Part shown: positions 1 through 40,901 of the stretch, in pieces | Position numbering within the stretch: position 1 is the first letter of the stretch | How the letters are laid out: each line of letters opens with the position of its first letter | Origin: Ilumatobacteraceae bacterium | Lineage (GTDB): Bacteria > Actinomycetota > Acidimicrobiia > Acidimicrobiales > Iamiaceae | Length of the DNA stretch: 40,901 bases | Assembly: GCA_025463265.1 (NCBI GenBank) | Contig: JAOBWH010000057.1 | Coordinates: 1-40,901, forward strand | Direction: 5' to 3' | Made by a program: the position numbers and the translations under genes | Notes under the pieces: model-generated | What the model was told of the DNA's origin: nothing | The model's database searches: none | What the model saw: only the letters and a program-made list of their open reading frames with translations

Positions 1-1270
1 CCCCGGTCGCGGACGCCCCGCACGCCGCCGTGGTGCCGGCGAAGCGGGGCCCGGTGGTGGCCGTGCGCCACCAGCGCCGTCCGGTGACGGCGTAGAGGCG
101 GACCGAGCAGGCGACGCCGCCGACGCCACCGGCCACCATCGCCGCCTCGGCCCCACCCGTGAGCAGCGGGTCGGCGCCGATCAGGTGGAGCCCCGCCTGG
201 GCGACGCCGGCCCCGGCGAACGTGCCGAAGGCGACGATCTCTCGGCTCAGCCACGACCGGCGCAGGCCGAGCACCGCCCGCCAGGCCAGCATCGGGCGGC
301 CGAGGTGGAGGACCGAGGCCGCCAGCGCGACCAGCCCGGTGACGAGCCCGATCGTGGACAGGGCGCCGGTGGCGGTGCCGTCGAGGTCTCCGGCGGCGCG
401 CAGCCAGGCCGCGGCGACGGTCATGCCGACAGCGGCCTGGGTGAGCACCAGCATCACGGCGAGCGGCGTGTGCCCGTGCGACGGGTGGACCGACGACTCG
501 TCCGATGCCACCCAGTCCTGCGGGACCGGGCGGGCGGACCGGTAGGTGGTGGCGGGGACCGTGAGCGACGACCGCGGGGCGGTGGGCACCAGTGCTGCGC
601 CGGGGTCGGCCCCCACCCCTCGGGTGCGGGCGAGCAGCTCGTCGACGGTGGCGACGGTGATGGTGATCGCACCCTGCGGGCAGCCCTGCACGCACGCCGG
701 GGCGTCGCCCTCGGCCAGGCGGTCGCTGCACAGATCGCACTTCCGCACGATGCCGAGGGACTGGTTGAACACCGGCACCTCGTACGGGCAGGTGAGGGTG
801 CAGTAGCTGCACCCGATGCAGGCGTCGTCGAGGTGGCGGACGATGCCGGTGACCGGATCCTTCTCGTAGGCCCGGGCCGGGCAGCCCTTCATGCACGCCG
901 GGTCCACGCAGTGGTGGCAGGCGCTGGTGACGGTGACCGGCCCCGCCTGGCCGGTGGCGCCGGCGTCGTGGAGCGAGCCGACCCGCCGCCACGACTCGCC
1001 ATCGTCGAGGCCGTTGAGGTTGTGGCAGGCCGCCACGCACGCCTTGCAGCCAGTGCACGAGTCGAGGTCGACCTCGAACGCGTACTGCTGGCCCGGCGCC
1101 GGGCCGGTGGCCGGGAGCCGGTCCTGCCACCGGGCGGCGGTGGTGCCCGCATCGTGGTGCGCCGCGAACCGCTCGACCGCCGTGAGGTCCCGCTGGCGCA
1201 GGAGCCACACGTCGATCGGCGTCGGCTCGTCGGGCAGGCCGACCGCGCCCGGTGCGAGCAGGGCCGTCAT
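1..1270 (-). CDS. Four-cluster ferredoxin subunit fused to DmsC-like membrane anchor (3' end cut by window edge)
   Basis: Reads from an ATG at 1270 to the window edge with no stop, so the C-terminus is missing. The N-terminal half has four Cys clusters of a DmsB/NrfC-type ferredoxin: CTGCKAC at about residue 72, CHHCVDPACMKGC at 118, CIGCSYC at 151, and CDLC...CVQGC at 178-197. After about residue 230 come several hydrophobic helices typical of the DmsC quinol-oxidising anchor. Family knowledge: such subunits carry electrons to a molybdopterin oxidoreductase. Inference: here the partner would be a nitrate reductase encoded beyond the left edge, because the gene ends an assimilation operon. 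The start overlaps the narK stop by four bases (ATGA), implying translational coupling. A different molybdoenzyme partner cannot be excluded. Confidence 0.85.
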   Translation of the reverse strand, partial: MTALLAPGAVGLPDEPTPIDVWLLRQRDLTAVERFAAHHDAGTTAARWQDRLPATGPAPGQQYAFEVDLDSCTGCKACVAACHNLNGLDDGESWRRVGSLHDAGATGQAGPVTVTSACHHCVDPACMKGCPARAYEKDPVTGIVRHLDDACIGCSYCTLTCPYEVPVFNQSLGIVRKCDLCSDRLAEGDAPACVQGCPQGAITITVATVDELLARTRGVGADPGAALVPTAPRSSLTVPATTYRSARPVPQDWVASDESSVHPSHGHTPLAVMLVLTQAAVGMTVAAAWLRAAGDLDGTATGALSTIGLVTGLVALAASVLHLGRPMLAWRAVLGLRRSWLSREIVAFGTFAGAGVAQAGLHLIGADPLLTGGAEAAMVAGGVGGVACSVRLYAVTGRRWWRTATTGPRFAGTTAACGASATG

Positions 1271-2805
1271 GCGCCTGCGGCTGGGGCGAGCCGTCCGGCG
1301 GGGATCGGTGTGCTGGCGGCCGACGAGACCGGACGGCTGGCGTGCTCGTGGCCGCCGGCCGGCTCCACCAGCCACCGGGCGGCGAGGCAAGCCAGCAGGC
1401 TGGCGCCGCCCATGATGGCGAACACGGTCTGGACCGGGACGAAGACGAGCGCGGTCAGGAACACGATCCCGCCCACGTTCCCGTACGCGCCCGCCATGCC
1501 GGCGATCTGGCCGCTCACCCGCTTCTTGACGAGCGGGACGATGGCGTACACGGCGCCGTTGCCGGCCTGGGCGAACAGCGAGGTGACCAGGACCATGGCG
1601 ACCGCGACGCCGATCGGCCATGCGCCGGTCAGGCGGGATAAGACGAGGTAGCCGACGGCCAGGCAGCCGAGCAGGGTGGCGAGCCAGCGTCGGCGGCTGG
1701 GCACCAGGTCCGAGATGAGGCCGCCGGCGGGTCGGCTGACCAGGTTCATCACTGCGAACGCCGATGCGGCGGCGCCCGCCACGGCGGTGGACAGGCCCCA
1801 GGTGGTCTCGAAGAAGCCGGGCAGGAACGACACCGCCGCCAGCTCCGAGCCGAACGTGCAGGCGTAGGCGAACGACAGGACCGCCACGGAGCGGAACGGG
1901 TAGCGCTCCTCCGGCGGGTAGCCGTCGTCCCGAGCGGTGGCGTTGCTGCGGTGGACCGCCAGCAGCTGGACGGCGAGCAGGGCGACGGAGCCGGCGATGG
2001 CGATGGCGAGCCCGACCGAGGTGATCACCCCGACCTTCCAGATGCGCCAGCCGATCACGCCGAGCGCGACCGCCAGCGGGACCGACAGAGCCATCAGGCC
2101 GCGCACGGCGGCCGGGCTGGTGACCTCGAGCGCCGACGCCTTCTTGGTGCGCTGGTACGGCACCCCCGCAGGCGTGTCGGCGACGGTGCGGAAGTACACC
2201 AGGCCGTAGGTGGCGGCGAGCAGGCCGGTCCCGGCGATCACCCAGCGCCAGGCCTCGGGGCCGCCCACGAGCTCGGCGATCGCCGGGAGGGCGAGGGCGG
2301 CCGCCGCCGCGCCGAAGTTGCCCCAGCCGCCGTAGATCCCCTCGGCGGTGCCGACCTCGGCAGGCGGGAACCACTCCGACACCATGCGGATGCCGACCAC
2401 GAAACCGGCGCCGACCACGCCGACGAGGAGCCGGCCGACCACGAGCATCGTGAAGTCCTGGGCGGTGGCGAACACCAGGCAGGGGATGAGGGCGTAGACG
2501 AGGATGGCGGAGAAGGTGCGGCGGGGGCCGAACCGGTCGAGCAGGCTCCCCACCACCAGCCGGGCCGGCACCGTGAGCGCCAGGTTGCACAGCCCGAGCG
2601 TGACGAGCTGGCCCTTGGTCAGGTGGAACTGGTCGCCGATCGTGGTGGCGAACGGGGCGAAGTTGAACCACACCGCGAACGTCGTGAAGAAGGCGAACCA
2701 GGTGAGGTGCAGCGTGCGGGAGGCGGGCCCGGCCCGGAACACGCCCCGGAGCAGGCTGCGGGGCGACCGGGGGCCGGGGAGGGCGACAGCGGTGGAGGAG
2801 GTCAT
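1267..2805 (-). CDS. narK: NarK-type nitrate/nitrite transporter (MFS)
   Basis: A 512-residue major facilitator protein with about 12 hydrophobic segments. It carries the nitrate signature of the NNP family: GxxxVGIRMVSEWFPPAEVG followed by GIYGGWGNFGAA near residues 135-170. An Arg in helix 2 (VPARLVVGSLLDRFGPRR) corresponds to the substrate-binding position of the family. Role: nitrate uptake and/or nitrite export across the cytoplasmic membrane, feeding NirBD. It lies 111 bases downstream of the HemD-type regulator. That gap holds an inverted repeat (GGCGG-N5-CCGCC at 2823-2837) and may contain an extra promoter, although I see no convincing -10. Direction of transport (import or antiport) cannot be read from sequence. 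Confidence 0.88.
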   Translation of the reverse strand: MTSSTAVALPGPRSPRSLLRGVFRAGPASRTLHLTWFAFFTTFAVWFNFAPFATTIGDQFHLTKGQLVTLGLCNLALTVPARLVVGSLLDRFGPRRTFSAILVYALIPCLVFATAQDFTMLVVGRLLVGVVGAGFVVGIRMVSEWFPPAEVGTAEGIYGGWGNFGAAAAALALPAIAELVGGPEAWRWVIAGTGLLAATYGLVYFRTVADTPAGVPYQRTKKASALEVTSPAAVRGLMALSVPLAVALGVIGWRIWKVGVITSVGLAIAIAGSVALLAVQLLAVHRSNATARDDGYPPEERYPFRSVAVLSFAYACTFGSELAAVSFLPGFFETTWGLSTAVAGAAASAFAVMNLVSRPAGGLISDLVPSRRRWLATLLGCLAVGYLVLSRLTGAWPIGVAVAMVLVTSLFAQAGNGAVYAIVPLVKKRVSGQIAGMAGAYGNVGGIVFLTALVFVPVQTVFAIMGGASLLACLAARWLVEPAGGHEHASRPVSSAASTPIPAGRLAPAAGA

Positions 2806-2916
2806 GACCGCATCATCCCGGAGGCGGTTTTCCCGCCCGTGTGCCCCCGATTACGCCCTCCGAACGGCAGGCGCACGGCGGGCGGGGGCCGGTGTGCGGT
2901 GGCGTTCAGCTTCGTG

Positions 2917-4059
2917 TCATCCCGTGGCGAGGCGGTAGCCGCGCCGCATCACCGTCTCGATCGAGCCGCCAGCGGGGCCCAGGCGGCGCCGGAGGCGGCC
3001 GACCGTGACCTCCACGGCGTGCTCGTCGCTGTCGTCCTGCCAGACCCGCTGGAGCAGGGCCTGCTTGGAGATCACTGCGCCCTGCCGCTCCGAGAGCACC
3101 TCGAGGACGGAGCGCTCCCGCTCGGTGAGGGCGACGGGGTCGGCGTCGCCGACGCGCACGAGGTTGCCCTGGACCCGCACCGGAACCCGGTCGAGCGAGA
3201 GCTCCACCGCCCGGCTGTCGAACTCGGCGGCGAGGCGGGCGACCATGGCACCGAGCCGGGGCTGGGTCGGCTCGATGCGCTGGTCGAGGCCCAGGGAAGC
3301 AGCGCGAGCTGCGGTCACCGGCCCCACGCACACCACGGCGACCCGACCGCTCCGGCACGACGCCCGGACCTGGTCGAGCACCCCTGCAGCCCGGGCGATC
3401 GCCACGAAGTTGGCCACCGCGTGCGCCGACGTGAACGAGATGGCGTCGACGCGGCCGTCGGCCACGGCGCCCACCACCCGCTCGGCGGGAGCCAGGTCAT
3501 CGGGCAGCAGCCAGCGGTACACGGGGACGGCCACCACGTCGAAGCCCAGGTCGTCGAGGTGGCGGTGCAGGCCGCCGGAGTCCTCGCCGTCGAGCTGCAC
3601 GGCGACCCGCACGGGCGCGCCGTCGCGCCCGACGGGGGAGCGGTCCGTGAACGCGTCGAGGATCGCCTGGTAGGTGGGGCTGGAGAAGGGGACATCATCG
3701 ACCAGGCCCGCCGACACGATGGCCCCGACCGCCTTGCGCCCGCGGGCCACGACCTCGGCGGGCGCCAGCGCTGCGAACAGCTCCTCCTCGAGCCCGAGCC
3801 CGGCCGCCGCCGAGAACCACCCTCGGACGCCCAGGGCGGTGGAGAACACCACGACATCGGGCGGATCGTCGATCAGGGCCTGCGTGGCCTCCCGGGTGCC
3901 ACCCTCGTCGCCCAGCGGCAGGGTCTTGATCACCGGCCCGTGCATGACCTCGCCGCCGCGGCGCGCGATGAGCGACGCCTGCTCTTCGCTGCGGCGGTCG
4001 GCGGTGACGGCGACCGTGAAGCCGCTGAGGGAGCCCAAGGGCACCCGCGCAGTGTCCAC
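2917..4059 (-). CDS. nnaR: HemD-like domain fused to OmpR/PhoB winged helix, NnaR-type nitrate regulator
   Basis: A 380-residue protein. Residues about 10-270 match the uroporphyrinogen-III synthase fold (two alternating Rossmann-like lobes, with TVAVTADRR at the start and VCVGPVTAARAASLG in the second lobe). Residues about 290-380 are a PhoB-type winged helix (LTERERSVLEVLSERQG, then VEVTVGRLRRRLG and RRGYRL). In mycobacteria this fusion is NnaR (Rv0260c), which activates nitrate and nitrite assimilation together with GlnR. The location between nirD and narK supports the same role here. A residual enzymatic role in sirohaem synthesis for NirB is possible. The chosen GTG start lies 8 bases after the nirD stop and has no clear Shine-Dalgarno sequence; a GTG at 4044 is an alternative. 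Confidence 0.85.
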   Translation of the reverse strand: MDTARVPLGSLSGFTVAVTADRRSEEQASLIARRGGEVMHGPVIKTLPLGDEGGTREATQALIDDPPDVVVFSTALGVRGWFSAAAGLGLEEELFAALAPAEVVARGRKAVGAIVSAGLVDDVPFSSPTYQAILDAFTDRSPVGRDGAPVRVAVQLDGEDSGGLHRHLDDLGFDVVAVPVYRWLLPDDLAPAERVVGAVADGRVDAISFTSAHAVANFVAIARAAGVLDQVRASCRSGRVAVVCVGPVTAARAASLGLDQRIEPTQPRLGAMVARLAAEFDSRAVELSLDRVPVRVQGNLVRVGDADPVALTERERSVLEVLSERQGAVISKQALLQRVWQDDSDEHAVEVTVGRLRRRLGPAGGSIETVMRRGYRLATG

Positions 4060-4067
4060 GGTCCGGG

Positions 4068-4460
4068 TTACGGGATGGTTTCGGGTCCGTTGCCCCGACG
4101 TGATGGCTCGAGGCTCACCTCGACCACCCCGTCCACGACCCGGGCCGGCCAGAGGTCGATGACCTCGTCGGCGTCGAGGCAGCGGCCGGTCTCCAGGTCG
4201 AAGCGCTGCTTGCGCAGGGGGGAGGCGACGTAGCGCACCGGTGAGCCGTCGACGACGGTCGCACCGACGATGCCGCGCGACAGGACCGAGGCGCCCGAGC
4301 AGGGGTCGACGTTGTCGACGGCGCAGACCTCGCCGTCGTCGAGGAGGAACACGGCGACGGCACGGCCTGCGACGAGGGCGGCCACCCCGCGGCCGGTGAT
4401 GAGGTCATCGGCGGCGCACACGGCCAGCCAGGTGGCCCGGTCGGCTTCGAGCAGGGTCAT
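4068..4460 (-). CDS. nirD: Nitrite reductase [NAD(P)H] small subunit
   Basis: A 130-residue Rieske-fold protein matching NirD: a DPCSGASVLSRGIVG segment, then SPLRKQRFDLETGRCLD. As usual for NirD, the Cys/His pairs that would bind a [2Fe-2S] cluster are absent, so it is a structural partner of NirB and not an electron carrier. Its ATG overlaps the nirB TGA by four bases (4457-4460), so the two are translationally coupled. Cytoplasmic, part of the six-electron reduction of nitrite to ammonium. Confidence 0.92.
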   Translation of the reverse strand: MTLLEADRATWLAVCAADDLITGRGVAALVAGRAVAVFLLDDGEVCAVDNVDPCSGASVLSRGIVGATVVDGSPVRYVASPLRKQRFDLETGRCLDADEVIDLWPARVVDGVVEVSLEPSRRGNGPETIP

Positions 4461-7012
4461 CGGGTCGCTCCCACGAGCTCGTCGGGTCGGGCGGGTCGGA
4501 TCTGGCGGCGCTCCCGGACGAACACGACGGTCGGATCGGGCTCGTCGGGTGCGTTCACGAACGTCACGAAGCGGGCGAGGCGGTCAGGCCGGTCGAGCGT
4601 CGCCGCCCACTCGCACTCGTAGGCGTCGACGTGGGCGGCCATCGCCGCCTCGAGCTCGGCCCCGAGGCCGAGGCAGTCACCGATGACGACGTCGCGCACG
4701 TGACCGATCCCGCCATCGAGGCCGTCGATCCACGAGGCGGTCCGCTGGAGCCGGTCGGCGCACCGCACGTAGTACTCGAGGAACCGGTCGATCGCCGAGA
4801 TGAGCGACGCATCGTCGAGGTCCTCGGCCAGCAGCTCGGCGTGGCGGGGGCGCATGCCGCCGTTGCCGCCGACCCACAGGTTCCAGCCCTTCTCGGTGGC
4901 GATCACGCCGACGTCCTTGCTCTGCGCCTCGGCGCACTCGCGGGCACAGCCCGACACCGCCATCTTGATCTTGTGCGGGGAGCGCAGGCCCCGGTAGCGC
5001 TCCTCGAGCAGGATCGCCATCGCGGTGGAGTCCTGGACGCCGTAGCGGCACCAGTTGGTGCCCACGCAGGACTTCACGGTTCGCAGGGACTTGCCGTAGG
5101 CGTGGCCGGACTCGAAGCCGGCGTCGACGAGGCGCCGCCAGATCAGCGGGAGCTGCTCGACCCGGGCCCCGAAGAGGTCGATGCGCTGGCCGCCGGTGAT
5201 CTTCGTGTACAGGTCGAAGTCCCGGGCGACCTCGCCGATCGTGATGAGGCCCTCCGGCGTGATCTCGCCACCGGGGACCCGCGGCACCACCGAGTAGGTG
5301 CCGTCCTTCTGGATGTTGGCCAGGAAGTGGTCGTTGCTGTCCTGGAGGGCGCCCTGCTCGCCGTCGAGGATGTAGCCGTTGTCGAGCGATGCCAGGATCG
5401 AGGCGACCGTCGGCTTGCACACCTCGCAGCCACCCGGTGCGGTGCCGTAGCGGTCGATGACCTGGGCGAACGAGGTGTGGCGCCGGACCCGGATGAGGTC
5501 GTAGAGCTCCGCCCGGCTGAGCTCGAAGTGCTCGCAGAGGCCGCGGCGTCCGCCGGTCGACTCCGTGCGCAGCAGCTCCTCCAGGAGTGGGACGCACCCG
5601 CCGCAGCCCGTCCCGGCGCGCGTCGTCTTCTTCAGCGAGGGCAGGGTGTCGCACCCATCGGCGATGGCCCCGCACACGGCGCCCCGGTTGACGTTCTCGC
5701 ACGAGCAGATGCCGACGGAAGGGTCGGGCGGGGCAGATGGATCGGCGAGCGCGGCGCGCTTGAGGAGGTCGCCGGGGGTGGCGACGGCGTCACCGGTGCG
5801 GAACCGGTCGAGGATCGGCCCGAAGGCGGATGCGTCGCCCACGAGCACCGCCGCCCGGACCCGCCCGTCGTCGTCGACATCGAGGCGCTGGTAGGTGCCG
5901 CCGACCGGGTCGTCCCACACCAGGCTCGTGCACCCTTCGGCGTCGTGCACGGAACCGACGTTGGCGACCTCGACGCCGAGCAGCTTGAGCTTGGTGGACA
6001 GGTCGCCGCCGACGAAGCGGTCCCGGGGCACGGGTGCGCCGAACGCGGTCGCGGCCAGGTGCACCGCAGCCACGTCGGCCATCTGGTAGCCGGGGGCCAC
6101 CAGGCCGAAGTGCCGGCCACCCACCACGGCGCACTCGCCCACCGCCGAGATCGCCGGGTCCGAGGTGCGCATCCGGGCGTCGACCACCACGCCGCCTCGT
6201 TCGCCGATGTCGAGGCCGGCCGCCCGGGCGAGGGCGTCCTCGGGCCGGATGCCGGCGGAGAACACCACCAGGTCGATCTCCAGCGGATCGCGGCCGTCGA
6301 AGCAGAGCCGGGTCGGCTGGCTGCCGTCGGACTCGATGGCTTCGGTGGCGCACGAGGTGTGGACGCGGACCCCGAGCTGCTCGATGTGGCGCAGCAGGGC
6401 GGCGCTGCCGCCCTCGTCGAGCTGCACGGGCATCAGCCGTGGGGCGAACTCCACGACGTGGGTCTCCAGGCCCAGCTGGAGCAGGGCGTTCGCAGCCTCC
6501 AGGCCGAGCAGGCCGCCGCCGACCACCACGCCCCGGGTGACGGTGGGCCGTGCGGCGGCCGCAGCGATGGCCTCGAGGTCGCCGATGGTCCGATAGGCGA
6601 AGCACCCCGGACCGTCGTGGCCCGCCACCGGCGGGATGAACGGCCGCGACCCGGTCGCCAGCACGAGCTCGTCGTAGGGGAGCGTGCGACCCGACGTGGT
6701 CGCCACCGTCTGGTCGACGCGATCGATCGTGAGCACGGGATCGCCGAGCAGCACCTCGATGCCGTGGTCGGCGAAGAAGCCGTGCTCGACCAGGCTCAGC
6801 TCCTCGGCGCTGCGCCCGCCGAACCACGACGACAGGGCGACCCGGTCGTAGGCGGGACGGGGCTCGGCGGCCACCACCGTGATCTGCAGGGACCGGGTGG
6901 CGCCCGCCTCGGCCAGCGACGTGAGCAGCCGGTGGCCCACCATCCCGTTGCCGATGACGACGAGCCGGAGGGGGGAGCCAGGCGTGCGGTGCATGCCTGC
7001 ACCCAACCGCAC
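4457..7012 (-). CDS. nirB: Nitrite reductase [NAD(P)H] large subunit
   Basis: An 851-residue assimilatory nitrite reductase. Domains in order: FAD/NAD(P)H pyridine-nucleotide oxidoreductase (VVIGNGMVGHR near the start; GVVVGGGLLGLEAA in the NADH lobe); a BFD-like [2Fe-2S] domain (CSCENVNRG near residue 435, later CGGC); a ferredoxin-like half domain; and the sirohaem/[4Fe-4S] domain with CVGTNWC near 650 and CARECAEAQ near 690. It reduces nitrite to ammonium in the cytoplasm with NAD(P)H. It is the first gene of the operon, followed by nirD, the NnaR-type regulator, narK and the ferredoxin/anchor gene. The GTG at 7012 is used here. An ATG at 6994 (removing six residues) is equally plausible, since neither has a well-spaced ribosome site. 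Confidence 0.93.
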   Translation of the reverse strand: MRLGAGMHRTPGSPLRLVVIGNGMVGHRLLTSLAEAGATRSLQITVVAAEPRPAYDRVALSSWFGGRSAEELSLVEHGFFADHGIEVLLGDPVLTIDRVDQTVATTSGRTLPYDELVLATGSRPFIPPVAGHDGPGCFAYRTIGDLEAIAAAAARPTVTRGVVVGGGLLGLEAANALLQLGLETHVVEFAPRLMPVQLDEGGSAALLRHIEQLGVRVHTSCATEAIESDGSQPTRLCFDGRDPLEIDLVVFSAGIRPEDALARAAGLDIGERGGVVVDARMRTSDPAISAVGECAVVGGRHFGLVAPGYQMADVAAVHLAATAFGAPVPRDRFVGGDLSTKLKLLGVEVANVGSVHDAEGCTSLVWDDPVGGTYQRLDVDDDGRVRAAVLVGDASAFGPILDRFRTGDAVATPGDLLKRAALADPSAPPDPSVGICSCENVNRGAVCGAIADGCDTLPSLKKTTRAGTGCGGCVPLLEELLRTESTGGRRGLCEHFELSRAELYDLIRVRRHTSFAQVIDRYGTAPGGCEVCKPTVASILASLDNGYILDGEQGALQDSNDHFLANIQKDGTYSVVPRVPGGEITPEGLITIGEVARDFDLYTKITGGQRIDLFGARVEQLPLIWRRLVDAGFESGHAYGKSLRTVKSCVGTNWCRYGVQDSTAMAILLEERYRGLRSPHKIKMAVSGCARECAEAQSKDVGVIATEKGWNLWVGGNGGMRPRHAELLAEDLDDASLISAIDRFLEYYVRCADRLQRTASWIDGLDGGIGHVRDVVIGDCLGLGAELEAAMAAHVDAYECEWAATLDRPDRLARFVTFVNAPDEPDPTVVFVRERRQIRPARPDELVGATR

Positions 7013-7027
7013 CGGGGTTGCCCCGCC

Positions 7028-7044
7028 GTTTCCCTCCCGTGAAC
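7028..7044 (-). promoter_or_regulatory. Possible GlnR box upstream of nirB
   Basis: On the minus strand the bases read GTTCAC, six bases, then GAAAC. This is close to the actinobacterial GlnR half-site pair GTNAC-n6-GAAAC, with a perfect second half and one mismatch in the first. The site is 16 bases before the GTG start of nirB. GlnR and NnaR jointly control nirBD and narK in mycobacteria, so a GlnR site is expected here. The GGGAGG spacer could equally be read as a ribosome site, so the call is tentative. Confidence 0.35.
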
Positions 7045-7076
7045 CGAAGGCGTCGAGCGGCTGGGCGGGGACGATC

Positions 7077-7104
7077 GCGGCCCGTGCGCCAGCGCACGGG
7101 CCGC
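7077..7104 (-). terminator. Perfect 13-bp hairpin between acyl-CoA synthetase and nirB
   Basis: A perfect inverted repeat (GCGGCCCGTGCGC, two-base loop, GCGCACGGGCCGC) sits 55 bases beyond the stop of the acyl-CoA synthetase and 64 bases before the nirB start. There is no T-run, as is common in high-GC actinobacteria. It probably ends the upstream transcript and insulates nirB. A 26-bp dyad could also be a protein-binding site. Confidence 0.55.
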
Positions 7105-7159
7105 TCGCTGTCGTGTGCGGAACCGGTCGATCGTGCGACGGGACCCTGACCGCCGACCG

Positions 7160-8707
7160 TCAGATCTTGCGGTCGATGCCTTCCCAGTACGGGTCGCGCA
7201 GCTTGCGCTTGATGAGCTTCCCGTTGGGCTCACGGGGCAGCGTGTCCACGTAGTCGATGGTGCGCGGCAGCTTGAACTTGCCCATGCGGGTTCCGGCCCA
7301 GGCGATGATCTCGGCGGTGAGCTCGTCGGACGGCTCGAAACCCTCGTGCAGCTCGATGACGGCCTTGATCTCCTCGCCCCAGTCGGCGTTGGGGATGCCG
7401 AACACGGCCACGTCCTGGACCGCCGGGTGGTTGATGAGCTCGCCCTCGATCTCGGCCGGGTAGATGTTGGCGCCGCCCGAGATGATCATGTCCGCCTTGC
7501 GGTCCCGGAGGAAGAGGTAGCCGTCCTCGTCGAGCTCGCCGAGGTCGCCCACCGTGAAGAAGTTCTCGATGCGGTTGGCCTTGGTCTTGGCCGAGTCGCC
7601 CTTGTACTCGAAGTCGGCCATGAGCTGCATGTAGACGGTGCCGATCTGGCCGGCGCCGAGCTGGGTGCCCTCGTCGTCGTAGATGCGGATCTCGCTGCCG
7701 GGCCAGGGCAGGCCGACGGACCCGGGCTTGTCCATCCACTCCTTGGCGCCGATGACCGTGCCGCCGCCCTCGGTGGCGGCGTAGTACTCCTGGATCGTGT
7801 CGCCCCACCACTCGATCATCTGGCGCTTGACCTCCTGCGGGCAGGGTGCGGCGCCGTGGATCATGTTGCGCAGCGAGGCCACCGAGTACTGGTCGCGGGT
7901 CTCCTGCGGCAGGTCGAGCAGGCGCACGAACTGCGTCGGCACCATGTGCGAGTACGTGACGCCGTACTTGTCGATGAGGCGCAGGGTCTCCTCGGCGGTC
8001 CACTTGTCCATGAGCACGACGGTGTGCCCGAGGTGCAGGGCGTTGCCCGTCCACATCAGCACGGCCGTGTGGTAGAGCGGCGAGACCGTGAGGTGGACGT
8101 GGCCGTCCCGGGCCTCGATGCCGAACAGGTTCGGCAGGTAGGCGAGGAGCTCGCCCATGTCGCTGGGGTCGATCTCGAACAGACCGCGCTTCACGCCCTT
8201 GGGGCGTCCGGTGGTGCCCGACGTGTAGTGCATCGCCGCGCCGGTGCTGCGGTTGTCGGGCGCCGTGTCGGGCTGGCCGTCGGTGAGCTCGGCCACCGGG
8301 CGGAAGCCGTCGATCGAGCCGACGGCGAAGCTGGCCTCCGGCGGGAAGCCGGCCTCGGTGGCGGCGTTGCGGGCGACGTCGGCGAAGCGCTCGGACGCCA
8401 CGAAGACCCTGGCGTCGCTGTCGGCGAGGATGTACGCCACCTCGGGGCCGACGAGGTGCCAGTTGATCGGCGTGAAGTAGAGGCCCACCTCGATCGCGCC
8501 CAGGTACAGCTCGATCAGCTCGACCGAGTTCGGCAGGAGCACGGCGACGGTGTCGCCTCCCTGCAGCCCGAGGGCCCGGTAGGCGTTGGCGGCACGGCGG
8601 CCGGCCGCCAACAGGTCGCCGGCGGTGCGCTCCGTCCCGTCCGGACCCACGAGCGCGAGGCGCGCCGGGTCGGCTTCAGCAAGTCTCCAGAATCCAAGGT
8701 CACCCAT
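7160..8707 (-). CDS. Fatty-acid/steroid acyl-CoA synthetase (AMP-forming)
   Basis: A 515-residue member of the ANL adenylating family. Visible motifs: the P-loop YTSGTTGRPKGVKRG near residue 170, YYAATEGGG (A5), the hinge GDLGELDEDGYLFLRDRKAD, and the catalytic Lys segment LPREPNGKLIKRKL close to the C-terminus. It activates a carboxylic acid to its CoA thioester through an acyl-adenylate. The ATG at 8707 was chosen over an upstream in-frame start because a TACAGT -10 box (8716-8721) lies eight bases before it and the operator palindrome lies just beyond, giving a leaderless transcript. Regulation by the shared KstR-like site suggests a sterol side-chain or related branched substrate, but chain specificity cannot be read from sequence. 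It is monocistronic: the next gene downstream, nirB, belongs to another operon behind a hairpin. Confidence 0.88.
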   Translation of the reverse strand: MGDLGFWRLAEADPARLALVGPDGTERTAGDLLAAGRRAANAYRALGLQGGDTVAVLLPNSVELIELYLGAIEVGLYFTPINWHLVGPEVAYILADSDARVFVASERFADVARNAATEAGFPPEASFAVGSIDGFRPVAELTDGQPDTAPDNRSTGAAMHYTSGTTGRPKGVKRGLFEIDPSDMGELLAYLPNLFGIEARDGHVHLTVSPLYHTAVLMWTGNALHLGHTVVLMDKWTAEETLRLIDKYGVTYSHMVPTQFVRLLDLPQETRDQYSVASLRNMIHGAAPCPQEVKRQMIEWWGDTIQEYYAATEGGGTVIGAKEWMDKPGSVGLPWPGSEIRIYDDEGTQLGAGQIGTVYMQLMADFEYKGDSAKTKANRIENFFTVGDLGELDEDGYLFLRDRKADMIISGGANIYPAEIEGELINHPAVQDVAVFGIPNADWGEEIKAVIELHEGFEPSDELTAEIIAWAGTRMGKFKLPRTIDYVDTLPREPNGKLIKRKLRDPYWEGIDRKI

Positions 8708-8727
8708 GGGCGGGGACTGTACGAGAA

Positions 8728-8747
8728 AACTGGAACGCGTTCTCATT
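8728..8747 (-). promoter_or_regulatory. KstR-like operator A (acyl-CoA synthetase promoter)
   Basis: On the plus strand it reads AACTGGAACGCGTTCTCATT, with the invariant core GAACGCGTTC at 8733-8742. It lies 20 bases before the acyl-CoA synthetase ATG, just upstream of a TACAGT -10 box, so a bound repressor would cover the -35 region. It is one of six copies in this window. Confidence 0.8.
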
Positions 8748-8785
8748 CTGGGTGCCGCTCGGACCGGCGACGGCGGGGTGCCCGG

Positions 8786-9784
8786 TCATCGGCGGAGGCG
8801 GCGGCTCCGCGCGTACAGCTCAGCGGCCACCGCCCGCGCCGGCTCCACCACGCCGAAACGGGAGGTGCGCAGCCACGGCAGCACGTGCGGTGACCCGCCG
8901 TACTTCGCCTTGTACGCACCGCCGCCGCCGAAGTTCATCCGCACCGCCCCGCGGTCCCGCCACGCCCGAAGGGCGTGCCACATGAGCGCCTCGTTCGGCA
9001 GGAGGTGCTGGTGGCGCTGCCAGCTGGCGCCCATCCAGTACTCGGCCGTGCCGCCGGCCATCCCCGGGAAGATGCCGGTGGCCGCCAGCTCGCCATCGGG
9101 CGTGCGGGCCTCCATCAGGACGAGCCGGCCGGTCGGACCGAGGTGGCGGATCAGGCTCTCGACCCGGGCCTGCGGGTACGTCGGTCGGCGCCCGCGCTTG
9201 GCGAACGCCTCGGTGACCTGGGCGTAGTAGGCGGCGGCGAAGCGCCCGGGCTCGCGGGGATCGACCTCGGTGGTGACGATCCCGTTGCGCAGGGCGCGGC
9301 GGACGTCGCGCCGGCCGCCCTTCGTCATCCCGGCGAGCATGGTGTCGTCGTCGGCCAGAGCCAGCTCGTAGCCCGGCAGCCGGCCGACCACGAAGCCTGC
9401 GGGCGCCACCGCCTCATCGAGGAGCTGGCGGTCGGCCACCTCCAGGTGGATGCAGCGGAGCTCGTCGAAGGCGAAGCGGGCGAGGCCCTCGAGCACGGCG
9501 GTGGGGTCGGACCCGAGCGGCAGATCGAGGCCCATGGCCGGCGTCGTCCACCCCTTGAGCGGGCTTCCCAGGAACCGGACGCCCGCCCGTCGCACGATGG
9601 CGCCGGTGAACCACCCGGCCTCGTCTCCACCGTCGATGATGCGCGCCGTCACCGGCTCGGCTCGCTGCGTCTCGACGAGGAGATCCAGCCAGGCCCGGGT
9701 CTGGTACACGGTCCGGCCGGGTCGGCGGTCCAGGTCGGGCCAGGGCACCAGCGGTCCCGCGACGCGCTCGAACCGGATGGTCAT
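8786..9784 (-). CDS. FemAB-like / GNAT-fold acyltransferase
   Basis: A 332-residue protein resembling the FemAB-related GNAT proteins (Acetyltransf_6 type). Features include the central KGGRRDVRRALRNG segment, typical of the second GNAT lobe, followed by YYAQVTEAF, and a C-terminal NFGGGGAYKAKYGG motif in which the substrate-binding loop leads into the final strand. Such enzymes transfer acyl or aminoacyl groups onto peptidoglycan precursors or polysaccharides. No signal peptide or membrane helix is visible, so it is cytoplasmic. It follows the polysaccharide deacetylase gene by 19 bases in the same direction, and I infer a joint role in surface polysaccharide or cell-wall modification. The actual donor and acceptor are unknown. 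Confidence 0.72.
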   Translation of the reverse strand: MTIRFERVAGPLVPWPDLDRRPGRTVYQTRAWLDLLVETQRAEPVTARIIDGGDEAGWFTGAIVRRAGVRFLGSPLKGWTTPAMGLDLPLGSDPTAVLEGLARFAFDELRCIHLEVADRQLLDEAVAPAGFVVGRLPGYELALADDDTMLAGMTKGGRRDVRRALRNGIVTTEVDPREPGRFAAAYYAQVTEAFAKRGRRPTYPQARVESLIRHLGPTGRLVLMEARTPDGELAATGIFPGMAGGTAEYWMGASWQRHQHLLPNEALMWHALRAWRDRGAVRMNFGGGGAYKAKYGGSPHVLPWLRTSRFGVVEPARAVAAELYARSRRLRR

Positions 9785-9803
9785 CGGGCCGCTCGGCTGG
9801 CGG

Positions 9804-10817
9804 TCACGTCGCCCACGGATCGGGTTCGCGGCGCACGCGCTTCACCACGCGCTGGGCCTCCGAACCGGCGCGCGTGCGGAGCTGCTCGAGGATCCAGCGG
9901 TTCTCCAGCGACCTCCGCTGCCCGTCGGTGATCGGTCCGCCATCATCCCCGCGCTGCGCCCGGATGTGGTCGAGCACCTCGGACACGGGGGCGAACCAGC
10001 CGTTGCGCTGGGCGATGCCCTCGAGCGTCTCGACGACCCGGGGGTCGACGGTGCCGTCCCTGACGAAGCGCATGCCGAAGTGGGTGTACGCGATGCACGC
10101 CCCGCCGGACTGCTCGAGCTCGTCGAGGCGCTCGGGGGTGAACATGGCGACGAACGAGTCCACGGTGGGGGCGTGGCTCGACGCGAACCACCAGTTCACG
10201 TAGGGCCGCGCCGGGTCGTGGTACGGCTGGTGCGGACAGGCCCGCAGCGTGTCGATGTCGCCGAAGGTGAAGTTCCGCCAGTAGTCGATGCGGTCGCGCA
10301 GGAGATCGCCCCAGAAGTACTCGCTGCCGGGGACCTCGCCCTGCGTGGTCTCCCGGTAGGGCCGGGTGACGCCCATGGCCGTCGTGTAGGCCCGGCTGCG
10401 GATGCCGGTCAGCCGCTTGGGACCCCAGTACATGGCCTCGTGGTTCCCGACGTGGTCGGCACCGATCCGGGGCGGGGCACCGAAGAGCTCGGCGAAGCGG
10501 TCGAGCGCCCGGAGGGTGGTGGCCCGTGCCGACGGATGGTCGCTGGCGTTGTGGAACCCGATCTCGTGGCCGACCTCCCGGAGCCGCTGCACCCAGGCGA
10601 CGTAGTCGGGGTCCTCGCAGGTGGTGCCGCCGGTGCGGGCCGGGCCGTCCGGCGCGACTGGCCAGACCGACTTGGTGATCCGCAGCCCGAGGTCGGTGAC
10701 CACGTCGTAGACGGGCCTTCCGTTCTCCAGCGTCATCCTGTCGGTGTCGTCGAAGATCGAGAAGGCGAACCGCGCTCCGCCCGGCCACGACGGCGCGACC
10801 TCGGACCCGGTGCTCAC
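9804..10817 (-). CDS. Polysaccharide deacetylase-like (NodB-fold) protein
   Basis: A 337-residue protein with a divergent NodB homology domain. FSIFDDTD near residue 20 supplies the Asp pair, and IGFHNASDHPS near residue 90 holds an H-x5-H in place of the usual HxxxH metal site. THFG further on may complete the site. There is no signal peptide, unlike secreted chitin or peptidoglycan deacetylases, so the substrate is more likely a cytoplasmic lipid-linked or nucleotide-linked sugar. The GTG start is supported by GGGAG eight bases upstream. The gene lies between the methyltransferase gene (57 bases upstream) and the FemAB-like gene. Altered metal-ligand spacing leaves catalytic competence uncertain. 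Confidence 0.72.
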   Translation of the reverse strand: MSTGSEVAPSWPGGARFAFSIFDDTDRMTLENGRPVYDVVTDLGLRITKSVWPVAPDGPARTGGTTCEDPDYVAWVQRLREVGHEIGFHNASDHPSARATTLRALDRFAELFGAPPRIGADHVGNHEAMYWGPKRLTGIRSRAYTTAMGVTRPYRETTQGEVPGSEYFWGDLLRDRIDYWRNFTFGDIDTLRACPHQPYHDPARPYVNWWFASSHAPTVDSFVAMFTPERLDELEQSGGACIAYTHFGMRFVRDGTVDPRVVETLEGIAQRNGWFAPVSEVLDHIRAQRGDDGGPITDGQRRSLENRWILEQLRTRAGSEAQRVVKRVRREPDPWAT

Positions 10818-10874
10818 GGTGTCTCCCTTCCCTCGCGACCCGGCCCGCCAGCAGCAACCGTACTGGTTCCGGCC

Positions 10875-12029
10875 TCAACCTGAGGCGAACGTCAGCAGCG
10901 AGAAGGCCGGCGTGCACTGGACGAGCGCGAACCCCTCGGCGGCAAGCGGTCCGACACCCCGCGGGTTGATGTAGATCACCACGAGCGGGCGCGGACGGCG
11001 GGCGAGCGAACCGGCGAGCAGGGCGGCGAGCCGGGTGAGGCCGTCGATCTGGAACGGGTTGTTCAGGTAGACGACCCCGGTGTCGTCGGGCAGCGGAGCG
11101 ACCAGGCCGTCGCCGACCTCCACGGTGCCGTGGCCGCCGATCGCGGCCCGAGCCCGGTCGCCGAGGGCCGCCTCGAGCTCGCGGCCGTGGACCGACGACC
11201 AGCCCCGGTCGATGGCCTCGCGCAGCACCCGGCCGTCGCCGCAGCCGATGTCGACGAAGCGCGTCGACCGCAGATCCGGCGGGACCAGGTCCAGCGCGGT
11301 GCGGATCGTGCGGTAGCGGGTCACCGCGAAGGGGAACGTCCCGGGCGGGGCGCCATCGACGGGGTGCACGCGCGGCGGGCCCGGGGCGTAGCGGAGGCGG
11401 ACCGCGGCGCCGACCTCGGCCGCGGCGATCTGCGCCAGCTCCGGCACCTGCGCCGGGCGCATGGTCGCCAGCCGGCGACCGAGGCGGCGCACCGGCTGGG
11501 GGAGGCGGCCGGACCGTCGGGACGCGGTGCCCGACGGCTCCTTCGGATGGCTCCACGGGTACCCCAGCGAGTGGCTGGCCACCATCGACGCCCCCACGGC
11601 GCCCTGCATCCAGCCGGCCCCGCGTAGCCAGCCGGCGACGGGGTCGGCCGCCGGGACCCGGACATCGAGGCGGCGGGCGCCAGCTTCGGCCAGGTGGAGG
11701 CCCACGGCCTCCAGCGCCTCTCGGGCCCGGTCACCAGCTCCCTCGGCGAGGTCGACACGAGCAACCGTGAGCACGGCCACGTGGTGGTCCGCCCAGCGGG
11801 CCGCGGCAGCCCGGTCCGCCGAGGCGGTGGGCCAGGCGGCAGCCGGGAGGGAGCCCTCCCGGTCGGCGGCAGGGGACACCCCGACGGTCCGCAGGGTGGG
11901 GCGCGCCCGGCCGACCTCGACGTGGGCGAACACCGTGCCCTCGTGGCTCACGGCGAAGCGCTGGACGCCCCGACGAGCGGTGCTGAGGAGGCGGACATCT
12001 CGAGCCCCTGCATCGCCCACGTGCGCCAC
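10875..12029 (-). CDS. Class I SAM-dependent methyltransferase with GNAT-like N-terminal region
   Basis: A 384-residue protein. The C-terminal half is a Rossmann methyltransferase: motif I FVDIGCGDGRVLREA near residue 270 and a motif IV-like VVYLNNPF near 330. Residues about 1-150 look like an acetyltransferase fold (a DVRVPAADPVAGWLRGAGW segment typical of the GNAT tail) joined by a basic linker rich in Arg. The methyl acceptor is unknown. The GTG start at 12029 has GGGGAG upstream. It is the first gene of a minus-strand group with the deacetylase and the FemAB-like acyltransferase, and is divergent from the alcohol dehydrogenase across a 127-base gap that contains operator B. The N-terminal assignment is weaker than the methyltransferase call. 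Confidence 0.7.
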   Translation of the reverse strand: MAHVGDAGARDVRLLSTARRGVQRFAVSHEGTVFAHVEVGRARPTLRTVGVSPAADREGSLPAAAWPTASADRAAAARWADHHVAVLTVARVDLAEGAGDRAREALEAVGLHLAEAGARRLDVRVPAADPVAGWLRGAGWMQGAVGASMVASHSLGYPWSHPKEPSGTASRRSGRLPQPVRRLGRRLATMRPAQVPELAQIAAAEVGAAVRLRYAPGPPRVHPVDGAPPGTFPFAVTRYRTIRTALDLVPPDLRSTRFVDIGCGDGRVLREAIDRGWSSVHGRELEAALGDRARAAIGGHGTVEVGDGLVAPLPDDTGVVYLNNPFQIDGLTRLAALLAGSLARRPRPLVVIYINPRGVGPLAAEGFALVQCTPAFSLLTFASG

Positions 12030-12090
12030 GCCCTCTCCCCGACCGGGATCGGAGCCTAGGCAGTCCCGACGGCACCCGGCCGTGATCAGA

Positions 12091-12110
12091 AAATGGAACG
12101 CGTTCTACTA
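12091..12110 (+). promoter_or_regulatory. KstR-like operator B (alcohol dehydrogenase promoter)
   Basis: AAATGGAACGCGTTCTACTA, with core GAACGCGTTC at 12096-12105. The 14-mer at 12094-12107 fits TNNAACNNGTTNNA exactly. A possible -10 (TAAGGT at 12109-12114) begins within the site, so repressor binding would block polymerase. The leader is about 35 bases and holds AGGAG at 12146-12150 before the ATG at 12157. Confidence 0.82.
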
Positions 12111-12156
12111 AGGTCCGCGACGCAAGTGCCAAGGGGAACAACTCAGGAGTCAGAAC

Positions 12157-13236
12157 ATGCGCGCTGCGCTGCTGCACAACACCGGCGACGAGAAGCTCGA
12201 GATCGTCGACGACATCGAGGTCGACGCACCGAACGCCGGCGAGGTCACCATCAAGATCGAGGCCACCGGCGTCTGCCACTCCGACCTCCACGCCATGCAG
12301 GGCTCGCTCCCGCAGCCGGCCCCGTTCGTCCCGGGCCACGAGGGCGCCGGCGTGATCTCCGCCGTCGGCGAGGGCGTCACCGAGCTGGCCATCGGCGACC
12401 ACGTCGTGGTCGCCTGGAGCCCGCCCTGCGGCAAGTGCAACAACTGCGTGGAGCGCAAGCAGCCCCACCTGTGCGTGATGATCCAGTTCGCCATCGCCGG
12501 CACCCCGCGCTTCACCCGCAACGGCGAGCCGGTCTACGGCATGGCCGGCACCGGCACGTTCGCCGAGTACCTCACCGTGCCGCAAGAGGCCGCGGTGAAG
12601 ATCGACGACGACGTCCCGTTCGAGATCGCCTCGCTCATCGGCTGCGGCGTGTCCACCGGGGTGGGCGCCGCCATCAACACCGCCAAGGTCACCCCTGGCT
12701 CCAAGGTCGTCGTGTTCGGCTGCGGCGGCGTCGGCATCGCGGCGATCCAGGGCGCTCACGTGGCCGGCGCGTCGATCATCGTCGCTGTCGACCTCAACGA
12801 GGACAAGCTGGAGCTGGCCAAGACCTTCGGCGCCACCCACGGCGTCAAGCCCGACGACCTCGCCGCTCTGCAGGCCGAGCTCACCGGCGACGGCTTCGAC
12901 TACGCCTTCGAGGCCATCGGGCTCCCCGTCACCATGCGGGCCGCCTACGACGCCGTGCGCCGCGGCGGCACCGCGTGCATCGTGGGCGTCGGCGGCATGG
13001 ACAAGGAGGTCTCGTTCAACGGCTTCGAGATCTTCTTCTCCGAGAAGACCTTCATGGGCAGCTACTACGGCTCGGTCGACGTCCGCTCGGACTTCCACCG
13101 CCTGCTCAGCCTCTGGAAGAGCGGCCAGCTCAACCTCGACGGCATGATCACCAACCGCATGAAGATCGACGAGATCAACGACGCCTTCGACATCATGAAG
13201 AAGGGCGACGCGATCCGCACCGTCATCACGTTCTGA
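12157..13236 (+). CDS. Zinc-dependent medium-chain alcohol dehydrogenase
   Basis: A 359-residue MDR-family enzyme. Catalytic zinc ligands are Cys40, His61 and Glu62 (GVCHSD, GHEGAG) with a later Cys in IGCGVSTG. The structural zinc lobe is Cys91-x2-Cys94-x2-Cys97 and Cys106, one residue longer than the usual last spacing. The NAD-binding motif is FGCGGVG. It most resembles the class III / NDMA-dependent actinobacterial dehydrogenases (AdhD type) and would oxidise a primary or secondary alcohol to the carbonyl. AGGAG precedes the ATG. It is a single-gene unit downstream of operator B, so it is inferred to oxidise an alcohol arising during sterol or isoprenoid breakdown. The substrate is unknown. 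Confidence 0.86.
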   Translation: MRAALLHNTGDEKLEIVDDIEVDAPNAGEVTIKIEATGVCHSDLHAMQGSLPQPAPFVPGHEGAGVISAVGEGVTELAIGDHVVVAWSPPCGKCNNCVERKQPHLCVMIQFAIAGTPRFTRNGEPVYGMAGTGTFAEYLTVPQEAAVKIDDDVPFEIASLIGCGVSTGVGAAINTAKVTPGSKVVVFGCGGVGIAAIQGAHVAGASIIVAVDLNEDKLELAKTFGATHGVKPDDLAALQAELTGDGFDYAFEAIGLPVTMRAAYDAVRRGGTACIVGVGGMDKEVSFNGFEIFFSEKTFMGSYYGSVDVRSDFHRLLSLWKSGQLNLDGMITNRMKIDEINDAFDIMKKGDAIRTVITF

Positions 13237-13358
13237 CCTCGCTTCGCTCGGCCAGAACGTGATGGGACCCGGCTCCGGCCCGTGGTCGCGGTTCGATACC
13301 TGACCGGCTTGCGGGCCGCTCGTCGGCTGCGCCTCCTCGATGCTGTCCTTTCCGCTCG

Positions 13359-13384
13359 GGTCGGCTCCGCAGGCTCCGCCGACC
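13359..13384 (+). terminator. Hairpin downstream of the alcohol dehydrogenase
   Basis: Inverted repeat GGTCGGC (13359-13365) and GCCGACC (13378-13384) with a 12-base loop, in a 256-base gap that has no gene I can support. A second small stem, TCGCC/GGCGA, lies at 13402-13414. These probably take part in transcript ending but lack a T-run. Confidence 0.35.
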
Positions 13385-13440
13385 GGGCCGCTCGGGCCCT
13401 GTCGCCTTCGGCGAAAGCGTGACCGGCTCACGAGAACGAC

Positions 13441-13468
13441 GCAGCCGGGGCCTTCGGGCTCCGGCTGC
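13441..13468 (+). terminator. 12-bp stem with TTCG tetraloop before the SLOG/channel operon
   Basis: GCAGCCGGGGCC pairs with GGCTCCGGCTGC around the very stable loop C(TTCG)G, with 12 pairs including one G-T. It lies 205 bases after the dehydrogenase stop and 24 bases before the proposed GTG of the SLOG-like gene. It is either a terminator insulating the next operon or a structured leader/operator. The absence of a T-run is usual at this GC content. Confidence 0.5.
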
Positions 13469-13492
13469 TCCGCGTCCTGGCAGAATGCGCCG

Positions 13493-14005
13493 GTGGTGGT
13501 TGCGGGAGAGCTGCGGGTGGGCGTGACGGGGCACCGGGATCTGGCGCGCACCGATGAGGTCGCAGCGGCGGTCGACGTCGCGCTGGACCACCTCGTCGAC
13601 GAGACCGTCACCTCGCTCGTCGTGGTGTCGGCGCTGGCGGAGGGCGCGGATCGCATCGTGGCGGAGCGGGTCCTGGCCCGGCCCGGGGGCCGCCTCGTGG
13701 CCCTGCTGCCCCTCGACCCCGCGGACTACGTGCGGGACTTCGCCGACGTGGCCTCGGTCCAGGCGTTCACCGACCTGCTCGCAGCAGCAGATGAGCACGA
13801 GGTGGTGCGGGGAGCACCCACCGACGACGGGACGCGCGAGGCGGCGTACGAGCGCGCTGGCCACGCCATGCTCGACCGGATCGACGTGCTGCTCGCCCTG
13901 TGGGACGGCGAACCGTCGAAGGGCCGGGGCGGCACCGCGGAGATGGTGGTGGAGGCGGGCCTGATCGGCCGCCGCTGCGAGGTGATCACCGTGGAGCGGG
14001 CCTGA
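13493..14005 (+). CDS. SLOG/LOG-like Rossmann protein, partner of RyR-domain channel
   Basis: A 170-residue protein beginning with LRVGVTGHRDL, then VVVSALAEGADRIVAERVL, LLPLDPADYVRDF, and a closing DVLLALWDG followed by GGTAEMVVEA. This pattern (GVTGHRD, S-x-L-AEGAD, GGT) is that of SLOG/LOG-superfamily nucleotide-binding Rossmann proteins, which are predicted to bind or process nucleotides and are found near RyR-domain and ion-channel proteins. The start is uncertain: the frame is open upstream, but similarity begins here, and a CAGAAT -10-like box six bases before the GTG suggests a leaderless start. The stop overlaps the ATG of the channel gene by one base (TGATG), so the two are translationally coupled and probably act together. 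Enzymatic activity is not demonstrated by sequence. Confidence 0.72.
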   Translation: MVVAGELRVGVTGHRDLARTDEVAAAVDVALDHLVDETVTSLVVVSALAEGADRIVAERVLARPGGRLVALLPLDPADYVRDFADVASVQAFTDLLAAADEHEVVRGAPTDDGTREAAYERAGHAMLDRIDVLLALWDGEPSKGRGGTAEMVVEAGLIGRRCEVITVERA

Positions 14006-15711
14006 TGCTCAACGACACCCGGAAGCGGTGGTTCGTCCTCGCGTTCCTGTGGGTCGTGATCGTGGTCATCGGCATCACCGGGTTCGTGAAGCAGGGTTCG
14101 GCGGACGGCGTGAACCGGGCGTTCCTCGACAACCTGTACCTGACCTTCCAGCTCGGCACGCTCGACTACGACGGCAGCTCCGGCCCGATGAACTGGCAGG
14201 TCCAGCTGGCCCGGTTCGTCGTCCCGCTCCTCGCCGCCGGCACCATCCTCCAGACGGCCTCGGTGGTCTTCCGCGAGGAGTTCCGTCGCTACCGGCTCCG
14301 CTACCAGAAGGGCCACACCATCATCTGCGGACTGGGCGAGACGGGCGCCCGCCTCGCCACCGCGTTCTCCGAAGCGGGCGGGCACGTGGTGGCCATCGAG
14401 CCCGATCCCGCCGTCGCCGCCGGGTCCGGTGTGGCCGAGCAGCTCGACCACGTCCTGTCGGGCAGCGGCACTGACGAGGAGCTGCTGCGCACCGCAGGCA
14501 TCGAGCGGGCCGGCCGGGTCGTCGTGTGCACGGGCGACGATGCGGCCAACGTGCAGGTCACCCAGGTCGTGGCGCGCGTCAGCACCGCCCGGTCGAGGAC
14601 CCCGCTGCGGTGCTCGGTGCAGCTCGGGTCGGCCAGCCTGGCCCTGCTGCTGCGCTCCGCCGACCTCGAGAGCCACGGCGGCACCCGCATCAGCTACTTC
14701 AACCTGCACGAACGGGCGGCGCGGGCGCTGCTCGCCCAGCAGGGCCCGCCGATGGCCGTCGCCTGGCCGGCGCCTCACCTGATGGTGGTCGGTCTCGGCC
14801 AGTTCGGCACCAGCCTCGTGCTCGCCCTGTCCCAGCAGTGGGCCGACGTCCAGCCCGGGGTGAAGCTCAACCCGACCCTGGTCGACCCGGCCGCCCGGCA
14901 GAAGTGGGAGGCGCTGCGCCTCCTGCACCCGGCCCTCGACCAGGTGTGCGAGCCCACGCTCGTCGATCTCGATCTCCAGGCGCCCGAGCCCGACGAGGTC
15001 GACGGGTTCCTCGCGCTGCTCGCCGAGGACCCGCCCGCCTGGGTGGCCGTCGCCGACGCCGATGAGACCACGGCGCTGGCCAACGCCGGCTTCTTGCACC
15101 AGCACCTGCCTCGCGGCCGGGTGGCCATCGTGGTCCGGATGCAGAGCGAGTCGGGGCTCGGCGGCCTGCTCCAGCCCCACCCCGATTCGGCGCCGACGCT
15201 GCCCGGGGTGTCGCTGTTCCCGTTCCTCGACCGCACCTGCACCATCGAGACGGTGGACGGCGGCGTCCGCGAACAGCTGGCCGAGTCGGTCCACGAGGAC
15301 TACCTCGCACACCTGGACCCGGCAACCTCCGGGTCATCGCTGGCCCGGCCGTGGGCCGAGCTGTCCGACGCGGACCGGGAGCAGAGCCGCAAGCGGGTCG
15401 ACGGCATCGTGGCCGACCTCGACGCCCTCGGCCTCGACCTCGTCCCGCTGCGACGGTGGGGCGCCCCGGAGGTGACCCTGACCGACGAGCAGGTCGACCA
15501 CCTCGCCGCCCGGGACCACCAGCGCTGGTTCGACGACCGCACCGCAGCGGGGTGGACCCGCGGCGAGGTGCGAGACGACCTCACCAAGCGCAACCCCCTG
15601 CTCGTGGGATGGGACGAGCTTCCCGACGACGCCAAGGCGTTCAACCTGGCGACCGCACGCGACCTGCTCCCGATGCTGGCCCGCAACGGCTTCGAGGCCG
15701 CCGAGCGCTGA
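14005..15711 (+). CDS. Two-helix ion channel with two TrkA-N domains and C-terminal RyR domain
   Basis: A 568-residue protein. TM1 spans about residues 9-27, and a pore-loop-like segment (LYLTFQLGTLDYDG) about 43-56. TM2 spans about 68-90, followed by an amphipathic basic linker. A first TrkA-N/RCK Rossmann domain starts at about 108 (IICGLGETGARLA) and a second at about 259 (LMVVGLGQFGTSL). The C-terminal part (about 450-565) resembles a prokaryotic RyR domain, with paired segments WAELSDADREQSRKRV and RDHQRWFDDRTAAGWTRGEVRDD ending in WDELPDDAKAFNLATARDL. RCK domains gate potassium-type channels by binding NAD(H), nucleotides or ions. The pore lacks a classical TVGYG filter, so ion selectivity is unclear. 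Coupling to the SLOG-like gene suggests gating by a nucleotide-derived ligand (inference). Confidence 0.8.
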   Translation: MLNDTRKRWFVLAFLWVVIVVIGITGFVKQGSADGVNRAFLDNLYLTFQLGTLDYDGSSGPMNWQVQLARFVVPLLAAGTILQTASVVFREEFRRYRLRYQKGHTIICGLGETGARLATAFSEAGGHVVAIEPDPAVAAGSGVAEQLDHVLSGSGTDEELLRTAGIERAGRVVVCTGDDAANVQVTQVVARVSTARSRTPLRCSVQLGSASLALLLRSADLESHGGTRISYFNLHERAARALLAQQGPPMAVAWPAPHLMVVGLGQFGTSLVLALSQQWADVQPGVKLNPTLVDPAARQKWEALRLLHPALDQVCEPTLVDLDLQAPEPDEVDGFLALLAEDPPAWVAVADADETTALANAGFLHQHLPRGRVAIVVRMQSESGLGGLLQPHPDSAPTLPGVSLFPFLDRTCTIETVDGGVREQLAESVHEDYLAHLDPATSGSSLARPWAELSDADREQSRKRVDGIVADLDALGLDLVPLRRWGAPEVTLTDEQVDHLAARDHQRWFDDRTAAGWTRGEVRDDLTKRNPLLVGWDELPDDAKAFNLATARDLLPMLARNGFEAAER

Positions 15712-15720
15712 AGCCGGCCG

Positions 15721-16941
15721 TCAGGCCAGCTCGGACCGCCGGCGTTCCAGGTAGCGGCGCTCCGGGTCGGCCGTGGCCAGGGCGATCGCCCGGTCGAAGG
15801 ACGCGACCGCCTCGCCGGTGCGGCCGAGGCGGCGGAGCAGGTCCGCCCGGGTGGCGTGGTAGGGCACGTACCCGTCGAGGTCGAGCAGGTCGACCTCCTG
15901 GAGCGCCTCGGCGGGGCCGCGCACCTCGGCCACGGCGACGGCCCGGTTCAGCTGGACCACCGGCGTCGGCGCATGCGGCACGAGCTGGTCGTAGAGGGCG
16001 AGGATCTGCACCCAGTCGGTCCGCGCCGCGTCCGAGGCGTCGGTGTGGACCGCGGCGATCGCCGCCTGCACCTGGTACGCCCCCGGCTGGTTGCGGCGCA
16101 GGCACCGCCGGACCAGGTCGTGACCTTCGGCGATCTCGTCGCCGTCCCACAGCGACCGGTCCTGGTCGGGCAGGGGGATCAGCACGCCCGCTGCGTCGAC
16201 GCGGGTCGCCCGCCGAGCGTCGGTGAGCAACATGAGCGCGAGCAGGCCGACGGCCTCGGGCACCTCGGGCACCAGATCGCACAGCAGCCGGCCGAGCCGG
16301 ATGGCCTCGGCGCACAGGTCCTCGCGCACCAGCGCGTCCGAGGTCGAGGACCGGTGGCCCTCGGTGAAGATCAGGTAGAGGACGGCGAGCACCGAGCGCA
16401 GGCGGGCGGGCAGGTCGGCTGCGTCGGGCACCCGGTACGGGATCTTGGCGGCGGCGATCTTCTTCTTGGCCCGGACGATCCGCTGGGCCATCGTGGCTTC
16501 GGGCACGAGGAACGCCTGGGCGATCTCCGGGGTCTGGAGACCGGCGATGAGCCGCAGCGTGAGGGCGATGTGCGCCTCCGGCGACAGCGCCGGGTGGCAG
16601 CAGGTGAAGATCAGCCGCAGCTGGTCGTCGGGCAGCGGACCGACGTCGGGCGGTTCCGATGGGGTGAGCATGGCGGTGGCCTCGGTCTGACGGGCATCGC
16701 GGGTGGACTCCCGCCGCAGCCGGTCGATGGCCCGGTTGCGGGCGGTGGTGGTGATCCACGCCCCCGGGTTGGGCGGCAGCCCGTCGACCGGCCACTTCTG
16801 CGCCGCCGTCACGAACGCCTCCTGGACCGCGTCCTCGGCGAGATCGATGCTCCCGAGGACGCGGACCAAGATGGCGATGCAGCGGCCCGACTCATCCCGG
16901 AAGACCCGGGCGATGTCATCGGCGGTCGGCGTGACGGTCAT
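15721..16941 (-). CDS. ECF42-type RNA polymerase sigma factor with C-terminal TPR-like extension
   Basis: A 406-residue sigma factor. Region 2 includes DLAEDAVQEAFVTAAQKWP and PNPGAWITTTARNRAIDRLRR. Region 4 includes LTLRLIAGLQTPEIAQAFLVPEATMAQRIVRAKKKI. The C-terminal 200 residues are the helical extension of the ECF42 (DUF6596) group, ending in TPR-like repeats (RADLLRRLGRTGEAVASFDRAIALA). This group is typically paired with a DGPF/YCII-family protein and has no anti-sigma factor; the extension is thought to control activity. The gene follows the DGPF gene by 19 bases. The ATG at 16941 was chosen because similarity starts there; the frame is open further upstream into the DGPF gene. Its 3' end is convergent with the channel gene, 9 bases apart. 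Confidence 0.9.
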   Translation of the reverse strand: MTVTPTADDIARVFRDESGRCIAILVRVLGSIDLAEDAVQEAFVTAAQKWPVDGLPPNPGAWITTTARNRAIDRLRRESTRDARQTEATAMLTPSEPPDVGPLPDDQLRLIFTCCHPALSPEAHIALTLRLIAGLQTPEIAQAFLVPEATMAQRIVRAKKKIAAAKIPYRVPDAADLPARLRSVLAVLYLIFTEGHRSSTSDALVREDLCAEAIRLGRLLCDLVPEVPEAVGLLALMLLTDARRATRVDAAGVLIPLPDQDRSLWDGDEIAEGHDLVRRCLRRNQPGAYQVQAAIAAVHTDASDAARTDWVQILALYDQLVPHAPTPVVQLNRAVAVAEVRGPAEALQEVDLLDLDGYVPYHATRADLLRRLGRTGEAVASFDRAIALATADPERRYLERRRSELA

Positions 16942-16960
16942 GGGGCTCCGACCTCGGGTC

Positions 16961-17335
16961 TCAGGCCTCGAGGCCCTCGGCGTCGTCGGGGCCGTCGTGG
17001 AACGGCCGGACCTCCACGGGCGCACGGCAGGCGGCCGAGCCGCGTGCGGCGAGCGCGAGCGCGGCGTCGAGGTCCGGCGCCTCCACGATCCAGAAGCCGC
17101 CGATGTGCTCCTTGGCCTCGGCGAAGGGTCCGTCGGTGGTGATGGTCTCGGCGCCGGTGGCATCGACCACCGTCGAGGTGGACGGCTCGTGCAGCCCGCC
17201 GGCGAACACCCAGGCGCCTTCGGCCTGGAGCTCGTCGTTGAACCGGCCGGTGGCCTCCATGGAGGCCTTCATCTCATCGGCGGGGGTGGCGGGCGCGCCA
17301 TCGACGTAGTGGACGAAGAGGAGGTACTGGGACAT
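16961..17335 (-). CDS. DGPF/YCII-family protein (ECF42 partner)
   Basis: A 124-residue protein with the diagnostic TDGPFAEAKEHIGGFWI motif in the middle and a MSQYLLFVHY start, matching the YCII-related (PF03795) family. These small dimeric ferredoxin-fold proteins are the standard neighbours of ECF42 sigma factors. A role in sensing or in the stress response is suspected but not settled. The ATG at 17335 was preferred over that at 17344 because AAAGGA at 17345-17350 lies at proper distance only from the former. First gene of a two-gene operon with the sigma factor. Confidence 0.88.
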   Translation of the reverse strand: MSQYLLFVHYVDGAPATPADEMKASMEATGRFNDELQAEGAWVFAGGLHEPSTSTVVDATGAETITTDGPFAEAKEHIGGFWIVEAPDLDAALALAARGSAACRAPVEVRPFHDGPDDAEGLEA

Positions 17336-17447
17336 GGGGAACATCCTTTGCTCGGAGGCGGGCCCGTTGCCCTGCCTTCACCACTACTACGAACGGCCGT
17401 CGGTCCGATCGACCACGCCGACGAGATTTCCGGGAATTCCTCGCGGA

Positions 17448-17453
17448 TAGGGT
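17448..17453 (+). promoter_or_regulatory. TAGGGT -10 box, leaderless promoter of the PPOX gene
   Basis: TAGGGT fits TANNNT and lies seven bases before the ATG at 17461, so transcription would start at or next to the start codon. A GGAATTCC palindrome at 17433-17440 lies in the spacer/-35 region and may be an operator. Confidence 0.45.
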
Positions 17454-17460
17454 CCCGGCC

Positions 17461-17958
17461 ATGGGGACCAACCAGCGCAGCCAGATCGAGATGAGCCACG
17501 ACGAGATCGTGCAGTACCTGGAGCGGAGCCGCACGGCGACCATGGTCACCAACGGTCCCAGCGGCCACCCCCACGCGGTGGCCATGTGGTACGCCGTCGT
17601 CGACGGGGCCATCTGGTTCGAGACCAAGGCCAAGTCGCAGAAGGCCACGAACCTCCGCCGCGACCCGAAGATCACCGTGCTGATCGAGGACGGCCACACC
17701 TACGACACCCTTCGTGGCGTGTCGCTGGAGGGCACCGCCGAGATCATCGACGACCCGGATGCGCTGTGGGCGGTGGGCGTGTCGGTGTGGGAGCGCTACA
17801 ACGGCCCCTACACCGACGAGATGAAGCCGCTCGTGGAGTTCATGCTCCACAAGCGCGTCGCCGTGCGCGTCGAGGTCAGCCGCACGCGCAGCTGGGACCA
17901 CCGCAAGCTCGGCATGGACCCGATCCCCCTGGGCGGCACCACCGCCGAGTTCCTGTAG
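17461..17958 (+). CDS. PPOX-class F420- or FMN-dependent flavin/deazaflavin enzyme
   Basis: A 165-residue split-barrel protein of the pyridoxamine 5'-phosphate oxidase-like superfamily. Typical segments are ATMVTNGPSGHPHAVAMWY, the cofactor-contact strand IWFETKAKSQKATNLRRDPKITVLIED, and SLEGTAEIIDDPD. This pattern is that of the actinobacterial F420-dependent PPOX family (Rv1155/Rv2074-like), which reduce unsaturated substrates such as biliverdin, or merely bind F420. It is divergent from the DGPF/ECF42 operon across 125 bases and reads out of a putative leaderless promoter. The substrate is unknown; FMN use is possible. Confidence 0.85.
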   Translation: MGTNQRSQIEMSHDEIVQYLERSRTATMVTNGPSGHPHAVAMWYAVVDGAIWFETKAKSQKATNLRRDPKITVLIEDGHTYDTLRGVSLEGTAEIIDDPDALWAVGVSVWERYNGPYTDEMKPLVEFMLHKRVAVRVEVSRTRSWDHRKLGMDPIPLGGTTAEFL

Positions 17959-17974
17959 ACGGCTCGCTCTGACG

Positions 17975-20900
17975 TCAGTTCTGGCTGGCGTCGACGGCGG
18001 CGATCATCTGGTCGAGCTGCTGGACCATCGGCGTGAGGTGGTGCTGGGCCGCCATCTGGCGGGCCTGCTGCAGCGATGCCAGGGCCTCCTGCTTGCGACC
18101 GAGCTGGCCGAGGAGCTCTCCCCGGTTGGCGGTGGCGAAGAGCACCCCCTGGGCGTCGCCCGTGGCCCGGCTCAGCTGGAGCTGCTCGTCGACGCAGGCC
18201 AGGGCCCCGGTCAGGTCGCCCTGCTGCTGCTTGACGATGGCCCGGTTCCCGACGCAGGCGGCGAGGCCCACCTGGTTGCCGGTGCGGCGGCAGATCTCCT
18301 CCTGCTCGTCGAGGAGCGCGGTGGCCCCCGCGAGGTCGCCCTGGCCCAGCACGAGCAGGGCGCGATCGCCGACGGCCTGCTGCAGCATCCCGTCGTCGCC
18401 GAGGGCGCGGGCGGTGGTGGCCAGGTCCTCGTAGACCGGTCCCGCCTCCGCGGCGCGACCGGTGCGGTTCAGGTGCTGGAGGGCCTGGGGGAGGATCTGC
18501 TGGGCCTGCTGCCAGGCACCGGACCGCACGCACGCGTGGCCGCAGGCGACGAGGTCGTCCGTGGCGGCGGCGTCGTCGCCGAGCACGTTGTGCACCTGCC
18601 ACCGGTTGTTGAGCAGCGGCACCAGCACCATCCAGAGGTTCCGCTCGCGCAGCACCGGCTCGGCGGCGTCGTACCAGGCGAGGCCGTTGCGGAGGTCGTT
18701 GCCGGCCACGGCCACGTTGCCCAGGTTGACCTGTGCGGTGGCCACCGCGGACGGGTCGCCGAGCTGGGTGGCGACCGCCAGCTCCTCCTGGTGGGCCGCC
18801 GCCGAGCCGGGGAGATCACCCGTCTCCCGGCGGCCGGTGCCGAGTGAGCCGAGGGCGAGGACCAGGGCACCCGGTGCGTCGGCCGCCTTGGCGGTGAGGA
18901 CGGCCTCGGTGGCCAGGCGCACCACCTCGGGCCAGCGGCCCTCGTCGGTGGCGACCCGGGCCTGGCCGTCGAGGACACGGGCCAGCAGCGCACCGTCGCC
19001 CATGCGGCGCACCAGCGCCTCCGCCTCCGCGCTGCGCGCCGCACCTCCGGCCGCGTCGCCGAGCTGGCGCAGGGTGTTGCCCAGGTTCAACAGGGCCTCG
19101 GCCTGGGCGCGCAGGTCGCCGGCCTCCACCGCCCACGTGCGGTACGCCTCGAACCGCTCCACCGCGGCGGCCGGATCGCCCCGGTCGGCCTGGATCGCCG
19201 CCTGGCCCACCAGCGCAGCGCCCAGCCCGGCGGCATCGCCGACCGCGCGGCACCGGGCCTCCTGCTCGGCGAGCAGCACCATGGCCTCGTCGTAGCGGCC
19301 GAGCTGGCGCAGGGCGCCGGCCCGGTTGCCCAGGCTGGCCTGGAGACCCCCCGTGTTCCCGAGCCGGCGGCACAGGTCTGACTCTTCGCTGAACAGGGCG
19401 ACCGCAATGTCCAGTTCGCCGCTGTCTCGGCGGGCCAGGGCGAGGTTGCCGAGCGCCGCCTGCAGCAGCGCATCGTCGCCCGCAGCTCGGCTGAGGGCGA
19501 CCGCCTCCTCCAGCGGGACCTCGGCCGCGTTCAGCTCGCCCTGGAGCCAGAGCGCCGCACCCAGGTTCACGAGCGATGCCCGGAGCCGCGCCGGCGCCCG
19601 CTCCTCGCCGGGTGCGCCGCCCGCCCGGTAGTGGTCGACGAGGAAGCTGTTGAGGGCGAGCGCTTCGGTGGGGTGGCCGGCGTCGGTCACCAGCCGGGCC
19701 ACCGCCCAGGCCTCCTCGGCGTGCGCCGCCGGGTCGGCGAGGACTGCGGCGTAGCCCTGCACCACGGACCGCCCCGCCTCCTCGGCTCGGGCCCACTGAC
19801 GCCGCAGGTCCCCGTGGGCGATGGGGTACGCCACCTCGAGGTAGGCGAGGTCGCTGATGGTCCGCACCAGGCCGTCGATGTCGCCGGCAGCCAGCTGGGC
19901 CCAGGGGAGCTCCTCGACCTGCCGGGGCCCCAGGGGCTCCGCCGCGAAGTACCCGGCCACCACCGCCGAGGCCTGCTGGCGGTCCGCCTCGGTGGGGAGG
20001 TAGCGGTCCTCGACCGCCCGGCGGTGCACGGGCGTGGCGAAGCCGAGCATGCCCGAGCGGGTGACGAGGCCGTCCTCGGCGGCGAGCACCAACGGCGACC
20101 AGACGGCGTGGGGCACCGGCTCGCCACCCGCCCCGGCCAGCCGGGCCAGCAGCTCCGGCTCGGTCAGGCCACGGCGCGACGCCCACAGCGCCCGCATGGC
20201 GTCGCCCACCAGCCCGGGCCGATCCTGCTCGAAGTCCTGCTCGTAGCGGTCGAGCACCTGCTCCAGGAGGTCGTCGACCGTGGCGGCCGACAGGTACCGG
20301 TCGATCACCTCGCCGAGGGTGAAGTGATCGCCCCACTGGCGCAGCTCGTCGAGCACGGTGCGCAGGAACAGGGGGGTGCCGGTCTGCGGCGCCGCGGCCA
20401 GGCGATCGACGTGCACGGCGTCGAGCCCCTTCGACCACCGTCCCAGGAACGTGGCGATGAACGCCCGGCGCTCGGCATCGTCGAGCGGCGGGACCTCGCC
20501 CACGGGCCACTCCCTGCGGTTCGCCTCGTCGACGGTCCGCCGATCGCTGGTCGTGATGATCACCCGCACCGTGGGCGGGAGCTGGAGCGGAAGCCAGGTC
20601 AGGTCCGGCGCACCATCGATGTCGGTGAGCAGCTCGACGCCATCGACCACCAACACGATGCGCTCACCGCTGGTGCCCCTCCGTTCGAGGGCGGAGAACA
20701 GCGAGGCTCGGCGACCTGGCGCATCGTCGGGGAGCAGCGCCACATCGACCATCGGGTCGAGGGCGGCGACCAGGCGGGCGGCCAGGTTCCGCCAGTCGGA
20801 CGCATCGGACGTGGCCCCGACGTGGTGCACGAACGCGCCGCGGTCGTCGGCCCAGCGAGCCACCAGCGGCGTGATGTCCGAACCGGGCGGGCCGTGCAGG

Positions 20901-21712
20901 ACGAGCGGCGGCGCGATCCCGTCGACGTACCGGTCGAGCGCCGCCACCACCTGGGGCCGGTCGATGTGGCCGGCACCCCGGGCTGCGCCGAACGCCCGAT
21001 GGGCATCGGCTTCGCGCTCGACCGCATCGGGCACCTCACCCGCCGGGAACAGCTCGTCGATCATCGCCGTCAGCTCGGCGAGGACCTGGCGGCCGAGGTC
21101 CTGCGGCGACCGGTAGTCCTGGCACGGGTGGCCGGAGGACCGGACCCGGTCCTTCAGCTGCTCCAGCTTCGGGATGTTCTCGGGATCGGCCTCGACCAGG
21201 ACCTCCTGCTCCTCCGGCGGCCGCGACGCCACCCACGAGGGGTCCCGCAGGTGGAAGAACGTGTGGCCGGCGGCACCGGGATCGTGGAGGACGCCGTGCA
21301 GCACCTCCATCTCGGTGACCGAGGTGCCCGACAGCGATCCCAGCCAGGGCAGCTGCTCGACGAGGTTCGCCGGCATCTCCTCGGGGACCCAGCCGTACCG
21401 CTGGCCGAGCAGGCCGAGGAAGAAGGGCCGGCTGCGGTCGATCTCGGCCAGACAGATCGGCAGCACCGCACCCTCGGCCTTCTGCTCGTCGGTGACGCCC
21501 CAGCGCAGGTCGACCTCCGACCAGCCGACGCCCCGCTCCTCGCACAGCCGACGCACCTGCGGGAATACCCGCTTCACCAACTCCTCGCGCTCGGCCTGCA
21601 TGTCCCGGAACGTCGACGACACGAACACCCGCACCGCCCGCTGCGACCCGAACCCGATCTCTCCGGCGTCCCCAGAACCGCTCCCGCCCGCACCTGATCC
21701 CGCATCAGCCAT
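17975..21712 (-). CDS. DUF4062 / STAND-NTPase-like / TPR protein with degenerate P-loop
   Basis: A 1245-residue protein. Residues about 27-110 are DUF4062 (VFVSSTFRDMQAEREELVKR, then VDLRWGVTDEQ), the N-terminal module also found in TEP1 and NPHP3-like proteins. About 265-600 is a STAND-type NTPase region with LVLHGPPGSDIT at 270-281 and a Walker B-like RIVLVVDG at 351-358. The Walker A Lys and preceding Gly are replaced (SDIT in place of SGKS/T), so ATP binding by the usual mode is doubtful. From about 650 to 1240 there are some 14 TPR-like helical repeats rich in ALxNLGxxLxQLGDxxGA. Such proteins act as signal-sensing scaffolds, several in anti-phage defence, but no effector domain is recognised here. 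The ATG at 21712 has AGGA eight bases upstream; an ATG at 21721 is an alternative. Confidence 0.85.
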   Translation of the reverse strand: MADAGSGAGGSGSGDAGEIGFGSQRAVRVFVSSTFRDMQAEREELVKRVFPQVRRLCEERGVGWSEVDLRWGVTDEQKAEGAVLPICLAEIDRSRPFFLGLLGQRYGWVPEEMPANLVEQLPWLGSLSGTSVTEMEVLHGVLHDPGAAGHTFFHLRDPSWVASRPPEEQEVLVEADPENIPKLEQLKDRVRSSGHPCQDYRSPQDLGRQVLAELTAMIDELFPAGEVPDAVEREADAHRAFGAARGAGHIDRPQVVAALDRYVDGIAPPLVLHGPPGSDITPLVARWADDRGAFVHHVGATSDASDWRNLAARLVAALDPMVDVALLPDDAPGRRASLFSALERRGTSGERIVLVVDGVELLTDIDGAPDLTWLPLQLPPTVRVIITTSDRRTVDEANRREWPVGEVPPLDDAERRAFIATFLGRWSKGLDAVHVDRLAAAPQTGTPLFLRTVLDELRQWGDHFTLGEVIDRYLSAATVDDLLEQVLDRYEQDFEQDRPGLVGDAMRALWASRRGLTEPELLARLAGAGGEPVPHAVWSPLVLAAEDGLVTRSGMLGFATPVHRRAVEDRYLPTEADRQQASAVVAGYFAAEPLGPRQVEELPWAQLAAGDIDGLVRTISDLAYLEVAYPIAHGDLRRQWARAEEAGRSVVQGYAAVLADPAAHAEEAWAVARLVTDAGHPTEALALNSFLVDHYRAGGAPGEERAPARLRASLVNLGAALWLQGELNAAEVPLEEAVALSRAAGDDALLQAALGNLALARRDSGELDIAVALFSEESDLCRRLGNTGGLQASLGNRAGALRQLGRYDEAMVLLAEQEARCRAVGDAAGLGAALVGQAAIQADRGDPAAAVERFEAYRTWAVEAGDLRAQAEALLNLGNTLRQLGDAAGGAARSAEAEALVRRMGDGALLARVLDGQARVATDEGRWPEVVRLATEAVLTAKAADAPGALVLALGSLGTGRRETGDLPGSAAAHQEELAVATQLGDPSAVATAQVNLGNVAVAGNDLRNGLAWYDAAEPVLRERNLWMVLVPLLNNRWQVHNVLGDDAAATDDLVACGHACVRSGAWQQAQQILPQALQHLNRTGRAAEAGPVYEDLATTARALGDDGMLQQAVGDRALLVLGQGDLAGATALLDEQEEICRRTGNQVGLAACVGNRAIVKQQQGDLTGALACVDEQLQLSRATGDAQGVLFATANRGELLGQLGRKQEALASLQQARQMAAQHHLTPMVQQLDQMIAAVDASQN

Positions 21713-21770
21713 GGCGCGCATCCTGCCAGTTCCCGAGCAGCCAGATCCTCCTCCGCCGGTCCACGTTCGG

Positions 21771-22649
21771 TCAGGCGAGGAGCCAGCGGACGGTGTCGAC
21801 GTGCTGGTCCGCGTAGCGGGAGTCCCAGGCCCAGGCGACGGTCTGGGCGACGGTCCAGCCGAGCGCTCGGTCGCGGTCGAGCCCGAGCTCGGTGCACAGG
21901 CGGTCAAAGCGTCCCCGGACCGCAGCGGGGGAGTGGCCGAGCTGGCAGTCCCGGACGGCAGGCGAGATGCCGAGCTCCCGCTCGCCCACCAGCGGCTTGG
22001 GGTCGATGGCGAGCCAGCCTCGCTGCGACTCGAGGATGTTGTCGCCGTGGAGGTCCTGGTGCAGCAGCACCGGGTCGCCCTGCGTCCCGGGCAGGTCGCG
22101 CAACGCCTCGTCGGCTGCTTCGACCAGTCGCCGCTCGCACGGCTCGCCGGCCTCGGCCCACCTCGCCCACAGCGTCGACCGCCAGCCGGCTGCCTCCTCT
22201 GCGAGCGACCGGAAGGGCGCGCCCGCCGGCACCCACAGCTGGGGGAGCAGGTCCGCCACCACGGCGACCGCGTCGACGTCGGTGCGTCCGGCCAGGCGGG
22301 CGCCGGGCGTGCACCGTTCGAGGAGGAGCGCGTGCCGGGTCGGGTCGTGGGCGAGGAGGCGGATGGCGCCGTGGCCGTCCCAGGCGCCGAGGGCGGCGGC
22401 CTCGTGCTCGCACTCGGGGTGCGGCCACTGCACCTTGATGGCGACGTCGCGCCCGTCCTGCACGGCCGGCGCAGCCCACGACACCGAGGAGCCGTCGTAG
22501 GGCGCACCGACCTGGAGGCCCCACCGATCGGCGCACCCCGTCACGAGGCGCGGGAGTTCGTCGAGCCAGGCGGAGCCATCGGGATCACCCCGCAGCCAGG
22601 CCAGAGCGGGCGGAACCGTGATCGTTTCGCCACCGCCCAGGTCCGCCAT
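21771..22649 (-). CDS. Streptomycin 6-kinase-like (APH(6) family) phosphotransferase
   Basis: A 292-residue kinase of the aminoglycoside/hydroxyurea phosphotransferase family. The catalytic loop HQDLHGDNIL and the following metal-binding AIDPKPLVGERE are intact, and the N-lobe Lys lies in VAIKVQWPHPECEHEAAAL. Family members phosphorylate streptomycin or small sugars and alcohols; housekeeping paralogues of unknown substrate are common in actinobacteria, so resistance should not be assumed. The ATG at 22649 was chosen where similarity begins and has AGGTGG 11 bases upstream. The STAND gene starts 58 bases downstream in the same direction, so the two may be co-transcribed. It is divergent from the radical SAM gene. 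Confidence 0.8.
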   Translation of the reverse strand: MADLGGGETITVPPALAWLRGDPDGSAWLDELPRLVTGCADRWGLQVGAPYDGSSVSWAAPAVQDGRDVAIKVQWPHPECEHEAAALGAWDGHGAIRLLAHDPTRHALLLERCTPGARLAGRTDVDAVAVVADLLPQLWVPAGAPFRSLAEEAAGWRSTLWARWAEAGEPCERRLVEAADEALRDLPGTQGDPVLLHQDLHGDNILESQRGWLAIDPKPLVGERELGISPAVRDCQLGHSPAAVRGRFDRLCTELGLDRDRALGWTVAQTVAWAWDSRYADQHVDTVRWLLA

Positions 22650-22739
22650 CGGCAGATCGTGCCACCTGGAGCCGCCGCGGGCGTGCGGTACCCTCGACCA
22701 GACGGGCACTGGGGCCATCGACTCGGGGAGGATCGGGAA

Positions 22740-24710
22740 ATGCGCATCGCCTTGGTCCAGTGCCCCCCGTGGGGCTCCCTGCCACCGCTCGGCCTGGCCA
22801 CCCTCAAGGCGTACCTCGAGGAGCGGGGTCACGAGGCGCCGTGCTTCGACCTGAACATCGACTACTGCCGAGACCGCTTGGCGGACCTCATCGACGATCT
22901 CGGCGGATCGGTCTACGCCCGGCCCGATCCGTGGGTCTCGGGTTCCTACGAGGAGTGGGACTTCGACTTCGACGGCGAGGTCAAGTTCCGGTCGGCGCTC
23001 AAGGACCGGCCGCTCCCGTACCAGCGTTGGGCGAGCGAGATCCTGGCCTGCGCGCCGCGCGTGGTGGGGTTCAGCCTGCAGTCCACCAACCTCGGCGTGA
23101 CGCTGCAGGTCGCCCAGGAGATCGCTCGCCGGGACCCGTCGGTGGTCATCGTGTTCGGTGGTCCGAACGTCGCCGAGGCGCAGCAGGGCCGCATGGCGCT
23201 GCTGACCGGCATCCCCGACGTGCTGGTCGAGGGTGAAGGGGAAGAGACTGCGATCGCCCTGTTGGAGGCCATCGAGTCCGGCGCTGGGCTCGAGACCGTC
23301 GCGGGGATCGGGCTCCTGGTGGACGGAAAGCCGGTGTGGACCGAGCGTCGGCCACTCCTGAAGGACATCAACGCGCTGCCGTTCCCGGACTTCAGCGACT
23401 TCGACTGGATGCAGTACCCGAACCCCTACGAGATCCCGGTGATGGCGTCGCGGGGGTGCGTCCTCAAGTGCGCCTTCTGCTACGAGACCGTCTACTGGAA
23501 GCGGTACCGGACCCAGAGCGGACCTCGCGTGGTGGCCGAGATCCTCCACCAGATCGAACGGCACCCGCTCAACGGCGAGAGGCAGTTCGGCATCGCGTTC
23601 GCCGACTCGCTCGTGAACGGCCATCTCGGTGGGCTGCGGCGCATGGCGGACTCGCTGATCGAGAACGGCACGAACATCTACTGGAACGGTCAGGCGACCA
23701 TCAACACCAAGATGGACGAGGACTACATCATGGCCCTGCGTCGGTCGGGCTGCACCGGGTTGTCATTCGGCTTGGAGAGCGGATCGCCGCTGGTCATCGA
23801 GTCGATGGGCAAACGCTTCGACATCGACGAGGCCGTCGGGTTCTTCGAGCGGGTCCAGCGCTCCGGGATCGAGCTCGTGGTGAACGTCATGGTCGGGTTC
23901 CCGACGGAGACCCGAGCAGACTTCATCGAGACGCTCCGCTTCCTGCGCCGGATTCGCAAGCTGATCCACATGGTGAACAACGTCGGGTCGACGGCCATCG
24001 TCGGTGGGTCCCGCCTCCACCAGGATCCCGAGCAGTTCGGCGTGCAGCCGCTCCATCCCGAGTGGTGGGCGGACCACATCAACCTCGAGTGGACCTCGGA
24101 GGCGGCAGGCGACGAGCGCAACCGCCAGCGCCGGGTGCGCCTGCTCCACGCGTGGATGGCGCTCATGCGCATCCCGCACCAGAAGATCGGCCCGTCGTCG
24201 GCACCGCGGTGGAGGCTGCGGTTGCCCGCGCTCGCCCGGGTCAAGCGGTCCTTCGGCCAGCGGTCGGCGAGCGAGGCGCAGGAGCGCGAGAAGGCCCAGC
24301 CCCCGACGCCGGTGGTGATCACGATGACCGAAGCGTCGGTCCAGCGTCGCCTGGCGAAGATCGCCAGGGTCGCGGGGGTCGAGCCGCTGGTCCTCGAACT
24401 TGCGGACGGGTTGCTTGCTCCGGGAGGACTGCTCCCTGCCTGGTCGGAGCCGTTCGCCCCGGAGGAGTGGACCGGGCGCTCGGGGATGGCGATCCACGAC
24501 CTGATCGCGGCGCGCGTCCAGGGCACGGTGCGCATGTCGGAGTCGAGGTCGTCGTCGCAGGGAGTCGTCGATGTGGCACTCACGATCGAAGGCGGCGACC
24601 TCGACGTGACCGGCTTCAAGATCAAGACGTTCCCGCCGCTTGAACCGGAAGGCCCGCAGACGGTGGCGATCGTTCCCGTGGTGCGGACGGCAGCGAGCGC
24701 TCGCGGCTAA
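22740..24710 (+). CDS. B12-binding-type radical SAM protein with unassigned C-terminal extension
   Basis: A 656-residue protein. Residues about 1-200 form a cobalamin-binding-like Rossmann domain (MRIALVQCPPWGSLPPLGLATLKAYLEERGH; VVIVFGGPNVAE). The radical SAM core starts with Cys240-x3-Cys244-x2-Cys247 (RGCVLKCAFCYE) and continues with LSFGLESGSP and VNVMVGFPTET, as in BchE/MiaB-like class B enzymes. The last roughly 190 residues, after LHAWMALMRIPHQKIG, contain a basic stretch and then a beta-rich tail I cannot assign. Likely chemistry is a radical methylation or rearrangement; the substrate is unknown. GGGGAGG lies seven to eight bases before the ATG. It is divergent from the APH(6)-like gene with a 90-base gap, and a possible TACCCT -10 lies at 22689-22694. 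Confidence 0.85.
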   Translation: MRIALVQCPPWGSLPPLGLATLKAYLEERGHEAPCFDLNIDYCRDRLADLIDDLGGSVYARPDPWVSGSYEEWDFDFDGEVKFRSALKDRPLPYQRWASEILACAPRVVGFSLQSTNLGVTLQVAQEIARRDPSVVIVFGGPNVAEAQQGRMALLTGIPDVLVEGEGEETAIALLEAIESGAGLETVAGIGLLVDGKPVWTERRPLLKDINALPFPDFSDFDWMQYPNPYEIPVMASRGCVLKCAFCYETVYWKRYRTQSGPRVVAEILHQIERHPLNGERQFGIAFADSLVNGHLGGLRRMADSLIENGTNIYWNGQATINTKMDEDYIMALRRSGCTGLSFGLESGSPLVIESMGKRFDIDEAVGFFERVQRSGIELVVNVMVGFPTETRADFIETLRFLRRIRKLIHMVNNVGSTAIVGGSRLHQDPEQFGVQPLHPEWWADHINLEWTSEAAGDERNRQRRVRLLHAWMALMRIPHQKIGPSSAPRWRLRLPALARVKRSFGQRSASEAQEREKAQPPTPVVITMTEASVQRRLAKIARVAGVEPLVLELADGLLAPGGLLPAWSEPFAPEEWTGRSGMAIHDLIAARVQGTVRMSESRSSSQGVVDVALTIEGGDLDVTGFKIKTFPPLEPEGPQTVAIVPVVRTAASARG

Positions 24711-24803
24711 GCGCACATGAAACCGGCCCGGGATCGGCAGCGGGTGCGCAGTCCTGACAGCAGGGTGTCCCAAGACCCACCGGACCGGGGCCGGGTTTGC
24801 GAA

Positions 24804-24823
24804 AACGAGAACGTGTTCTAGTG
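24804..24823 (+). promoter_or_regulatory. KstR-like operator C (DUF35/thiolase operon promoter)
   Basis: AACGAGAACGTGTTCTAGTG, with core GAACGTGTTC at 24809-24818. It overlaps a TAGTGT -10 box (24819-24824) that lies seven bases before the proposed GTG start at 24832. The repressor would therefore cover the promoter directly, and the mRNA would be leaderless. The rest of the 121-base gap (24711-24831) shows only GC-rich weak dyads. Confidence 0.85.
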
Positions 24824-24831
24824 TGCGCTGC

Positions 24832-25311
24832 GTGACGGATCAGACAGAAGCCGGGGAGATCCTCTCTGCCCCGCTCATCATCGAGTACCCGTTCAAGCGG
24901 ACCACCGGCCCCATCATCGGCGCCTTCCTCACCGGCCTGCGCGAGCAGGTCCTGGTGGGTTCGAAGGCCGAAGATGGTCGGGTCATCGTGCCGCCCGCCG
25001 AGTTCGACCCGGTCTCGGGCAACGACCTCACCGAGCTTGTTGAGGTGGGCCCCGAGGGGGTCATCGCCACGTGGGCGTGGGTGACCGCACCCCACGCCAA
25101 GCACCCGCTCGACGACCCGTTCGCCTGGGTCCTCGTCACGCTCGACGGCGCTGACACGCCGATGCTCGGCGCGCTCAAGGCCGACGGCATCGACGCCGTG
25201 TCGACCGGCGCCCGGGTGAAGCCCGTGTGGGCCGAGGAGCGCGAAGGCCACATCGACGACATCGCCCACTGGGTCCTCGTCGACGACGCCGACGAAGGAG
25301 ACCGAGCCTGA
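24832..25311 (+). CDS. DUF35-like OB-fold protein, first of a pair
   Basis: A 159-residue protein resembling the DUF35 (OB-fold acyl-CoA-associated) family: an N-terminal helix (PFKRTTGPIIGAFLTGLREQ), then the usual rubredoxin-like zone, then OB-fold strands (GVIATWAWV, PFAWVLVTLDGADTPMLGALK, ARVKPVW). The zinc-ribbon Cys residues of many relatives are absent. These proteins bind and stabilise partner thiolase-fold enzymes, as ChsH2 does for Ltp2 in steroid side-chain degradation. The GTG at 24832 was chosen over one at 24823 because of its spacing from the -10 box. The stop overlaps the next start by one base. By position and partners it resembles part of M. tuberculosis Rv3521 (inference). 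Confidence 0.78.
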   Translation: MTDQTEAGEILSAPLIIEYPFKRTTGPIIGAFLTGLREQVLVGSKAEDGRVIVPPAEFDPVSGNDLTELVEVGPEGVIATWAWVTAPHAKHPLDDPFAWVLVTLDGADTPMLGALKADGIDAVSTGARVKPVWAEEREGHIDDIAHWVLVDDADEGDRA

Positions 25312-25940
25312 TGCCCGAGATCCAGCTGCCCGCCTCGCTGCAGGACGTGGAAGCCGTGCGGTCCGTCCGGACGCCCGCCCGGCTCGACTACACGTTCACC
25401 CCCGGCGATGCCACCTCCAGGTTCCTGGCCGGCATCACCCAGAAGAAGATCATCGGCCAGCAGGCCAACCCCGACAGCCGGGTGTACGTCCCGGCCCGCG
25501 GCGCCGATCCCGAGCTGGGTGCGGCCACGCCGATCGAGGTCGAGGTCGCCCAGGTGGGCACCGTCACCTCCTTCTGCGTGGTCAACCTGCAGTTCTACGG
25601 GTCCGGCATGGAGATCCCGTACACGTCCGCCCTGATCCTCCTGGACGGTGCCGATCTGTCGATCATGCACCTCATCCAGGAGATCCCCGCCGACCAGGTC
25701 CGCATCGGCATGCGGGTCGAGGCGGTGTGGCGCGACGACGCCGACATCGAGCCCACGCTCGAGTCCATCAAGTGGTTCCGCCCGACCGGCGAGCCCGACG
25801 ACGTCAACGTCCGCATCCCCGGCGAGATCCGTGGCACCGGCCTCGGCTCCTGGGTCGGCGGCGTGGCCCCGACCGAGCTGACCGTGCGCAACCCGCGCAC
25901 CGGCGAGGGTGGCACAGCAGAGTTCGGAGGTGAGGGCTGA
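25311..25940 (+). CDS. DUF35-like OB-fold protein, second of a pair
   Basis: A 209-residue protein with an OB-fold like its neighbour: LDYTFTPGDATSRFLAGITQKKIIGQ, then PIEVEVAQVGTVTSF, ALILLDGADLSIMHLIQEI and GMRVEAVW. The C-terminal 50 residues, beyond the OB-fold, are Pro/Gly-rich and perhaps contact a partner. Cys residues of a zinc ribbon are again missing. Start and stop overlap both neighbours by one base, so four genes are coupled in series. Role: presumed accessory subunit for the two thiolase-fold proteins that follow. That two separate OB-fold proteins serve two thiolase-like proteins suggests two heterodimers or one larger complex (inference). Confidence 0.78.
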   Translation: MPEIQLPASLQDVEAVRSVRTPARLDYTFTPGDATSRFLAGITQKKIIGQQANPDSRVYVPARGADPELGAATPIEVEVAQVGTVTSFCVVNLQFYGSGMEIPYTSALILLDGADLSIMHLIQEIPADQVRIGMRVEAVWRDDADIEPTLESIKWFRPTGEPDDVNVRIPGEIRGTGLGSWVGGVAPTELTVRNPRTGEGGTAEFGGEG

Positions 25941-26998
25941 TGCGCGACATCGCGGTCATCTCGTTCGCACAGACCCCGGCCCGTCGCTCGGTTCCCGAGC
26001 TCAACGAGGTCGAGATGCTCATGCCGGCGGTGCACGGTGCGTTGGAGCAGGTCGACATGACCATCGACGACATCGGGTTCACCTGTTCGGGCTCCACCGA
26101 CTACCTGGCGGGGACGGCGTTCAGCTTCGTGTCCACCCTCGATTCCGTCGGACCGTGGCCTCCCATCCAGGAGAGCCACGTGGAGATGGACGGGGCCTGG
26201 GCCCTCTACGAGGCCTGGGTGAAGCTCCAGCTTGGTGAGATCGACACGGCGCTGGTGTACGCCTACGCCAAGTCGTCGCCGGGCGACCTGCCGATGGTGC
26301 TGACCCGCCAGCTCGACCCGATCACCGTCGGGCCGCTCTGGGCCGACTCCGTCAGCCTCGCCGCCCTCCAGGCCCGGTCGCTGCTCGACAGCGGCAAGGC
26401 CACCGAGGCCGACATGGCCGAGGTCGTGGCCCGCAGCCGCAAGGACGCCCTCGGCAACCCGAACGCCCAGCTCGCCTGGGACCGCTCCGCCGAGGACATC
26501 CTCGCCGAGGAGTACCACATCGCCCCGCTCCGCAAGAGCGACTGCGCCCCCATCACCGACGGCGCCGCCGCCATCGTGTTGGCCGCCGGCGACGTGGCCC
26601 GCTCCAAGGTGAAGCGCCCGGCGTGGATCCGGGGCATCGACCACCGGGTCGAGCCCATCCACCTCGGGCTGCGGGACCTCACGATCAGCGCGAGCACCTC
26701 GATCGCCGCCGGCAAGGCCGGCGTGGCGGACGGCAAGGTCGACATCGCCGAGCTGCACGCCCCGTTCAGCCACCAAGAGCTGATCCTCAAGGAGGCCATC
26801 GGCCTCGGCGATGACACCACGATCAACCCCTCGGGCGGCGCCCTCGCCGCCAACGCCATGATGACCGCCGGACTCATCCGGATCGGTGAGGTGGCCACCC
26901 GCATCTCGAACGGCGAGGCCGACCGCGGCGTCGCCCACGCCACCAGCGGGCCGTGCCTGCAGCAGAACCTGGTGACCGTCCTGGAAGGTGAGAACTGA
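25940..26998 (+). CDS. Thiolase-fold lipid-transfer-type protein (Ltp4-like)
   Basis: A 352-residue member of the SCP-x/thiolase superfamily, recognised from the opening RDIAVISFAQTP, ITDGAAAIVLAAGDVA and the C-terminal INPSGGALAANAMMTAGLIRIGEV. Where thiolases have the nucleophilic Cys near residue 90, this protein has HVEMDGAWALYEAW, and the GHPxGASG His is replaced (ANAMMTAG). It therefore lacks the standard Cys/His pair and is unlikely to be a thiolase. The related Ltp2 is a steroid side-chain retro-aldolase that also works without that Cys, so aldol cleavage or a non-catalytic partner role is more likely. By order it resembles Rv3522 (ltp4), next to a DUF35 gene in the KstR regulon. Confidence 0.8.
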   Translation: MRDIAVISFAQTPARRSVPELNEVEMLMPAVHGALEQVDMTIDDIGFTCSGSTDYLAGTAFSFVSTLDSVGPWPPIQESHVEMDGAWALYEAWVKLQLGEIDTALVYAYAKSSPGDLPMVLTRQLDPITVGPLWADSVSLAALQARSLLDSGKATEADMAEVVARSRKDALGNPNAQLAWDRSAEDILAEEYHIAPLRKSDCAPITDGAAAIVLAAGDVARSKVKRPAWIRGIDHRVEPIHLGLRDLTISASTSIAAGKAGVADGKVDIAELHAPFSHQELILKEAIGLGDDTTINPSGGALAANAMMTAGLIRIGEVATRISNGEADRGVAHATSGPCLQQNLVTVLEGEN

Positions 26999-28167
26999 TG
27001 GGCAAGGAACGCGTCGCCGTCGTCGGCATCGGCCAGACGAAGCACGAAGCAACCCGCGGCGACGTCTCCGTCGCCGGTCTCCTCCGAGAGGCCGCCGGCC
27101 GGGCGCTCGCCGACGCCGAGATGACGTGGTCCGACGTCGACGCCGTCGTCATCGGCAAGGCCCCCGACTTCTTCGAGGGCGTCATGATGCCCGAGCTGTT
27201 CCTGGCCGACGCGCTGGGCTGCACGGGCAAGCCGATGTTCCGGGTGCACACCGCCGGCTCCGTCGGGGGCTCCACCGCCATCGTGGCCAGCCAGCTGATC
27301 TCCGCCGGCATCCACGAGCGGGTGCTGACCGTGGCCTTCGAGAAGCAGTCCGAGTCCGAGGCCATGTGGGCCCTCTCGCTGCCGATCCCGTTCACGCCCC
27401 CGCTGCACGCCGGCGCCGGCGGCTACTTCGCCCCCCACGTCCGCAGCTACATCCGCCGCTCCAAGGCGCCGGACCACATCGGCATGCTGGTGGCCCTCAA
27501 GGACCGCCAGAACGGGCTCAAGAACCCCTACGCCCATCTGCACGAGCCCGACATCACGTTCGACTCCATCAAGGAGTCGATGATGCTGTGGGACCCGATC
27601 CGCTACGCCGAGACCTGCCCGTCCTCCGACGGTGCCTGCGCGCTGGTGCTCGGCTCGGAGAAGGTGGCCGACGAGGCCGCCGCCCAGGGCCGCCAGCCGG
27701 CGTGGATCCAGGGCACGGCCATGCGGTCCGAGCCCACGCTGTCCGCCGAGCGCGACACGGTGCTGCCCCTCGGCGGCGCCCTGTGCGCCGCCGACGTCTA
27801 CAAGCAGGCGGGGATCACCAACCCCCGCAAGGACGTCGACGCCGTCGAGATGTACGTGCCGTTCAGCTGGTTCGAGCCGATGTGGCTGGAGAACCTCGGC
27901 TTCGCCGAGCCCGGTGAGGGCTGGAAGATGACCGAGGCGGGCGCCACCGCCCTCGACGGTGACCTCCCGGTCAACATGTCGGGAGGCGTGCTCTGCACGA
28001 ACCCCATCGGCGCCTCGGGCATGCTCCGCTTCGGCGAAGCCGCCATGCAGGTGCGCGGGACCGCCGGCGACCACCAGGTCGACTCGGTGCGCAAGGCCGT
28101 CGGCCACGCCTACGGCGGCGGCAGCCAGTTCTTCGCCATGTGGGTCGTCGGCAAGGACAAGCCCTGA
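26998..28167 (+). CDS. Thiolase-fold lipid-transfer-type protein (Ltp3-like)
   Basis: A 389-residue SCP-x/thiolase-superfamily protein (ERVAVVGIGQTKHE; SSDGACALVLGSEKVA; GGVLCTNPIGASGMLRFGEAA). The nucleophile position reads HTAGSVGGSTA, where a Ser appears to replace Cys, and the HPxGASG His is Asn (NPIGASG); a C-terminal Cys is kept. The run GAGGYFAPHVRSYIRRS and the EKQSESEAMWALS segment resemble the actinobacterial Ltp3 (Rv3523) type. Last gene of the coupled four-gene operon under operator C. Inferred role: with its DUF35 partner, carbon-carbon bond cleavage of a CoA-thioester in sterol or isoprenoid breakdown. The precise reaction is open. Confidence 0.82.
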   Translation: MGKERVAVVGIGQTKHEATRGDVSVAGLLREAAGRALADAEMTWSDVDAVVIGKAPDFFEGVMMPELFLADALGCTGKPMFRVHTAGSVGGSTAIVASQLISAGIHERVLTVAFEKQSESEAMWALSLPIPFTPPLHAGAGGYFAPHVRSYIRRSKAPDHIGMLVALKDRQNGLKNPYAHLHEPDITFDSIKESMMLWDPIRYAETCPSSDGACALVLGSEKVADEAAAQGRQPAWIQGTAMRSEPTLSAERDTVLPLGGALCAADVYKQAGITNPRKDVDAVEMYVPFSWFEPMWLENLGFAEPGEGWKMTEAGATALDGDLPVNMSGGVLCTNPIGASGMLRFGEAAMQVRGTAGDHQVDSVRKAVGHAYGGGSQFFAMWVVGKDKP

Positions 28168-28238
28168 CCGCCCATCCTCACCGGACTCGTCGGGCCACCG
28201 CCGGGCCGCCGCCGGTCCGCGGCGCGCTGGTGGGGCAG

Positions 28239-28244
28239 TAGGTT
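28239..28244 (+). promoter_or_regulatory. TAGGTT -10 box of the CASTOR/POLLUX-like gene
   Basis: TAGGTT fits TANNNT, in the 110-base gap after the Ltp3-like gene. It would give a leader of about 27 bases containing the ribosome site GGAGGGG at 28265-28271, six bases before the ATG. The gene is therefore probably transcribed apart from the steroid operon; no operator copy is present here. Confidence 0.4.
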
Positions 28245-28277
28245 CCCCGCAGTCAGGGTGGCTCGGAGGGGAACCAG

Positions 28278-30248
28278 ATGGTCAACGCAGAGAAGCGGCG
28301 TCGTACGGCGGTGCCCAAGGCGACCAGGTCGCCGGGGTCCGACGCGGCCTCGCCGGTCGGGGTCGTGAAGGAGGCGTCGGAGCCCAGCATCGGGGCCAAG
28401 CTCCGGTACCGGTTCGACCTGGCGCTGTCCCGTGGCCCGCTGGTGGTCATCGGCTACCTGGGGCTGGTGATGCTCGCCATCATCGTGGTGGCGTCGATCT
28501 TCATCTGGGCGTTCCAGCTCAAGGGCGTGAACGGCGGCGACCCCATCAACAACCCGTTCGACGCCTTCTGGCAGGCGATGCTGCGCGTCGTCGACTCCGG
28601 CACCTTCGCTGCTGACGCCACCTGGCCCACCCGGATCGTCGGCCTCTTCATCACGATCTGCGGCATCTTCCTCGCCGGCAGCCTCATCGGTCTCATCGCC
28701 AGCGCCGTCGACCTCCAGATCGAGCAGCTCCGCAAGGGCCGCTCGACGGTCCTCGAGACCGGCCACACCCTGGTCCTCGGCTGGTCGCCCCGCCTCCCCA
28801 CCATCCTCAGCGAGCTGGTCGAGGCCAACTCGAACCAGAAGAAGGCCGCGCTGGTCGTGCTGGCGAGCGTCCCCAAAGACGAGATGGAGGACGAGCTGCG
28901 CGTCCGCGTGCCCGAGACCGGGACCACCCGGGTGGTGTGCCGCACCGGCGACCCGTCGAGCCCGGCCGACCTGGCGATGGTGAACGTCCTCGGTGCCCGT
29001 TCGATCATCGTGCTGGCAGGCGATGAAGGCGACGCCGGGGTCGTGAAGGCGGTGCTCGCGGTGCGCAGCGTCGACCCCACGTTCTCGAGCGCACATGTGG
29101 TCGCCGAGCTCGACAACCCGGGCCACGCCGCCACGCTGCGGACCCTCACCGAGGGTCGGATCGTCACCATCCAGGCCGACGAGATCATCGCCGAGCTGAC
29201 CGCCCAGGCCTGCCACCAGGCCGGACTGGCCGCCGTGTTCCGGGAGCTGCTCGACTTCGACGGCGACGAGATCTACTTCACCGATGTCCCCGAGCTCGTC
29301 GGCGTGACCTACCGCGACGCACTGCTGGCCTTCGACACGTGCAGCGTGCTCGGCTGGATCCGTGCCGACGGCGTGGTGGAGCTCAACCCGCCGGCCGACG
29401 CCGTGTTCGGCAGCGGCTACGAGATCATCACCGTGGCCGAGGACGACGACACGGTCGTGTTCTCGGGTGTGGTGGCCGCCCCGGCGGTGAGCGTCGACAC
29501 GTCGGTCGGCTTCGACGAACCGGCCCAGCGCATCCTCATGATCGGCTGGAGCGACCTCGGCCCCGGCGTGCTCCGCGAGCTCGACGAGTTCCTCACCGCC
29601 GGTTCGACCGTGGACCTCGTCGTCGATCCGGAACTGATCTCGTCCGATCTCGACGAGCTGGACCCGGCCCTCCCGCAGACCGCGAACTGTGCGATCACCG
29701 TGCACCGCGGCGGTCGCGGCCCCGAGGCGCTGATGGAGATGGCGACCTCCGGCTTCGACCAGGCCATCGTGCTCGGCTACCGGGATCCGATCCCGGTGTC
29801 GGAGTCCGATGCGCGCACCATGCTCACGCTCCTCACCCTCGACAAGGCGTTCGCCGGTGCGGCGCAACGGCCCAGGGTCGTGGCCGAGATGCTCGACCGG
29901 GCCAACGTCGCCGTCGCCCAGACCACCGGGGTCGAGGACTTCATCGTGAGCGACGAGCTGTCGAGCCTGATGATGGCCCAGCTGTCGGAGCGCCTGGAGC
30001 TGCACAAGGTGTTCGATGAGCTCTTCGACGCCGACGGCTGCTTCGTCGCGCTGCACCCGGCGCCGCTGTACGCCGCGCTCGCCGCACCGACCCCGTTCGC
30101 CGAGATCGTGGCCGCCGCCTCCGAGCGGGGCCAGACGGCGTTCGGTTGGCGGGTCGCCGCCACCGGCGAGGTCGTGGTCAACCCGACCAAGGCCGCCACC
30201 GTGGCGCTCACCGCGGACGATCAGGTCCTCGTCCTCGGCCCCCGCTGA
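28278..30248 (+). CDS. CASTOR/POLLUX-like ion channel
   Basis: A 656-residue protein. After a charged N-terminus there are two long hydrophobic helices at about residues 58-80 and 117-140, separated by a pore-loop-like FDAFWQAMLRVVDSGTF. The soluble part starts with TGHTLVLGWSPRLPTILSELVEANSN, diagnostic of the CASTOR/POLLUX (DMI1) family. A second Rossmann domain starts at about 415 (RILMIGWSDLGPGVLRELDEF). Plant members are nuclear-envelope cation channels; bacterial members are presumed potassium- or calcium-responsive RCK channels of the cytoplasmic membrane. It is the second RCK-type channel in this window but has no RyR domain and no SLOG partner. Its last 28 bases overlap a convergent small gene. 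Confidence 0.88.
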   Translation: MVNAEKRRRTAVPKATRSPGSDAASPVGVVKEASEPSIGAKLRYRFDLALSRGPLVVIGYLGLVMLAIIVVASIFIWAFQLKGVNGGDPINNPFDAFWQAMLRVVDSGTFAADATWPTRIVGLFITICGIFLAGSLIGLIASAVDLQIEQLRKGRSTVLETGHTLVLGWSPRLPTILSELVEANSNQKKAALVVLASVPKDEMEDELRVRVPETGTTRVVCRTGDPSSPADLAMVNVLGARSIIVLAGDEGDAGVVKAVLAVRSVDPTFSSAHVVAELDNPGHAATLRTLTEGRIVTIQADEIIAELTAQACHQAGLAAVFRELLDFDGDEIYFTDVPELVGVTYRDALLAFDTCSVLGWIRADGVVELNPPADAVFGSGYEIITVAEDDDTVVFSGVVAAPAVSVDTSVGFDEPAQRILMIGWSDLGPGVLRELDEFLTAGSTVDLVVDPELISSDLDELDPALPQTANCAITVHRGGRGPEALMEMATSGFDQAIVLGYRDPIPVSESDARTMLTLLTLDKAFAGAAQRPRVVAEMLDRANVAVAQTTGVEDFIVSDELSSLMMAQLSERLELHKVFDELFDADGCFVALHPAPLYAALAAPTPFAEIVAAASERGQTAFGWRVAATGEVVVNPTKAATVALTADDQVLVLGPR

Positions 30249-30583
30249 GGAACGTTCCGCTCCGAGGCTGCGAGCCGCCAGCGCTCCTGCCACCATCGCC
30301 GTGCGATGCCGATGGCACATACGAGAAGCCAGCTGGAGAAGAGGGCCAGCAGACCCCTCGCGGAGGCGACCACCATCACCCCGATGCCGGGCACCAACCC
30401 GATGCCAGCGCGCACCCAGGAGATCCACGCCGCACGGACGGCGGGCAGGCAGATGGCTCCGATGAAGCTGACCAGATCCCATCGACCGGTCAGCGCACCG
30501 AGCAGTGCCGCAGCACCGAGCTCGAACGACAGCTGGTGCCGCCAGTACCGGTCAGCACCCACCGGCAGGAGCCAGGCCGTCAC
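30221..30583 (-). CDS. Small hypothetical membrane protein
   Basis: A 120-residue open frame of normal high-GC codon use with three hydrophobic stretches: LGAAALLGALTGRWDLVSFIGAICLP, IGLVPGIGVMVVASARGLLALF, and SWLLVCAIGIA followed by a basic RRWWQERWRL. No family recognised. Its 3' end overlaps the convergent channel gene by 28 bases. Upstream on the same strand is the Rieske oxygenase, 162 bases away. It is supported only by composition and hydrophobicity, so it could be spurious. Confidence 0.5.
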   Translation of the reverse strand: MTAWLLPVGADRYWRHQLSFELGAAALLGALTGRWDLVSFIGAICLPAVRAAWISWVRAGIGLVPGIGVMVVASARGLLALFSSWLLVCAIGIARRWWQERWRLAASERNVPQRGPRTRT

Positions 30584-30679
30584 CGCTCACCGTCCACGAG
30601 CACGAAGGGGCAGCACTGTTCGAATCGATTCCATGGGGGCTCCGTACGAGGTGGATCGACGAGGGCGCCAGACGAGCCC

Positions 30680-30708
30680 GTCGTATGCAACCAGTCGTAT
30701 GATAACTG
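30680..30708 (-). promoter_or_regulatory. AT-richer direct repeat in the gap between Rieske gene and small membrane protein
   Basis: GTCGTATG occurs twice (30680-30687 and 30694-30701, period 14), followed by ATAACTG. This is the most AT-rich patch of the 162-base gap and reads GTTATCATACGAC on the minus strand. It may be the promoter/operator of the small membrane protein. The spacing does not fit the KstR-like palindrome. Confidence 0.3.
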
Positions 30709-30745
30709 CACGGCCCCGACGACGTCAACGTGCGGGCAGGTGCGG

Positions 30746-31819
30746 TCAGGTCTTGTCGCCGTACTTGGCGGAGGCGGTGGCCTTGGCGGGGGACTCGCCC
30801 ATCTTCTCGGGCCAGTAGGGCGGCGGGTAGACGGTGCGGCCGTCCTCGATGGCCACCCCGGTCTCGTCCTCGACGTAGAACTGGGCGTACCACTTGCGGA
30901 ACTTCATGAACGGGCCGTCGTTGTCCGCAAGGGCGGGCCGGCTGAGGTGGGCCTTGTGCTCCCAGATCGGCATGTCCTCGGCGAACTGCTTGTCGACCTC
31001 GGCTGCGAAGGCGTCGCCGACGCTCGAGTTGATGGCGTCGTCGCCCAGGCTGCGCACGTAGAAGTGGAAGCGGGTCTCGGTCTGCGAATCGTCGATGGGG
31101 GTCGACGCCGTGACCAGGAGCGTGTCGATGATGCCGCTGAAGCGGACGATGCTCACCCCGGGCCCGTCGGCCAGCGAGTCGATGCGGCCGTCGACCACGC
31201 CGCGGGGCGTCGGGAACTTCTGGCTGGACTCCATGGAGGCCCGGTGCCCGACGGCCTCGTACTTCTCGATGACCGGGACCTCGGCCACGTTGTGCACGTA
31301 GCGGAAGTGGGCGGAGTCGACCGCGTTCTCGGCCATCTCCTGGATGCCGGCCTGCACCACGTGGTTCGTCTTCTTCGGGCCGCTGAACTCGCCGCCGTCG
31401 ATCTCGAGGACCGCCTCGACCTCCCAGGTCGGCGGCTCCTCGTGCGGGTGGTACCAGGCGTAGACGAAGCCGTTGCGCTCCTGGGCAGGGTAGGTGCGGA
31501 CCTTGGCCCGCTTGTTGGTGCGGTCCGAGTACGGGATGTCGCTGTTGGCGCCGTCGGCGTCGAACTTCCAGCCGTGGAACGGGCACATGATCTCGCAGCC
31601 CTCGACGGTCCCGCCGTGGCCGAGGTGCGCGCCGAGGTGCGGGCAGAACGCGTCCTGGACGTGGACGCCACCCTCCTCGTCGCGCCACAGCACGAGGTGG
31701 GTGTCGAAGTAGTACGCCGCCTTGGTCTGGGCCACTTCGAGGTCGGTGGACTCGGCCACCGCGAACCACCCGGAGGGGATGGAGAAGGGGTAGCGGCTCG
31801 GAGCGTTGCGTGCGGGCAT
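30746..31819 (-). CDS. kshA: Rieske non-haem iron oxygenase, KshA-like (3-ketosteroid 9-alpha-hydroxylase oxygenase subunit)
   Basis: A 357-residue terminal oxygenase. The Rieske [2Fe-2S] ligands are Cys59, His61, Cys79 and His82 (CPHLGAH, CPFHGWKF). The mononuclear iron site is His171 and His176 (ENAVDSAHFRYVH) with an Asp in EDMPIWEHK near residue 300. Length and layout match KshA, which hydroxylates C9 of 3-ketosteroids and opens ring B in sterol breakdown. Related cholesterol-desaturase (DAF-36/Neverland) type enzymes share this layout, so the exact reaction is inferred. No reductase (KshB) is in the window. The ATG at 31819 has AGGTGG five bases upstream (31825-31830), better than a GTG at 31828. 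It is transcribed alone from operator D. Confidence 0.75.
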   Translation of the reverse strand: MPARNAPSRYPFSIPSGWFAVAESTDLEVAQTKAAYYFDTHLVLWRDEEGGVHVQDAFCPHLGAHLGHGGTVEGCEIMCPFHGWKFDADGANSDIPYSDRTNKRAKVRTYPAQERNGFVYAWYHPHEEPPTWEVEAVLEIDGGEFSGPKKTNHVVQAGIQEMAENAVDSAHFRYVHNVAEVPVIEKYEAVGHRASMESSQKFPTPRGVVDGRIDSLADGPGVSIVRFSGIIDTLLVTASTPIDDSQTETRFHFYVRSLGDDAINSSVGDAFAAEVDKQFAEDMPIWEHKAHLSRPALADNDGPFMKFRKWYAQFYVEDETGVAIEDGRTVYPPPYWPEKMGESPAKATASAKYGDKT

Positions 31820-31848
31820 CGGATCCACCTGGGTCAGGGCGAACGAAA

Positions 31849-31868
31849 AACTAGAACGTGTTCTAGTC
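31849..31868 (-). promoter_or_regulatory. KstR-like operator D (Rieske oxygenase promoter)
   Basis: On the plus strand it reads AACTAGAACGTGTTCTAGTC, with core GAACGTGTTC at 31854-31863. The 14-mer at 31852-31865 is a full match to TNNAACNNGTTNNA. On the minus strand a TAGTTT -10 (31848-31853) begins inside the site, so binding would block transcription. The leader is about 20 bases and carries the AGGTGG ribosome site. Confidence 0.88.
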
Positions 31869-31937
31869 TAGCGGTCCGCCGGCCAGAAGTGAAAGGGCCG
31901 AAGGCCCCGGGCGGCATCCGAAGGCGGGCGAGGCGAG

Positions 31938-32807
31938 CTAGGCGAGCTGGAAGACCCGCATGGCGTTCTCGCGGAGGAACTTGGGCCACACCTCGTCCTT
32001 GAGGCCGACGTCGGGGAGGTCGGCGAAGATCCGGTCGAGGCTCAGGCCCATGGGGAAGTAGCCGGCGTACATGATCTTGTCGGCCCCGCGGGTGTTGGCG
32101 AAGTCGATGATCTCCTGCGGGTAGTACTTCGGGGCGAACGCCGAGGTCGAGTAGTAGAGGTTCGGCCACTTCAGCAGCAGCTTGACGGCCAGGTCGGCCC
32201 ACGGCTCGGCACCGTGGCGCATCACGAACTTCAGCTCGGGGAAGAACCAGCACACCTCATCGATGAGCATCGTGTCCTGGCAGGCGGACGGGACCCGGGG
32301 CCCGCAGATGCCGGTGGTGCAGGCGATGGGGATGTCGAGCTCGATGCACTTGGCGTAGATCGGGAAGAACTTCTTGTCGTTGATCGGCACCTGCGGGAGC
32401 ATCCCGGCCGGGAAGGCGATCGCCGACTTGATGCCCAGCGTCTCGTACGCCTTGACCAGGTCGCGGACGCCGGCCATGCCCTTGTTCGGGTCCACGCTGA
32501 ACGAGCCGATGAAGCGGTCGGGGTGGTCGGCCACCGCCTTGCGCTTGTCGACCCGCTCATCTCCGAACCCGACGCCGACCATGGCCTTCTCGATCCCGAA
32601 GTGGTCCATCAGCTTCAGCACGGAAGCCACCGGGTCGTCGCCGACCTCGGGGTGGGGCACGTCGCCGAACATGTACTGGGCCGGGAACTCGTGGTCCTTG
32701 GACTCCTCGCGCAGCTGCGGTTTGAGGAACTCGTACCACTCGCTCTGATCGCCCGACGGGATGTCGAGCATGAGGTCGATGATGCCGATGTCGGTGGGCA
32801 TGGTCAT
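31938..32807 (-). CDS. Amidohydrolase-2 family (TIM-barrel) protein lacking the usual metal site
   Basis: A 289-residue protein of the ACMSD-like amidohydrolase fold: DHPDRFIGSFSVDPNKGM, FPELKFVMRHGAEPW, NLYYSTSAFAPKYYP and GADKIMYAGYFPMG. The N-terminal HxH pair is replaced (GIIDLMLDIPSG), and the usual SDYP Asp is replaced by AGYFP, so only one His of the metal set remains. A metal-dependent hydrolase or decarboxylase activity is therefore doubtful, and it may bind a CoA or ring-cleavage intermediate or use other chemistry. The ATG at 32807 lies six bases after a TAGGTT -10 box, so the mRNA is probably leaderless. It stands alone between operator E and the Rieske unit. Confidence 0.8.
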   Translation of the reverse strand: MTMPTDIGIIDLMLDIPSGDQSEWYEFLKPQLREESKDHEFPAQYMFGDVPHPEVGDDPVASVLKLMDHFGIEKAMVGVGFGDERVDKRKAVADHPDRFIGSFSVDPNKGMAGVRDLVKAYETLGIKSAIAFPAGMLPQVPINDKKFFPIYAKCIELDIPIACTTGICGPRVPSACQDTMLIDEVCWFFPELKFVMRHGAEPWADLAVKLLLKWPNLYYSTSAFAPKYYPQEIIDFANTRGADKIMYAGYFPMGLSLDRIFADLPDVGLKDEVWPKFLRENAMRVFQLA

Positions 32808-32826
32808 CGCGTCAACCTACTCGCAG

Positions 32827-32846
32827 AACTAGAACGTGTTCTCGTT
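32827..32846 (-). promoter_or_regulatory. KstR-like operator E (amidohydrolase promoter)
   Basis: On the plus strand it reads AACTAGAACGTGTTCTCGTT, with core GAACGTGTTC at 32832-32841. The minus-strand -10 box TAGGTT is at 32814-32819, and the start codon follows six bases later, so the operator covers the -35/spacer. It sits 12 bases after the stop of the secreted DUF4214 gene. Confidence 0.86.
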
Positions 32847-32858
32847 CGCCGCCGTCGC

Positions 32859-35051
32859 TCAGGCGTGCGGGTGAGGGATGCGCGAGGCCAGGAACTCCTG
32901 GCTGCGCAGGAGGGTGTCCGCCGCCGTGGTCCGGGGCTGGACCGCAGCCGACCAGGTCGCTCGCTCCGAGGACGTCGGCAGCCGGTGAACCATCAGATAG
33001 GTCAGCACCAGGGGCCCGACGATGCCGTCGGTCAGGCGGCGGTGCTCGGAGGACTCCGAGAACTGGGCGAGCAGGCTGCCTCGGGTGGCGCGGCGGCTGG
33101 CCAGCCGCTTCGTCCAGAACGCCTGCCCCGCAGGGTCGGGCTCCCGCCCGAGCACGTTGCGGTACACGCGGGTCACGAACTGCGCGTCGGTCAACGAGCC
33201 GTAGCGCCGGACCAGCTCGCTGGACCGGGCGAACGACTCGGCGATGGTCGCCAGCCGGACGCCGGCGGCGCGCTGTCGGGCCCAGTACTCGAGCCCGCTC
33301 CTGTCCGGGTCCCGGAGGAACAATGCCCGGTAGAGACGGGCGACCGGTTCGAGGTCGCGGGCGCCGGTCCCGTCCTGGGCGACGTCGGCGATGTACTGCG
33401 CAGGCGTGATCGACCGGTCCTCGATGTCGGCGACGTGGCCGGGCGGAGCGGGCTCCGCCGTCGAACCGGTCACCCGGAGGGTGGCGCGGAGGTCGCGGAG
33501 GAATCCGGCCGTGCTCGCCCACGGCAGGACGGTGCGCACGGTGGTCGATGCCGGCCACGGGGTCTCCCCGGTCTCGTTGTACGCAGCGAGGGAGAACTCG
33601 GTGAGCACGCCGAACGTGAAGCTCGTGGTCCCGATGAAGCCGTTCTCGCGATCTTCGATCGGGATGCGGTCCGATGTGGTCCCCGACGGGGTGGTCTGGC
33701 GCAGGACGTACCCATCGGCGTGGGACGAGGTGATGCCCCTCTGGTCGCACGGTGGAACGGCGACCGCCAGCAGCTCCCGGGAGATGAGCGCCACGTCGAA
33801 CGGTGCGAGGTCGCAGTCCTTCGGCGTGGTGCCGGGTCGGGGGAGGGTCAGGGCGTGCACCTGGTCGTGGGGGATCCGTCCCTCGATCGTCAGGCAGCAG
33901 GCCTGGTGGTCGGCCAGCGCGACGCGGCCCTCGCCGGCGTCGCGGAGATCGGTGATCCCCGCCCGTGCGTCGCCATCGGGCGTCGTGTCCTGGGCGCCCG
34001 GCACGGCTGTGGCGCGCTGGTACTCCACGACGAGCTCGGGTTCGGGCGCGGCGGAGTCGATGCTGAGCACCAGCTGATCCGAGGGCAGGGGAGCGGCACG
34101 ATCCGCGAGCAGGCCGATCCAGAGCCGCCCCGCGGCATCGACCAGTGCACGGTCGACCTCCGCCGGTTGGTACCGGGGCACCGGGATCGTCGTCGACGAG
34201 TGCTCGGTTCCGTCCTGGTCCCACCACCAGACGGGGAGTCCGGCGGCGCTGGTCTCGGTCTGTGCGCAGACCACCACGATCCCGTCGTCGGGAGCCGTGC
34301 CGACCGCGCCCCCGAGGCAACGGGCGTCGAGCGTGAGGTCGACGGGACCGCCCGGGGGGCGTCGGGTGAGGCTCCCCACGTCGTCCAGCAGGAGCAGCTC
34401 GCCGTCAGCGGTGACGGCGCCGTTGCGGAGCCTCCCGCCGTCGACCTCCGTCGCGCCGCGGTCGGCGCCGTCCGGACCCAGCCAGCCGACGAAGCCATCG
34501 GCGCGGCGGGTCAGGAAGGACCCGTCGGAGAGCGCCTGGAACGGCCGGCCGTCGAAGGTTCCGAGGTGGACGCTGGTCAGCACCGTCCCGTCGAGGCCGA
34601 GCGTCTGCACCCACCGGTCGCAGGACGATGCGAGCCACGCGCACGACGCCGGCTTCCAGGTGATCGTGATCACGCCTTCGCCGAGCGCGACGGCGTCTTC
34701 GCGCTGGAGGTCATCGGCGGGCGGGGTCAGCGCGAGCGTGCGGCTGCCAGCGGCGGGGAACGATCCCCACGTGGCGTCCGGCGTGCCGTCCGGGAGGCTT
34801 CGCATCACGACGAGGTGCGTCGTGTACACGGGGTGACCGCTTCCGTAGGGCGTCACCGCCGAGGTGACCGTGTACTGGCGGCCGTCACCGTCGACCCACG
34901 TCACCGGCGTGGTCGCCGAGACCTGCGTCAGCAGGGTCTGAGCGCCGGCGGGCCCGGCGGCGCCTGCGACCGTCGTGCTCGCGACCGTCGCCACGACGAG
35001 CAGCGCGGCGAGCGCTCGTGCGAACCGCCGGATCCTCCGTGGGTCCCCCAT
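32859..35051 (-). CDS. Secreted DUF4214 protein with beta-propeller-like region (paralogue 1)
   Basis: A 730-residue protein with an N-terminal signal peptide (RRIRRFARALAALLVVATVASTTVAGAAG, cleavage near AQT). Residues about 45-400 hold repeated strand-rich segments (PVTWVDGDGRQY, PDATWGSF, DGSFLTRRADGFVGWLG) like a beta-propeller or delta-60 type repeat sheet. A middle region (about 430-560) may be fibronectin III-like. The C-terminal 180 residues contain two DUF4214 units (LYRALFLRDPDRSGLEYWARQ; VYRNVLGREPDPAGQAFWTKRL), a domain of surface and secreted proteins. Function unknown; exported. The ATG has AGGGG five bases upstream. It is divergent from the LLM flavoprotein gene and paralogous to the gene at 36221-38338. 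Confidence 0.82.
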   Translation of the reverse strand: MGDPRRIRRFARALAALLVVATVASTTVAGAAGPAGAQTLLTQVSATTPVTWVDGDGRQYTVTSAVTPYGSGHPVYTTHLVVMRSLPDGTPDATWGSFPAAGSRTLALTPPADDLQREDAVALGEGVITITWKPASCAWLASSCDRWVQTLGLDGTVLTSVHLGTFDGRPFQALSDGSFLTRRADGFVGWLGPDGADRGATEVDGGRLRNGAVTADGELLLLDDVGSLTRRPPGGPVDLTLDARCLGGAVGTAPDDGIVVVCAQTETSAAGLPVWWWDQDGTEHSSTTIPVPRYQPAEVDRALVDAAGRLWIGLLADRAAPLPSDQLVLSIDSAAPEPELVVEYQRATAVPGAQDTTPDGDARAGITDLRDAGEGRVALADHQACCLTIEGRIPHDQVHALTLPRPGTTPKDCDLAPFDVALISRELLAVAVPPCDQRGITSSHADGYVLRQTTPSGTTSDRIPIEDRENGFIGTTSFTFGVLTEFSLAAYNETGETPWPASTTVRTVLPWASTAGFLRDLRATLRVTGSTAEPAPPGHVADIEDRSITPAQYIADVAQDGTGARDLEPVARLYRALFLRDPDRSGLEYWARQRAAGVRLATIAESFARSSELVRRYGSLTDAQFVTRVYRNVLGREPDPAGQAFWTKRLASRRATRGSLLAQFSESSEHRRLTDGIVGPLVLTYLMVHRLPTSSERATWSAAVQPRTTAADTLLRSQEFLASRIPHPHA

Positions 35052-35120
35052 GTGTTCCCCTTCCGCCCGTCCGATGACCCTACTGACGACGATGCCGGGG
35101 GGACGCCGAGAGCCACGACC

Positions 35121-35140
35121 AACGAGAACGTGTTCTCGTT
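35121..35140 (+). promoter_or_regulatory. KstR-like operator F (LLM flavoprotein promoter), perfect 20-bp palindrome
   Basis: AACGAGAACGTGTTCTCGTT, two 9-base arms around a central GT, with core GAACGTGTTC at 35126-35135. It is the most symmetric of the six copies. A TACGGT -10 box (35149-35154) ends six bases before the ATG at 35161, implying a leaderless transcript. The site lies between divergent genes and might also affect the secreted DUF4214 gene starting at 35051. Confidence 0.88.
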
Positions 35141-35160
35141 CCGGGGATTACGGTTCGTCC

Positions 35161-36213
35161 ATGGCTGATGACGATCTCAAGCTCGGTGTGGTCCTCGGAT
35201 ACTGGTTCGCCGGGCCGCCCGTGGGTGTCCCCGAGACCCTGGCAGCCGCGGAGGACCTCGGCTTCGACTCGATCTGGTCGGCCGAGGCGTACGGGTCCGA
35301 CTGCTTCACGCCGCTCGCCTGGTACGGCGCCGCCACCTCGAAGGTCAAGCTCGGTACCGCCGTCTGCCAGATGTCGGCCCGCACGCCGGTGGCCACGGCC
35401 ATGAGCGCGCTGACGCTCGACCACCTGTCGGGCGGGCGCTTCCAGCTCGGCCTCGGCGCCAGCGGCCCCCAGGTCGTCGAAGGCTGGTACGGCCAGCCCT
35501 ACCCGAAGCCCCTCGCCCGCACCCGCGAGTACATCGAGATCATCCGCCGGGTCCTCGCCCGCGAGGAACCGCTGGACTTCCAGGGCGAGCACTACCAGCT
35601 GCCCAACCGTGGCACCGGCACCATGGAGCTGGGCAAGCCGCTCAAGAGCATCACCCACCCGCTGCGCGCCGACATCCCCATCCTCCTCGGCGCCGAAGGC
35701 CCGAAGAACGTGGCCATGGCCGCCGAGATCGCCGACGGCTGGCTGCCGATCTTCTTGTCCCCGGAGCTCGACAAGCACTACCGGGACTGCCTGGCCGAAG
35801 GCTTCGCCAGGCCCGGTGCCCGCCGCACCATGGACGACTTCGAGATCCCGAACATGGTCAACATCGTCGTGGACGACGACGTCGAGACCGCAGCCGACAT
35901 GGTCCGCATGTTCCTCGGCTTCTACATCGGTGGGATGGGGGCCAAGGAGGTCAACTTCCACGCCAACCTGTTCGCCCGGATGGGCTACGGCGACGAGGTC
36001 GAGGAGATCCAGGACCTGTTCCTGGCCGGCCGCAAGGACGAGGCCATCAAGCGGGTCCCGCTGGCGCTGGTGGAAGACGTGGCCATGGTCGGCCCGCTCG
36101 ACAAGGTCCGCGAGGAGCTCGACGAGAAGTGGCGCAAGACCTGCATGACCACGTTGCTCGTGAGCGGCGGACCCGACCAGCTCCGCCTGGTCGCCGACCT
36201 CGTCAACGGCTGA
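35161..36213 (+). CDS. LLM-class F420-dependent oxidoreductase (Rv3520c-like)
   Basis: A 350-residue luciferase-like TIM-barrel flavoprotein. It shows LGVVLGYWFAGPP at strand 1, AEDLGFDSIWSAEAYGSD, KVKLGTAVCQMSARTPVATAMSALTLDHLSGGRFQLGLGASG (the F420/FMN-binding loop region), and IPILLGAEGPKNVAMAAEIADGWLP. This pattern is that of actinobacterial F420-dependent reductases. Length and context resemble M. tuberculosis Rv3520c, which adjoins the DUF35/Ltp genes in the KstR regulon. It probably reduces a CoA-linked or ketonic sterol intermediate; the substrate is unproven. Leaderless start downstream of operator F. Its stop is 7 bases from the convergent stop of the second DUF4214 gene. Confidence 0.86.
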   Translation: MADDDLKLGVVLGYWFAGPPVGVPETLAAAEDLGFDSIWSAEAYGSDCFTPLAWYGAATSKVKLGTAVCQMSARTPVATAMSALTLDHLSGGRFQLGLGASGPQVVEGWYGQPYPKPLARTREYIEIIRRVLAREEPLDFQGEHYQLPNRGTGTMELGKPLKSITHPLRADIPILLGAEGPKNVAMAAEIADGWLPIFLSPELDKHYRDCLAEGFARPGARRTMDDFEIPNMVNIVVDDDVETAADMVRMFLGFYIGGMGAKEVNFHANLFARMGYGDEVEEIQDLFLAGRKDEAIKRVPLALVEDVAMVGPLDKVREELDEKWRKTCMTTLLVSGGPDQLRLVADLVNG

Positions 36214-36220
36214 TCGACGG

Positions 36221-38338
36221 TCAGGGCACCCGGCCGTCGTACTCGGGCGTCCGGAAGATGGCGTACGCCACCGCCGAGCGCGACCACTCCGACGTGAGGG
36301 CGCGGTCCGATGCGGTGGGCAGGCGGTCGAGCATGAGGAAGAAGGCGGCGACCGGTTCGACGTGGCGGGCCATCTTTGTCCGGTACTCGCCCGACTCGGA
36401 GAAGTTCACCATGACCGCGCCACGGTTCTTCTTGCCGGAATCGAGCTGCCGGGTCCAGAAGTCGACGCCCGTCGGGTCGCCCGTCCGTCCCAGCACGTCG
36501 GTGTAGATGCGCTCGACGAACGCGCGGTTGGAGAGGGTCCCGTAGCGACGGGTGAACTCGCCCGATCGGGCGAACTGCTCGGAGACCCTGGCCAGCGTCG
36601 CGCCGGCCTCCCGCTGGTGCACCCAGTAGCGCAGGCCGCCGATGTCGGCATCGCGCCCGAAGTAGGCCCGGTAGAGCCGAGCGATCGGCTCGACCGCCTG
36701 GGGTGCCCGCCCGGTGTCGATGAGGTGGCTCACCAACCCGCTCGCGTCGTGGTTGTAGACCCACGTGCCCCGGGCTTCGCTGCGCTCCGCCGCCGAGGGT
36801 GCGTGCCCGATCAGGTCGCGGAACTGGCGGTCGATGTACTCGTCGAACGTGCGGAAGGGGAGGAACGTGGTCAGGAACGGAGCCGAGGGCCCGGATCCGT
36901 CCTCGTTGATGGGGGAGACGTAGAGCGCGATGCCGGGCGGCGCCGGTGCGGTCAAGGTGGCGGTGAGCGGCGCGTCGGGTGACGACGGGAGCTCGGTGGT
37001 GGTGGCCAGCGGGTTGGAGAAGTTGCGGTCCTCGACCAGGTACCCCGTGGGGGCCGGCCCGCCCGAGCCGGCGGCGCATCCCTGGAACGAGACGGTGGCC
37101 GTCGTCCGGGTGGCGGCGACGATCTCCACGCTGCGCGGCACGCACGTCGGCGGGGCCGAGACGATGGCGGGCTTCGGCAGGATCTGGCCGATGATCGACG
37201 TCATCGGCACCGGGCCCCACGAGTACTGGCAGCAGTTGTGGAGATCGACGAACGCCACGTGGTCGCCGAGGACGGGCCGCAGGTCGGTGATGCCCGTGGG
37301 CGGGCGGTCGACGTTGCCGATGCCCTGGCGGGGCCGCTGGTAGCCGGCGGTGCGGGCGCCGTCCCCGTCGACGCTGGCGAGCGCGGCGATCGGGAGGTTG
37401 TACCCGTTGTTCAGGGTCGTCCCGAGCCCGGCGATCCAGACGTGGTCTGCGGCGTCGACCGTGACCAAGCTCGGCTGGAGTGCGGCCTTGTCGACCGGGA
37501 CCCCGGTGGTCGACCAGCGCACCGAGCCGTCGAGCTCGTACCGGGTGGTGACCACGCTGGCAGCGGAAGCGGCACCGCACGCGGTGGCGAAGCCGTCGTC
37601 GGCCAGGCCGGCACCGATCGCGAGCCCGCCGGTGCACGCCGTGGGCAGCGTGAGGTCGGCGGGGCCGCCGGCGGGCCAGCGGGTGATGACGCCGTCGTCG
37701 GAGGTGACCAGCAGGCGCCCGCCACCGTCGACCGCGGCGCCAGCCAGGTCGGAGGTGGCGAGGGGGAGCGTGCCGCGGTCGGCGCCGGTGGGAGCGCGCC
37801 ACCCGACGGACCCGCCCGGTGCGCCGGTGAGGATCGATCCGTCGGTGAGGCCGCGCCGCGGCGGCGCCGAGGCTGGCGCAGCGGTCGGGGAGCCGACGGC
37901 CTTCCCGGTGGGGCTCACCCGGACGTACCAGCGGTCGCAGGTCGCGGTGGGCGAGGCGCAGGACGCCGTCTCCCACACCGTGGTGATCGTGCCGTCGTCA
38001 CCGGCCGACAGCAGCCGGTGCATGGTGGCTCCGGCCGCCGGGGCACCGATGGCGAGCGCCCGACGTCCCTTCTTGCCGTTCAACGTGCCCCACGTGGCGT
38101 CGGGTTCGCCGCCCCTGGTGTCGCGGGCGACCTGGAGCGTGCCGTCGACGCCCGCCGACAGGGCCACGTACTGGCGCCCAGCGCCGTCGACCCAGGTCAC
38201 CGGCATCACGTCCGAGGTGCCCGTTGACACCTCGATCGCAGCGGCGGGCGCCGAGGCGATCGCGGTGGCCGAGGCCAGGACGAGCATCGCAGCGGCGCCC
38301 AGCCTGGCCCCCCGTCGCGCCGGTGATCCTGCGTCCAT
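36221..38338 (-). CDS. Secreted DUF4214 protein with beta-propeller-like region (paralogue 2)
   Basis: A 705-residue exported protein with a signal peptide (GARLGAAAMLVLASATAIASAPAAA). Architecture matches the gene at 32859-35051: VMPVTWVDGAGRQY, PDATWGTL, a paired-Cys segment CASPTATCDRW, propeller-like repeats, a fibronectin III-like stretch (AATRTTATVSFQGC), and two DUF4214 units (LYRAYFGRDADIGGLRYWVHQ; IYTDVLGRTGDPTGVDFWTRQL). The pair differ enough (gaps and many substitutions) to be an old duplication. AGGGGG lies seven bases before the ATG. Function unknown; surface attachment or extracellular sensing are possibilities. No operator copy precedes it. Confidence 0.82.
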   Translation of the reverse strand: MDAGSPARRGARLGAAAMLVLASATAIASAPAAAIEVSTGTSDVMPVTWVDGAGRQYVALSAGVDGTLQVARDTRGGEPDATWGTLNGKKGRRALAIGAPAAGATMHRLLSAGDDGTITTVWETASCASPTATCDRWYVRVSPTGKAVGSPTAAPASAPPRRGLTDGSILTGAPGGSVGWRAPTGADRGTLPLATSDLAGAAVDGGGRLLVTSDDGVITRWPAGGPADLTLPTACTGGLAIGAGLADDGFATACGAASAASVVTTRYELDGSVRWSTTGVPVDKAALQPSLVTVDAADHVWIAGLGTTLNNGYNLPIAALASVDGDGARTAGYQRPRQGIGNVDRPPTGITDLRPVLGDHVAFVDLHNCCQYSWGPVPMTSIIGQILPKPAIVSAPPTCVPRSVEIVAATRTTATVSFQGCAAGSGGPAPTGYLVEDRNFSNPLATTTELPSSPDAPLTATLTAPAPPGIALYVSPINEDGSGPSAPFLTTFLPFRTFDEYIDRQFRDLIGHAPSAAERSEARGTWVYNHDASGLVSHLIDTGRAPQAVEPIARLYRAYFGRDADIGGLRYWVHQREAGATLARVSEQFARSGEFTRRYGTLSNRAFVERIYTDVLGRTGDPTGVDFWTRQLDSGKKNRGAVMVNFSESGEYRTKMARHVEPVAAFFLMLDRLPTASDRALTSEWSRSAVAYAIFRTPEYDGRVP

Positions 38339-38392
38339 GGCCAGCCCCCTGTCGTTCCGATCGTAGGTCAGGGGGGCGCAGCGGGCGGCGGG

Positions 38393-39253
38393 CTACTTCA
38401 TCTTGGAGAAGCGGCGGACGCTCAGGAACCCGAACACCAGCAGGATGCCGGCGCACCACACCAGCGAGAGCATCGTCCAGTAGGCGAGCGTGTGCCCGAC
38501 CCCGAGCTGATCGACACCGCCGATCATGTAGCCGCGCACGGCGTTGATGATCACGCTGATGGGTTGGTTGGCGGCGAAGGGCTGCATCCAACCGGGCATC
38601 GAGCTGACCGGGACGTTGGCGCTGGAGATGAACGAGAACGGGATCACCAGCATCGACAGGCCCTGGGCGGCCTGGGCGTTGCCGGCCACCAGCCCGATGA
38701 AGATGAAGATCCAGCTGAACGCATATCCGGCGACCAGCATCAGGGCGAAGCCGATGGCGATCCTGGCGATTCCGCCATCGGGGCGCCAGCCGACCAGCAG
38801 TCCGATGATGGCCGTGACGAAGATGCCCCAGGTGGTGAGCGCACCATCGGCGATGGACCGCCCGGCCATCACCGCCGAGCGGGGGATGGGCAGCGACCGC
38901 AGGCGGTCGTGGACGCCGGTGGACGACTCCTCGGCCACACCGGCGGCAGCGCTCATGCCGGTCCACAAGATGACGGTGACCAAGAAGCCGGGCACGAGGA
39001 AGTCGACGTAGTCGAGCCCCGGTCCCGGATCGATGGCACCGCCGAACACGTAGCGGAACATGAACAGGAACAGCGCGCCCTGGATGCTGCCCATGAAGAG
39101 GACCTGCGGGGTGCGGAAGAACTGCAGCACCGTCCGGCGGGAGGTGGTGACGGCGGTGGTGGCGAAGCCGGCACCGGGGGTGGTGTCGGCGGGGCCGCTC
39201 GATCCACGGAACGTGTCGGCGGTGGCGGGGATGGTGGGGTTTGCAGCAGTCAT
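38393..39253 (-). CDS. ABC-2 type export permease (DrrB-like)
   Basis: A 286-residue integral membrane protein with six predicted helices, matching the ABC-2 permease family: FFRTPQVLFMGSIQGALFLFMFRYVFGGA near the start and SFISSANVPVSSMPGWMQPFAANQPISVIINAVRGYM in the second half. Such permeases pair with a DrrA-type ATPase to export drugs or lipids. GGAG lies six to seven bases before the ATG. The ATPase gene ends 13 bases upstream in the same operon. The cargo cannot be inferred. Confidence 0.9.
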   Translation of the reverse strand: MTAANPTIPATADTFRGSSGPADTTPGAGFATTAVTTSRRTVLQFFRTPQVLFMGSIQGALFLFMFRYVFGGAIDPGPGLDYVDFLVPGFLVTVILWTGMSAAAGVAEESSTGVHDRLRSLPIPRSAVMAGRSIADGALTTWGIFVTAIIGLLVGWRPDGGIARIAIGFALMLVAGYAFSWIFIFIGLVAGNAQAAQGLSMLVIPFSFISSANVPVSSMPGWMQPFAANQPISVIINAVRGYMIGGVDQLGVGHTLAYWTMLSLVWCAGILLVFGFLSVRRFSKMK

Positions 39254-39266
39254 CGTGGGCTCCAGA

Positions 39267-40226
39267 TCAGGCGGCGTCGGCGGGGGACTCGGCCGGTTGG
39301 CCGGTGAGCTTCAGGAAGACCTCGTCGAGCGTGGGGCGTCGGAGGCCGATGTCGTCGTAGGAGATGGACTGCTCGCCCAGCTGGGTGACGACGGCGGTCA
39401 GTTCGTTGGCGCCCCCGGCCACAGGTGCGGTGACGCGCTGGGTGTCGGCATCGATGCGAGGGTCCGCGGCGGCCACGCCGGCGAGGACGGCCCGCACGGC
39501 TTCGAGGTCCGCCGCCTGGCGAGGACGCACCTCGATGACGTCGTTGCCGGCCAGGCTCTTGAGGTCGTCCGGGGTGCCCGAGGCGATCACCTTGCCGTGG
39601 TCGATGATCACCACGTCGCGGGCCAGCTGGTCTGCTTCCTCCAGGTACTGCGTGGTGAGCAGCACATCGGTGCCGTCGGCCACCAGGCCACGGATGGCGT
39701 CCCACAGCTCGATGCGGCTGCGCGGGTCCAGGCCGGTGGTGGGCTCGTCGAGCAGCAGCAGGTGCGGCCGCCCGACGAGGCTGGCGCCCAGGTCCAGGCG
39801 CCTGCGCATGCCGCCGGAGTAGTCCCGGACCAACTTGTCGCCCGCGTCGCCCAGGCCGAGGCGGCCGAGCACGTCGACCGCGGCGTCAGCGGACTCCTCC
39901 TTGGAGAGCCCGAACAGGCGGGCGACCATCCGGAGGTTCTCCAGGCCCGTCATCGCCGGTTCGACCGAGGCGTACTGGCCGGCGAGGCCGATGACCTGGC
40001 GCACGGCCTTGGGGTTGGCCAGCACATCGATGCCGGCCACCGTCAGGGAGCCGGCATCGGGCCTGAGGAGCGTGGCGACGGCGCTGATGAACGTGGTCTT
40101 GCCGGCCCCGTTCGGTCCGAGCAGGGCGGTGACCTGGCCGGACTCGGCGACGAGGTCCAAGCCGGCGAGGGCCTGGGTGTCGCCGAACTGCTTGGTGAGG
40201 CCGTGGGCCTCGATGATCGGTGCCAT
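39267..40226 (-). CDS. ABC exporter ATPase (DrrA-like)
   Basis: A 319-residue ATP-binding subunit. It has Walker A GPNGAGKTT near residue 38, signature YSGGMRRRLDLG, Walker B LLLLDEPTTGLD, and a C-terminal DrrA-type extension with VRPRQAADLEAVRAVLAG and RPTLDEVFLKLTG. It energises the neighbouring permease. AGGAG lies eight bases before the ATG. It is 137 bases downstream of a PadR-family gene, the common regulator of such pumps; the gap has no convincing operator that I can define. Confidence 0.93.
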   Translation of the reverse strand: MAPIIEAHGLTKQFGDTQALAGLDLVAESGQVTALLGPNGAGKTTFISAVATLLRPDAGSLTVAGIDVLANPKAVRQVIGLAGQYASVEPAMTGLENLRMVARLFGLSKEESADAAVDVLGRLGLGDAGDKLVRDYSGGMRRRLDLGASLVGRPHLLLLDEPTTGLDPRSRIELWDAIRGLVADGTDVLLTTQYLEEADQLARDVVIIDHGKVIASGTPDDLKSLAGNDVIEVRPRQAADLEAVRAVLAGVAAADPRIDADTQRVTAPVAGGANELTAVVTQLGEQSISYDDIGLRRPTLDEVFLKLTGQPAESPADAA

Positions 40227-40363
40227 GGATGGTGCTCCTGGAGTGGCGGTACGGGGTGGTGGTGCGGTCGGTGGAGGGATGTCGGGAGGGAGACGGAGCG
40301 AGCGCTGGGAACTGATCGCGCTCGTGAGATCGTAAGCAGGGGATCTGACAGTGGGCCGGTGGG

Positions 40364-40901
40364 TCAGCCCGAGCCGATCGGCCGCGGGGCTCGAGGCCAG
40401 TCGTCGCTCAGCTCGCCGAAGGTGGCGCCGGGGGCGTACCAGGCGGTCCAGAGGTCGATGCCGTCGAGGCTTCCCTTGCGGATCTCGGCGGCAAGGTCCG
40501 AGACGTAGGCGAGCTCGGCCTGCAGGAGCGTGGCGCTGTACTCCGCTTCGAGCGCGAAGAGGCGGGGGAGCCCGAGCTCCTCCTGGAACACCCGCTCCTC
40601 GGCGCGGTGCCTGGCCAGCGCCACCTCGATGGCGGCGGCGCGAGTGTCGAGCAGCTCGACGGCTTCGTCGGGGGGCAGCGCCGGGAGCAGGGAGAGGGCC
40701 GCCTCGAACTGGGTGTACTCCTTCTCTGGGGTGGCCACCAGGTCGGCCAGCCAGTCGGTCATCTCCCGCATGCCCTTGTCGGTGATGCCGTAGATCGTGC
40801 GCTCGGGCCGGCGGCCCTCCCGCACGGTCTCGACCACCTCGATGAAGCCGTCGCGCTCGAGGGCGTCGACCACGTTGTAGAGCGAGCCGTAGTTTAGCTT
40901 T
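40364..40901 (-). CDS. PadR-family transcriptional regulator (5' end cut by window edge)
   Basis: Reads in from the right edge as KLNYGSLYNVVDALERDGF, the recognition helix and following segment of the PadR winged helix, continuing with the wing (VREGRRPERTIYGITDKGM) and the long C-terminal dimerisation helices (about residues 60-150 of the visible part). The N-terminal start lies beyond the window. Normally such proteins repress an adjacent exporter and are released by the exported compound. Location just upstream of the DrrAB-like pair supports that role. Confidence 0.88.
   Translation of the reverse strand, partial: KLNYGSLYNVVDALERDGFIEVVETVREGRRPERTIYGITDKGMREMTDWLADLVATPEKEYTQFEAALSLLPALPPDEAVELLDTRAAAIEVALARHRAEERVFQEELGLPRLFALEAEYSATLLQAELAYVSDLAAEIRKGSLDGIDLWTAWYAPGATFGELSDDWPRAPRPIGSG

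Follow-up and report, generated by a model that had tools for sequence, protein, structure and literature searches.

Sequence analysis indicates that a KstR regulon is present in the genome of an acidimicrobiian bacterium that shares its genus group with Aquihabitans sp. G128, and that the marker enzymes of ring cleavage are missing; its substrate, operator binding, and induction are predicted. The window (the whole analysed stretch of 40,901 nucleotides) contains six palindromic boxes, which are probably operators of a KstR orthologue. The regulon would most likely serve side-chain removal or the use of a related molecule rather than the known route of complete ring degradation; we assign this reading a probability of about 0.72.

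KstR-Type Boxes in the Window

The initial annotation described six near-identical operators in the window. GAACGYGTTC cores were found at all of these sites (8733, 12096, 24809, 31854, 32832, and 35126) with their outer arms, and the consensus of the six armed palindromes was near AAACTAGAACGYGTTCTAGTTT (Table 1). All six cores lay outside genes although 93.6% of the window was coding according to our own codon-usage gene caller, and the boxes preceded the predicted starts by 14-83 bp. With at most one mismatch allowed, the core gave 25 strand-wise matches in the window, compared with a mean of 4.6 and a maximum of 11 in 100 shuffles. A leave-window-out matrix, built from 13 sites elsewhere in the same genome, ranked the six boxes above every other position of the window (22.9-40.4 bits; next position, 7.7), and its best score on 50 block-shuffled windows was 17.4. 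The resemblance to a KstR-type operator was complete at the AAC-N2-GTT centre, which was present in all six sites, but the published KstR operator, TNNAACNNGTTNNA, occurred as an exact 14-mer in only two; the other four deviated from it at an outermost position.

As originally proposed, every box stood before a predicted start, but the assignment of one transcription unit to each site was too simple: the boxes at 12096 and 35126 are each flanked by a divergent gene pair, so that 10875-12029(-) and the DUF4214 gene 32859-34994(-), respectively, could be additional targets. The statement that no copy precedes the channel genes also needs qualification. The CASTOR/POLLUX-type channel gene may be a member of the boxed operon, since it follows ltp3 closely on the same strand and its orthologue likewise comes after ltp3 in G128. 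Two NCBIfam models, PRK07937 (535 bits) and PRK08313 (690 bits), matched the DUF35/Ltp operon above their cut-offs, and its Nocardia orthologues are arranged in the same order. The matches of NCBIfam acyl-CoA synthetase models to the longer ORF 7160-8746 were all under cut-off. Apart from the Rieske gene, the genome search gave no KshA_C gene, and the Rieske ligands CxH...CxxH of its product are intact; with an identity of only 27.9% to the Nocardia gene taken as kshA, this protein has a putative KshA function. In the absence of KstD, a KshA would leave the steroid ring unopened.

Table 1. KstR-type boxes of the window and the genes next to them.
Feature	Position	Strand	Details
KstR-type box	8727..8748	.	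83 bp before acyl-CoA ligase gene; 31.9 bits; 30.1 leave-window-out
Acyl-CoA ligase (FadD)	7160..8650	-	57% identity to boxed Nocardia gene
KstR-type box	12090..12111	.	52 bp before alcohol dehydrogenase, 67 bp from divergent 10875-12029; 27.9 bits; 22.9 leave-window-out
Zinc-type alcohol dehydrogenase	12157..13236	+	Pfam ADH_N, ADH_zinc_N
KstR-type box	24803..24824	.	14 bp before DUF35-DUF35-Ltp4-Ltp3 operon; 35.5 bits; 34.3 leave-window-out
Operon: two DUF35 (OB_ChsH2_C), Ltp4-like and Ltp3-like thiolase-fold proteins	24832..28167	+	Pfam, NCBIfam
CASTOR/POLLUX-type channel gene	28278-30248	same strand as ltp3	110-bp gap after ltp3
KstR-type box, perfect 18-mer	31848..31869	.	35 bp before Rieske gene; 40.0 bits; 0 mismatches
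KshA-like Rieske oxygenase	30746..31819	-	Pfam Rieske and KshA_C; PDB KshA 146 bits
KstR-type box	32826..32847	.	25 bp before amidohydrolase-family gene; 37.7 bits
Amidohydrolase-2 family protein without HxH motif	31938..32807	-	Pfam PF04909; motif check
KstR-type box	35120..35141	.	26 bp before LLM gene, 132 bp from divergent DUF4214 gene; 33.3 bits
Rv3520c-type LLM class F420-dependent oxidoreductase	35161..36213	+	NCBIfam TIGR03559 470 bits, cut-off 335

KstR Orthologue and Boxes across the Genome

The KstR-like TetR repressor that had been postulated was found on contig C155 (6774-7376, 200 aa). Its gene is the second of a fadE-kstR operon headed by a perfect box. A PDB search with this protein gave KstR entries as the best rows (98.8 bits), the first unrelated TetR scoring approximately 40, and within the sets compared it was the reciprocal best match of Nocardia KstR. 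Identity to the Nocardia protein was 36% overall but fell to 26% over the C-terminal ligand part, a part in which Nocardia and M. kyorinense KstR share 54%; the first two values imply that the inducer may differ. Among loci fetched by KstR similarity alone, a box of at least 15 bits occurred within 1.7 kb upstream in 27 of 68, compared with 1 of 68 reversed controls. Where KstR was at least 60% identical, all 14 loci had a box upstream.

The host genome is a draft of 204 contigs. In the regions read, where 90% of the bases are coding, every match scoring 20 bits or more (25 of 25) was intergenic, and boxes preceded approximately 25 transcription units. Strong armed sites were therefore not scattered at random inside genes. 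The idea that every core match is an operator was ruled out: 33 of the 54 genomic cores were inside genes, all below 18 bits (best, 17.5), and two of the 21 outside genes scored low (L037, -3.8 bits; L045, 10.1 bits).

Side-Chain Genes and Ring-Cleavage Markers

The genes behind the boxes correspond to the sterol side-chain set of mycobacteria (FadD19-, FadE26/27-, and EchA19-like genes and Ltp3/Ltp4/DUF35), together with the KshA-like Rieske protein, and C24-branched sterols appear to fit this set best. Some boxed genes are generic (crotonases, an aldehyde dehydrogenase, and a Liv transporter). The gene set alone was rejected as proof of a regulon: within 41 kb, the Streptomyces clavuligerus plasmid pF1D10B carries FadD, FadD19-, EchA19-, DUF35-, Ltp4-, and Ltp3-like genes but no box of at least 15 bits.

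The genome-wide search for ring markers comprised KstD and HsaC. Neither marker was found in the 96%-complete host genome or in 13 box-bearing relatives, and both positive controls that accompanied the KstD profile search scored. A KstD single-protein search of the host genome, run without a control, was also empty. The partial sterol or steroid-like pathway suggested initially thus holds in a sharper form, as both markers are missing from the whole assembly and not just from the window. Because KstD and HsaC were not found, side-chain removal or conversion of a related molecule is the most likely role of the regulon. The one Mce cluster of the host genome, on contig C157, had no box of at least 15 bits in the 14 kb read.

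Proposed Mechanism and Rival Explanations

In the proposed mechanism, a KstR dimer would occupy the box just upstream of the start codon, blocking transcription of its own gene and of its targets. Release of M. tuberculosis KstR by a CoA thioester has been reported; by analogy, the repressor would be released by a CoA thioester from the pathway's own acyl-CoA ligase. Judging from homology, the FadD19-like ligase, FadE26/27-like dehydrogenase, and EchA19-like hydratase would activate and shorten the side chain of a sterol or related isoprenoid, and Ltp3/Ltp4 with their DUF35 partners would perform aldol cleavage. The KshA-like oxygenase and the F420-type and amidohydrolase-family proteins would join these enzymes.

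The host might instead degrade sterols completely, its ring enzymes having been missed (assembly gaps, distant homologues) or replaced by an alternative opening via boxed Baeyer-Villiger, LLM, and amidohydrolase-family proteins. One BVMO, four LLM genes, and five amidohydrolase-2 genes are indeed boxed, three relatives (G001, G012, and G015) carry KstD-like and HsaC-like clusters, and another extradiol dioxygenase is present in G003 (171 bits) and G014 (182 bits). However, KstD and HsaC are absent from 14 box-bearing family genomes, the host's included, among them G003 and G014 (one contig each) and G020 (three contigs). The ring clusters read in the three relatives had no box, though with the same matrix the promoter of Nocardia kshA/hsaA shows a box of 33.3 bits. 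We regard complete degradation as quite improbable. Use of a non-sterol isoprenoid (a diterpenoid, hopanoid, or bile-acid-like acyl-CoA) with a changed KstR ligand is an unlikely reading too, although the diverged C-terminal part of KstR is consistent with it. So are the boxed BVMO, which is PtlE-like at 627 bits, below the cut-off of 1100, and one boxed amidohydrolase, whose nearest PDB entries are DitZ (184 bits) and PtmU3 (124 bits), which we take to be diterpenoid enzymes. Against this, the orthologues of FadD19, EchA19, FadE26/27, Ltp3/4, and the Rv3520c type constitute the sterol side-chain set, and their boxes are kept in Nocardia.

That a different regulator uses the boxes, or that the palindromes arose by chance, is very improbable. 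The genome encodes 38 TetR_N domains, and a second KstR-like gene of G128 also lies near a box, but no other TetR of the host is near KstR (34% over 146 residues), and of 41 genomes, 22 had both boxes and KstR, 3 boxes only, 3 KstR only, and 13 neither. Chance palindromes were ruled out by the low values from shuffles and reversed controls and by the leave-window-out matrix.

Besides the preferred reading of a side-chain regulon, we tentatively offer a broader view. In Acidimicrobiia, KstR and its operator might have become separated from the 9,10-seco ring pathway, with a KstR of diverged ligand part governing the breakdown of sterol or isoprenoid side-chain acyl-CoA. The amidohydrolase-like, F420, and Baeyer-Villiger enzymes would then form an undescribed route, and the ring clusters of some relatives would be under other control.

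Comparison with Known KstR Systems

In the KstR regulon described for Mycobacterium, Rhodococcus, and Nocardia (PMC1995591), a TetR repressor with its own box acts at intergenic operator sites. The system predicted here is alike in its TetR repressor behind a box of its own, near-identical operator, intergenic sites, and boxed orthologous side-chain genes. It differs in its host class, Acidimicrobiia, in that the search gave no KstD or HsaC and its Mce operon had no box, and in gene order: kstR lies downstream of and co-directional with fadE, whereas it is divergent from fadE34 in the known systems. Outside mycolic-acid bacteria, PMC7593942 and PMC7807495 place scattered KstR-type sites before fadD19, chsE4-5, echA19, ltp3, and ltp4 of Nocardioides simplex. 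That regulon resembles the present one in its side-chain genes but also holds kstD, hsaA, hsaC, hsaD, and mce according to the tables of these papers, whereas the marker ring genes are missing here. By sequence, the boxed orthologues of ligase, dehydrogenase pair, hydratase, and aldol-lyase pair also resemble the FadD19/Ltp3/Ltp4 module for C24-branched sterol side chains (PMC6678751, PMC6273163). No earlier report of KstR in Acidimicrobiia was found in the open-access literature, and the string "Acidimicrob" does not occur in PMC4810484 or PMC5790920.

By these results, a regulator well known from cholesterol use in mycobacteria would extend to another, little-studied class of actinobacteria, in which repressor and operator appear to have been kept together while the controlled gene set changed. 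They predict side-chain-only sterol conversion, or other isoprenoid use, in organisms represented chiefly by metagenome-assembled genomes. Aquihabitans sp. G128 offers a complete chromosome. Boxes preceded the orthologues of five of the six units in G128 and of three of the six in Nocardia farcinica. The units, initially called dispersed, are scattered in the host, but this is partly an effect of the host genome, since G128 has five of the six within approximately 17 kb, adjoining kstR.

Predicted KstR-type Operators of the Window

Both the six boxes noticed in the initial annotation and their reading as KstR operators stand, as far as sequence comparison can tell. All six core positions were confirmed. 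The window makes up all of contig C69 in a draft genome of 4.05 Mb (204 contigs, 96.35% complete, 3.59% contaminated), and genes were called by codon usage with a program of our own, for which the window and the fetched loci were the training set. By these calls the window is 93.6% coding, and the promoter placement proposed earlier holds, with six of six cores outside genes and 14–83 bp ahead of predicted starts, distances that are approximate because the starts are predicted. When the window was scored with a matrix built from 13 source-genome sites outside it (leave-window-out matrix), its top six positions were the six boxes (22.9–40.4 bits), followed by a seventh at 7.7 bits; the best score across 50 block-shuffled windows was 17.4 bits.

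A DUF4214 gene sits between the amidohydrolase and LLM units, whose orthologues share one box in Aquihabitans sp. G128, and three genes part FadD from the alcohol dehydrogenase gene (ADH); at three fetched loci (L088, L093, and L096), FadD and ADH have the same best box in common. It looks as if insertions had come between paired boxes in the window, where each parted gene has its own box.

Features of the window and the source genome (C, source-genome contig; L, fetched locus)
Feature	Location	Box	Remark
Acyl-CoA ligase gene (FadD)	window, core 8733	box 1, 83 bp before predicted start	
Three genes between FadD and ADH	window 8786-12029		
Alcohol dehydrogenase gene	window, core 12096	box 2, 52 bp before predicted start	
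ORF with ECF sigma factor domain	window 15721-16941		scanned as 15721-17163
DUF35-DUF35-Ltp4-Ltp3 operon	window, core 24809	box 3, 14 bp before predicted start	
KshA-like Rieske gene	window, core 31854	box 4, 35 bp before predicted start	
Amidohydrolase-family gene	window 31938-32807, core 32832	box 5, 25 bp before predicted start	amidohydrolase-2
DUF4214 gene	window 32859-34994		
Rv3520c-type LLM gene	window, core 35126	box 6, 26 bp before predicted start	
fadE gene	C155 5543-6772	14 bp ahead of operon	perfect ACTAGAACGTGTTCTAGT box
TetR gene (200 aa)	C155 6774-7376		same operon, directly 3' of fadE
EchA19-like hydratase		boxed	NF051848 359 bits (cut-off 400); PRK07799 387 (cut-off 316)
Two further crotonases		boxed	
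FadD19-like ligase		boxed	51% to Nocardia
FadE pair and Liv-type ABC transporter		boxed	one operon
Second Liv-type transporter		boxed	
Two-domain acyl-CoA dehydrogenase		boxed	
CaiB-family CoA transferase		boxed	
PtlE-like Baeyer-Villiger monooxygenase		boxed	
SDRs; aldehyde dehydrogenase; ferredoxin-reductase-type gene		boxed	
Three LLM genes besides the window's		boxed	
Four amidohydrolase-2 genes besides the window's	L026:3864-4784; L028:1803-3002; L051:2627-3805; L166:2871-4097	boxed	
Cytochrome bd oxidase subunit I-like gene	L049:10538-12970	between it and divergent FadE26-like operon	

Sites across the Source Genome

The core occurred at 54 distinct places, 33 within called genes and 21 outside. 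Under a 22-bp matrix, in-gene cores reached at most 17.5 bits and 19 of the 21 outside genes scored 25.2–40.0 bits (the other two were low: L045, 10.1; L037, -3.8), a split that is descriptive only because 20 of these sites, L037 not among them, served to train the matrix. Read backwards, the core had 0 occurrences in the source genome, and an 18-mer with up to 3 mismatches gave 24 forward versus 2 reversed matches. Across the window and 49 source-genome regions picked for holding a motif match (background 90% coding), all 25 matches of at least 20 bits had their core outside genes; for sites of this strength, the scatter inside genes that had been named as speaking against a regulon did not occur in the regions read. 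The independent test is the leave-window-out matrix.

The KstR Gene and Its Distribution

The repressor supposed in the initial annotation has a counterpart, a KstR orthologue encoded on contig C155 under its own perfect box. In a PDB search, its best four matches scored 98.4–98.8 bits; three are named KstR and the fourth is an unnamed TetR whose aligned sequence is the same as theirs, followed by another TetR (3bjb, 81.7 bits) and then by matches of at most 40.7 bits. Within the sets compared (four fetched Nocardia loci and the five source-genome loci with the best TetR matches), it was the reciprocal best match of Nocardia farcinica kstR at 36% identity; the next source-genome TetR was 34% identical over 146 residues. 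Identity to Nocardia KstR was 60% in the 53-residue helix-turn-helix part and 26% in the rest, compared with 75% and 54% between the Nocardia and Mycobacterium kyorinense proteins.

A scan of named genomes returned 76 loci matching this KstR. Most carry the titles Acidimicrobiia, Acidimicrobiales, or actinobacterial MAGs, and Aquihabitans sp. G128 matched best (87%). By title, the others included two Binataceae MAGs (39-40%), M. kyorinense (32%), and single records of Acidobacteriota, Thermoanaerobacterales, and Bifidobacterium breve. Selection was by protein similarity rather than motif, and 68 loci were usable after 8 with short upstream sequence were dropped. Upstream of kstR, a box of at least 15 bits lay no more than 1.7 kb away in 27/68 loci versus 1/68 reversed controls, and in 14/14 loci with at least 60% KstR identity. 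In a survey of 41 genomes including the source genome (boxes with up to 2 mismatches; KstR at E <= 1e-25), 25 had boxes and 25 had KstR, with both in 22 and neither in 13, co-occurrences that are not independent events because the genomes are related. Boxes without KstR were found in G001, G007, and G021 (67-88% complete), and KstR without boxes in G012, G016, and G034; counts as low as those of G025 and G027 (one or two boxes) are within chance because the reversed pattern matches 1-2 times in several genomes. These comparisons would make this a KstR regulon in a class for which we found no such report in the open-access literature.

A second KstR-like gene in G128 (L123, L187; 52% identical) lies about 3.8 kb from a 28.8-bit box that precedes a FadE26-like gene. 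In two MAG contigs of Candidatus Binataceae, whose titles place them outside the actinobacteria, the KstR homologue (39-40%) has a box-like site of 21.5 bits, the same in both, about 3.8 kb upstream (L142:2196, L145:2179).

Predicted Operators Kept in Relatives

G128 belongs to the same genus group as the source genome. Its orthologues of FadD, DUF35, Rieske, amidohydrolase, and LLM were 80-85% identical, with boxes of 23.6-35.7 bits; the stretches read were partly motif-chosen, and the ADH orthologue lay outside them. At loci selected solely for their KstR, boxes of at least 13.8 bits occurred within 250 bp before FadD in 7/7 near-full-length orthologues (two fragments at contig ends left out), before ADH in 4/5 (exception L094), and before DUF35 in 5/5 genomes.

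N. farcinica had nine boxes of at least 15 bits in about 190 kb (reversed control, 0). These boxes lie next to orthologues of the FadE26/27 pair, FadD19/EchA19, the window's FadD, the LLM gene, and the DUF35-ltp operon, as well as fadA5, kshA/hsaA, a kstD-side promoter, and kstR. NCBIfam equivalog models name Nocardia HsaA, HsaC, HsaD, KstD, and FadA5; for FadD19, FadD17-type, FadE26/27, FadE34, and KshA, the names are presumed, in part from position, and the presumed KshA received no name from NCBIfam.

Ring-Cleavage Markers

Profiles for KstD (cut-off 788) and HsaC (cut-off 450) were searched in 21 of the 41 genomes. The two positive controls (Nocardia record; M. kyorinense genome) gave 995 and 971 bits for KstD and 577 and 574 for HsaC. 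In the source genome, the best KstD match was only 27.7 bits over 45 positions and HsaC had none. KstD-like genes above 300 bits occurred in G001, G012, G017, and G025, and HsaC-like genes above 200 bits in G001, G012, and G015; both were missing in 16/21 genomes, 14 of which, the source genome included, belong to the family and have both KstR and boxes. A simple picture of absence is complicated by other extradiol dioxygenases (145-188 bits) in G003 (taken as Aquihabitans sp. G128), G014, G025, and G027, and by boxes alongside KstD-like or HsaC-like genes in G001, G015, and G017.

No box of at least 15 bits was found in the ring-cleavage clusters read of G001, G012, and G015, at the KstD loci of G001, G017, and G025, or in the source genome's Mce operon. 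The matrix is able to detect boxes at ring genes, because it found one of 33.3 bits at the Nocardia kshA/hsaA promoter. PMC7593942 and PMC7807495 place kstD and hsa genes in the KstR regulon of Nocardioides simplex, whereas KstD and HsaC were not found in the source genome. Judging from this draft, the KstR regulon here would go without these marker enzymes, which is new. In the boldest reading, KstR would be uncoupled from steroid-ring breakdown, and perhaps also from sterols.

The Boxed Gene Set

According to PMC6678751, FadD19, ChsE4-E5 (FadE26-27), and Ltp3-Ltp4 target sterol side chains, with Ltp3-Ltp4 working on the C24 branches, and a C26 CoA thioester is the signal to which KstR responds. 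In M. smegmatis, C24-branched sterols require fadD19, and echA19 is not essential (PMC6273163). The gene set staying with KstR fits such a side-chain module by predicted function. In its domains and PDB matches, the window's Rieske protein resembles KshA, yet it is only 27.9% identical to the presumed Nocardia KshA. The Streptomyces clavuligerus plasmid pF1D10B (L176) carries FadD, FadD19-, EchA19-, DUF35-, Ltp4-, and Ltp3-like genes and no KstR-type boxes.

The HxH motif occurred in 0/5 boxed amidohydrolase-2 proteins, and a late Asp position was also changed in those of the window and L026; these proteins are perhaps not metal hydrolases of the classical kind. Another box lies between a FadE26-like operon and a divergent cytochrome bd oxidase subunit I-like gene. 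In the window, one ORF has an ECF sigma factor domain within a longer protein, at 45.9 bits against an NCBIfam cut-off of 42.9.

What the first reader, a model, noticed from the sequence alone, without database searches (positions are those of the whole stretch)
13493..15711. Translationally coupled SLOG-like protein and RyR-domain TrkA-N channel: a candidate nucleotide-gated ion channel system
Seen: TGATG overlap of the two genes; GVTGHRDL...GGTAE pattern in the first; two TM helices, a pore-like loop, two TrkA-N domains and a RyR-like C-terminus in the second. Known: SLOG proteins bind or process nucleotides, RCK/TrkA-N domains gate channels through nucleotides, and prokaryotic RyR domains occur near such genes in predicted nucleotide-signalling and conflict systems. 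Inference: the SLOG-like protein makes or presents a nucleotide-derived ligand that opens or closes the channel, perhaps as a membrane-depolarising stress or defence switch. I know of no characterised two-gene system of this exact form.
Basis: partly seen in the sequence, partly recalled or inferred. Interest (0 to 1): 0.75.

Follow-up and report, generated by a model that had tools for sequence, protein, structure and literature searches.

The report
NADase-linked bacterial ryanodine-receptor-type channel cassette
A bacterial gene pair encoding a nucleotide-binding-fold (SLOG) protein and a membrane channel with a ryanodine-receptor (RyR) domain travels with a third gene for a TIR-like NAD-cutting enzyme, so it is probably an antiviral-type alarm in which the enzyme's product opens the channel, and it may show where the RyR/cyclic ADP-ribose link of animal cells began.

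Summary
The first gene has a SLOG fold (AlphaFold model; YpsA Z 17.9). The second has two TM segments, a TrkA-N domain, a second Rossmann unit and a RyR domain above Pfam's cut-off. They overlap by TGATG. Overlapping SLOG-channel pairs recur in six other actinobacterial genomes.

A DUF4062-STAND-TPR gene (17975-21712, -) lies directly beside the channel in the compact relatives. A diverged trio sits on a Sinorhizobium conjugative plasmid. The three protein trees agree, the cassette occupies several chromosomal sites, and one relative has the empty site. Across 25 RyR-channel loci, 14 lie within 8 kb of a TIR or DUF4062 gene (0.26 expected), and one protein is a TIR-channel-RyR fusion.

Two 2026 preprints report that DUF4062 is a TIR-like NADase and that phage RyR domains bind or cleave cyclic ADP-ribose signals. 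The best mechanism is therefore: the DUF4062-STAND protein makes an ADP-ribose-type signal, RyR and/or SLOG senses it, and the channel opens (Thoeris-like logic). Genetics, ligand and ion conduction are inferred. I found no description of this cassette in the papers I could search.

The parts
13493..14005 (+). SLOG-fold protein (170 aa, GTG start)
   Evidence: conserved family; YpsA-like SLOG fold Z 17.9
14003..14007 (+). TGATG stop/start overlap of the two genes; overlaps or near-overlaps recur in 7 of 7 actinobacterial SLOG-channel pairs
14005..15711 (+). 2TM-TrkA-N-Rossmann-RyR membrane protein (568 aa), putative ligand-gated channel
14017..14103 (+). TM1 (residues 5-33)
   Evidence: hydropathy; helix in model
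14116..14184 (+). pore-helix/filter-like loop (residues 38-60), LYLTFQLGTLDYDGSS in place of a TVGYG filter
14194..14274 (+). TM2 (residues 64-90)
14320..14577 (+). TrkA-N (RCK-type NAD-binding) domain, GLGETG
   Evidence: PF02254 E 5e-21
14776..15144 (+). second Rossmann-like unit, GLGQFG...D
   Evidence: no Pfam hit
15487..15696 (+). RyR (Repeat12-type) domain; H505 and W508 match the RyDEP/RyR3 ligand residues H75 and W78; N530 and N547 at the H100 and D117 positions
   Evidence: PF02026 E 1e-14; phmmer to RyR structures
17975..21712 (-). DUF4062 (TIR-like)-STAND-TPR protein, 1245 aa: proposed sensor and NADase
   Evidence: conserved convergent neighbour of the channel
21380..21631 (-). DUF4062 domain
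   Evidence: PF13271 E 1e-13
21305..21307 (-). codon of E136 (SVTEME), candidate catalytic Glu
   Evidence: column conserved in 7 homologues; equivalence to KpSwz E97 is inferred
15721..17958 (.). intervening ECF sigma factor (-), YCII (-) and PNPOx-like (+) genes between channel and DUF4062 gene; absent between them in G404, G398, G400 and Nocardioides; not considered part of the system

Best explanation
SLOG, channel and DUF4062-STAND-TPR form one mobile three-gene immune-type cassette. Shown: conserved linkage, folds, congruent histories, patchy presence. Inferred: the TPR/STAND part detects an infection cue and clusters the DUF4062 domain, which cuts NAD+ into ADP-ribose or a cyclic isomer; that product binds the RyR domain at the channel's C-terminus and/or the SLOG partner, which sits on the channel; with the NAD-binding RCK ring this opens a non-K+-filter pore, depolarising the membrane and stopping the phage by growth arrest or cell death.
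For: SLOG-channel overlap in 7 of 7 close loci, and a SLOG in the plasmid trio. DUF4062-STAND-TPR is the immediate convergent neighbour of the channel in L072, L030, L074 and L075 (plus a TPR gene cut by the contig end in L073), and 2.3 kb beyond it in the window. A diverged trio is on a Sinorhizobium plasmid (channel ~29%, SLOG ~33%). G1008 has DUF4062-NACHT, RelA-TPR-SLOG-RyR and channel together. A TIR-2TM-TrkA-RyR fusion exists (P0005). 14 of 25 channel-RyR loci lie within 8 kb of a TIR/DUF4062 gene against 0.26 expected. Identity matrices are congruent; L072 is closest to Nocardioides L030 in all three proteins. Empty site in G405. SLOG fold matches ADPR/cADPR/AMP binders: LOG-AMP, TRPM2-ADPR, ThsA SLOG-3'cADPR. 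Literature: DUF4062 = TIR-like NADase (PMC13174449); phage RyR domains bind or cleave 2'/3'cADPR through H75, W78, H100, D117 (PMC13232231).
Against: No experiment. In the window the DUF4062 gene is 2.3 kb away behind unrelated genes and transcribed oppositely. Its STAND P-loop is degenerate (GPPGSDITP). RyR position H100 is Asn here and D117 is Asn, so ligand affinity may differ. The pore lacks TVGYG and TM-only similarity to K+ channels is not significant; the channel AlphaFold model is poor (pLDDT 47). KpSwz makes linear ADPR and is reported to act by NAD+ depletion, with no second effector needed. About 11 of 25 channel-RyR loci show no nearby NADase, some on short contigs. Defence genes cluster anyway, so linkage alone does not prove one pathway.
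Confidence: 0.55

Rival explanations
1. SLOG as enzyme: the SLOG protein makes, trims or destroys the nucleotide that gates the channel, and the DUF4062 gene is only a neighbour or an independent killer.
For: LOG-type SLOG proteins are phosphoribohydrolases (established knowledge). Translational overlap suggests equal dosing with the channel. The SLOG is always present with this channel clade.
Against: The LOG motif PGGxGTxxE is not present (GRGGTAE). The closest fold is YpsA, with no known enzyme activity. TIR-family NADases recur beside channel-RyR loci that lack a free SLOG.
Confidence: 0.15
2. Two-armed effector: DUF4062 kills by depleting NAD+, while the RCK/RyR channel senses the NAD+/ADPR change and adds membrane depolarisation, or restrains false alarms; no dedicated messenger is involved.
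For: DUF4062 in KpSwz depletes NAD+ (PMC13174449). TrkA-N domains bind NAD(H) or adenine nucleotides (established). GLGxxG motifs are invariant.
Against: Two extra nucleotide-binding modules (RyR and SLOG) would be unexplained. Phage RyR homologues target cADPR signals specifically (PMC13232231).
Confidence: 0.15
3. Ordinary ion-homeostasis channel with an accessory SLOG, hitch-hiking in genomic islands with defence genes.
For: 2TM-TrkA proteins are common, mostly K+ channels. Islands collect unrelated genes; here an aminoglycoside-kinase-like gene and sigma/YCII genes also sit nearby.
Against: Linkage is far above chance and recurs in distant bacteria, one TIR-channel fusion exists, and all three histories agree. 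Presence is patchy with an empty site, unlike housekeeping channels.
Confidence: 0.1
4. The RyR domain works as an off-switch: like RyDEP it hydrolyses or sequesters the signal, limiting self-damage, and the channel part serves another purpose.
For: DyoEdafos RyDEP is a glycosidase using an H/D dyad (PMC13232231); His is invariant here.
Against: The Asp of the dyad is Asn in 6 of 7 members of the SLOG-associated clade. The RyR domain is fused to a membrane/RCK protein, an arrangement typical of gating.
Confidence: 0.05

Closest known systems
Thoeris (ThsB TIR + ThsA SIR2-SLOG or macro-TM effector)
   Same: NADase-type sensor plus an effector with a nucleotide-receiving domain; the SLOG domain of ThsA binds 3'cADPR; membrane effectors exist
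   Different: TIR replaced by DUF4062-STAND-TPR; no SIR2 or macro domain; effector is a 2TM-RCK-RyR channel with a separate SLOG protein
Swarozyc (DUF4062 NADase, KpSwz; PMC13174449)
   Same: DUF4062 domain with a conserved candidate catalytic Glu
   Different: KpSwz has a portal-binding auxiliary domain; here STAND-TPR plus linked SLOG and channel genes, which that paper's main text does not mention
RyDEP phage RyR-domain proteins (PMC13232231)
   Same: PF02026 RyR domain with H and W ligand residues
   Different: RyDEP is a phage counter-defence protein; here the RyR domain ends a host membrane channel and has Asn at two of the four ligand positions
Animal TRPM2 and ryanodine receptors
   Same: TRPM2: SLOG fold coupled to a channel and gated by ADPR; RyR: same Repeat domain on a channel, long linked to cADPR
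   Different: Unrelated pores and architecture; SLOG is a separate protein; RCK gating ring present
2TM-RCK K+ channels (MthK type) and Castor/Pollux
   Same: TM-pore-TM followed by a TrkA-N/RCK unit
   Different: TVGYG filter replaced; extra C-terminal RyR; no Castor_Poll_mid hit

Membership tests
SLOG superfamily | SLOG Rossmannoid fold | tested here: met
   YpsA Z 17.9, rmsd 2.7 over 153; Foldseek E 7e-7. Pfam YAcAr only sub-threshold for the window protein, best 5e-4 in a relative
LOG phosphoribohydrolase | PGGxGTxxE motif | tested here: not met
   GRGGTAE/GRGGTGE in the seven actinobacterial homologues, KPGGTAE in the plasmid one
RyR domain (PF02026) | score above Pfam gathering cut-off | tested here: met
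   55 bits against 27.4; 13 of 13 homologues match
RyDEP-type cADPR-binding RyR | ligand residues H75, W78, H100, D117 | tested here: inconclusive
   H505 and W508 match; N530 and N547 at the other two
2TM-RCK K+ channel | TVGYG-type selectivity filter | tested here: not met
   GTLDYDG-type sequences at the aligned site
2TM-RCK K+ channel | two TM helices followed by TrkA-N | tested here: met
Swarozyc | DUF4062 domain with catalytic Glu | tested here: met
   PF13271 1e-13; E136 in the SVTEME column conserved in 7; equivalence to E97 inferred
Swarozyc | portal-activated auxiliary domain | not tested
   no KpSwz sequence on hand; the window protein has STAND-TPR instead
Thoeris | ThsB TIR plus ThsA SIR2-SLOG or macro effector | tested here: not met
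   no SIR2 or macro domain in the cassette proteins; PADLOC finds no Thoeris match

The most novel reading that the evidence does not exclude
Bacteria use RyR domains as receptors on ion channels for ADP-ribose-type signals made by TIR-family NADases (DUF4062-STAND or TIR, once fused directly to the channel). If so, the debated cADPR control of animal ryanodine receptors would descend from a prokaryotic immune signal-and-channel pair.
Probability: 0.4. Interest if true: 0.92.

Novelty: new variant of a known kind. Interest (0 to 1): 0.78.

Why it matters
If true, it adds ligand-gated ion channels with RyR domains to the effectors of NAD+-derived immune signalling. It gives DUF4062-STAND proteins (relatives of human NPHP3, NWD1 and TEP1) a downstream target, and it makes a long-running question, whether RyR domains sense cyclic ADP-ribose, testable in a small bacterial protein. 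It also suggests a purpose for phage RyR-domain proteins: they may derive from, or imitate, a host signal receiver.

Tried and rejected
IMG/VR scans with channel and SLOG profiles found no relative. Sequence search of the SLOG family against PDB gave only chance-level hits (Sam35, TraI, DprA), so the fold comparison was used instead. TM-only HMM similarity to 2TM K+ channels ranks those channels first but is not significant. The idea that the SLOG gene is the signal generator was demoted because TIR/DUF4062 NADases are the recurrent partner, including where no free SLOG occurs. DUF1045 and Trypan_PARP Pfam hits to SLOG members are chance or compositional. RyR proteins without the channel (pseudokinase-like, HD-like or RelA fusions) were set aside as other RyR systems. 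The 2015 comparative-genomics paper on nucleotide-centric conflict systems (Burroughs et al., NAR) is not held, so I could not check whether it already lists this gene pair. Literature searches for TIR/Thoeris with RyR or TrkA channels found nothing of this form.

Full report
What is there. The two ORFs exist exactly as described: a 170-aa protein at 13493-14005 + and a 568-aa protein at 14005-15711 +, overlapping as TGATG. The first has no confident Pfam match (sub-threshold YAcAr, a YpsA-related SLOG family). An AlphaFold2 model from two sequences is good (pLDDT 81, pTM 0.77), and its best structural match is Bacillus subtilis YpsA (Foldseek E 7e-7, TM 0.73; VIA Z 17.9, rmsd 2.7 over 153 residues). 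It is followed by ShosA, DprA, LOG proteins with AMP, and at lower Z TRPM channels (TRPM2 with ADP-ribose) and the ThsA SLOG domain with 3'cADPR. It is a SLOG protein. The LOG catalytic motif PGGxGTxxE is not present; the conserved motif is GRGGT(A/G)E.

The second protein has hydrophobic segments at residues 5-33 and 70-90, TrkA_N at 106-191 (E 5e-21), and RyR at 495-564 (E 1e-14). Its RyR domain matches animal ryanodine receptor Repeat domains and the Bacteroides RyR structures by sequence. Between them lies a second Rossmann-like unit, supported by a GxGxxG...D motif and by the only confident part of an otherwise poor model. The loop between the TM segments sits where 2TM-RCK potassium channels of related genomes carry TVGYRE, but reads GTLDYDG here and LFVLEFGN, LFTVESGN and so on in relatives. 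So the layout is that of a 2TM-RCK channel without a K+ filter; ion conduction is inferred, not shown.

Conserved adjacency. Full-length homologues occur in a few per cent of genomes of the order and class (channel profile at E<=1e-20, partial hits included: 19 of 397 and 25 of 395). All seven close actinobacterial members (window, G403, G404, G431, G398, G400 and a Nocardioides genome) carry the SLOG gene directly upstream, with stop and start codons overlapping or within about 10 bases.

A third partner. In G404, G398, G400 and Nocardioides the gene immediately convergent to the channel encodes DUF4062 followed by a STAND-like region and TPR repeats; in G431 a TPR gene cut by the contig end holds that place. 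The window has the same gene at 17975-21712 (-), displaced by an ECF sigma factor, a YCII and a PNPOx-like gene. Each of these genomes has only one or two DUF4062 genes. Pairwise identities of the three proteins give the same tree; G404's copies are closest to those of Nocardioides, an organism of another order or class, in all three (75, 64 and 72%), which fits transfer of the cassette as a unit. An integrase-like gene flanks the Nocardioides copy. In the window's genus the cassette lies between an alcohol dehydrogenase and an OB-fold/thiolase operon in G404 and the window (G403 fits, on two contigs). In G405 those two genes are about 50 bp apart, an empty site, and G400 carries the cassette elsewhere.

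A distant test case. A Sinorhizobium meliloti conjugative plasmid (CP050559, L080) carries the same three components in another order. A SLOG gene (P0007) is divergent to a DUF4062-NB-ARC-TPR gene (P0006), which overlaps by four bases a channel with TrkA-N and a sub-threshold RyR match (P0003). Identities to the window's proteins are about 33, 26 and 29%. The GGTAE motif and, in the DUF4062 protein, the candidate catalytic Glu are kept.

TIR-family linkage in general. More distant channel-RyR proteins sit beside classical TIR genes (G378, G375, G912, G944, G420, G015) or beside DUF4062-NACHT together with a RelA-TPR-SLOG-RyR protein (G1008). In G624 a TIR domain is fused to the channel-RyR protein in one 772-aa chain. 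Of 25 loci, 14 have a TIR or DUF4062 domain within 8 kb; 0.26 are expected if such genes were placed at random. The p-value there (2e-22) ignores relatedness and defence-island clustering and should be read as an effect size.

What it most likely does. Two preprints give the chemistry. [quoted passage not shown]). Phage RyR-domain proteins bind or cleave 2'cADPR and 3'cADPR through a pocket shared with animal RyR Repeat12 domains (PMC13232231). Joined to the anatomy here, the simplest account is that the DUF4062-STAND-TPR protein senses infection and makes an ADP-ribose-type signal, which the RyR domain and/or the SLOG protein receives, opening the channel. Sensing, product, receptor and pore opening are all inferred. 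Caveats: the window's RyR domain keeps His505 and Trp508 but has Asn at the positions of RyDEP H100 and D117, which argues for binding rather than hydrolysis and leaves affinity open; the P-loop of the window's STAND protein is degenerate.

Known or new. No PADLOC model matches the SLOG, channel or DUF4062 parts, apart from a generic TPR model, and no paper I could search describes the trio; the most relevant 2015 survey was not available. By logic it is Thoeris-like, but it fails Thoeris membership (no SIR2 or macro effector). By enzyme it resembles Swarozyc; by receiver domains it resembles RyDEP/RyR and TRPM2/ThsA. I rate it a new variant of a known kind: NAD+-signal immunity with a new effector.

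Noticed in passing
window 28278-30248 +: A separate 656-aa Castor/Pollux (DMI1)-type RCK channel gene (PF06241 E 1e-23) lies 12 kb downstream, next to a thiolase/OB-fold operon; a similar gene holds the same place in G405, which lacks the cassette at this site.
   Followed up: no
window 21771-23624 -: Aminoglycoside/hydroxyurea kinase-like domain (APH_6_hur, E 1e-27) directly upstream of the DUF4062 gene.
   Followed up: no
window, DUF4062 protein residues ~274-282: P-loop of the STAND part is degenerate (GPPGSDITP) in the window, G404 and Nocardioides lineage but intact (GPSGTGKS) in G398 and G400.
   Followed up: partly
L044:8214-10922 +, L087:5250-7739 -, L086:3-2210 +: RelA/SpoT-type synthetase domain-TPR-SLOG(LSDAT)-RyR proteins next to channel-RyR genes (L086 on another contig of a channel genome): possible alternative (p)ppGpp-like signal module.
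   Followed up: partly
L082:6849-9167 +: Single protein TIR-2TM-TrkA_N-RyR (P0005), with another TIR gene just upstream.
   Followed up: partly
L033, L035, L036 and L034, L037, L038: RyR domain at the C-terminus of soluble proteins that look like pseudokinase (L033, L035, L036) or HD-like (L034, L037, L038) proteins, in other phylum members.
   Followed up: no
L030:10687-11691 +: Integrase-like gene next to the Nocardioides copy of the trio, hinting at mobility.
   Followed up: no
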